This document shows positions 1-41,584 of a stretch of 41,584 nucleotides of DNA, one piece after another. Location: NCBI GenBank assembly GCA_024709955.1, contig JANJVS010000209.1:1-41584 (forward strand), written 5' to 3'. The notes beneath the pieces are model-generated. The model was not told the origin of the DNA. It was given only the letters and a program-made list of their open reading frames with translations, and did not search any database. This DNA comes from Rhodocyclaceae bacterium (lineage in GTDB: Bacteria; Pseudomonadota; Gammaproteobacteria; Burkholderiales; Rhodocyclaceae). Every line of letters begins with the position of its first letter. Position 1 is the first letter of the stretch. Made by a program: the position numbers and the translations under genes.

Positions 1-105
1 CTGCCCGGCCTGATCGACTACCTGAAGACCTGGCTGGTCGAGCACATCATGCGCTCCGACCGCGAGCTGGTCACCATCCTCGGGCCGCGCGCCCATTCCC
101 GCTAG
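1..105 (+). CDS. Bacteriohemerythrin, C-terminal fragment
   Basis: This is the last 34 codons of a gene cut by the left window edge. The visible residues include WLVEHIMRSD. In bacteriohemerythrins the last helix carries an HxxxxD motif whose His and Asp bind the di-iron centre, and H-I-M-R-S-D fits it. These small helical-bundle proteins bind oxygen reversibly and are common in microaerobic and motile betaproteobacteria; they occur alone or as domains of chemoreceptors. The missing N-terminus prevents telling a free protein from a domain of a larger one. The gene ends 9 bases before the next start, so the two may be co-transcribed. Confidence 0.72.
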   Translation: MPGLIDYLKTWLVEHIMRSDRELVTILGPRAHSR

Positions 106-114
106 CCACCCGCC

Positions 115-438
115 ATGAAGATCCACCAATTGCCCCTCGGCGCCCGCTTCGAGTACGACGGCGCGGAATACGTCAAGACCGGCCCCCTGGTCGCCAGCGG
201 CCAGGGTGGCCAGCGCCTGATCCCGAAATACGCCGTGCTGCGGGTGCTCGGGGAAGGCGCGGCCGCGTCCCCGCCGCCGCCCCGCGCCCTCGACCGGGCG
301 GCCGTGCTCGCCGCCGCCGAACGCTTCCACGGGCGCTGCGCCGCGCTCGTGCCGCCGGAGAGGCAGGACGAGCTGGCGGCCGCGCGCGCCGATTTCCTGC
401 GCGACCTCGACCAGATCACGCCCGCGCCCGGCGCCTGA
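115..438 (+). CDS. Small conserved hypothetical protein (107 aa)
   Basis: The protein has two visible parts. Residues 1-46 hold a compact segment beginning LPLGARFEYDGAEYVKTGPL and ending in IPKYAVLR, which looks like a small beta-rich fold. Residues 62-100 are an alanine/arginine-rich helical region after a proline-rich linker (SPPPPR). There is no signal peptide or membrane segment, so it is probably cytoplasmic. I do not recognise a family with a known function. The start follows the hemerythrin stop by 9 bases. GC-rich codon use is like that of the neighbours and supports a real gene. Confidence 0.6.
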   Translation: MKIHQLPLGARFEYDGAEYVKTGPLVASGQGGQRLIPKYAVLRVLGEGAAASPPPPRALDRAAVLAAAERFHGRCAALVPPERQDELAAARADFLRDLDQITPAPGA

Positions 439-529
439 GCGGCCGGCGGCGGCGACGTGGTTTAATGCTCCCCGCAAGCAGGGAGCCGGCCGCCGCGCCG
501 CCATCCCGCCCGCCCCGGCCACCGCACCG

Positions 530-1681
530 ATGCCCCTCGTCGATCCCCGCACCTTCCTCCTCGTCGCCAACCTGCTCGGCATGCTCTGCGCGCTCGTGCT
601 CTGGGTGCAGGCGAAGAGCTTTCCCGACGACATCGAGGGCCTGCGCGACTGGTCCCTCGCCGTGGTGCTGATCGGCTTCGCCTCCGGGCTCGCCTCGCTG
701 CGCGGCATCGTCCACGACGGCTTCTCCATCGTCGCTGCCAGCGGCCTGCTGCTGCTCGGCCAGCTGCTCCTCATCATCGGCCTGCAGCGCTACAGCGGCA
801 GGACGCCGGTCTGGCGGCCGACGCTGGACGTGATCGGCGCGATCCTCGTGCTGATCGCCTGGCTGACCTTCGGCACCCACCATTACCAGGGGCGCATCTT
901 CATCATGGCGCTGGCGCACATCGGCTTCTTCGGCTACGGCGCGCTGCTGGCCTGGCGCGCCGAGCCGCGCGGCTTCGGCGGGCGCTTCCTCGCCGTCGCC
1001 TTCCTGCTCGGCGCCGCCGTCGCGCTCTGGCGTCTCGCCACGCTGTCCATGGCGGGCGGCCAGCCCGACGAGGCCTTCGACCGCAACCTGATCCAGCAGA
1101 TCTATCTCGGCATGTTCTCCCTCGGCGTGCTGGGGCTGTCGATCGGCTTCATCCTGCTCGCCAACGAGCGCCTGCGCGTCGAGCTGGAATTCATGGCGAC
1201 GCGCGACCCGATGACCGGCGCGCTCAACCGCCGCGCCTTCTTCGCCCGCGCCGCGATCGAATGGGCGCGCCGCGAGCGCGCGCAGCGCCCGCTGGCGGTG
1301 ATCACCTCGGACATCGACTTCTTCAAGAAGGTGAACGACACCCATGGCCACCACGTCGGTGACCTCGTCATCAAGGATTTCGCCCGGCGCGCGTCCGCCA
1401 TGCTGCGCGTGCCGGACATCCTCGCGCGCTTCGGCGGCGAGGAATTCGTCATCCTGCTGCCGGATACCGACCACGCCAACGCCTGCCAGGTGGCGGAGCG
1501 CATCCGCCGCGAGATCGAGACGCAGCGCGACAAGACCCTGCCGAAGTTCACCGTCAGCCTGGGCGTGGCGGTCACCGCGGGCCAGGCCGGCCAGGCGGCC
1601 GACATCGAGGCGCTGATCGCCGAGGCCGACGCGGCGCTCTATCGCGCCAAGCAGGGCGGCCGCAACCGCGTCGAGGCGTAA
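530..1681 (+). CDS. Membrane-bound diguanylate cyclase (GGDEF protein)
   Basis: This 383-residue protein should make cyclic di-GMP from two GTP. Residues about 8-212 are hydrophobic, with some six to seven membrane segments forming an integral-membrane input domain. Residues about 213-383 are a full GGDEF domain: RDPMTGALNRR opens it, DIDFFKKVND carries metal/substrate residues, and the active-site motif is GGEEF at 302-306, a catalytically competent variant. RVPD at 293-296 is an RxxD inhibitory site, so product feedback is expected. No EAL domain is present. The gene is followed by a clear terminator. It has no close partner, so its input signal is unknown. Confidence 0.9.
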   Translation: MPLVDPRTFLLVANLLGMLCALVLWVQAKSFPDDIEGLRDWSLAVVLIGFASGLASLRGIVHDGFSIVAASGLLLLGQLLLIIGLQRYSGRTPVWRPTLDVIGAILVLIAWLTFGTHHYQGRIFIMALAHIGFFGYGALLAWRAEPRGFGGRFLAVAFLLGAAVALWRLATLSMAGGQPDEAFDRNLIQQIYLGMFSLGVLGLSIGFILLANERLRVELEFMATRDPMTGALNRRAFFARAAIEWARRERAQRPLAVITSDIDFFKKVNDTHGHHVGDLVIKDFARRASAMLRVPDILARFGGEEFVILLPDTDHANACQVAERIRREIETQRDKTLPKFTVSLGVAVTAGQAGQAADIEALIAEADAALYRAKQGGRNRVEA

Positions 1682-1683
1682 AA

Positions 1684-1716
1684 AAGCCGCCGGCTCTTTC
1701 AAGCCGGCGGCTTCTT
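1684..1716 (+). terminator. Rho-independent terminator after the diguanylate cyclase
   Basis: GCCGCCGGCT (1686-1695) and AGCCGGCGGC (1702-1711) form a perfect 10-bp stem with a 6-base loop, flanked by AA before and TTCTTC after. It begins 4 bases after the stop codon. Confidence 0.8.
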
Positions 1717-1955
1717 CAATCCAACCCGCGATGCCGCCCGTAAGACAGTGGCTACACGACGGTCCGCTTCCAGCCGCTTCAGGTTCGTCTACCGCGACGA
1801 TCACAACGGCGACTCCCGGTTGCGAACCACACTTCAGGCGCTTACTCCCTGAGGCAGGCACCGCAGGTATTTCCTCGACGTGTCCTCGTTGCTTGCTCCT
1901 TTGTCACGTCCCGTCGATTTCATTATCGGCAATACGGCCGAAATGTGAAGGACAA

Positions 1956-1979
1956 AAAGTCGGCGCCGGTGGCACGGTG
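1956..1979 (+). repeat. Dispersed 24-bp repeat, copy 1
   Basis: It matches the consensus (AAAGTCGGCGCY + GGCGGGACGGTG) with two changes (T15, C18). AAAAGTCG at 1955-1962 is matched by CGACTTTT at 1999-2006, so this copy is the left half of a degenerate inverted pair spanning 52 bases. Confidence 0.85.
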
Positions 1980-2018
1980 ACCGCTGCCTTGGCCGCCACG
2001 ACTTTTCGGCGCAGGCTC

Positions 2019-2038
2019 ACTTCGGCGCATGCCGAAGT
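2019..2038. repeat. Short perfect inverted repeat between repeat copies 1 and 2
   Basis: ACTTCGGC (2019-2026) and GCCGAAGT (2031-2038) pair perfectly around a 4-base centre (GCAT). No T-run follows, so it is not an obvious terminator. Confidence 0.55.
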
Positions 2039-2060
2039 TAAGCGTAGCGGCCGGAGCCAA

Positions 2061-2084
2061 AAAGTCGGCGCCGGTGGCACGGTG
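2061..2084 (+). repeat. Dispersed 24-bp repeat, copy 2
   Basis: Identical over 24 bases to copy 1 and 105 bases from it. It ends 62 bases before the miaB start codon, so it would lie just upstream of a promoter using the -10 box at 2109. Confidence 0.85.
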
Positions 2085-2146
2085 GGAGGGCCGCTTCCGC
2101 CACGCTGATAAAATTCGTCCCCCTTTTTATTTCCCCGCCCGCCGCC

Positions 2147-3490
2147 ATGACCAAGAAAGTCTTCATCCGCACCTTCGGCTGCCAGATGAACGAGTACGAC
2201 TCGGACAAGATGGTGGATCTGCTCGCCGGCGCGGAGGGCGTGGTCAAGACCGACAAGCCCGAGGAGGCGGACATCATCCTCTTCAACACCTGCTCGGTGC
2301 GCGAAAAGCCGCAGGAGAAGGTGTTCCACGAGCTCGGCCGCGTGAGGAAGCTCAAGGAGACCAAGCCCGGCCTGCTGATCGGCGTCGGCGGCTGCGTCGC
2401 CAGCCAGGAGGGCGGGGCGATCGTCGAGCGCGCGCCCTACGTCGACCTCGTCTTCGGCCCGCAGACCCTGCACCGCCTGCCGGAACTCATCGCCGCGCGA
2501 CGCGCCTCCGGCAAGGCGCAGGTGGATGTCTCCTTCCCAGAGATCGAGAAGTTCGACACGCTGCCTGCCGCGCGCGTCGAGGGCGAGGCCGGCAGCAGCG
2601 CCTTCGTCTCGATCATGGAAGGCTGCTCGAAGTTCTGCACCTTCTGCATCGTGCCCTACACGCGCGGCGAGGAGGTCTCGCGCCCGCTCGACGACGTGCT
2701 CAACGAGGTCGCCGCCCTGGTCGGCCAGGGCGTCAAGGAAGTGACCCTGCTCGGCCAGAACGTGAACGCCTATCGTGGTCTCACCCACGAAGGCGACACG
2801 GTGGACCTCGCCTTCCTCATCGAGACCCTCGCGACGATCCCGCAGATCGAGCGCATCCGCTACACCACCTCGCACCCGCGCGAGATGAGCCAGCGGCTGA
2901 TCGACGTCTACGCGACCACGCCGAAGCTCGCGCCGCACCTGCACCTGCCGGTGCAGTCCGGCTCCGACCGCGTGCTGGCGGCGATGAAGCGCGGCTACAC
3001 GGTGCTCGAATACAAGTCGCTGGTGCGCAAGCTGCGCGCCGCGCGGCCGGAGTTGTCGCTGTCCACCGACTTCATCGTCGGCTTCCCCGGCGAGACCGAG
3101 GAGGACTTCGAGAAGACCATGAAGCTCATCGACGAGATCGGCTTCGACGCGAGCTTCTCCTTCATCTTCAGCCCGCGCCCCGGCACCCCCGCCGCCGAGA
3201 TGGCCGACGACACGCCCGCCGAGCTCAAGACCCAGCGCCTGATGCGCCTGCAGAAGCGCATCGAGGAACTCGCCTTCGCCGTCTCCGAGTCCATGGTCGG
3301 CACGGTGCAGAAGGTGCTCGTCGAGGGCCGCGCCCGCAAGGACGAGCACGAACTCGCCGGCCGCACCGCCAACAACCGCATCGTCAACTTCAAGGGCAGC
3401 GCGCGCCAGATCGGCCAGTTCGTCGACGTGACGATCACCGCCGCGCTGCCCCACAGCCTGCGCGGCGAGGTGGTGATCCGCGAGGACTGA
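2147..3490 (+). CDS. miaB: tRNA-2-methylthio-N6-dimethylallyladenosine synthase MiaB
   Basis: MiaB is a radical-SAM methylthiotransferase that adds a methylthio group to i6A37 of tRNAs reading UNN codons. The 447-residue length is normal. The N-terminal UPF0004 domain has its three cluster-binding cysteines at C12 (FGCQMN), C49 (NTCSVR) and C83 (GGCVA). The radical-SAM cluster motif is C160-x3-C164-x2-C167 (CSKFCTFC). The middle shows SHPREMS and [13 protein letters not shown], and a TRAM domain occupies about residues 380-446. In many relatives miaB heads a run with phoH and ybeY; here those genes do not follow. The next gene is separated by repeat copy 3. Confidence 0.97.
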
Positions 3491-3497
3491 GGCGCGA

Positions 3498-3521
3498 AAA
3501 CCCGGTGTTGGCGGGACGGTG
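3498..3521 (+). repeat. Dispersed 24-bp repeat, copy 3 (diverged)
   Basis: It begins 7 bases after the miaB stop and differs from the consensus at four positions. GTTGGCG at 3507-3513 pairs with CGCCAAC at 3522-3528, outside the 24-mer, to give a 7-bp stem with loop GGACGGTG. Confidence 0.75.
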
Positions 3522-3542
3522 CGCCAACCCATCGGCATGCGC

Positions 3543-3558
3543 TGGCATCGATATTGCA
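3543..3558 (+). promoter_or_regulatory. Candidate sigma-54 (RpoN) promoter
   Basis: TGGCATCGATATTGCA matches the -24/-12 consensus TGGCAC-N5-TTGCA. The invariant GG and GC are present with the required 10 bases between them. The start codon of the secreted-protein gene is 36 bases downstream, with a ribosome site at 3580-3584. Such promoters need an enhancer-binding activator; I did not identify its binding site. Confidence 0.65.
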
Positions 3559-3593
3559 TAACGAGTCCATCCATTCACCGGAGGATTCGCCAG

Positions 3594-4163
3594 ATGCCGA
3601 ACTTGCCGACCACGATGGGCCTCGCGCTCGCCACCCTGCTCTCCGCCTTGCCGGCAACGGCGGCGGAATTTGCCGTGAAGGATTTGTCCGGCCAGACGTA
3701 TTGCCTACCGGCGGCATTCCAGGAAGCCCTGTCGGCCCGCGCGCCTTCCACGCCCCTCTGTTCGCCCCATCCCCCGGGAACGATCGAAGTCGTCATCACG
3801 CCCAAGGCGGCCGAACTGCCGGTCGAGTGCCACGACGACGGGGCGGGCGGCAGCTTCTGCATGTACGCCGCGGACATCTATCTCGCCGCGCAATACCAGG
3901 GCCGGTGGTACGCCAAGACGACCTCCCACGCCTGGACGCCCGTGGACGATCTCGCCCAGCTTCCCGCCGCGTCGCACTGGGCCCCCTGGGGCGGAACCGC
4001 CAGCCTCGGCTTCCAGTTCTACGCCAACAGCATCGACCTGAATACCAGCCGGGTCGTCGCATTGCCCGAAGGCACCGAGGTATACATCGGCATCACCCCG
4101 GCGGGCACCCGGAGGTTCGCGCCCGAGATGGTGACGAGAATCTATCCGTTGCCTTCGCCCTGA
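3594..4163 (+). CDS. Secreted protein of unknown function (189 aa)
   Basis: The ATG at 3594 is chosen because GGAGG lies at 3580-3584 and the protein then opens with a good Sec signal peptide, hydrophobic from about residue 8 and ending ATAAEF near residue 23. The mature part has four cysteines at about residues 35, 53, 72 and 79, which could form disulfides in the periplasm. It is rich in aromatic residues and has no membrane helix. I recognise no family. It follows a sigma-54 promoter candidate and is bounded by repeat copies 3 and 4. It converges on the EF-hand gene. Confidence 0.7.
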   Translation: MPNLPTTMGLALATLLSALPATAAEFAVKDLSGQTYCLPAAFQEALSARAPSTPLCSPHPPGTIEVVITPKAAELPVECHDDGAGGSFCMYAADIYLAAQYQGRWYAKTTSHAWTPVDDLAQLPAASHWAPWGGTASLGFQFYANSIDLNTSRVVALPEGTEVYIGITPAGTRRFAPEMVTRIYPLPSP

Positions 4164-4181
4164 CGGCAACGCACCGACCGA

Positions 4182-4205
4182 AAAGTCGGCGCTGGCGGGA
4201 CGGTG
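4182..4205 (+). repeat. Dispersed 24-bp repeat, copy 4 (consensus)
   Basis: It is an exact consensus copy, 18 bases after the stop of the secreted-protein gene. GGCGGGACGG (4194-4203) pairs perfectly with CCGTCCCGCC (4210-4219), a partial inverted copy, around a 6-base loop. An alternative 6-bp stem GCTGGC/GCCAGC is also possible. It lies between two convergent genes. Confidence 0.88.
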
Positions 4206-4228
4206 CCAGCCGTCCCGCCGCAAACCGC

Positions 4229-5086
4229 CTACTGTTCCGTATAGGCCGAGAGCTTGCCGTCCTTGACCTGCACGCGCGCGCCCTTGGCGAACGGACTCTT
4301 GTCGGCCTCGAAGTCGAAGTCCCGCTGCTCGCCGCTATCGAGCTTGACCGTGACCTTGACCATCTTCTTGGTCTTCAGCTTTTCCTCGATCTTGTGGCCG
4401 ACATAGGCGCCGCCGGCGGCGCCGCCGACCGTCGCGACGGTCTTGCCCGTGCCGCTGCCCACCTGGCTGCCGAGCAGGCCGCCGGCCACGCCGCCGGCGA
4501 CCGCGCCGAGCAGGCTGCCTTCGCCTTCGACCTTGTAGCGATCGACCGCGATGACGTAGCCGCAATCCGGCCGACATTGGTCGGGCCGCGCGGTCGCGCG
4601 CTCAGCCGCCACGGCGCCGCCCTTGCCGCCGGCGTTCTGGTGATCCCGGTACTCCGTCCAGGTGACCTGGCCATCCCGGTCGGCGTCGATGGCGTCGAAA
4701 TTCTTCTTCAGGACATCGAATTCCTTGTCCTTGGCGACCGTCTTGTCGAGCTCCTTGCGCGAGAGACCGCCGCTGTCGTTCAAGTCCGCCTGCTTGAACT
4801 TCGCCGCGAACCTGTCCTGGGCCTGGGCCAGGAAGCGCTCGTATTCGTCCGGCACCACGTGGCCGTCGCCGTCCCGGTCGATGGCCTTGAAGTTGTCCCG
4901 GATGGGCTTGAGTTGCGCGGACCTGGTCTTGTCCAGCTCCGTCTTCGACAGCCCGCCGCTGTCGTTCAAATCGGCCTTCCTGAAATCGGCCAGCCAAGCT
5001 GCGGCCGGTTTGTCGTCCGCGTCGGAGGCCATGGACGCGCCGGGAAGCAGCAGCGCCGACGCAAGCAGCAGGGTCATCGTCTTCAT
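4229..5086 (-). CDS. EF-hand calcium-binding protein with C-terminal glycine-zipper domain
   Basis: The start at 5086 has a strong ribosome site (AAAGGAGG) and gives a Sec signal peptide of about 20 residues ending ASMA; there is no lipobox cysteine. The 285-residue product has four EF-hand loops at about 39-50, 70-81, 101-112 and 134-145, each with acidic ligands and Glu at position 12. Residues 190-233 form a glycine zipper like that of the 17-kDa surface antigen/SlyB family, which tends to associate with the outer membrane. The last 45 residues look like a small beta domain. Loops 1 and 3 are near-identical (DLNDSGGLS), pointing to internal duplication. A calcium-responsive envelope protein is the likely role; this is inference. 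Confidence 0.8.
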   Translation of the reverse strand: MKTMTLLLASALLLPGASMASDADDKPAAAWLADFRKADLNDSGGLSKTELDKTRSAQLKPIRDNFKAIDRDGDGHVVPDEYERFLAQAQDRFAAKFKQADLNDSGGLSRKELDKTVAKDKEFDVLKKNFDAIDADRDGQVTWTEYRDHQNAGGKGGAVAAERATARPDQCRPDCGYVIAVDRYKVEGEGSLLGAVAGGVAGGLLGSQVGSGTGKTVATVGGAAGGAYVGHKIEEKLKTKKMVKVTVKLDSGEQRDFDFEADKSPFAKGARVQVKDGKLSAYTEQ

Positions 5087-5193
5087 ACATCCTCCTTTCC
5101 AACCGCTCGGTTGCGGAACACGGCCTCGCCACCCGAAATCGAATCCGTTGGCAAGGAAACAATGCGCATGATGCGCCGCCGGCGGGCAAAGCG

Positions 5194-5217
5194 AAAGTCG
5201 GCGCCGGCGGGACGGTG
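5194..5217 (+). repeat. Dispersed 24-bp repeat, copy 5 (consensus)
   Basis: Exact consensus copy in the region between the divergent EF-hand and binding-protein genes, 107 bases beyond the EF-hand start codon. An A-rich stretch and AAAGTGCGGGGC follow directly. An AT-rich patch at 5300-5313 (TAATAT at 5308-5313) could be a -10 for the plus-strand gene. Confidence 0.9.
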
Positions 5218-5361
5218 CCAAAAAGTGCGGGGCGTCATGAAAGTTGCGCGCCTGCGGCGCGGCGGCGCGGGACCATGGCCACCCCTCACATCGAGCTAAG
5301 GTAATAGTAATATGCCGGCATGAAGGGCGCGACAGCCGCCCGCATGACGAGGGTATCCATC

Positions 5362-6540
5362 ATGATCCGCCATATCTTCCTGCTGGCGTTCGCGTGCGTC
5401 GCCGGCCTGGCGCGTGCCGCCGGCGGGCCGGTGTACATCGGCCTGGACGCGGAATTCGGCCACAAGACCAGCACCTCGGCCCAGGCCATCCAGCAGGGCA
5501 TCCAGATCGCCATCGACGAGATCAACGCCGCCGGCGGCGTGCTCGGCGGACGCAGGCTCGAACTGGTGACGCGCGACAACCGTTCGGTGACGGCCATCGG
5601 CGTGGACAACCTGCGCGAGCTGGCGGCGATGCCCGATCTCGTCGGCGTGTTCGGCGGAAAGTTCAGCCCCGTCTATGTCGAGTGCCTGCCGGTCGCCCAC
5701 CAGTTGGGCGTCCTGCTGCTCGATCCCTGGGGCTCGGCGGACCGCATCACCGACCACGACCACCGGCCGAGCTACTCCTTCCGCCTCTCGCTCAAGGATG
5801 CCTGGGCGGGACCGGCCTTCGTGCGCTTCGCCCGGGAGCACCACGGCGCGACGCGCCTCGGCGTGCTGCTGCCCAACACCGCCTGGGGACGCAGCAACCA
5901 GGCGGCGATCGAGGCGGCCGCCGCCAAGGGCGGCGCGACCATCGTCAGCCAGCGCTGGTACAACTGGGGCGACGCCTCGCTGATGAGCCAGTACGCCGAG
6001 CTGCGCGCCGCCGGCGCCCGGGCGCTGATCCTCGTCGCCAACGAGACCGAGGGCGCGCTGCTGGTCAAGGAGGTCGCCGCCCTGCCCAAGGAACAACGCC
6101 TGCCCATCATCAGCCATTGGGGCGTCACCGGCGGCGAGTTCGCGAAGATGACGGGCGACGCCCTGCACGAAGTCGATTTCGCGGTGATCCAGACCTACAG
6201 CTTCATCGGCCAGGATTCCCCGGCCGCGCGGCGCGTGCTGCAGGCCCTGCGCGAGAAATACGGCATCGACGGCGCCGAGCGGGTGAAGAGCCCGGTGGGC
6301 GTGGCCCATGCCTACGACCTGACCCACCTGCTGGCGCGGGCGATCGCCAAGGCGGGCGGCACCGACCGCGCAAAAATCCGTGCCGCCCTCGAACAGCTGG
6401 GGCCCCACGACGGCCTGGTGCGGAAATACGCCAAGCCCTTCAGCGCCGAGCGGCATGACGCGCTTACCCCGGCCAACATCTTCTTCGCCCGCTACACCGC
6501 CGACGACACCCTGGTTCCCATCGACCGCCGGCGGCGCTGA
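5362..6540 (+). CDS. Periplasmic substrate-binding protein (Peripla_BP_6 type), partner of the adjacent kinase
   Basis: The start at 5362 gives a clean signal peptide (hydrophobic core IFLLAFACVAGL, cleavage near ARA-AGG) and has GAGGG upstream; in-frame ATGs further upstream would bury it. The mature part is a type-1 periplasmic binding fold like the branched-chain amino acid family: IGLDAEFGH near the N-terminus, AINEINAAGG-like IDEINAAGGVLGGR, and GVAHAYDLTHLL near the C-terminus. No permease or ATPase gene is next to it. Instead it is followed 8 bases later by a hybrid histidine kinase, so it more likely presents a ligand to that sensor than feeds a transporter. The ligand cannot be read from the sequence. 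Confidence 0.82.
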   Translation: MIRHIFLLAFACVAGLARAAGGPVYIGLDAEFGHKTSTSAQAIQQGIQIAIDEINAAGGVLGGRRLELVTRDNRSVTAIGVDNLRELAAMPDLVGVFGGKFSPVYVECLPVAHQLGVLLLDPWGSADRITDHDHRPSYSFRLSLKDAWAGPAFVRFAREHHGATRLGVLLPNTAWGRSNQAAIEAAAAKGGATIVSQRWYNWGDASLMSQYAELRAAGARALILVANETEGALLVKEVAALPKEQRLPIISHWGVTGGEFAKMTGDALHEVDFAVIQTYSFIGQDSPAARRVLQALREKYGIDGAERVKSPVGVAHAYDLTHLLARAIAKAGGTDRAKIRAALEQLGPHDGLVRKYAKPFSAERHDALTPANIFFARYTADDTLVPIDRRRR

Positions 6541-6548
6541 AAGGCATC

Positions 6549-9155
<2,607 letters not shown>

Positions 9156-9160
9156 CGCAA

Positions 9161-9184
9161 AAACTCGGCGCTCGCGGGACGGTG
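9161..9184 (+). repeat. Dispersed 24-bp repeat, copy 6
   Basis: It lies 5 bases after the kinase stop, in the sense direction, with two changes (C4, C13). Its altered stem CGCTC (9169-9173) still pairs with GAGCG (9184-9188), giving a 5-bp hairpin around the conserved loop. Confidence 0.82.
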
Positions 9185-9276
9185 AGCGACGGCCGCGCCG
9201 AATTGAGCGACAATCGCCCCGCGCCATCGGCCCCGCGTCGGCCCGGCGCCGCTTTCGCATCCACCCGGACCCCACC

Positions 9277-10602
9277 ATGGAAATCCTGTTCCTGATCGCC
9301 CTCGTCCTGCTCAACGGCCTCTTCGCCATGTCGGAGATCGCCCTCGTCACGGCGCGGCGCGCGCGGCTGGCGAAGCTGGCGGAGGACGGCGACGGTTCCG
9401 CCGCCGTCGCCATCGCGCTGCACGACGAACCGACGCGCTTCCTGTCCACCATCCAGATCGGCATCACCTCAATCGGTATCCTCAACGGCATCGTCGGCGA
9501 GGCGGTGCTCGCCGCGCCCTTCGCCGAGTGGATGCACGGGCTGGGCCTCGACGAGGAGACCAGCGGCATCGCCGCCACCGCGCTGGTGGTGGTGGTGATC
9601 ACCTACGTCTCGATCGTCGTCGGCGAGCTGGTGCCCAAGCGCATCGGCCAGTTCAACCCGGAGGGCATCGCCCGCTTGGTGGCGCGGCCGATGCAGCTGC
9701 TCGCGCTGCTGACGCGCCCCTTCGTGCGCCTGCTGTCCTTCTCCACCGACGCGCTGCTGCGCCTCATGGGCCAGCGCGAGCAGCCGGGGCAGGGCGTCAC
9801 CGAGGAGGAGATCCACGCCATGATCGAGGAGGGCTCGGAGGCCGGCGTCATCGAGCAGCGGGAGCGCGAGATGGTGCGCAACGTCTTCCGCCTCGACGAC
9901 CGCCAGATCGGCTCGCTGATGATCCCGCGCGCCGACATCGTCTATCTCGACGTCGAGCGGCCGCTGGAGGAGAACCTGCAGTGGATCGCCAGCTCCGATC
10001 ATTCGCGCTTCCCGGTCTGCCGCGGCGGGCTGCACGACATCCTCGGCATCGTGAACGCCAAGCAGCTGCTCAACCAGAAGCTCAAGGGCGGCGCGACCGA
10101 CCTGGCGGCCCACCTGCAGCCCGCCGTGTTCGTGCCCGAGACCTTGAACGGCATGGACCTGCTCGGCCACTTCCGCGCCTCGGGTATGCAGATGGTGCTC
10201 GTCGTGGACGAATACGGCGAGGTGCAAGGCCTGGTCACCCTGCAGGACGTGCTGGAAGCCGTGACCGGCGAATTCAAGCCGCGCAACCAGGAAGATGCCT
10301 GGTCGGTGCAGCGCGAGGATGGCTCATGGCTGCTCGACGGCCTGATCCCGATCCCCGAGCTCAAGGACCGGCTGGGCTGGAAGGCGGTGCCCGAGGAGGA
10401 CAAGGGCCGCTACCATACCCTGTCGGGCCTCATGATGCTGCTGCTCGGCCGCCTGCCCATGACGGGCGACAAGGCCGCCTGGGAAAACTGGGAACTGGAG
10501 GTCGTCGACCTCGATGGCAAGCGCGTGGACAAGGTGCTGGCGAGCCATCTGCCGACCGCGACGGAAGCCGGCGCGGAACCGCCCGCCGCCGACCAGAGCT
10601 AG
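9277..10602 (+). CDS. CNNM/CorC-family membrane protein (DUF21-CBS-CorC_HlyC)
   Basis: The 441-residue product has the order typical of the family often called hemolysin-related. Residues about 1-175 are a DUF21/CNNM transmembrane domain (LLNGLFAMSEIALV, GELVPKRIGQ). Two CBS motifs cover about 200-325 (MIPRADIVYLD, VVDEYGEVQGLVTLQDVLE). A CorC_HlyC domain occupies about 340-425. Family members are linked to magnesium or other divalent-cation export; a direct haemolytic role is doubtful. It follows the kinase by 121 bases that hold repeat copy 6. Its stop lies 7 bases from the stop of the convergent MocR gene. Confidence 0.92.
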   Translation: MEILFLIALVLLNGLFAMSEIALVTARRARLAKLAEDGDGSAAVAIALHDEPTRFLSTIQIGITSIGILNGIVGEAVLAAPFAEWMHGLGLDEETSGIAATALVVVVITYVSIVVGELVPKRIGQFNPEGIARLVARPMQLLALLTRPFVRLLSFSTDALLRLMGQREQPGQGVTEEEIHAMIEEGSEAGVIEQREREMVRNVFRLDDRQIGSLMIPRADIVYLDVERPLEENLQWIASSDHSRFPVCRGGLHDILGIVNAKQLLNQKLKGGATDLAAHLQPAVFVPETLNGMDLLGHFRASGMQMVLVVDEYGEVQGLVTLQDVLEAVTGEFKPRNQEDAWSVQREDGSWLLDGLIPIPELKDRLGWKAVPEEDKGRYHTLSGLMMLLLGRLPMTGDKAAWENWELEVVDLDGKRVDKVLASHLPTATEAGAEPPAADQS

Positions 10603-10609
10603 CGCACAC

Positions 10610-12022
10610 TCACTCCGCAGCCAGTTCGCCGAGGCGCTTCACCGCCCCCGCCACGGTCTCGCTCCAGGGATTGCCGCAGTTGAGCCGCAGACAGTTGCGG
10701 TAAAGCCCGCTCGGCGAAAACAGGTCGCCGGGCACGCAGGCGATGTTCTCGGCGATGGCGCGCCGCCACAGGGCGGCGGTATCGACGTCCTCCGGCAACT
10801 CGACCCAGAGCACCAGGCCGCCGAGCGGACGCGCCATGCGCGTGCCGGCGGGAAAATGGCGTTCCACCGCCGCCATGGTCTGCTCCACCTGGCCCTGGTA
10901 CTGGCGCCGCAGCACGCGCACCTGGCGCTCGTAGGCCCCCGATTCCAGCATCTCGGCCAGCACGCGCTGGGTGATCGGGTTGGTGCCGCCGCTCGACAGC
11001 ATCTTCTGCAGGGCGACCGCCTGGCGATGCCTGCCGGCCGCGACGAAGCCGATGCGCAGGGCCGGCGACAGGCACTTCGAGAAGGAGGCGCAGAGCATGA
11101 CGTTGCCGGCGCTGTCGAAGGACTTGATCGGCCAGGGCCGGCGCGCGTCGAAGCAGAGGTCGCCGTAGATGTCGTCCTCGATCACCGGCACGCCGCGCGC
11201 CGCCATGAGCTGCGCGAGTTTGCGCTTGCTCTCGTCGGGCATCACGCTGCCCAGGGGGTTGCTCGCATTGGCTACGAGCAGCACGGCGGCGACCTGGCCG
11301 CTGCGGGTGGCAAGATCGAGGGCGGCGACGGACATGCCGGTCTCGGGCTCGGTGGGTATTTCCAGCGCCTTGAGGCCGAGGCTTTCCAGCAGCTGCAGCA
11401 TCACGTAATAGCCGGGCGACTCGACAGCCACGGTGTCGCCTGGCCTGGTGACGGCGCGCAAGCAGAGGCTCATCGCCTCGGTGCAGGAATTGGTGACGAC
11501 GATCTCGTCGGCGTCGAGGGGCCCACCCCAGGCCAGCGAGCGGCGCACGAGCTGGCGCACCAGCGGCGGATCGTTGATGTCGGTATGGCTCGCGCCGTTG
11601 AGAAGCAGGGGAAAACGGCGCGCGACGCTCGCGTAGCGCCGGTGCAGGGCGGCCACCGGCAGCAGCTCGGAGGCGGGCAGGGCGGCGCCCAGCGGCACGA
11701 CGCCGGGGCGCTGGTTCGCCTGCAGCACGGCGGCGAGGCGCTGGTTGAGGTCCACGGCCACCGGCGCCTCGGGCGTGGCGCGCCCCCCGGCGGAAACGAG
11801 GGCGGGCGGCCGGGCGCGCACGAAGAAGCCCGATTGCGGCCGCGCCTCGACGAGGCCACGCATTTCGAGCTGGCGCATCGCCTGCACCGCCGTCGAGATC
11901 GAAACCCGCCGCTCCTGGGCGAGGCGCCGCACCGATGGCAAGCGCTCACCCGCGCGCAACACACCGCCGGCGATCAGGCCGGCGAAGTCGTCCGCCAGTT
12001 TTTCGTAACGCAGTTCAGCCAT
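10610..12022 (-). CDS. MocR-type transcription regulator (GntR HTH + aminotransferase-like domain)
   Basis: The ATG at 12022 is preferred over one 18 bases upstream because AAGGAG precedes it at proper spacing. The 470-residue protein has a GntR winged helix at about 1-70 (ERLPSVRRLAQERRVSISTA) and a class I/II PLP-dependent aminotransferase fold at about 95-470. Lys316 in SFSK is the PLP-binding lysine; NASNPLG and DDIYGDL are further cofactor-site motifs. Family members sense PLP or amino compounds and commonly control a divergent gene. Here the divergent gene is a DUF2917 gene, and four TACAG motifs lie between them. The target and effector are unknown. Confidence 0.9.
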   Translation of the reverse strand: MAELRYEKLADDFAGLIAGGVLRAGERLPSVRRLAQERRVSISTAVQAMRQLEMRGLVEARPQSGFFVRARPPALVSAGGRATPEAPVAVDLNQRLAAVLQANQRPGVVPLGAALPASELLPVAALHRRYASVARRFPLLLNGASHTDINDPPLVRQLVRRSLAWGGPLDADEIVVTNSCTEAMSLCLRAVTRPGDTVAVESPGYYVMLQLLESLGLKALEIPTEPETGMSVAALDLATRSGQVAAVLLVANASNPLGSVMPDESKRKLAQLMAARGVPVIEDDIYGDLCFDARRPWPIKSFDSAGNVMLCASFSKCLSPALRIGFVAAGRHRQAVALQKMLSSGGTNPITQRVLAEMLESGAYERQVRVLRRQYQGQVEQTMAAVERHFPAGTRMARPLGGLVLWVELPEDVDTAALWRRAIAENIACVPGDLFSPSGLYRNCLRLNCGNPWSETVAGAVKRLGELAAE

Positions 12023-12042
12023 CGCGCCTCTCCTTGCCACCC

Positions 12043-12126
12043 GTACAGTTTGCCGGCCCCACTACCAATACAGTTCAGCGATCCCGAATCTGTAACGATC
12101 ACAATAATTTTTTTCTGAGACTGTAC
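12043..12126. promoter_or_regulatory. Cluster of TACAG motifs, probable MocR operator
   Basis: The 155-base divergent gap contains GTACAGTT (12043-12050), ATACAGTT (12068-12075), and on the other strand TTACAGAT (12088-12095) and GTACAGTC (12119-12126). CCACTACC also occurs twice, at 12059 and 12126. Repeated motifs of this kind in a gap between a MocR gene and a divergent gene are what an operator would look like. The assignment is inference. Confidence 0.5.
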
Positions 12127-12177
12127 CACTACCGACGCCCTTCCTACACTGACTGCCTATCGAGCGGGAGATTTGCC

Positions 12178-12495
12178 ATGCGGACAAGGGAAATCGAGTT
12201 GCGACACGACCGTCCCCTGCGGATCGGGCGGGCAGGCGCGGTCGTCGAGTGCCGGGCCGGCACGGTCTGGGTCACGAACCCGGCGCTGGGCGGTGACCTG
12301 TTCCTGCGCGCCGGCGAACGCCAGAAGCTACCGGGGGGCACGACCCTGGTCGAGGCCCTGGGCTGGGCGCGCATCGCGCTCCATCCTCCGGCGACGCTCC
12401 GGCGCCGCATCGTCGCCACGGTCGCGCGCTTCTTCCTCGACTGGGCGCACCGGCGGGCTTCCCGCTACTCGGGCATTTACCTGAGCGGCCGCTGA
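12178..12495 (+). CDS. DUF2917 family protein
   Basis: This 105-residue protein matches the DUF2917 pattern: a short beta-rich core with IGRAGAVVECRAGTVWVT, GGDLFLRAGERQKLP and TLVEAL, followed by an arginine-rich C-terminal tail of about 40 residues. No signal peptide or membrane segment is present. The biochemical role of the family is not known to me. Genes of this type are often placed divergently from a regulator, as here with the MocR gene, and the TACAG motifs probably control it. CGGGAG precedes the start as a moderate ribosome site. Confidence 0.75.
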   Translation: MRTREIELRHDRPLRIGRAGAVVECRAGTVWVTNPALGGDLFLRAGERQKLPGGTTLVEALGWARIALHPPATLRRRIVATVARFFLDWAHRRASRYSGIYLSGR

Positions 12496-12560
12496 CACGG
12501 CTTGCGCCGCCGCCTGTTTCACGGCGCGACACATTCCGCGCTACAAGGGGCGGAGCTTTT

Positions 12561-12569
12561 TGCTATCTT
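12561..12569 (+). promoter_or_regulatory. Possible extended -10 giving a leaderless HIT mRNA
   Basis: TG at 12561-12562 followed by TATCTT at 12564-12569 looks like an extended -10. Transcription would start at or next to the ATG at 12576. No ribosome site lies at normal distance: GGAG at 12552-12555 is about 20 bases away. Confidence 0.35.
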
Positions 12570-12575
12570 CCCCGC

Positions 12576-13013
12576 ATGAGCACGCATCCCGGCGCCTGCG
12601 AACTGTGCGAGAGCCCCGGCGGCGAGGTCCTCTGGCAGGACGGACGCTGCCGGGTGATCCGCGTGGCCGGCGCCGAGGCACAGGCCTTCCCCGGCTTCTG
12701 CCGCGTGATCTGGAAAGAGCATGTGCGCGAGATGTCCGATCTCGCGCCGGCCGACCGGCGCCATCTGCTCGATGTCGTCGGCGCCGTCGAGGCCGCCGTG
12801 CGCGCGGCCGTCGCTCCCGCCAAGATCAATCTCGCCAGCCTCGGCAACGTCGTGCCCCATTTGCACTGGCACGTGATCCCGCGCTGGACCGACGACAGCC
12901 ATTTCCCCGCGCCGATCTGGGCCGCCGCCGCGCGTCCGGTGCCGGCGCGGCCGCAGCCCGCGAGCGCGGCTCTCGTCGCCGCGCTGCTTTCCGAGTTGGG
13001 AGTCGCCCCATGA
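12576..13013 (+). CDS. HIT family nucleotide-binding hydrolase
   Basis: The 145-residue protein is a histidine-triad enzyme. The triad is H95-L-H97-W-H99 followed by VIPRW, where the middle/last histidines act in nucleotidyl transfer. Cysteines at 8 and 11 (CELC) resemble the short metal-binding start seen in many HIT proteins. Family members hydrolyse nucleotidyl phosphoramidates or dinucleoside polyphosphates. Its last codons overlap the next gene by four bases (ATGA), implying translational coupling. The start lacks a ribosome site and sits directly after a possible extended -10. Confidence 0.9.
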   Translation: MSTHPGACELCESPGGEVLWQDGRCRVIRVAGAEAQAFPGFCRVIWKEHVREMSDLAPADRRHLLDVVGAVEAAVRAAVAPAKINLASLGNVVPHLHWHVIPRWTDDSHFPAPIWAAAARPVPARPQPASAALVAALLSELGVAP

Positions 13014-14656
13014 AACTCGATCTGCCCCCCACCGGCACCGACCAGCCCCCGCTGTTCGCCGACCTCGACCAGTGCCGCGCCTGGCTCAAGACCCTGCCCC
13101 TGTCGAATCCGGTCCAGGCCCAGGCGCAGCTGTTGCGCCAGCTCGGCCTGCTCAACCGCCACGACCTGCCCGGCGGCGAGCGGCTCGTTCTGCTCGAGGC
13201 GCTGCGCGAACCCATCCATTTCGTCCAGGGCGAGGCCGCGAAGAAGTTTTCCGGCAAGCCGCTGCCGCTGGTGCCGCCAGAGCATGCGGCCCACGAGTCC
13301 TCCCACGGCCTCTGGCAGGCGCTGGCGAACGGTTATCTGCGCTGCCTCGACGCCTGCCTTTCCGGCGCGGCCGAGCTGAAACCCCGCGCCGCCCAGATCT
13401 GCCAGCGCGCCCTCGCGGCGCTCGCCGAGGATCACCTGGACCAGGTACGCGCCGGCCATCAGCCGGCGGGCGGGCACTGGCGTCAGGCCCATGCGATCTA
13501 CGCCGGCGCCGAGGAGCTGCAGGCGGCGGCGACCGCCTGCGAGGACGGCCTGCGCGCCGCCCAGCCGATGACCCCGGCCGCCGCCTACGCCGAACTGATG
13601 CTGCTGCACGCCGCCAGCCTGCACGAACTCGCGCCGCGCCAGCAGGCCTGGGTGATGCGCTGGGCGCGCCGCTGGGCGGGCAAGGTAACGATCCAGGCGA
13701 CGGCCCCAGCCCTCGATTCGCCGGCCCTGCCGCTGTGCGTCGACCTGGCCGGCGGCGCGCCGGCCGGTTTCAAGCCCCTCGCCGGCCCCGGCGCCCGCTG
13801 GCTGGTCACCACGGAGCTGCGCAAGAGCCTCAAGCGGCGCCTCAAGCTGCTCGCCGAGGGCGGCGCGGAAAACACCCCGGCCCGGCTTGGCCTCGGCGAC
13901 GACTGCGGCCAGCCCCAATGCGGCGAGGTGCTGCGCCGCGTCTACCCGCGCTGGGTCAAGGGCGGCATCCTGCGCCGCCACGAGCGCCACCCGATGAGCG
14001 GCGCCTGCCGCTTCGTCGTCGGCGTCGACGCCATCCATTACTACCTGTCGGAACGCCAGCCCTTCAAGCCGCCCGGCAGTACCAGCACCGAGGACCTGCG
14101 GCGCCAGCGCGACGAGCTCGCCACCTTCGGCCGCGTCGCCGCGCGCTTCGAGGACGAATACAGCCAGATGCACGGCTACCAGCTGGAAAACTGGGAACTC
14201 GTCGAGGACTGGGGCATGCTCGACCAGTCCGCCGGCGGCCTGCGCCTGGTACGTCCCCTCAAGCAGGAGGGGGGCCGTCTCGGCGTCGGCCAGCTGGTCG
14301 CGGTGCAGCCGGCCGGCGCCAGCGGCCTGCTGCTCGGCGTGGTGCGCTGGGCGCAGGTCGCGGACGATCATCTCGCCGCCGGCATCCAGTTGCTGCCGGG
14401 CAAGCCCCTGCCGGTGGCGGTGCGCGGCACCGGCGTGATGGCGACCAAGGAAAAGTACCGGCCCGGCTTCCTGTTGCCGCCGGTCGAGGCCCTCAAGCTG
14501 CCGGCCAGCATCGTGCTGCCGCCGGCCAGCTACAAGCCGGAACGCATCATGGAAACCTGGGCCGACGGAACGACGCGCCAGTTCAAGCTCAAGGCCGCCC
14601 TCGACCGCGGCGCCGACTTCGAGCGCGCGGCCTGCGAGGAATACCTGCAGCGCTAA
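13010..14656 (+). CDS. Conserved protein of unknown function, coupled to the HIT gene (548 aa)
   Basis: The start overlaps the HIT stop (ATGA). The protein is soluble, with no signal peptide or membrane helix. Residues about 25-260 are alpha-helical (LSNPVQAQAQLLRQLGLLNR; HGLWQALANGYLRCLDA). Residues about 265-430 are mixed, and the C-terminal part from about 440 shows a beta-rich, PilZ-like stretch (GQLVAVQP, LGVVRWAQVADD, AAGIQLLPGKP). The arginine placement of a c-di-GMP-binding PilZ motif (RxxxR) is not clear, so binding is uncertain. I have a weak memory of relatives in betaproteobacteria annotated only as hypothetical or chaperone. Its stop overlaps that of the convergent small gene. 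Confidence 0.7.
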   Translation: MKLDLPPTGTDQPPLFADLDQCRAWLKTLPLSNPVQAQAQLLRQLGLLNRHDLPGGERLVLLEALREPIHFVQGEAAKKFSGKPLPLVPPEHAAHESSHGLWQALANGYLRCLDACLSGAAELKPRAAQICQRALAALAEDHLDQVRAGHQPAGGHWRQAHAIYAGAEELQAAATACEDGLRAAQPMTPAAAYAELMLLHAASLHELAPRQQAWVMRWARRWAGKVTIQATAPALDSPALPLCVDLAGGAPAGFKPLAGPGARWLVTTELRKSLKRRLKLLAEGGAENTPARLGLGDDCGQPQCGEVLRRVYPRWVKGGILRRHERHPMSGACRFVVGVDAIHYYLSERQPFKPPGSTSTEDLRRQRDELATFGRVAARFEDEYSQMHGYQLENWELVEDWGMLDQSAGGLRLVRPLKQEGGRLGVGQLVAVQPAGASGLLLGVVRWAQVADDHLAAGIQLLPGKPLPVAVRGTGVMATKEKYRPGFLLPPVEALKLPASIVLPPASYKPERIMETWADGTTRQFKLKAALDRGADFERAACEEYLQR

Positions 14657-14901
14657 CCCGCGTCGCCGTCGCCGATCTTCCAGGCGCCCCGGCCGGGCGG
14701 CGCGTTGCGCGCCCGTTCGTATTCGAGCATGGTCCGCGCGTAAGCCGCCAGCTTCCTGTCCTGCTGGCGCGCCCGCTCGCGCAGCAGGATCACCAGCAGC
14801 GCCGCCAGGCAGCCCATGGTCACCCAGTCCTTGAGAAAGTCGCCCACGGCAAGGGCGAGCCAGTCGATGCAGACGAGCAAGTCATCGCGGCACAACGGCA
14901 T
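14653..14901 (-). CDS. Small predicted membrane protein (82 aa)
   Basis: The protein has one clear hydrophobic segment at about residues 26-42 (VTMGCLAALLVILL) followed by a basic, helical cytoplasmic tail (RERARQQDRKLAAYARTMLEYERAR). That pattern suggests a single-pass inner-membrane protein. The ribosome site is weak. It sits 36 bases after the stop of the next upstream minus-strand gene, with repeat copy 7 filling the gap. The stop overlaps the end of the 548-residue gene on the other strand. No family is recognised. Confidence 0.45.
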   Translation of the reverse strand: MPLCRDDLLVCIDWLALAVGDFLKDWVTMGCLAALLVILLRERARQQDRKLAAYARTMLEYERARNAPPGRGAWKIGDGDAG

Positions 14902-14912
14902 GCTGATCCCGA

Positions 14913-14936
14913 AAACTCGGTGCTGACAGGACGGTG
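14913..14936 (+). repeat. Dispersed 24-bp repeat, copy 7 (diverged)
   Basis: Four changes from consensus. It fills the gap between the stop of the gene at 14938 and the start of the gene ending at 14901, antisense to both. CTGAC (14923-14927) pairs with GTCAG (14937-14941), which includes bases of the neighbouring stop codon. Confidence 0.72.
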
Positions 14937-14937
14937 G

Positions 14938-15372
14938 TCAGGTCAGCAGCGGATGCATCCAGGCGAACAGCACCTGGTCCTGCGCCTCGGCCAGCCGCGC
15001 CAGGTCGGCGAGGTCGAGCACCAGCGCGAGCACCTCCTCCTCCGGCCAGCCTTCCAGTTCATAGGCCTCGGTCGCCGCCAGCTCGTAGGCCACCTGAGTG
15101 AGCGCCTCCTCATCGAGTTCGGCGAGCCGCGCCCTGGCCTCGTCGTCGATGCGCAGCACCCAGGCGCCTTCGTCGGCGACCAGCACGGGCTCGTGGAGAA
15201 TGGCGGCATGCTCGAACTCGTCGCCCGTCAGCAGGCAGTGCAGGGTGGCGAGCTTGGCGATGTCCAGCCCGCGGCGCTCGATGCCGCTCCATTCATCGAG
15301 GGGGTGCATGGATGCGCCGATGGCTTCGAGTTCGCCCTCCTCGGCGGCGACGATATTGACCAGAATGCCCAA
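14938..15372 (-). CDS. Acidic cytoplasmic protein, possibly DUF1877-like (144 aa)
   Basis: I place the start at a TTG (15370-15372) because CCGGAG precedes it with a 7-base spacer and no in-frame ATG lies closer. The protein is soluble and strongly acidic (runs such as EEEVLALVLDLADLARLAEA). The segment LDIAKLATLHCLLTG resembles the helix found in the DUF1877/YfbM family, and MGILVNIV fits its N-terminus; this is only a suggestion. It is flanked on both sides by copies of the 24-bp repeat in the same orientation (copies 7 and 8). It lies just downstream of phoR and may be co-transcribed with it. Confidence 0.65.
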   Translation of the reverse strand: MGILVNIVAAEEGELEAIGASMHPLDEWSGIERRGLDIAKLATLHCLLTGDEFEHAAILHEPVLVADEGAWVLRIDDEARARLAELDEEALTQVAYELAATEAYELEGWPEEEVLALVLDLADLARLAEAQDQVLFAWMHPLLT

Positions 15373-15419
15373 GGCGATGCTCCGGAAACTTGAAAGGGGC
15401 TATTTGACCACGCCGCGAC

Positions 15420-15443
15420 AAAGTCGGCGCTGGCGCGACGGTG
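15420..15443 (+). repeat. Dispersed 24-bp repeat, copy 8
   Basis: One change from consensus (C17). It begins 3 bases from the phoR stop codon, antisense to phoR, in the 74-base gap before the next minus-strand gene. Confidence 0.88.
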
Positions 15444-15446
15444 GCT

Positions 15447-16745
15447 TCAGCCGACGCGCTTGGCGGGAAAGGACGCGGCGAAGGTGCTGCCGCTGCCGAG
15501 CTTGCTCCTGATGGCGAGCGTGGCCTGGTGGCGTTCCAGCACGTGCTTGACGATGGCCAGCCCCAGCCCGGTGCCGCCGCAATCCCGCGAGCGGCCGCGG
15601 TCCACCCGGTAGAAGCGCTCCGTCAGGCGCGGGATGTGGCGCGAATCGATACCGATGCCGGTGTCGGCCACCTCGAACGCCGCGCCGCCGTCCTGGGCGT
15701 GCCAGCGCAGGGTGATGCGGCCGCCGCTCGGGGTGTAGCGCACCGCGTTGCTGGCCAGATTGCTGAAGGCGCTGTGCAATTCGCGGCTGCTGCCGAACAG
15801 CACCGCCGGACCGCTGCTTTCCAGCAGCACCTCGTGGCGTCCGCCGGACAGGGCCACGGTTTCCTCGCGCACGGCGGCGAGCAGGGCCTCGACGTCCACG
15901 GCCTCCTCCTGCGGGGGCGCGTCGGTTTCGAGGGTGGACAGGGTGAGCAGGTCCTCGATGAGGCGCTGCATGCGGCGCGCGTGGTCGAGGGCCAGGTCGA
16001 GGTAATGGGCCACCTCCTCGGGCGGCGTGTCGGCGACGCCATCGCGCGCGGTTTCGAGGAAGCCGAGCACCACCGTCAGCGGCGTGCGCATCTCGTGGGA
16101 GACGTTGGCGACGAAGTCGCGCCGCACCGTCTCCAGCCGGTCGAGCTGGGTCAGGTCCTCGACGAGCAGCAGGGTGCGTCCGGCAGAGAAGGGCGCCCCG
16201 CGGATATGCAGCACCCGCCCCGGGCTCCGCAGCGGCCGCACCGTCAGCGGCGCCCGCGCCTCGCCCGCCTGCTTCTGGCGGCGGAGGAATTCGATGAACT
16301 CGGGCTCGCGCACCAAGTGGGCCACCGGCATGCCGATGTCGCGCTTGCCGTCGAGGCCGAGCAGCAGCTCGGCGCGCGGGTTGATCCACTCGATGGTGCC
16401 GCCCGGGTCCAGGATGACCACGCCCTCGGGCAGGGCCTCGGCGGCGAGGCGGAAACGCTCCATCATCTCCTGGAGCTCGGCGCGCTGCTGGGCGGCCTGG
16501 CGCGCGCGGCGGTGCAGCGCCATGAAGGCGCGCCCCCAGGCGCCGCCCGCCTCGGGCAGCGGCGCCCCGAGGGGCTGCTCCGCCCACTCCGTGAGCCGGG
16601 CAATCTGCCGCTCGTGGCGCGCGAGCAGCAGCAGGGCGAGGGCGCCGACCGCCAGCAGGGCCGCCAGCGGCCCGACGAGGAACCAGGCCGGCAAGCCGAT
16701 GGCGGCGAGCCAGGCGCCGGCCTTGAGCGGGCCGCCGTGGTTCAA
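15447..16745 (-). CDS. phoR: Phosphate regulon sensor histidine kinase PhoR
   Basis: The 432-residue kinase opens with membrane segments at about 8-42 and no large periplasmic domain, as in PhoR proteins that sense phosphate status through the Pst transporter and PhoU. A PAS domain covers about 95-195. His217 in FVANVSHEMRTPLT is the phosphorylation site. ATP-binding motifs are SNLASNAVRYTP, VADTGIGI and GGTGLGLAIVKH. The start is a TTG directly after the phoB stop, so translation is coupled. With phoB it forms the phosphate-starvation two-component system. No pst or phoU gene is in the window. Confidence 0.95.
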   Translation of the reverse strand: MNHGGPLKAGAWLAAIGLPAWFLVGPLAALLAVGALALLLLARHERQIARLTEWAEQPLGAPLPEAGGAWGRAFMALHRRARQAAQQRAELQEMMERFRLAAEALPEGVVILDPGGTIEWINPRAELLLGLDGKRDIGMPVAHLVREPEFIEFLRRQKQAGEARAPLTVRPLRSPGRVLHIRGAPFSAGRTLLLVEDLTQLDRLETVRRDFVANVSHEMRTPLTVVLGFLETARDGVADTPPEEVAHYLDLALDHARRMQRLIEDLLTLSTLETDAPPQEEAVDVEALLAAVREETVALSGGRHEVLLESSGPAVLFGSSRELHSAFSNLASNAVRYTPSGGRITLRWHAQDGGAAFEVADTGIGIDSRHIPRLTERFYRVDRGRSRDCGGTGLGLAIVKHVLERHQATLAIRSKLGSGSTFAASFPAKRVG

Positions 16746-17438
<693 letters not shown>

Positions 17439-17465
17439 GGCGCGACCTTGATGATAGTGAACGCG

Positions 17466-17499
17466 AGTCTATTGCAGCCCCATGATGGTTTTGTGACAG
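17466..17499 (-). promoter_or_regulatory. Pho box and -10 element upstream of phoB
   Basis: On the minus strand CTGTCAC (17499-17493), AAAA, and CCATCAT (17488-17482) form the 7-4-7 direct-repeat Pho box (consensus CTGTCAT for each repeat). A -10-like TAGACT (17471-17466) follows after exactly 10 bases, the usual PhoB class II arrangement in which the box replaces the -35. Confidence 0.75.
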
Positions 17500-17532
17500 C
17501 CGCCGCGCGCCGGCAAGAGCGGCGCCTTGCGC

Positions 17533-17538
17533 TATGAT
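17533..17538 (+). promoter_or_regulatory. Possible -10 box for DUF971-ubiE
   Basis: TATGAT lies 50 bases before the DUF971 start. No good -35 is visible at 17 bases. The Pho box is about 34 bases further upstream, so phosphate control of this side is possible but unproven. Confidence 0.35.
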
Positions 17539-17587
17539 AGACGACCCCCATATGGTGCGGACCCCCACCACTTCCATCATCGACATC

Positions 17588-18007
17588 ATGGCCGGACTCG
17601 ACCGCAACACGCCCATCCCCACCGAGATCAAGCTGCACCAGAAATCCCGCGAGATGGAGCTGACCTTCTCCGACGGTAGCAACTTCCGTCTTTCCTTCGA
17701 ATTCCTGCGCGTCTACTCCCCCTCGGCGGAGGTGCGCGGCCATGGCCCGGGCCAGGAGACCCTGCAGACCGGCAAGCGCAACGTGGACATCGCCGCCGTG
17801 GAGCAGGTCGGCAACTACGCGATCCAGCCGGCGTTCTCCGACGGCCACGACAGCGGCATCTACTCCTGGGATCTGCTTTACAAGCTGGGCGCCAACAAGG
17901 ACGCGCTCTGGGCGGACTATCTGGCCCGCCTTGAAGCCGCCGGCGCCAGCCGCGACGTCGATTCGACCACCCTGCCGCCCAAGAGCGGCGGCTGCGGCAA
18001 GCACTGA
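17588..18007 (+). CDS. DUF971 family protein next to ubiE
   Basis: The start at 17588 gives the usual N-terminus of the family (MAGLDRNTPIPTEIKLHQKS); no clear ribosome site precedes it, and upstream ATGs at 17534 and 17552 are in frame. The 139-residue protein has the domain also found at the N-terminus of gamma-butyrobetaine hydroxylases (LRVYSPSAEVRGHGPG, VEQVGNYAIQPAFSDGHDSGIYSW). Free-standing versions sit beside ubiE in many betaproteobacteria, which suggests a link to ubiquinone biosynthesis or iron-sulfur chemistry. The C-terminal SGGCGKH could bind metal. It is followed 9 bases later by ubiE. Confidence 0.88.
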   Translation: MAGLDRNTPIPTEIKLHQKSREMELTFSDGSNFRLSFEFLRVYSPSAEVRGHGPGQETLQTGKRNVDIAAVEQVGNYAIQPAFSDGHDSGIYSWDLLYKLGANKDALWADYLARLEAAGASRDVDSTTLPPKSGGCGKH

Positions 18008-18016
18008 GGAATCGTC

Positions 18017-18748
18017 ATGACGCAAACCCACTTCGGCTTCGAAACCGTGCCCGAAGGCGAGAAGGCCAAGCGGGTCAAGGGCGTGTTCTCCTCGGTCGCC
18101 GACAAGTACGACCTGATGAACGACCTGATGTCGGCCGGCCTGCACCGCCTCTGGAAGGCGTTCACCATCCAGGTGGCCGGCGCGCGCGCGGGCGACCGCG
18201 TGCTCGACATCGCCGGCGGCACCGGCGACCTGAGCTCGGCCTTCCGCAAGGCGGTCGGACCCACCGGCGAGGTCTGGCTCACCGACATCAACAACGCCAT
18301 GCTGACGCGCGGCCGCGACCGCCTGCTCGACGAGGGCCGCCTCGGCCCGGTGGCCCAGTGCGACGCCGAGAAACTGCCCTTCCCGGACAACCACTTCGAT
18401 ATCGTCACCGTCGCCTTCGGCCTGCGCAACATGACCCACAAGGACAAGGCGCTGGAGGAAATGCGCCGCGTGCTGCGCCCCGGCGGCCGGCTGCTGGTGC
18501 TGGAGTTTTCCCGCGTCTGGGAACCCTTGAGCCCGGCCTACGACCTCTATTCCTTCAAGATCCTGCCCTGGCTCGGCCAGAAGATCGCCAACGACGCCGA
18601 CAGCTACCGCTACCTGGCCGAATCGATCCGCATGCACCCGGACCAGGACACGCTGAAGTCGATGATGGAGGAGGCGGGCCTCGCCCGCGTCGATTACTTC
18701 AACCTGACGGCAGGGGTTGTCGCCCTGCACCGCGGCTACAAGATTTGA
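18017..18748 (+). CDS. ubiE: Ubiquinone/menaquinone C-methyltransferase UbiE
   Basis: This 243-residue SAM-dependent enzyme methylates the ring carbon of 2-polyprenyl-6-methoxybenzoquinol in ubiquinone synthesis. Motif I is [12 protein letters not shown]; post-motif sequences include [30 protein letters not shown] and [14 protein letters not shown]. The N-terminal [25 protein letters not shown] is the UbiE/COQ5 signature. Length and start are normal, with GAGGAA just upstream. It belongs to the run DUF971-ubiE-Tim44-ubiJ. Confidence 0.97.
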
Positions 18749-18800
18749 ACCGAGAGGCCGGGCCAGCGAGCCCGCCCCGACAATCGAGGAGACACCAGTC

Positions 18801-19670
18801 ATGAAGAAGACCCTGATCACCCTGCTCGCAGCGGCCGTCACCTTCGCCGGCCTCGGCTTCGGCGCCGCCGACGCGGAGGCCAAGCGCCTCGGCGGCGGCA
18901 AGTCCTTCGGCATGTCGCGCAACACCACCGCGCCGTCCCAGCAGGCGGTGCCGCCCAAGCCGGCGAGCCCCGCCCAGCAGGCCGCGCCCGCGTCGGCCGC
19001 CAGTGCCACGGCAGCGACCCAGCCCGGCAAGCGCGGCTGGCTCGGCCCGGTCGCCGGCCTCGCCGCCGGCCTCGGCCTCGCCGCGCTCGCCGCCCATCTG
19101 GGCTTCGGCGAGGAGATGGCTTCCTTCCTGATGATCCTGCTGCTGGTCGGCGGCGCCTTTTTGCTGTTCCGTCTCCTGACGCGCTCGCGTCAGCCCCAGC
19201 CCGCGCTGCGCTATGCGGGCGCGGCCCTCCCGCGGGACGAGCCCATGCGCTTCGATCCCCCGAATCTCGGCGCTGGCGGCACGGTTAGCGCGGCCATTCC
19301 CGCCGGCTTCGACGTCGAGGGCTTCCTGCGCCAGGCCAAGCTCAATTTCGTGCGCCTGCAGGCGGCCAACGACCGCGGCGAGATGGACGACATCAAGAGC
19401 TTCACCACCCCCGAGGTGTTCGCCGAGATCCAGATGCAGTACGAGGAACGCGGCCGCGCGTCCCAGCGCACCGACGTCCATGAGCTCGAAGCTGAGCTGC
19501 TGGAGGTCGCCAGCGAGCCCGGCCGGCATATCGCCAGCGTGCGCTTCCGTGGCCTGCTGAGCGAGGAGCGCGACGCCGCCCCGACGCCCTTCGACGAGGT
19601 CTGGCACTTGACCAAGCCCGCCGACGGCGGCAGCGGCTGGACGGTCGCGGGCATCCAGCAGGTCGCCTGA
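18801..19670 (+). CDS. Tim44-like domain membrane protein
   Basis: The start at 18801 follows CGAGGAG and gives a cleavable signal-like segment (residues 4-26). A low-complexity Pro/Ala/Gln region follows, then two hydrophobic segments at about 78-98 and 105-122. Residues about 170-289 form a Tim44-like domain (GFLRQAKLNFVRLQAANDRGEMDDI, TPEVFAEIQ, FDEVWHL). In bacteria these proteins are inner-membrane anchored with unclear function. The linker between the membrane part and the Tim44 domain contains repeat copy 9 in frame, encoding NLGAGGTV at about residues 155-162. Its stop overlaps the ubiJ start by one base. Confidence 0.85.
   Translation: MKKTLITLLAAAVTFAGLGFGAADAEAKRLGGGKSFGMSRNTTAPSQQAVPPKPASPAQQAAPASAASATAATQPGKRGWLGPVAGLAAGLGLAALAAHLGFGEEMASFLMILLLVGGAFLLFRLLTRSRQPQPALRYAGAALPRDEPMRFDPPNLGAGGTVSAAIPAGFDVEGFLRQAKLNFVRLQAANDRGEMDDIKSFTTPEVFAEIQMQYEERGRASQRTDVHELEAELLEVASEPGRHIASVRFRGLLSEERDAAPTPFDEVWHLTKPADGGSGWTVAGIQQVA
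19263..19286 (+). repeat. Dispersed 24-bp repeat, copy 9, inside the Tim44-like gene
   Basis: Four changes from consensus. It lies in frame in a flexible linker of the coding sequence, where 8 extra codons would be tolerated. Confidence 0.6.
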
Positions 19671-20239
19671 TGATCGAGTCGGCCGTCCTCGCCGCCCTCG
19701 ACCACCTGCTGGCCGGCGCCAACTGGGCGCGCGCGCGCCTTGCCCCCTTCGCCGGCCGGGCCGCGCGCATCGAGATGCCGCCCTTCGCCTTCCGCTTCGT
19801 CATCGATGCGGAGGGCCGGGCCCGCCCGGACGACGCAGAGGGCGCCGCCGACGTGATCATCCGCCTGCCCGCCGACACGCCCCTGCGCCTGCCGCGCGGC
19901 CTCGACACCCTGATGGCCGGCGCCAGCGTGGAGGGCAACGCCGAATTCGCCACCGAGCTCTCCTTTGTCTTCCGTCATCTGCGCTGGGACGCCGAGGAAG
20001 ACCTGGCCGGCCTGGTGGGCGATGCGGCCGCCCATCGCATCGTCGCCGGCGCCGGCCGCTTGATCGCCTGGCAACGGCAGGCGGCGCGCAATTTCGCCGC
20101 CAACCTCGCCGAATATCTGGCGCGCGAGAATCGCATGCTCGTCGCCGGCGACGAATTCGCCGCTTTCCGCGAAGACATGAACCGTCTCGCGACCGACCTC
20201 AACCGCTGCGAAAGCCGCCTTGCGCGACTGGGCGGCTGA
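19670..20239 (+). CDS. ubiJ: Ubiquinone biosynthesis accessory factor UbiJ (SCP2 domain)
   Basis: The 189-residue protein has the features of UbiJ: an N-terminal SCP2-like lipid-binding domain (ARIEMPPFAFRFVIDAEG; ADVIIRLPADTPLRLPRGLDT; VEGNAEFATELSFVFRHLRW) and a C-terminal helical part (LAEYLARENRMLVAGDEFAAFREDMNRL). UbiJ binds ubiquinone intermediates and organises the soluble Ubi complex. In relatives ubiB follows; here a haem protein follows instead. The start overlaps the Tim44 gene stop (TGATG), so the genes are translationally coupled. Confidence 0.9.
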   Translation: MIESAVLAALDHLLAGANWARARLAPFAGRAARIEMPPFAFRFVIDAEGRARPDDAEGAADVIIRLPADTPLRLPRGLDTLMAGASVEGNAEFATELSFVFRHLRWDAEEDLAGLVGDAAAHRIVAGAGRLIAWQRQAARNFAANLAEYLARENRMLVAGDEFAAFREDMNRLATDLNRCESRLARLGG

Positions 20240-20271
20240 TCAATCCCAACCCACACCAGAGGAGGAAACCC

Positions 20272-20844
20272 ATGCACAAGAACCTGACTTGCCTGGCGGT
20301 CCTGGCCGCCTGCGCCGCCGCCCCCGTCCTCGCCGCCGACGAGGCCAGGCTCCTCGAGGAAGGCCGCGGCATCGCCGTCAAGATGCCGCCCAAGCTGCTC
20401 GACGTGCTCAACGACGAGATCGCCAAGGGTGGCCACGCGGCGGCCATGTCGGTCTGCCGCGAGAAGGCACCGCAAATGGCCAAGAACCTTTCCGAACAGA
20501 CCGGCTGGGCGATCCGGCGCGTCAGTCTGAAGAACCGCAATCCGAAGGCCGTGCCGGACGCCTGGGAACGCGCCGTCCTGGAAGAGTTCGAGCGCCGCGC
20601 CGCCGCCGGCGAAAAGCCGATTTCCCTGGAAAAGGGCGAGCTGGTCAGCGTGGACGGCAAGCAGGTCTATCGCTACATGAAGGCGCTGCCGACCCAGGAT
20701 CTCTGCCTTGACTGCCACGGCATGCCCGAGCGCATCAGCCCCGCCGTGCAGGCCAAGCTCAAGGAACTCTATCCCGACGACAAGGCCGTCGGCTACGGAC
20801 CCGCCGAGATTCGCGGCGCCATCACGATCAAGAAGCCGCTTTAA
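20272..20844 (+). CDS. Periplasmic c-type haem protein (DUF3365/Tll0287-like)
   Basis: The 190-residue protein has a signal peptide ending VLAADE near residue 22 and one haem c attachment motif, CLDCH at 145-149. The region between is the DUF3365 sensor-like fold (AAAMSVCREKAP, WAIRRVSLKNRNPKAVPDAWE, YRYMKALPTQ). Related proteins serve as single-haem sensors or electron carriers. A strong ribosome site (AGGAGG) precedes the start. It ends 20 bases before an inverted pair of repeats separating it from the convergent PAS gene. A link to quinone metabolism is only suggested by position. Confidence 0.87.
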   Translation: MHKNLTCLAVLAACAAAPVLAADEARLLEEGRGIAVKMPPKLLDVLNDEIAKGGHAAAMSVCREKAPQMAKNLSEQTGWAIRRVSLKNRNPKAVPDAWERAVLEEFERRAAAGEKPISLEKGELVSVDGKQVYRYMKALPTQDLCLDCHGMPERISPAVQAKLKELYPDDKAVGYGPAEIRGAITIKKPL

Positions 20845-20864
20845 TCAGCGTCGCGGCCGGAACG

Positions 20865-20887
20865 AAAGTCGGGGTTGTGGATTGGTG
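20865..20887 (+). repeat. Dispersed repeat, copy 10 (degenerate), left arm of an inverted pair
   Basis: The 23-base sequence begins AAAGTCGG and ends TTGGTG. It is in sense orientation 20 bases after the haem-protein stop and faces copy 11 across 4 bases. Confidence 0.6.
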
Positions 20888-20891
20888 CGCT

Positions 20892-20915
20892 CACCGTATT
20901 CCCAGCACCGACTTT
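20892..20915 (-). repeat. Dispersed 24-bp repeat, copy 11, right arm of an inverted pair
   Basis: On the minus strand it has five changes from consensus. It lies 26 bases after the stop of the PAS gene, in that gene's sense direction. With copy 10 it can form a 51-base hairpin whose ends AAAGTCGG/CCGACTTT pair perfectly. Confidence 0.72.
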
Positions 20916-20941
20916 TGCCGGTCGGCGCCGGCGCGCGTTTT

Positions 20942-21898
20942 TCAGCCCTCGTCGTCCAGCATCAGCAGGGCCGCGTGTTCCACCTCTTCCGGCAGGCGCA
21001 CGAGACGCAGGGTGGCCTTGAGCCAGCGCGTGCCGCCCTTCGGCGGCACCAGCCCGAGGCGGATGCCGCCGTTTTCCGCGCCGAGGTCGCCACGCAGCAG
21101 GCGATGCACCGGATGGGCCTGCTGCGCGAGGGAGGCGCCGCCGGCATCGAGCCAGCGCAGGTTCAGCTTGTCCAGCCGCGTGCCCGCCGCCAGATGCATG
21201 TCGAGCAGGCTTTCCGCCGCGCTGTTCGCCAGCAGGATGCGCCCCTGCGCATCGACCACCAGCACCGCCACGGGTAAGGCGGAAAACACCGCGAGGAATC
21301 CCTCCGCCGTCTTGCGCCGCGCGGCTTCCGCTTCCATATATTCGGTGATGTCCTCCTTGACCGCCATGTAATTGGCGATCTTGCCCTCCGCGTCGAAAAC
21401 CGGGGAAATCGAGGCGCGCTCCCAGTAGAGCCGGCCGTCCTTGCGCCGGTTGTGAAAGGTGCCGCGCCACTCCTTCCCGCCGGTGATGGTCTTCCACAAC
21501 TGGCGGTATTCCGTCGGCGTCGTCTCCCCCGACTTGAGCAGGCGCGGGTTCTGGCCGATCACCTCATCCACGCCATAACCGGTGGTCTCGACGAACTTCG
21601 GGTTGGCATAGATGATCTTGCCTTCGGCGTCGGTGACGATGATGGTCGCCGGGCTCTGTTCCAGCGCGTGCATCAGGAGGCGTTGGCGCTGGCTCGCCGA
21701 GGTGTATTTTTCGCGCGACAGGGCGGTGGCGACGCGCTTGGCGCTGTCCTGGGCGCGCGCCCGCGCATCGCTTTCCTTGAGCCAGGTGCGTAGGGTGTTG
21801 GTGGACACCCCATATTCGCGCGCCAGGTCGAGCAGCGGCGTCTTGCCTTCGCGCATGCGCTCGACCGCCTGCTCCTTGCTTTGCTTGCTGTGACGCAT
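20942..21898 (-). CDS. Transposase-type HTH fused to two PAS domains
   Basis: The 318-residue protein starts with a helix-turn-helix at about 3-45 (KEQAVERMREGKTPLLDLAR, GVSTNTLRTWLKE) of the kind found in IS3-type OrfA proteins. A helical linker follows. PAS 1 at about 75-185 is a full NifL/LOV-type domain (SPATIIVTDAEGKIIYANPK, GQNPRLLKSGETT) with a PAC segment ending AVKEDITEY; the LOV cysteine motif is absent. PAS 2 covers about 200-315. There is no kinase, GGDEF or other output domain. It may be a sensory DNA-binding regulator that recruited a transposase HTH. No IS remnant surrounds it. Confidence 0.82.
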   Translation of the reverse strand: MRHSKQSKEQAVERMREGKTPLLDLAREYGVSTNTLRTWLKESDARARAQDSAKRVATALSREKYTSASQRQRLLMHALEQSPATIIVTDAEGKIIYANPKFVETTGYGVDEVIGQNPRLLKSGETTPTEYRQLWKTITGGKEWRGTFHNRRKDGRLYWERASISPVFDAEGKIANYMAVKEDITEYMEAEAARRKTAEGFLAVFSALPVAVLVVDAQGRILLANSAAESLLDMHLAAGTRLDKLNLRWLDAGGASLAQQAHPVHRLLRGDLGAENGGIRLGLVPPKGGTRWLKATLRLVRLPEEVEHAALLMLDDEG

Positions 21899-21963
21899 AT
21901 CTCTCTGTTGTATTTATTGCGAAATCCGAATCATAACGGCCGGCGGCCTCATGAAGAAAAAAA

Positions 21964-21988
21964 GGGCAGCCCCGAGGCTGCCCTTTTT
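21964..21988. terminator. Bidirectional terminator at the end of the atp operon
   Basis: GGGCAGCC (21964-21971) and GGCTGCCC (21976-21983) pair around CCGA. TTTTT follows on the plus strand. On the minus strand, in the direction of atpC, a run of seven Ts follows the stem. The stem begins about 25 bases after the atpC stop. Confidence 0.9.
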
Positions 21989-22007
21989 CACGCATCCGCT
22001 CGGCGGC

Positions 22008-22427
22008 TTATTTCCGCCGCAGCTTCTGGATCGCCGCGAGCTGCGCCACCGCCTCGGCAAGTTCGGCCTGGGCCCGCGCGTAATCGAGTTCGGCGCTGCG
22101 ATCGCTCATCGCTTCCTCGGCCTTCTTCTTGGCGTCGAGGGCCTTCGCTTCGTCGAGGTCCTTGCCGCGGATCGCGGTGTCGGCGAGCACCGTCACCAGC
22201 CCCGGCTGAACCTCGAGCACGCCGCCGGCGACGAAAATGAGCTCTTCCTGATCCTGCTGCGGCAGCTTGAGGCGCACGGCACCCGGCTTGATGGTCGTCA
22301 TCAGCGGCATGTGGCCGGGCAGGATGCCGAGCTCGCCGGCCTGGCCCGGCAGCACGACAAACTCGGCCAGGCCGGAGAAGATCGACTCCTCCGCGCTGAC
22401 GACATCGACATGAACGGTCATTGACAT
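22008..22427 (-). CDS. atpC: ATP synthase F1 subunit epsilon
   Basis: The 139-residue subunit sits on the central stalk and can inhibit ATP hydrolysis. The N-terminal beta domain shows [25 protein letters not shown] and ILEV-like [19 protein letters not shown]; the C-terminal part is a helical hairpin rich in Ala and Glu. It is the last gene of the atp operon and is followed by the terminator at 21964. The second ATG six bases downstream is an alternative start. Confidence 0.96.
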
Positions 22428-22439
22428 GGGGTATCCCCT

Positions 22440-23855
<1,416 letters not shown>

Positions 23856-23879
23856 TTACTAAATGCATTAACCCGCTCA

Positions 23880-24764
23880 TCAGCCCGCAATTGCCGCGGC
23901 ACCGCCGACGATTTCCGAGATTTCCTTGGTGATCGAAGCCTGGCGCGCCTTGTTGTAGACCAGCTGGAGTTCCTTGATCACGTTGCCGGCATTGTCGGTC
24001 GCCGCCTTCATGGCCACCATCCGCGCGCTCTGCTCCGAGGCCATGTTCTCGGCCACGGCCTGGTAGATCAGCGCCTCGATGTAGCGGATCAGCAGGTCGT
24101 CGATGACGACGCGCGCGTCCGGCTCGTAGAGGTAATCCCAGCTGCCCTTCGGCGTGCCGAGGCGGTCGGCGGACAGGGGCAGCAGCTGCTCCAGCACCGG
24201 CTCCTGGCGCATGGTGTTGACGAACTTCGTGTAGGCGATATACACCATGTCGAGCTCGCCGCCGTGGAAGGCGTCGATCATGACCTTCACCGGCCCGATC
24301 AGCTTTTCCAGGTGGGGCGTGTCGCCGAGATGGACGACCTGCGAGATGACGTTGGCGCCGAGGCGCTGCATGAAGCCCAGACCCTTGTTGCCGATGCAGG
24401 TCGCGTTGATGGCGGTGGCGCCCTCGGCCTCCCACTGGCGCATGGCGTTGAGGGTCAAGCGCAGCACGTTGGTGTTGAGACCGCCGCACAGGCCCTTGTC
24501 GGTCGTCACCAGAATCACGCCCACGCGCCTGGGCTTCTGGCCCTCGATGGTCTTGGCGAGGAAGGGGTGACGGTACTCGGTCACGTTGGCCGCCGCGAGG
24601 TGGGCGGCCAGACCGCGAATCTTCTCGCTGTACGGGCGGGCGGCGCGCATCCGCTCCTGCGCCTTGCGCATCTTGGACGCGGCCACCATCTCCATGGCCT
24701 TGGTGATCTTGCGGGTGTTCTGGACCGACTTGATCTTGGTGCGAATTTCCTTGCCGCCTGGCAT
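23880..24764 (-). CDS. atpG: ATP synthase F1 subunit gamma
   Basis: The 294-residue rotor-shaft subunit has the long N-terminal coiled-coil helix ([20 protein letters not shown]) and the C-terminal helix ([19 protein letters not shown]). The central region contains [10 protein letters not shown], diagnostic of AtpG. The spacing to atpD is 39 bases. Confidence 0.98.
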
Positions 24765-24791
24765 GGCGTTTCTCCGCTGTCAGTTAATCGG

Positions 24792-26330
24792 TCAAGCCCA
24801 GGTCTTCTTGAACGCGGCGACGGCGCCGGCGAGCTCGGTTTCGCCGTCCTTGTCCAGATCCCGGCTCGTTTCGATCTTGTCCATCAAGGCCGCGTGCTGC
24901 TGGCGCATGTACTGGTGCAAGGCCGTTTCGAAGGCGAGAATCTTGGTGTTGTCGACGTCGTCGAGGTAACCCTGGTTCGCGGCGAACAGCGAGACCGCCA
25001 TTTCGGCCACGGACAGCGGCGCGAACTGCGGCTGCTTCATCAGTTCGGTGACACGGCGGCCGCGCTCGAGCTGCTTGCGGGTGGCGTCGTCGAGGTCGGA
25101 GGCGAACTGGGCGAAGGCCGCGAGTTCGCGGTACTGGGCAAGCGCGAGACGCACGCCGCCGCCAAGCTTCTTGATGACCTTGGTCTGGGCGGCGCCGCCG
25201 ACGCGGGACACCGAGATACCGGCGTTCATGGCGGGACGGATGCCGGCGTTGAACAGGTCGGTCTCCAGGAAGATCTGGCCGTCGGTAATCGAGATGACGT
25301 TGGTCGGCACGAATGCGGAAACGTCGCCGGCCTGCGTTTCGATCACGGGCAGGGCGGTCAGCGAACCGGTCTTGCCCTTGACTTCGCCGTTGGTGAATTT
25401 CTCGACGTAGTCCTCGCTGACGCGCGCGGCGCGTTCGAGCAGGCGCGAGTGGATGTAGAACACGTCGCCGGGATAGGCTTCACGGCCGGGCGGGCGGCGC
25501 AGCAGCAGCGAGATCTGACGGTAGGCCCAGGCCTGCTTGGTCAGGTCGTCGTAGATGATCAGGGCATCCATGCCGCGGTCGCGGAAGTACTCGCCCATCG
25601 TGCAACCGGCGTAGGGCGCCAGATACTGCATCGCGGCCGAGTCGGAAGCGGATGCGGCGACGACGACGGTGTATTCCATCGCGCCCTTTTCCTGGAGTTT
25701 CCGTACCACGTTGGCGATGGTCGAGGCCTTCTGGCCGACCGCCACGTAGATACAGAACATGTTCTGACCCTTCTGGTTGATGATGGTGTCGACGGCCACC
25801 GCGGTCTTGCCGGTCTGGCGGTCGCCGATGATCAGTTCGCGCTGGCCGCGGCCGACGGGAACCATCGAGTCGATCGCCTTGAGGCCCGACTGCACCGGCT
25901 GGGAAACGGACTTGCGCCAGATCACGCCCGGCGCGACCTTCTCGACCTTGTCGGTCAGCTTGGCATTGATCGGACCCTTGCCGTCGATCGGCTCGCCCAG
26001 CGCATTGACGACGCGGCCGAGCAGTTCGGGGCCGATCGGCACTTCGAGAATGCGGCCGGTGCACTTGACGGTGGCGCCTTCGGAAATGTGCTCGTAGTCG
26101 CCCAGGACCACGGCGCCGACGGAGTCGCGCTCAAGGTTCAACGCGAGGCCGAAGGTGTTGCCGGGAAATTCCAGCATTTCGCCCTGCATGACATCGGCCA
26201 GGCCGTGGATGCGGCAGATGCCGTCGGTCACGGACACCACCGTGCCCTCGTTGCGGGCGGTGGCGGCAAGCTGCATGTTCTGGATCCGGCTCTTGATCAG
26301 ATCGCTGATTTCGGAGGGATTGAGGTTCAT
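24792..26330 (-). CDS. atpA: ATP synthase F1 subunit alpha
   Basis: The 512-residue subunit carries the non-catalytic nucleotide site. The P-loop is GDRQTGKTA, and [32 protein letters not shown] and the start [16 protein letters not shown] are typical. Length is normal. It is 10 bases after atpH. Confidence 0.99.
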
Positions 26331-26340
26331 GGAAAAACTC

Positions 26341-26874
26341 CTAGTTCTTGAGCGAGGCGGCCATGGCGTTCAATTTGCCACGGACGGAAGCGTCGATAAC
26401 CTGGTCGCCCAGGGCGATGCGCACGCCGCCGATCAGTTCCGGCGCGATTGCGACGGTCGCCTTGATCTTGCAGCCGAACTTGCGCTCCAGATCGGCGACC
26501 AGATTGGCCAACTGCGCGTCGTCGAGCGGAAATGCCGAGCTCACCACGGCCTCGCGCGTGCTTTCCTGGGCGTTCTTCAGCTCATCGAAGAGCACGCTGA
26601 TTTCCGGCAACACGGTCAGGCGGCGGTTATCCACCAGCACGCTGGCGAAATTGCGCTGCTCGGCCGACAGTTCGCCCGCCACGCCGACGAACAGCTCCGT
26701 CAGGGCGGCGGGGCTCACGCGCGGATCGGCGATGCATTCGAGCATCCGGGCATCGGCGGCGGCGGCGGCCATGCGCTCCAGCGCAGACTGCCAAGCCGCC
26801 AGCGCGCCGCCGGACCTGGCCAGCTGGAAGGCGGCTTCGGCGTAGGGGCGCGCGACGGTGACGTTCTCGGCCAT
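26341..26874 (-). CDS. atpH: ATP synthase F1 subunit delta
   Basis: This 177-residue peripheral-stalk subunit starts [17 protein letters not shown], the usual N-terminal helix that binds the alpha subunits, and ends in [20 protein letters not shown], the conserved C-terminal motif. The start ATG at 26874 lies 5 bases after the atpF stop. Confidence 0.96.
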
Positions 26875-26879
26875 GGCGA

Positions 26880-27350
26880 TTACAGTTCCGCTTTGAGCTG
26901 GTTGAGGAGGTCGGCGTGCCTGGCCGCGTCGATCTCCTTGCGGAGAATCTTCTCGGCGCCGGCGACAGCCAGCTGGGCGACCTGGTCGCGCAGGGCCTCG
27001 CGGGCACGCTGGGCCGCCACGGCGGCCTCGCCCTCGGCTGCGGCGCGGGCAGCGGCGACGATCTTCGCCGCTTCGGCGCGCGCCTCGTCGAGAATCTGCG
27101 CGCCCTGGCGCTCGGCACCGGCACGCAGTTCGTTGGCCGTCTCGCGCGCCTTGCGCAGCTCGTCGGTGGCGCGGCGTTCGGCCAGCGCCAGATCGGATTT
27201 CGCCTTGTCCGCCGCCGCCAGACCGTCGGCGATCTTGGACGCGCGCTCGTCGAGTGCCTTCATGATGGGCGGCCACACGAATTTCATCGTGAACCACGCC
27301 AGGATGAAGAACACAACGAGCTGGGCGAATAGCGTTGCGTTCAGATTCAC
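26880..27350 (-). CDS. atpF: ATP synthase Fo subunit b
   Basis: The 156-residue stator subunit has one N-terminal membrane helix ([20 protein letters not shown]) and a long charged coiled coil for dimerisation ([20 protein letters not shown] onward). The start MNLNATL is the usual one for proteobacterial AtpF. Confidence 0.97.
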
Positions 27351-27389
27351 GGTTCTCGCTCCTTCAAGCGTTCAAAGGGGAGCCGCCGC

Positions 27390-27650
<261 letters not shown>

Positions 27651-27689
27651 TTAAAAAATGAGGGTTGAAGGTGGGGTTAAAACGAAAAC

Positions 27690-28885
<1,196 letters not shown>

Positions 28886-28975
28886 GCTCCGGCCAACCTT
28901 CCTTCTGTACCGTTTTCCGTCGGGCCGCCGTGGGCTCACGCGCCAGCGACCCTGCTCTACCGCACAAAGCGCGGC

Positions 28976-29004
28976 AATATAACGATATATGGAGGATAAG
29001 TCAA
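28976..29004 (-). promoter_or_regulatory. Sigma-70 promoter of the atp operon
   Basis: On the minus strand -35 TTGACT (29004-28999) and -10 TATATT (28981-28976) are separated by exactly 17 bases, each matching 5 of 6 consensus positions. It lies 91 bases before the atpI start and just downstream of parB. Confidence 0.85.
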
Positions 29005-29054
29005 TATAGCTGCTGCCATGCAACAAATTTATTGACGACCATTATTGTCGGTTT

Positions 29055-29903
29055 TTAGGTACGCAATCGCTTTAGGATTCCATCGAGCTGGTCGAGACTG
29101 GAAAAGCGGATCGACAGCGCGCCGACACCCTTGCGGTTGGCGCTCACTGTCACCGTGGCGCCTATGGCATCGGAAAGCTCCTCTTCGAGCTGGACGAGAT
29201 CGCGACTCTTCTCTCCGCCCGCCTTGTGGGCGGGCGGATTGAGTTCGCGCGCGACACGCTTCTCGGTCTCGCGCACCGAGTATCCCTTGTCGGCGATCTC
29301 GGCGGCGAGACGCCCCTGCTCGGTCTTGGGCACGGCGAGCAGGGCGCGCGCATGACCCATCTCGATATCGCCCGCCATCAGCAGGTCCTGGGCGGGCTTG
29401 GCGAGCTGCAGCAGGCGCAACAGATTGGACGCGGCGGAGCGGGAGCGGCCGACCGCATCGGCGGCCTGCTGGTGCGTCATGCCGAATTCGTCGATGAGGC
29501 GCTGCAGGCCGGCGGCCTCTTCGAGAGGATTGAGGTCCTCGCGCTGGATGTTCTCGATCAGCGACATCGCCAGGGCGGCATCGTCGGGAATCTCGCGGAT
29601 CAGCACCGGCACCTCGGTCAGGCCGGCGATCTGCGAGGCGCGCCAGCGCCGTTCGCCGGCGATGATCTCGTAGCGGCCATGAGCGATCGGCCGCACCGAG
29701 ATCGGCTGGATCAGGCCCTGGGCCTTGATCGAGGCGGCGAGATCTTCGAGGGACCCCGGGTCCATGCGCGTGCGCGGCTGGTATTTGCCCGGCTGCAGGT
29801 CGCCGATCGGCAGGGTGTCCTGGCGCTGGCTTTCCGCCTCGTTCTCGTTGCCGGCGAGCAGGGCCTCCAGGCCGCGCCCCAATCCCTTCTTGCGTTGAAT
29901 CAT
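29055..29903 (-). CDS. parB: Chromosome partitioning protein ParB
   Basis: The 282-residue CTPase clamp binds parS. The N-terminus has KKGLGRGLEALL. Box I/II motifs are GKYQPRTRMD and IAGERRWRAS, part of the CTP-binding site. The HTH is MTHQQAADAVGRSRSAASNL, and the C-terminal dimerisation domain ends ALSIRFSSLDQLDGILKRL. It overlaps parA by four bases (ATGA). Confidence 0.97.
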   Translation of the reverse strand: MIQRKKGLGRGLEALLAGNENEAESQRQDTLPIGDLQPGKYQPRTRMDPGSLEDLAASIKAQGLIQPISVRPIAHGRYEIIAGERRWRASQIAGLTEVPVLIREIPDDAALAMSLIENIQREDLNPLEEAAGLQRLIDEFGMTHQQAADAVGRSRSAASNLLRLLQLAKPAQDLLMAGDIEMGHARALLAVPKTEQGRLAAEIADKGYSVRETEKRVARELNPPAHKAGGEKSRDLVQLEEELSDAIGATVTVSANRKGVGALSIRFSSLDQLDGILKRLRT

Positions 29904-30703
29904 GCTGCCCCTTTCTCTTCAGTCGGCGCGGCTTCCCAGGCCTTGACGCGCTCGATCATTTCCTGGGCGAAGGCCAGATAGGCCTGCGCCCCCTTCGACG
30001 CCTTGTCGAACAGCACCCCCGGCACGCCGTAGCTCGGCGCCTCGGCGAGGCGCACGTTGCGCGGCACCAGGGTGGAGAACACCTTGTCGCCGAAATGCTG
30101 TTCGAGCTGGGCCGAGACCTGGTTCGACAGCGTCGAGCGCGGGTCGAACATCACGCGCAGCAGGCCGATGATCTTGAGGTCGCGGTTCAGATTGGCATGC
30201 ACCTTCTTGATGGTGTTCACCAGGTCCGACAAGCCTTCGAGCGCGTAGTACTCGCACTGCATCGGGATGATGACGCCATGGGCCGCGCACAGGCCGTTGA
30301 GGGTCAGCATCGACAAGGAGGGCGGGCAGTCGATCAGCACGAAGTCGTAGTCGTAGCGGTGCTCGCGCAGCGCGCCCTTGAGGCGCATCTCGCGCAGGTC
30401 GAGATTGACCAGCTCCACCTCGGCACCCGCCAGGTCGCGGTTGGCCGGCAGCACGTCGAAGGCGGCGGCGGGCGAGGTCTGGCGCACGTCCGCCAACGGC
30501 TTGAGGCCGACCAGCAGCTGGTAGACCGAGCGGTTGCTCAGGCCGCGCTTGTCGATGCCGCAACCCATGGTGGCGTTGCCCTGCGGATCGAGGTCTACCA
30601 GCAGGGTGCGCTTGCCGGCCAGGGCGAGGGCGGCGGCCAGGTTCACCGAGGTGGTGGTCTTGCCGACCCCGCCTTTCTGGTTGGCGATGGCGAAGATGTG
30701 CAT
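29900..30703 (-). CDS. parA: Chromosome partitioning ATPase ParA
   Basis: The start at 30703 gives the usual [20 protein letters not shown], containing the deviant Walker A motif. Further ATPase motifs are DLDPQGNAT and LIDCPPSLS. The 267-residue length is typical of chromosomal Soj/ParA. Its start overlaps the rsmG stop (TGATG). With ParB it segregates the origin region. Confidence 0.97.
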   Translation of the reverse strand: MHIFAIANQKGGVGKTTTSVNLAAALALAGKRTLLVDLDPQGNATMGCGIDKRGLSNRSVYQLLVGLKPLADVRQTSPAAAFDVLPANRDLAGAEVELVNLDLREMRLKGALREHRYDYDFVLIDCPPSLSMLTLNGLCAAHGVIIPMQCEYYALEGLSDLVNTIKKVHANLNRDLKIIGLLRVMFDPRSTLSNQVSAQLEQHFGDKVFSTLVPRNVRLAEAPSYGVPGVLFDKASKGAQAYLAFAQEMIERVKAWEAAPTEEKGAA

Positions 30704-31320
30704 CAGACTCTCTCCAATCGAAGCAAATGCCGCTGCGCCCCCAGGCCGGGAACGCCCAATTCCTGACTCGCCGCCAGCTGCCAGCCGGCGGGCAATGCCG
30801 CGACCTCGTCCGCCGGATAGACACCCTTCATCGCCCACAGGCAGGGGGCGAGATGGCCGGCGAGACCGACGAAGTCGGCGAGGCTGGCGAAGGCGCGCGA
30901 AATCGCCGCGTCGAAGGTATCACGAAGCTCCTCGACCCGGCCGCAGTGAACGACGACATTGTCGAGACCAAGCTCGATCTTCGCCTGGCGCTGAAAGGCG
31001 GCCTTCTTTTCCACCGCCTCGACCGAGGTGATCGACCAGCCGGGCCGGGCGATGGCGAGCACGATGCCGGGCAGGCCGGCGCCGCTGCCGATGTCGGCGA
31101 GGCGGACACACCGTCCCGCCAGCGCCGACTTTTCCAGCACGGGCAACACGGCGAGCGAGTCGAGCAGATGATGGGTGACCATCTCCCGCGGATCGCGGAT
31201 CGCCGTCAGGTTGTACACCTTGTTCCATTTGACCAGCAGGGCGAGGTAGGCGGCGAGCCTGTCCTCGGCCCCGGCGGGCAGATCGAGCCCGAGCGCGGCG
31301 ATGCCCTCGGCCAGATTCAC
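30703..31320 (-). CDS. rsmG: 16S rRNA (guanine-527-N7) methyltransferase RsmG
   Basis: The 205-residue enzyme (GidB) methylates G527 of 16S rRNA. Conserved motifs include [25 protein letters not shown] and [18 protein letters not shown]. The start is GTG, overlapping the mnmG stop by four bases. Between DSLAVLP and DIGSG the protein holds about seven residues more than I remember for the family (E. coli has 13 residues between DS and DVG, here 20), and exactly here lies repeat copy 12, encoding KSALAGRC. The fold should tolerate this surface loop. Confidence 0.96.
31109..31132 (-). repeat. Dispersed 24-bp repeat, copy 12 (consensus), inside rsmG
   Basis: Exact consensus copy in the sense strand of rsmG, in frame. 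It coincides with an extra loop just before the SAM-binding motif. Confidence 0.88.
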
Positions 31321-33197
31321 TGGCGCCCCCTCAGCTTCTTGAGATGCACGAGCAGGATCGAGATCGCCGCCGGGGTGACCCCCTGGATGCGGCTCGCCTG
31401 GCCGACGGTCTGCGGCCGATGCTGGGCGAGACGCTGGCGCACCTCGATGGAGAGTCCGTTCAGTTGCGCGTAGTCGAGGTCGGCGGGGATCGCCATGGCT
31501 TCCTGCTGGGCCATCTTCGCCACGTCCTCCTTCTGGCGCTCGATGTAGCCGTGGTACTTGGCCTGGATGTCCACCTGCTCGATGACCTCCGGCGCCTCGA
31601 TGGCCACGCCGGCACCGGGCAGGGTCATCAGGTCCTGGTAGCCGATCTCGGGACGGCGCAGCAGGTCGAACAGCGAATATTCGCGCTCGATCGGCTTGCC
31701 GAGCACGCGCTCCACCTCGTGCATCGCCACCACATTGGGGTTGATCCAGACGCCCTTGAGGCGCTCCACCTCGGCGGCGATGGCGTCGCGCTTGCGGTTG
31801 AAGGCCTCCCAGCGCGCGTCGTCCACCAGGCCGAGACGCCGGCCGACCTCGGTCAGCCGCAGGTCGGCGTTGTCCTCGCGCAGGGAAAGGCGGTACTCGG
31901 CGCGGCTGGTGAACATGCGATAGGGTTCGGTCACGCCGCGCGTGATCAGGTCATCCACCAGCACCCCGAGGTAAGCCTCGTCGCGGCGCGGCCACCAGCC
32001 TTCCTCCCCTCTCGCCAGGCGCGTGGCGTTGAGACCGGCGAGCAGCCCCTGGGCGGCGGCCTCCTCGTAGCCGGTGGTGCCGTTGATCTGCCCGGCGAAG
32101 AACAGGCCGCCGATGGCCTGGGTCTCCAGCGTCGCCCGGAGGGCGCGCGGGTCGAAGTAGTCGTATTCGATGGCATAGCCGGGCCGGGTGATGTGGGCAT
32201 TTTCCAGGCCGCGGATCGAATGCACCAGCTCGAGCTGCACGTCGAAGGGCAGGCTGGTGGAGACGCCCTGCGGGTAGTACTCGTGGGTGCTCAGGCCCTC
32301 GGGCTCCAGGAAGACCTGGTGGCTGTCCTTGCCGGCGAACTTGTGGATCTTGTCCTCGATGGACGGACAGTAGCGCGGGCCGACGCCCTCGATCACTCCG
32401 GTGAACATCGGCGAGCGGTCGAGGCCGGCGCGGATGATGTCGTGGGTGCGGGCGTTGGTGTGGGTGATCCAGCAGGGAATCTGGCGCGGGTGGTGCTCCG
32501 GTTTGCCGAGGAAGGAGAACACCGGCACCGGCGTGTCGCCCGGCTGCTCCTGCATCGCAGAGAAGTCGATGGTCTTGCCGTCGAGGCGCGGCGGCGTGCC
32601 GGTCTTGAGACGGCCGACCGGCAGCTTGAGTTCGCGCAGGCGCGCCGCCAGCGAGAGGGAAGGGGGGTCGCCGAAGCGGCCGGCCCGGTAGTTTTCCAGG
32701 CCGACATGCACCAGGCCATTCAAGAAGGTGCCGGCGGTGAGCACCACGGCCGGCGCCTCGAAGCGCACGCCGAGCTGGGTGACGACGCCGGCGACGCGGT
32801 CGCCGACGACGCTGATGTCGTCCACCGCCTGCTGGAAGATCGTCAGGTTCGACTGGTTCTCCAGCCGTCCGCGGATCGCCTGGCGGTAGAGCGCCCGGTC
32901 GGCCTGGGCGCGCGTCGCGCGCACCGCCGGCCCCTTCGAGGCATTAAGGGTGCGGAACTGGATACCGGACTCGTCGGTGGCCGCCGCCATCGCGCCGCCG
33001 AGCGCATCGACCTCCCTGACCAGATGGCCCTTGCCGATGCCGCCGATGGATGGATTGCAGGACATCGCACCGAGGGTCTCGATGTTGTGGGTCAGCAGCA
33101 GGGTGCGTGCGCCCAAGCGCGCGGCGGCGAGCGCGGCCTCGGTGCCGGCATGGCCCCCGCCGATCACGATCACATCGAAGCGGGTTGGAAATATCAT
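31317..33197 (-). CDS. mnmG: tRNA uridine-5-carboxymethylaminomethyl modification enzyme MnmG
   Basis: MnmG (GidA) works with MnmE to modify U34 of certain tRNAs, using FAD. The start at 33197 gives [20 protein letters not shown] with the FAD-binding GGGHAG motif. [19 protein letters not shown] and [17 protein letters not shown] are conserved motifs. Length, 626 residues, is normal. The ribosome site is weak. A possible -10 TATCAT lies at 33340-33335 on the minus strand. Repeat copy 13 and two parS sites lie upstream. Confidence 0.97.
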
Positions 33198-33279
33198 TTC
33201 GGGCAAGCTTCGGTGAAGGCCGACACCCGCGCGGCGGGGAGCAGGCCGTAGCTGGAACGTTGCGTGAATGGCATCGGGA

Positions 33280-33303
33280 AAAGTCGGTGCTGGCGACACG
33301 GTG
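33280..33303 (+). repeat. Dispersed 24-bp repeat, copy 13
   Basis: Three changes from consensus. It lies 82 bases upstream of the mnmG start, on the opposite strand, within the probable mnmG leader. Confidence 0.8.
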
Positions 33304-33376
33304 AGGGCCGCGCGCCCATCGAAAAAGAGGCGCAATGATACGCCGCCAAACCTGGCATCGCCAGATGCGAGGGCCA

Positions 33377-33392
33377 CGTTTCACGTGAAACA
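33377..33392. promoter_or_regulatory. parS: parS site 1 (ParB-binding)
   Basis: CGTTTCACGTGAAACA contains the perfect 14-base palindrome GTTTCACGTGAAAC and differs at one outer base from a symmetric 16-mer. The sequence is the standard chromosomal parS type. Confidence 0.92.
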
Positions 33393-33402
33393 ACAGGCGC
33401 CG

Positions 33403-33418
33403 TGTTTCACGTGAAACA
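33403..33418. promoter_or_regulatory. parS: parS site 2 (ParB-binding)
   Basis: TGTTTCACGTGAAACA is a perfect 16-base palindrome, 26 bases centre to centre from site 1. Together with parAB 3 kb away it marks an origin-proximal region. Confidence 0.95.
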
Positions 33419-33495
33419 AACCCGAGCAGCCCGCCGGCTCCAGCGCCCCCGGTAGTCGAGCGGAAAAATGACCATGCGCAATGCATCGATCAACC

Positions 33496-33501
33496 TATAA
33501 T
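33496..33501 (+). promoter_or_regulatory. -10 box for the secreted-protein gene at 33540
   Basis: A perfect TATAAT lies 38 bases before the start codon. No good -35 is present at 17 bases (CATGCG); ATGACC at 33468 is too far upstream. The remaining gap between mnmG and this gene holds repeat copy 13 and the parS pair. Confidence 0.55.
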
Positions 33502-33539
33502 GAACTTTCGACAATCACCGTTTGCCAGGAGGACGCTCC

Positions 33540-33998
33540 ATGAAACAGATGATCGCAGCCCTGTTGTGCGCCGGCATCGCCGGCCTGTCCCATGCACAGG
33601 AACCCGAAACCGCTTCCTTCACCGCCGCCTGCGCCGGTGGCGGCCAGAAGGCGGTGTCTTACGACTGGACGGTTTTCTCCAGCACCATTTCCTATACCGC
33701 CACGCTGACCGACTGCACACCCGCCGGCGACGACCGCAAGTTCAACGGCACCATCACCGGCAACGGTACCCTGACCCCGTCGACTTCCGGCTTCACCGTC
33801 TTCATGACGGTGCAGGAAGAGCTGACCGTCAGCGGCGTCGACACCGGCAGCATCAGCTGCACGACGGGACTGCAAGGAGAACTCAACTCGACGAACGCCA
33901 GCTTCAACGGCACCGTCACCAAGAACAACTGCAGCTTCACGGTCAACGCCTCCAGCGTCGACCTCGTCGAACTGCTGACGGACATCAGCTACCAGTAA
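33540..33998 (+). CDS. Secreted Thr/Ser-rich protein of unknown function (152 aa)
   Basis: AGGAGG lies 8 bases before the ATG. A short signal peptide ends HAQEP near residue 19. The mature protein is beta-rich, with many Thr, Ser and Gly residues (FNGTITGNGTLTPSTSGFTV) and four cysteines, which suggests a disulfide-stabilised exported beta protein. Base composition is slightly less GC-rich than the neighbours. It is the only plus-strand gene in the right half and converges on livF, with a shared terminator. No family is recognised. Confidence 0.72.
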   Translation: MKQMIAALLCAGIAGLSHAQEPETASFTAACAGGGQKAVSYDWTVFSSTISYTATLTDCTPAGDDRKFNGTITGNGTLTPSTSGFTVFMTVQEELTVSGVDTGSISCTTGLQGELNSTNASFNGTVTKNNCSFTVNASSVDLVELLTDISYQ

Positions 33999-34002
33999 AT
34001 AA

Positions 34003-34026
34003 AAAGGGAGGGCTTGCCCTCCCTGT
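34003..34026 (-). terminator. Terminator of the liv operon (minus strand)
   Basis: GGGAGGGC (34006-34013) and GCCCTCCC (34016-34023) pair with a 2-base tip (in practice a 4-base loop). TTTTT follows on the minus strand, downstream of livF. On the plus strand there is no T-run, so it chiefly serves the minus-strand operon. Confidence 0.8.
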
Positions 34027-34044
34027 CCCGAGCGCGGCGCGCCG

Positions 34045-34809
34045 TCAGGCGGCGTGCTTGCCGCCCAGACCCAGATAGGCCTCGACCACCTTGGGGTCGT
34101 CCTCCAACTGGTCGGAGGGTCCTTCAAGGGCGATCTCGCCGGTCTCCAGCACGTAGCCGTAGTCGGATACCTGCAGCGCGGCGCGCGCGTTCTGCTCCAC
34201 CAGCAGCACCGCCACGCCGAGCTTGCGCAGATCGGCGACGACACGGAAAATCTCGCGCACGATCAGCGGCGCCAGGCCGAGGCTCGGCTCGTCGAGCATC
34301 AGCAGACGCGGCTGCGCCATCAGCGCCCGGCCGACCGCGAGCATCTGGCGCTCGCCGCCCGAGAGCGTGCCGGCCATCTGCTGGTGGCGCTCCTTGAGGC
34401 GCGGGAAGATCGCATACACCTTCTCCATCGTCTCGCCCTCGTCGCGGAAGCCGAGGCGGCGTCGCATGAAGGCGCCGAGCAGCAGGTTGTCGGCGACGCT
34501 CATCTCGCCGAACAGCTCGCGCTTCTCGGGCACCAGGGTCATGCCGCTGGCCACCATGCGCTCGATGTCGATATGGGCCGGCGCCTCGCCGCGGAAGCGC
34601 ACCTCGCCGCGCGCCACCGGCAGCACGCCCATGATCGCCGAGAGCAGCGTGGTCTTGCCGGCGCCATTGGGGCCGATCACGGTGACGATCTCGCCGGGAC
34701 GCACCTTGAGCGAGACATGGTGCAGGGCCTCGACCTTGCCGTAGGACACGCAGAGGTCATTCACCTCGAGAATCGGCGCCACTTCTTCCACTCCCGTCAT
34801 TCCGCTCAT
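34045..34809 (-). CDS. livF: Branched-chain amino acid-type ABC transporter ATPase LivF
   Basis: The 254-residue ATPase has Walker [10 protein letters not shown], signature LSGGERQ and Walker [24 protein letters not shown] and EAYLG near the end are characteristic of LivF. The start at 34809 overlaps the upstream stop (ATGA); an ATG 9 bases later is an alternative. It is the last gene of the operon livK-livH-livMG-livF. The substrate could be branched-chain amino acids or another amide or carboxylate compound. Confidence 0.94.
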
Positions 34810-36608
34810 TCCACGCCACCCAGATAGGCCTCGATCACCGCCGGGTCGTTCTGCACCTCGTGCGGCAGCCCCTCGGCGATCTTCTTGCCGAACTCCATCA
34901 CCACGACGCGGTCGGCCAGGTCCATGACGAACTCCATGTCGTGCTCCACCAGCAGGATGCCCATGCCCTCGGCGCGCAACTGCTTGAGCAGCTCGGCCAG
35001 GGCCTGCTTCTCCAGGAAGCGCAGACCGGCGGCCGGCTCGTCGAGCAGCAGCAGGCAGGGATCGGCCGCCAGCGCGCGGGCGATCTCGACGATGCGCTGC
35101 TTGCCGAGCGGCAGGCTGCCGGCGGCGTCGCGCAGATGCTCGCCCAAGCCGACGCGCGCGCACTGGCGCGCCGCCTCGGCGAGCAGCCGCGCCTCCTCCT
35201 CGCGCTCCAGGTGCAGCATCGCCGACGGCACGCCGTGGCGGCCGCGCATGTGGGCGCCGAGGGCGACGTTCTCCAGCACGCTCATCCCCGGCAGCAGGCG
35301 CACATGCTGGAAGGTGCGGCTCATGCCCAGGTGCGCGATGGCGCGCGAACTGCGGCCATCGACGCGCTCGCCGCGGAAGCGCACCTCGCCCGAGGTCGGC
35401 GGATTGACGCCGGTGATCAGGTTGAACAGCGTGGACTTGCCGGCGCCGTTCGGGCCGATCAGCGCGAGAATCTCGCCGGCATCGACATGCAGGCTCATGC
35501 GATCGTTGGCGACCAGGCCGCCGAACTGCGTGACCGCGTCCCTGACTTCCAGCAGCGGCGTGCCCGCCGCCGGCACGGCGCGGCGCGGCAGCGGCTCGCC
35601 GGAAAACTCGGCGCCGGCGGGACGGTGCGCGCCGCCCGCGGCGGGCAGCCAGCGCGCCAACCAGGGCCAGAGACCGTCGCGCGCGCGATGCAGCACGAAG
35701 ATCATCAGCAAGCCGAAAGCGATCACCTCGAAGTTGCCCGAGGCGCCGAACAGCTGGGGCAACAGGTCCTGCAGCCACTGCTTGAGCACAGTGATCACCG
35801 CCGCGCCGACCAGCGCGCCCCAGACATGGGCCGCGCCGCCAATCACCGCCATGAACAGGTATTCGATGCCGATGTGCAGGCCGAAGGGCGTCGGATTGAC
35901 GAAGCGCTGCAGGTGGGCGTAGAGCCAGCCCGACAGGCAGGCGAACAGCGCGGCGACCAGGAACACGATCATCTTGGCGCGCGCGGTGTCGACGCCCATC
36001 GCCTCGGCCATCACCACGCCGCCCTTGAGGGCGCGGATGGCGCGGCCGGCGCGCGAGTCGAGCAGGTTGCTCGACAGCCACAGCGCCGCCAGCAGCACGA
36101 CCCAGATCAGGTAGTAGAAATGGCGGCCATCGCGCAGCTCGACGCCGGCGATGCTCAGCGGCGGGATGCCGCCGATGCCGGTGTGGCCGCCGAGGAATTC
36201 GAGGTTGCCGAACAGGAAATACAGCGAGATACCCCAGGCGATGGTGCCGAGCGGCAGGTAGTGGCCCGACAGACGCAGCGTCAGCGCCCCGAGCAGCAGG
36301 GCGACCAGGGCGGTCAGCAGCAGGCCGGCGGCGAGGCCACCCCAGGGATTGGCGAGCCAGGCCGGCAGGCCGGCGGCGGTGGTCAGCCAGGCAGTGGCGT
36401 AGGCGCCCATGCCGACGAAGGCGGCCTGGCCGAAGGAGGTGAGGCCGCCCACGCCGGTCAGCAGCACCAGGCCGAGGGCCACCAACGCGTAGAGGCCGAT
36501 GTAGTTGAGCAGCGTGACGTGAAACTCGGGCAGCACCAGCGGCCCGAGGGCAAGCAGGACGACGAAGAGGGCGACGAGGCGGCGCGCGGTGAGCAGTTCC
36601 CGCATCAT
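34806..36608 (-). CDS. LivM-LivG fusion: permease plus ATPase in one chain
   Basis: The 600-residue protein joins two usually separate subunits. Residues about 10-320 are a LivM permease with many membrane helices ([20 protein letters not shown] is typical). Residues about 348-600 are a LivG ATPase: Walker [39 protein letters not shown] as signature and [10 protein letters not shown] as Walker B. Such fused permease/ATPase proteins are known in betaproteobacteria. The linker at about 328-335 is encoded by repeat copy 14. The start overlaps the livH stop; 36605 is an alternative ATG. Confidence 0.94.
35604..35627 (+). repeat. Dispersed 24-bp repeat, copy 14, in the LivM-LivG linker
   Basis: One change from consensus (C4), antisense to the gene. 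It encodes HRPAGAEF in the linker between the membrane and ATPase halves. Confidence 0.88.
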
Positions 36609-37639
36609 TCCTCCTCCTCGACATGGCGCGTGGTCAGCGAGCGCCACACCAGCACCGGGATGATCAGCGTGAACACGATCACCTCCTTGAAGGCCGAGGC
36701 CCAGAAGGAGGAGAAGGATTCGAGCAGGCCGACCAGCAGCGCGCCGGCCGCCGCCACCGGGTAGCTCGCCAGCCCGCCGACGATGGCGCCGACGAAGCCC
36801 TTGAGGCCGACCAGGAAGCCGGTATCGTAGTAGATGGTGGTGATCGGCGCGATGAGAATGCCGGAGAGCGCGCCGATCGCCGCCGCCAGCAGGAAGGACA
36901 ACTTGCCGGCCAGCGTGGTCGAGATGCCCATCAGGCGCGCGCCGGCGCGGTTGATCGCGGTGGCGCGCAGCGCCTTGCCGTAGAGGCTCTTCTCGAAGAA
37001 GACATAGAGGGCGACGATCAGCACCGCGCTGGCGCCGACCACCCAGAGGCTCTGGCCGGTGACGGTGAGGCCGCCGATGTCGAGGGACAGCTCGGAGAAG
37101 GCCGGCGTGCGCGAGCCCTCGGCGCCGAAGAACAGCAGGCCGAGGCCGACCAGCGCGAGGTGCAGGGCGACCGAGACGATCAGCAGGATCAGCACCGGCG
37201 CCTCGGCGATCGGCTGGTAGGCGAGGCGGTAGAGCTGCGGACCGAGCGGCACCACCAGCGCCAGCGTCAGCAGCACCTGGAGCGCCAGCGGCCAGTCGCG
37301 CGGTCCGGCGCCGAGCACCAGCGCCGCGACGGCGAGCGGGTAGAGGATCTGCCGGCCGAGCAGCCCGGCGAGGCGCCGGCCGCCCTGGCGCGCAATGACA
37401 GGAGCATCGATGGCGGCGACCAGCGCGCCAAGCGCGAGCAGCAGCCAGAGGGTGCCCGGCGTGCCGCCGGCCTGCAGACTGGCCAGCGTCAGCGCGCCAT
37501 AGGCGACGAATTCGCCCTGCGGGATGAAGATGACGCGGGTGACGGCGAACACCAGCACCAGCGCCAGGGCGAGCAGGGCGTAGATCGCCCCGTTGACGAT
37601 GCCGTCCTGTCCGAGGAGCAGCGCGATTTGCAGATCCAT
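36605..37639 (-). CDS. livH: Branched-chain amino acid-type ABC transporter permease LivH
   Basis: The 344-residue permease has about eight to nine hydrophobic helices. [19 protein letters not shown] at the start and the cytoplasmic loop with [20 protein letters not shown] are LivH hallmarks, as is [17 protein letters not shown]. It is longer than the usual 290-310 residues because of an insertion after about residue 60. It ends with four Glu residues. A hairpin separates it from the binding-protein gene. Confidence 0.94.
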
Positions 37640-37656
37640 CTCAGTCCATTCAAACG

Positions 37657-37688
37657 ACGAGGGCGCCGGAACGGCCCGGCGCCCTCGT
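37657..37688 (-). terminator. Hairpin between the binding-protein gene and livH (probable attenuator)
   Basis: ACGAGGGCGCCGG and CCGGCGCCCTCGT form a perfect 13-bp stem with a 6-base loop. On the minus strand only a short T-run (CGTTTG) follows, so partial termination or RNA stabilisation is likely. This would give more binding protein than permease. Confidence 0.7.
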
Positions 37689-37705
37689 TTTGTTGCAGGC
37701 GGCGC

Positions 37706-38851
37706 TTACTGGATCAGCTTCCAGTCGCCGTTTTCGACCCTGACCATCACGCGCGCGCGCTGGTCGAAGCCCAGGTGGTCCTGCGCCGACATGTTGACGA
37801 TGCCGTGCGAGACCGTGACGTTCTTCAAGCCCTCCAGCGCGTCGCGCAGCGCGGCGCGGAACTCCTTGCTGCCCGGCTTGGCCTTCTTGAGCGCGGCCGG
37901 CACGGCGTTCTGCAAGAGCAGGCCGGCGTCCCAGGCGTGGGCGCCGAAGGTGGAGGTGGTGCCCTTGCCGTGCGCCGCCTCATACTTGGCGACGTAGTCG
38001 GAGGCGACCTTCTTGATCGGGTTGTCGGCCGGCAGCTGCGCGGCCACCAGCACCGGGCCGGCGGGCAGGAAGGTGCCCTCGCAGTCCTTGCCGCAGACGC
38101 GCAGGAAGTCCTTGTTGGCGACGCCGTGGGTCTGGTAGTAGGCGCCCTTGTAGCCCTTCTCCTTGAGCGCCTTCTGCGGCAGCGCGGCGGGAGTGCCGGC
38201 GCCGGCCACCAGCACGGCGTCCGGCTTCGCCGCCATGACCTTGAGCACCTGGCCGGTCACCGAGGTGTCGGAGCGGTTGTAGCGCTCGTTGGCGACGATG
38301 GCGAGCTTGCGCGCCTCGGCGATCTTGGAAAACTCGCGGTACCAGCCCTCGCCGTAGGCGTCGGCGAAGCCGATGAAGGCGACCGTCTTCACGCCGGCGT
38401 TGATCATGTGCTCGACGATCGCCGTGGACATCTGGATGTCGTTCTGCGGCGTCTTGAACACCCAGCGGCGCTTGGCGTCGACCGGATCGACGATGGCGGC
38501 CGAGGCGGCCATCGAGATCATCGGCGTCTCGGCCTCGGCGGCGACGTCCACCATCGCCAGCGAGTTGGGCGTGATGGAGGAGCCGACGATGACGTCCACC
38601 TTGTCCTCGGTGATCAGCTTGCGCGTGTTCTTCACCGCCGTGGTGGTGTCGGTCGCGTCGTCGAGGATGATGTAGTTGATCTTCTCGCCGCCGATGCTGG
38701 TCGGCATCAGCGCGAAGGTGTTCTTCTCGGGAATACCGAGCGAGGCGGCCGGGCCGGTGGCCGAGACAACGACGCCGACGTTGATGTCGGCCAGGGCCGG
38801 GACGGCCAGCGCGGCCGCGACGGCGGCGGCGAGCAGGTGTTGCGTCTTCAT
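37706..38851 (-). CDS. Periplasmic substrate-binding protein of the Liv-type transporter
   Basis: The ATG at 38851 has GGAGGAG upstream and begins a signal peptide ending PALADI near residue 22. The 381-residue protein is a type-1 periplasmic binding fold (VGVVVSATGPAASLGIPEKN; YIILDDATDTTTAVKNTRKL; RRWVFKTPQND). It delivers substrate to LivH/LivM. Sequence alone does not decide between amino acids and aromatic or other acids. TATAAA at 38879-38874 may be the -10 of the operon; the -35 is poor. Confidence 0.92.
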   Translation of the reverse strand: MKTQHLLAAAVAAALAVPALADINVGVVVSATGPAASLGIPEKNTFALMPTSIGGEKINYIILDDATDTTTAVKNTRKLITEDKVDVIVGSSITPNSLAMVDVAAEAETPMISMAASAAIVDPVDAKRRWVFKTPQNDIQMSTAIVEHMINAGVKTVAFIGFADAYGEGWYREFSKIAEARKLAIVANERYNRSDTSVTGQVLKVMAAKPDAVLVAGAGTPAALPQKALKEKGYKGAYYQTHGVANKDFLRVCGKDCEGTFLPAGPVLVAAQLPADNPIKKVASDYVAKYEAAHGKGTTSTFGAHAWDAGLLLQNAVPAALKKAKPGSKEFRAALRDALEGLKNVTVSHGIVNMSAQDHLGFDQRARVMVRVENGDWKLIQ

Positions 38852-38917
38852 GTGGAAAGCTCCTCCGTGGGTTTTTATAAACAACGATTTGCGGCGAAGC
38901 GGCGAATTTAACATCGC

Positions 38918-38943
38918 GCCGCCCGTCCGTCCATGCGGGCGGC
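38918..38943. terminator. Hairpin between the TSUP gene and the liv operon
   Basis: GCCGCCCG (38918-38925) pairs with CGGGCGGC (38936-38943). A T-run follows at 38948-38952 on the plus strand, not on the minus strand. It may still act after the TSUP gene, whose stop is 12 bases away. Confidence 0.45.
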
Positions 38944-38954
38944 AGGCTTTTTCC

Positions 38955-39734
38955 CTATGCCGCCAAGGTATCCCAGCCGATCTTGGCGATCAGCAGCAGG
39001 GTCATGGTCAGGAAGACGACGCGCACGAAGCCGCTGCCGTGGCGGATCGCCAGCTTGCTGCCGAGCTGGGCGCCGGCGATGTTGCACGCCGCCATGCCGA
39101 GCGCCAGCGCCCACAGCACGTGGCCCTGCGGCGCGAACAGCAGGATCGCGCCGGCGTTGGTCGCCGCATTGACGATCTTGGCGCTGGCCGAGGCGTGCAG
39201 GAAATCCATGCCGTAGAGGCGCACGAAGGCGAAGATCATGAAGCTGCCGGCGCCCGGGCCGAAGATGCCGTCGTAGAAGCCGAGCAGGGCGCCGACCGCG
39301 ACCGCCACCCAGAACAAGCGGTGCGGCGGCACGCGCGAGGCCCGCGCCGCGCGGCCGAAATCCGGCTTGAGCAGCGTGTAGACCGCCACCGCCAGCAGCA
39401 GCACCAGCACCAGCGGCCGCATCACCTCCTTGGGCAACCAGGCCGCCACCGCCGCGCCGCCGAAGGAAAACAGGAAGGCCGAGACGGCGGTCGGCAGCAC
39501 CACCGCCCAGGGCATGGTCACCTCGCGCGCGTAGCGCCGCGCCGCGTTCAGGGTGCCGAAGATCGAGGCCACCTTGTTGGTGCCGAGCAGGGTTGCCGGC
39601 GCCTCGCGCGGCAGCGTGGCGAACAGCGCCGGCACCTGGATCAGCCCGCCGCCGCCGGCCACCGCGTCCACGAAGCCGGCGAAGGCCGCCGCCACGAGCA
39701 GCATGAGCCAGACGGGATCGAGCGGCAGCGCCAT
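38955..39734 (-). CDS. TSUP-family (TauE/SafE) membrane permease
   Basis: The 259-residue protein has about eight hydrophobic segments and the TSUP repeats: GFVDAVAGGGGLIQVPAL near the N-terminus and GFYDGIFGPGAGSFMIFAF in the second half. Family members move sulfite, sulfoacetate or related anions. The ATG at 39734 overlaps the stop of the sensor gene (TGATG); a GTG three bases upstream is an alternative. Repeat copy 15 spans this stop/start junction and supplies the upstream bases where a ribosome site would lie, so translation is probably coupled. Confidence 0.9.
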   Translation of the reverse strand: MALPLDPVWLMLLVAAAFAGFVDAVAGGGGLIQVPALFATLPREAPATLLGTNKVASIFGTLNAARRYAREVTMPWAVVLPTAVSAFLFSFGGAAVAAWLPKEVMRPLVLVLLLAVAVYTLLKPDFGRAARASRVPPHRLFWVAVAVGALLGFYDGIFGPGAGSFMIFAFVRLYGMDFLHASASAKIVNAATNAGAILLFAPQGHVLWALALGMAACNIAGAQLGSKLAIRHGSGFVRVVFLTMTLLLIAKIGWDTLAA

Positions 39735-40726
39735 CACCGTGCCGCCGGCGCCGACTTATCCTGTTCCGCCCCGCCCGGTTCGCCGACCCAGAAGTCGCTG
39801 CCCCGGTCGAGGAATTCCTCGTAGGGAATGTAGTGGGAACCGTCGCAGGAAAAGGTCAGGCCGACGATGCCGTTGAACAGGTTGACCGTGCCGGAGCGCA
39901 GATAGAGGGTCTCGTCGCCGAGCCGCAGCGGGCGGAACTGGTCGAGCACCGCGCGCACCTTGTCCTGCGGAATCAGCGCCTCGGCGGGATAGGGCTGACG
40001 CGGATAGGCGAGGCAGATGTCCGGATCGACCAGCGCCTCGATGTCGAGCAGGCGGTAGCGGTAGGGATCGGCGATCTGCCAGATCACCGCGCGCGAGCTG
40101 GAGAAGTGCAGCATCGCGTGATACACGCCATGGAAGCGCATCAGCTCGGCGAGCACGCCGAGCACCGTGTCGAGATGGCGGTCCATCTCGCTCTCGGTGC
40201 GGCACTGCTGGAACACCGTGCCGCGGATCGACGGATCGCCCTTGATCTGGCGCCACTCGCGCGGTTCGGCGTAGAGCGCGCGCGTCAGCGGCAGGTCGCG
40301 CAGGCCGAAGTAGGCGCCGATCCAGCCGAGCAGCTCGCCTTGTTCGTCGCGCACCGAGCGCAGCGCCGTCAGCGAGGGGCGCTTTTCCTTGAGGCTGATG
40401 TAGGACTCGGACAGCAGCAGCGAGGCGCCCTCCACCAGGCCCTGCACGTAGGGTCGCCCGGAGCGGTCGCGGCCGAAGCCCGGCAGCGGACCGGCATGAC
40501 CCATGTTGTCGCTGATCTGCACGAAGCGCCGATCCACCACGTAGAGATGCTTGCAGTAGGGCAGGGTCTTAAGCGTCGCGGCGAGCGCCGCGTCGAGCCG
40601 TTCGCGGTCGCCCCAGACGGTCCGGCATGCGGCCGCGAGCCGCTGCAGAGGCGCGCGCAGCAGGCCCATCAGCGCCTTGCGCTGGCTGGCGATGCTTTCC
40701 TGCAGGGTTTCCTTGGCGACTTCCAT
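39734..40726 (-). CDS. PDC/Cache-like sensor domain protein without output domain
   Basis: The 330-residue protein has no signal peptide, no membrane helix and no recognisable kinase, GGDEF or EAL domain. Residues about 15-150 look like a PDC/Cache sensor fold (LYVVDRRFVQISDNMG; RDRSGRPYVQGLVEGASLLL; LTALRSVRDEQGELLGWIGAYFGL). The rest is helical and beta-mixed with no match I know. Its last codons (KSAPAAR and the stop) are encoded by repeat copy 15, and copy 16 lies upstream, so direct repeats bracket the gene. Coupled to the TSUP gene. Confidence 0.78.
   Translation of the reverse strand: MEVAKETLQESIASQRKALMGLLRAPLQRLAAACRTVWGDRERLDAALAATLKTLPYCKHLYVVDRRFVQISDNMGHAGPLPGFGRDRSGRPYVQGLVEGASLLLSESYISLKEKRPSLTALRSVRDEQGELLGWIGAYFGLRDLPLTRALYAEPREWRQIKGDPSIRGTVFQQCRTESEMDRHLDTVLGVLAELMRFHGVYHAMLHFSSSRAVIWQIADPYRYRLLDIEALVDPDICLAYPRQPYPAEALIPQDKVRAVLDQFRPLRLGDETLYLRSGTVNLFNGIVGLTFSCDGSHYIPYEEFLDRGSDFWVGEPGGAEQDKSAPAAR
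39735..39758 (-). repeat. Dispersed 24-bp repeat, copy 15, across a stop/start junction
   Basis: Two changes from consensus (T1, C18). It encodes the C-terminus of the sensor gene; the TGA stop is formed from its last two bases plus the next A, and the TSUP ATG begins immediately after. Confidence 0.86.
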
Positions 40727-40755
40727 GGGTCCGTTTCCTCGGCTGGCGGGCGGCG

Positions 40756-40779
40756 CACCGTCCCGCCGGCGCCGACTTT
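40756..40779 (-). repeat. Dispersed 24-bp repeat, copy 16 (consensus)
   Basis: Exact consensus copy one base after the mnmE stop, in the sense direction. CGGCG (40768-40764) pairs with CGCCG (40755-40751) around loop GGACGGTG. Confidence 0.9.
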
Positions 40780-40780
40780 C

Positions 40781-41584
40781 CTATTTTCCGATACAGAACT
40801 TGCCGAAGATGATGCCGAGCAGATCGTCGGCGGTAAATTCGCCGGTGATGCTTGAGAGCGCCTCCTGGCCAATGCGCAATTCCTCGGCGGCGAGTTCCAG
40901 GCGGTCGAGCCGCGCGGCGGCCTCGGCCAGCTTGACCTCGGCCTCGGCCAGCGCTTCGAGATGGCGCGCGCGGGCGAGCAGCGCGTCCTCGCCGTGGCCG
41001 CGCCAGCCGGCGACGCGCAACAGCTCGTCGTGCAGCAGGCCGATGCCTTCCCCGGTCTTGGCGGCGAGGCGCAGGTGCACCTGGCCGTGCTCCTCGTGGC
41101 GCGCGGCCGGCAGCTCGGCGAGGTCGGCCTTGTTCTCGACGACGACGCGCTCGATGCCCGCCGGCAGGCGCGCGGCGATGGCGCGGTCGGCGGGCGTCAC
41201 GCCGGCGCGTGCGTCCACGATCTGCAGGATCACGTCGGCCTGCTCGATCTCGCGCCAGCTGCGCTCGATGCCAAGCTTCTCGACCACGTCCTCGGTGTCG
41301 CGCAGGCCGGCGGTGTCGATGATGTGCAGCGGGATGCCCTCGACCTGGATGGTCTCGCGCACCGCGTCGCGCGTCGTGCCGGCGATGTCGGTGACGATGG
41401 CGCGCTCCTCCCCCGCCAGCCGGTTGAGCAGCGAGCTCTTGCCGACGTTGGGCAGGCCGGCGAGCACCACGGTGAGGCCGGAGCGCAGCACGCTGCCCTC
41501 GCGCGCGCGCGCGCGCAGGGCGGCCAGGTCGGCGCGCAGTTTTTCGAGGCGCGGCACGATGTCGGTGTCGGCGAGCGGGTCGAT
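40781..41584 (-). CDS. mnmE: tRNA modification GTPase MnmE, C-terminal part
   Basis: The gene is cut by the right window edge; 267 residues are visible. The G domain shows G1 [10 protein letters not shown]2 DIAGTTRD, G3 DTAGLRD and G4 NKADL. The C-terminus ends FCIGK, carrying the conserved cysteine. MnmE works with MnmG on wobble uridine 34. In many relatives mnmE and mnmG are close together; here about 7.6 kb separate them. Confidence 0.98.

Follow-up and report, generated by a model that had tools for sequence, protein, structure and literature searches.

A dispersed 24-base word in Rhodocyclaceae genomes that may work like a DNA uptake sequence

Results

Copies of a 24-base motif in the window

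The stretch of Rhodocyclaceae DNA that we analyzed (41,584 bases, referred to as the window) contains copies of a 24-base motif, found beside and within called genes and in one composite unit (Table 1). A search allowing up to three mismatches found 11 copies, and there were none in 100 dinucleotide shuffles of the window. A looser search added the copies at 3498, 14913 and 19263 (four mismatches) and at 20892 on the minus strand (five mismatches). Three further matches with seven mismatches were at background level (two to three in each of three shuffles). The initial annotation of this DNA had listed 16 copies. Because the 11 copies and the four additional ones were recovered and the plus-strand entry at 20865 fails, 15 of the 16 places are true copies; the entry at 20865 has 11 mismatches in 24 positions, is only a half-copy sharing AAAGTCGG, and was rejected. 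The same annotation had counted four exact copies and at least seven within 30 bases past a stop codon, and both counts agree with ours (the seven are at 3498, 4182, 9161, 14913, 15420, 20892 and 40756). These and all other gene-based results were obtained with a home-made, unannotated gene caller seeded on codon-position GC. No known RNA family was detected in the window at its gathering score.

The copy at 31109 lies in a gene that we take to be related to rsmG, and the motif or a degenerate form of it was present at the same place in all nine congeners that could be aligned. At 39735, the last two bases of the copy and the A that follows form the TGA stop codon of the gene.

Table 1. Motif copies and the composite spacer in the window.
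Positions	Strand	Feature	Mismatches	Location
1956..1979	+	Motif copy	2	Left end of R-X-R composite
1980..2060	+	X spacer of composite; inverted CGACTTT and hairpin		
2061..2084	+	Motif copy	2	Right end of R-X-R composite
3498..3521	+	Motif copy	4	7 bases past stop of gene 2147-3490 (+)
4182..4205	+	Motif copy	0	18 bases past stop of gene 3594-4163 (+)
5194..5217	+	Motif copy	0	Flanked by divergent genes
9161..9184	+	Motif copy	2	5 bases past stop of gene 6549-9155 (+)
14913..14936	+	Motif copy	4	1 base past stop of gene 14938-15372 (-)
15420..15443	+	Motif copy	1	3 bases past stop of gene 15447-16745 (-)
19263..19286	+	Motif copy	4	Within called gene 18801-19670 (+)
20892..20915	-	Degenerate motif copy	5	26 bases past stop of gene 20942-21898 (-)
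31109..31132	-	Motif copy; reads EKSALAGR	0	Within called gene 30703-31320 (-)
33280..33303	+	Motif copy	3	5' side of gene called 31317-33173 (-) (ORF to 33377)
35604..35627	+	Motif copy	1	Within called gene 34806-36608 (-)
39735..39758	-	Motif copy	2	Overlaps end of gene 39734-40726 (-)
40756..40779	-	Motif copy	0	1 base past end of gene 40781-41584 (-)

Copy number and lineage dialects

The genome from which the window comes (G000) contains 652 copies with up to three mismatches, 315 on the plus strand and 337 on the minus strand, and the reversed motif gave no match on either strand. With these numbers, the motif is in clear genome-wide excess and is not confined to the window; neither of the two outcomes that the initial annotation had named as refuting its proposal was seen. 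There were 95 to 652 copies in 18 of the 19 genomes of the genus; the reversed control gave one match in this survey, in G012. One congener (G005) is without the motif. Among the genomes sampled, high copy number was limited to a single GTDB family, in six of its genera. Hundreds of copies per genome, far above chance and alike on the two strands, are the numbers expected of a DNA uptake sequence.

The motif is 22 to 25 bases long, occurs about once per 4 to 6 kb, and is found in lineage-specific dialects that end in TG, CG, CA or CAC at the 3' end and contain either ACGG or GCGG. Such dialects are also a property of DNA uptake sequences. In G002 the dialect may be in transition, with the label apparently being rewritten at many sites. 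Exact 22-base matches were also present in 49 stretches of viral contigs.

Placement of copies relative to genes

Intergenic copies were concentrated beside gene stops. Of those that have a gene stop as neighbor, 33 of 46, 18 of 21 and 11 of 15 in G000, G017 and G002, respectively, were within 30 bases of the stop, compared to 24, 16 and 15% expected for random intergenic placement. Many copies directly past stop codons, together with a composite whose folding is more stable than that of its shuffled versions (z -3.1), would fit a transcription terminator or other signal acting at the RNA level. However, stop-adjacent copies were found in both orientations (34 in that of the gene and 28 opposite), many copies are inside called genes (39/93, 44/69 and 33/54), and a single copy does not form a stable fold (z 0.19 relative to shuffles). 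The mixed orientation and the coding location led us to reject a terminator, and an RNA-level signal of any kind is very improbable.

The word was absent from the two gaps that we examined, one rich in transposase genes and the other with an rRNA operon. They are the longest motif-free gaps in two 400-kb stretches, one gap being annotated in each: that of G017 contains IS4/5, IS3-type, IS21 and Mutator transposase genes, and that of G002 contains the rRNA operon. In G002, copies were spaced more evenly than expected by chance (p 0.008 and <1 in 5000), which was not so in G017 (p 0.24 and 0.36). Copies per 10 kb correlated with GC content in G017 (rho 0.54), compared to a rho of 0.03 in G002. 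Few copies formed inverted pairs.

Single copies change in place and some composites spread as blocks

Composite units account for a minority of the copies and are either a 54-base hairpin or an R-X-R unit of about 100 bases and contain inverted halves. Single copies made up 77 of the 92 in the G017 sample. The two classes behaved differently when genomes were compared, and this bears directly on the proposal in the initial annotation of a small, non-autonomous mobile element family. An element of this kind would insert as a unit, in the manner of REP/REPIN, MITE or Rickettsia palindromic elements (RPE).

For the composites, part of that proposal held. Both flanks were present in G002 for seven composite entries of G017, and four of these (three loci) were missing there as blocks of 61 to 126 bases. 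The 54-base units occur in tandem, X-like units occur in congeners without the full motif, and the composite in the window lies within approximately 426 bases that are absent from G013 and G016. Some composite units thus spread as blocks.

Single copies did not behave as insertions. G017 and G002 are 87-89% identical, and both flanks were located for 61 of the 68 copies with a flank match. The motif was kept at 53 of the 54 syntenic single sites; the two genomes had equal length at 34 of the 54 and were within six bases of each other at 45. Coding copies were compared with sequences from the motif-free G005, where 44 of 116 could be aligned, some evidently to paralogues (25-35% identity). There was no net length change in 16 of the 44, and eight or more extra residues in four, indicating that copies in genes as a rule take the place of existing codons instead of adding eight. 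RPEs are located within reading frames, as these copies are, but the in-frame insertion that characterizes RPEs was not the usual pattern here, and no folding was seen for a single copy.

REP/REPIN elements are likewise dispersed, often past stop codons, and have inverted halves. Our motif shares the dispersal and the frequent location past stops with REP/REPIN elements accompanied by a RAYT, and the composites contain inverted halves. In contrast, single copies are not short palindromic hairpin units and are not inserted, and many are inside genes. Most carriers had no detectable Y1 transposase: a RAYT-type (Y1) transposase, which the initial annotation had suggested seeking elsewhere in the genome, was found neither in the window's own genome nor in 13 others of the genus (14 of 19, some assemblies being incomplete). 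The remaining five carry a Y1 transposase. With sites retained, few indels and codons overlaid, the mobile-element reading is largely refuted for single copies, for which we rejected a 24-base mobile element, and as an account of the whole family it is improbable. A regulatory role, also raised for the family, may exist.

Conservation of the motif at the DNA level

We compared conservation inside the motif with that of its flanks in stretches of 15 genomes. At third codon positions, identity was 0.734 in the motif and 0.577 in the flanks, and was higher in the motif at 29 of 33 sites. The order was reversed at second codon positions (0.798 and 0.909). These values are from 54 of 94 motif sites (33 coding) and are accompanied by 64 of 93 random control sites (61 coding), the rest having no qualifying alignment or gene calls. 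Identity fell to 0.59-0.70 immediately beside the motif. At third positions of the random control, identity was 0.61 inside and 0.65 around. This difference in the control (p 0.03) is opposite in direction to that of the motif; p-values in these tests are too small because one ancestral site was counted from several genomes.

In the closer pair, G017 and G002, the whole motif showed no gain over the wider flanks, either at coding sites (0.868 vs 0.873) or at intergenic sites (0.865 vs 0.876). This comparison used 51 of the 61 syntenic sites, those with large length differences being excluded. Across the stretches of 15 genomes the motif is more conserved than its surroundings within permissive regions, and the closer pair shows this at third codon positions only. 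The values of this pair differ from those reported for the neisserial DNA uptake sequence (DUS), 97% vs 85% (PMC2397512).

Conservation at the DNA level and evolution in place would also be expected if the motif served throughout the genome as a landmark for a DNA-binding protein of the chromosome, such as a nucleoid organizer or a recombination or repair site, with the preference of that protein, and not uptake, keeping the sites. The word is long and bipartite, the most conserved positions being the TCGG and CGG blocks with a more variable stretch between them, which is consistent with such a landmark. ComEC scored over its curated cut-off in 55 of 61 genomes and was equally common in motif-free ones, including G005, so that its presence does not track the motif. 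On the other hand, there is no strand bias (47 plus and 45 minus copies in the 400-kb stretch of G017; 140 vs 139 on the two strands of its whole chromosome), which argues against a polar function like that of KOPS or Chi sites, and the patchy distribution among genera and the change of dialect are not what one would normally expect of a chromosome protein with a housekeeping role. A landmark is a possible but doubtful explanation. We also regard as rather unlikely the fuller proposal that a DNA-binding system unrelated to uptake labels the chromosome every few kb with a bipartite site of 22-25 bases, changes the label to a new dialect at many sites (G002 being the apparent example), and multiplies part of the labels in the form of hairpin units.

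Discussion

The 24-base word is present in high copy number, its single copies originate and are maintained in place, it is conserved at the DNA level, and it occupies permissive places in both orientations and in several dialects. We favor the interpretation, with a probability of roughly 0.6, that the word is recognized as DNA and functions in the manner of a DNA uptake sequence. Some protein presumably reads it, probably as part of the apparatus for uptake. In this view, a DNA receptor on the cell surface, belonging to the natural-transformation machinery, would prefer DNA that bears the word, and DNA of the same kind would then be taken up and recombined more often. Uptake bias together with recombination would be the force that keeps the word, which would accumulate by substitution wherever genes tolerate it. 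Composite hairpin units carry a minority of the copies, and some of these units spread as blocks. A comparison of the pilins of G017, G005 and G036 (30 loci) for a candidate receptor revealed no distinctive G017 pilin. This outcome counts against the interpretation, as do the equal frequency of ComEC in motif-free genomes, the length and lower density of the word, its lack of a conservation gain over wider flanks between G017 and G002, and the scarcity of inverted pairs.

The parallel with neisserial uptake sequences that was drawn in the initial annotation proved to be a good lead. The uptake signal sequences (USS) of Pasteurellaceae and the DUS are described as having similar features (PMC7811141, PMC2397512). 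Like the DUS of Neisseriaceae (PMC3630211, PMC2397512), the word has hundreds of copies or more, in both orientations and in permissive places, and has lineage dialects, with two in one genome. The DUS is absent from recently acquired genes, to which the transposase-rich gap of G017 may correspond. Unlike the DUS, it has an unrelated sequence, a length of 22-25 bases rather than 12, a lower density and few inverted pairs; its conservation was weaker in the one pair compared closely (G017 and G002), our pilin comparison identified no ComP equivalent, and its role in uptake is putative. Inverted pairs are said to be common for USS and DUS (PMC12616744), and the uptake motifs given in PMC2346458 are 10-12 bases long.

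In its change in place, the word also resembles the USS of Pasteurellaceae, which originates by point mutation and not by insertion (PMC7811141). The same source describes few USS in rRNA genes, in acquired DNA and in coding sequence under constraint, and the longest motif-free gaps of G017 and G002 may be a parallel. The USS itself, AAAGTGCGGT (PMC2346458), is unrelated to the Rhodocyclaceae word, which is longer and bipartite and has a putative role in uptake.

A strong preference for short uptake motifs has been described for two families (PMC7811141). Among the matches listed, open-licence PMC text contained no report of an uptake sequence for Rhodocyclaceae or Rhodocyclales, none of a dispersed repeat in Sulfuritalea and none of the motif strings. 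If uptake is confirmed, Rhodocyclaceae would be a third bacterial family with a tag for its own DNA, beside those of Neisseria and Haemophilus. It would represent a third, independent origin of an unrelated tag, in environmental bacteria, with dialects that include a possible transition (G002). A new lineage would then be available for testing why such tags exist, whether through molecular drive or kin recognition, which is an open question. The tag could also be used to recognize DNA transferred between lineages.

Abundance of the 24-base word

We found 11 matches to AAAGTCGGCGCYGGCGGGACGGTG in the window at ≤3 mismatches, compared to 0 in 100 dinucleotide shuffles, and four more of the copies listed in the initial annotation have 4-5 mismatches. 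That annotation listed 16 copies; the one at 20865 (+) has 11/24 mismatches and is only a half-copy, and therefore 15 of the 16 stand. The expected genome-wide excess was confirmed: the window's own genome, G000 (3.51 Mb, 237 contigs), contains 315 + and 337 - copies at ≤3 mismatches, with 0 in a reversed control. A sample of G000 consisting of the window and 20 other stretches (406 kb, ~12% of the genome) contained 95 copies with up to 4 mismatches, 18 with 5-6, and 56 with 7; simulated sequence gave 1 with 4 mismatches, 7 with 5-6, and 70 with 7. The ends of the motif were sharp in conservation, and the sole extension was an A preceding the first base.

Distribution across genomes

There were 95-652 copies in 18 of the 19 genomes of the window's genus, and 0 in the remaining one (G005). 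Among 199 genomes of the family, more than 100 copies were found in six genera only (g1, g2, g9, g62, g70, g88). Genus g47 had 36 copies in one genome and none in another, and the remaining genomes had ≤13 copies each. None of 338 genomes from other families of the same order had >5 copies. In an exact-match scan of GTDB genomes, the matches listed were mostly from Rhodocyclaceae MAGs, including Sulfuritalea and Sulfurisoma. Fetched loci from these two genera had extra copies besides the one sought; there were no extra copies in the single locus fetched for each of Thiobacillus, Azonexus and Casimicrobiaceae. Some motif-poor genomes had copies clustered on one contig (four within 6 kb in G097:C104, three within 5 kb in G245:C3, and several near one another in G123:C1), and these clusters may be DNA transferred from motif-rich lineages.

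Origin of single copies

We compared 400 kb from each of two genomes, G017 and G002. A flank of 68 G017 copies had a match in G002, and for 61 of these the two flanks lay together there. At the 54 such sites with single copies (those outside larger composite units), the motif was kept in G002 (≤5 mismatches in 18 to either G002 form) at 53, and the length between the flanks was equal in 34 and within 6 bases in 45. Protein alignments to a 702 kb sample (of about 2.3 Mb) of the motif-free G005 were obtained for 44 of the 116 coding copies. There was no net change in length in 16, fewer residues in 11, a gain of 1-5 residues in 13, and a gain of at least 8 in 4. In one example, EYSALTGRHY aligned to EYAELTGRRY. 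The conservation of sites and lengths between G017 and G002, and the rarity of gains of at least 8 residues relative to G005, indicate that single copies arose mostly by substitution within pre-existing sequence.

Placement along the chromosome

Copies were within called genes in 39/93 cases in G000, 44/69 in G017, and 33/54 in G002, in samples where ~90% of the sequence was called as coding. By the codon phase in which they begin, these 116 intragenic copies divide into 61, 53 and 2. Between genes, copies were concentrated downstream of stop codons: of those with an adjacent stop, 33/46 (G000), 18/21 (G017), and 11/15 (G002) were ≤30 bases after it, compared to 24, 16 and 15% for random intergenic placement. 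Of these, 34 were oriented along the gene and 28 opposite. Over the whole G017 chromosome the strands were equal (140/139). Neighbouring copies at least 400 bases apart in the G000 sample tended to point in the same direction (53 vs 26), an excess absent in G017 (37 vs 45) and G002 (44 vs 54). The longest motif-free stretch of G017 (29 kb) contains transposase genes (IS4/5, IS3-type, IS21 with two IstB genes, and Mutator-type) adjoining an ABC transporter and an HlyD-family gene, with ordinary genes beside them. That of G002 (15 kb) contains an rRNA operon.

Conservation of the DNA word

We aligned regions from 15 genomes surrounding a gene that resembles mnmG. Identity over 380 site-pairs was 0.814 in the element and 0.741 in nearby flanks, dipping to 0.59-0.70 immediately beside the element, with gaps scored as differences. 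Per-site averages were calculated for 54 non-independent sites, 33 of them coding. Within the element, identity at third codon positions was 0.734, compared to 0.577 for the flanks (element above flanks at 29/33 sites; Wilcoxon p 1.4e-5, with sites non-independent), and identity at second positions was 0.798, compared to 0.909 (element above flanks at 12/33). At random control positions (93, with 64 usable and 61 coding), the corresponding values were 0.613 vs 0.646 and 0.922 vs 0.928. The effect was smaller between G017 and G002 (third positions, 0.842 vs 0.769; second, 0.866 vs 0.935), where whole-element identity at coding sites matched the flanks (0.868 vs 0.873). Third positions were better kept, and second positions less well kept, than in the flanks, so the DNA word is maintained where the encoded protein is free to vary.

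Dialects

The 3' end of the motif is ACGG-TG in G000, ACGG-CAC in G017, G002 and G004, and mostly ACGG-CG in G009 and G026. In G016 the form is AAACTCGGCGCTGGCGGGGCGG-CG, with GCGG replacing ACGG; a core pattern requiring ACGG had only 9 matches there, compared to 257-570 in the other motif-bearing congeners. A second form, TCGGCGGCTTCGGGACGGC, is numerous only in G002 (23 copies at ≤1 mismatch, 8 exact), with 0-1 at ≤1 mismatch in each of 18 other genomes of the genus. Of six copies in the compared 400 kb of G002, five were at sites of the standard motif in G017, and no G017 counterpart was seen for the sixth. Relative to the standard word, the identical multi-base change recurs at unlinked sites. 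A separate 12-mer repeat family, consisting of AATGGACAATCT and words that overlap it, has 12-13 copies in the 400 kb of G002 (loci L229-L248).

Composite units

Some copies in G017 and G002 are connected by a 54-base unit; its second half is an inverted copy, so that the unit forms a hairpin (z -3.1 on folding one such composite). These units are tandem in places and in frame within one gene. One gene has a single word in G017 and three in G002, the latter in tandem in-frame 54-base units encoding a proline-rich linker. In G000, five pairs of copies 96-105 bases apart flank a spacer, X, that contains a hairpin of its own, and X-like units lacking the full motif were also found in G017 and G002. 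Four of seven composite entries of G017 with both flanks in G002 were absent there as blocks. In contrast to single copies, some composite units are gained or lost as blocks.

Locations of composite units and other features
Feature	Location	Strand	Comment
X, ~60-base hairpin element, window copy	1980-2060		between two 24-base words (G000)
Pair of words	window 1956-2084		within about 426 bases missing from G013 and G016
X-like unit	L212:1643-1705	-	without full motif
X-like unit	L242:11924-11989		without full motif
X-like units	L244:1301-1364 and 3510-3574		without full motif
Gene with single word	L217 near 6767		G017
Same gene, three words	L239 near 3810-3940		G002
Rfam anti-hemB (RF02837) match	L212:6185-6276	+	G017

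A putative uptake-sequence-like system

Uptake sequences are known from two families, the Pasteurellaceae (uptake signal sequence, USS) and the Neisseriaceae (DNA uptake sequence, DUS); they are described as 'not inserted elements' and as depleted in rRNA genes and in recently gained segments (PMC7811141). Other papers describe conservation of uptake sequences where the core genome is permissive (PMC2397512), dialects, including two within one genome (PMC3630211), intragenic placement (PMC2346458), and known or predicted receptors among the minor pilins (PMC3868556, PMC12061091, PMC12616744). In the genomes compared here, ComEC was found both with and without the motif. The main alternative to an uptake function is that the motif is a landmark for a chromosomal protein. 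The motif resembles USS and DUS in copy number, evolution in place, constraint at the DNA level at permissive places, and dialects; of the two gaps examined, that of G017 holds a motif-free island and that of G002 an rRNA operon. Based on this combination of features, we propose that the motif belongs to an uptake-sequence-like system of some Rhodocyclaceae.
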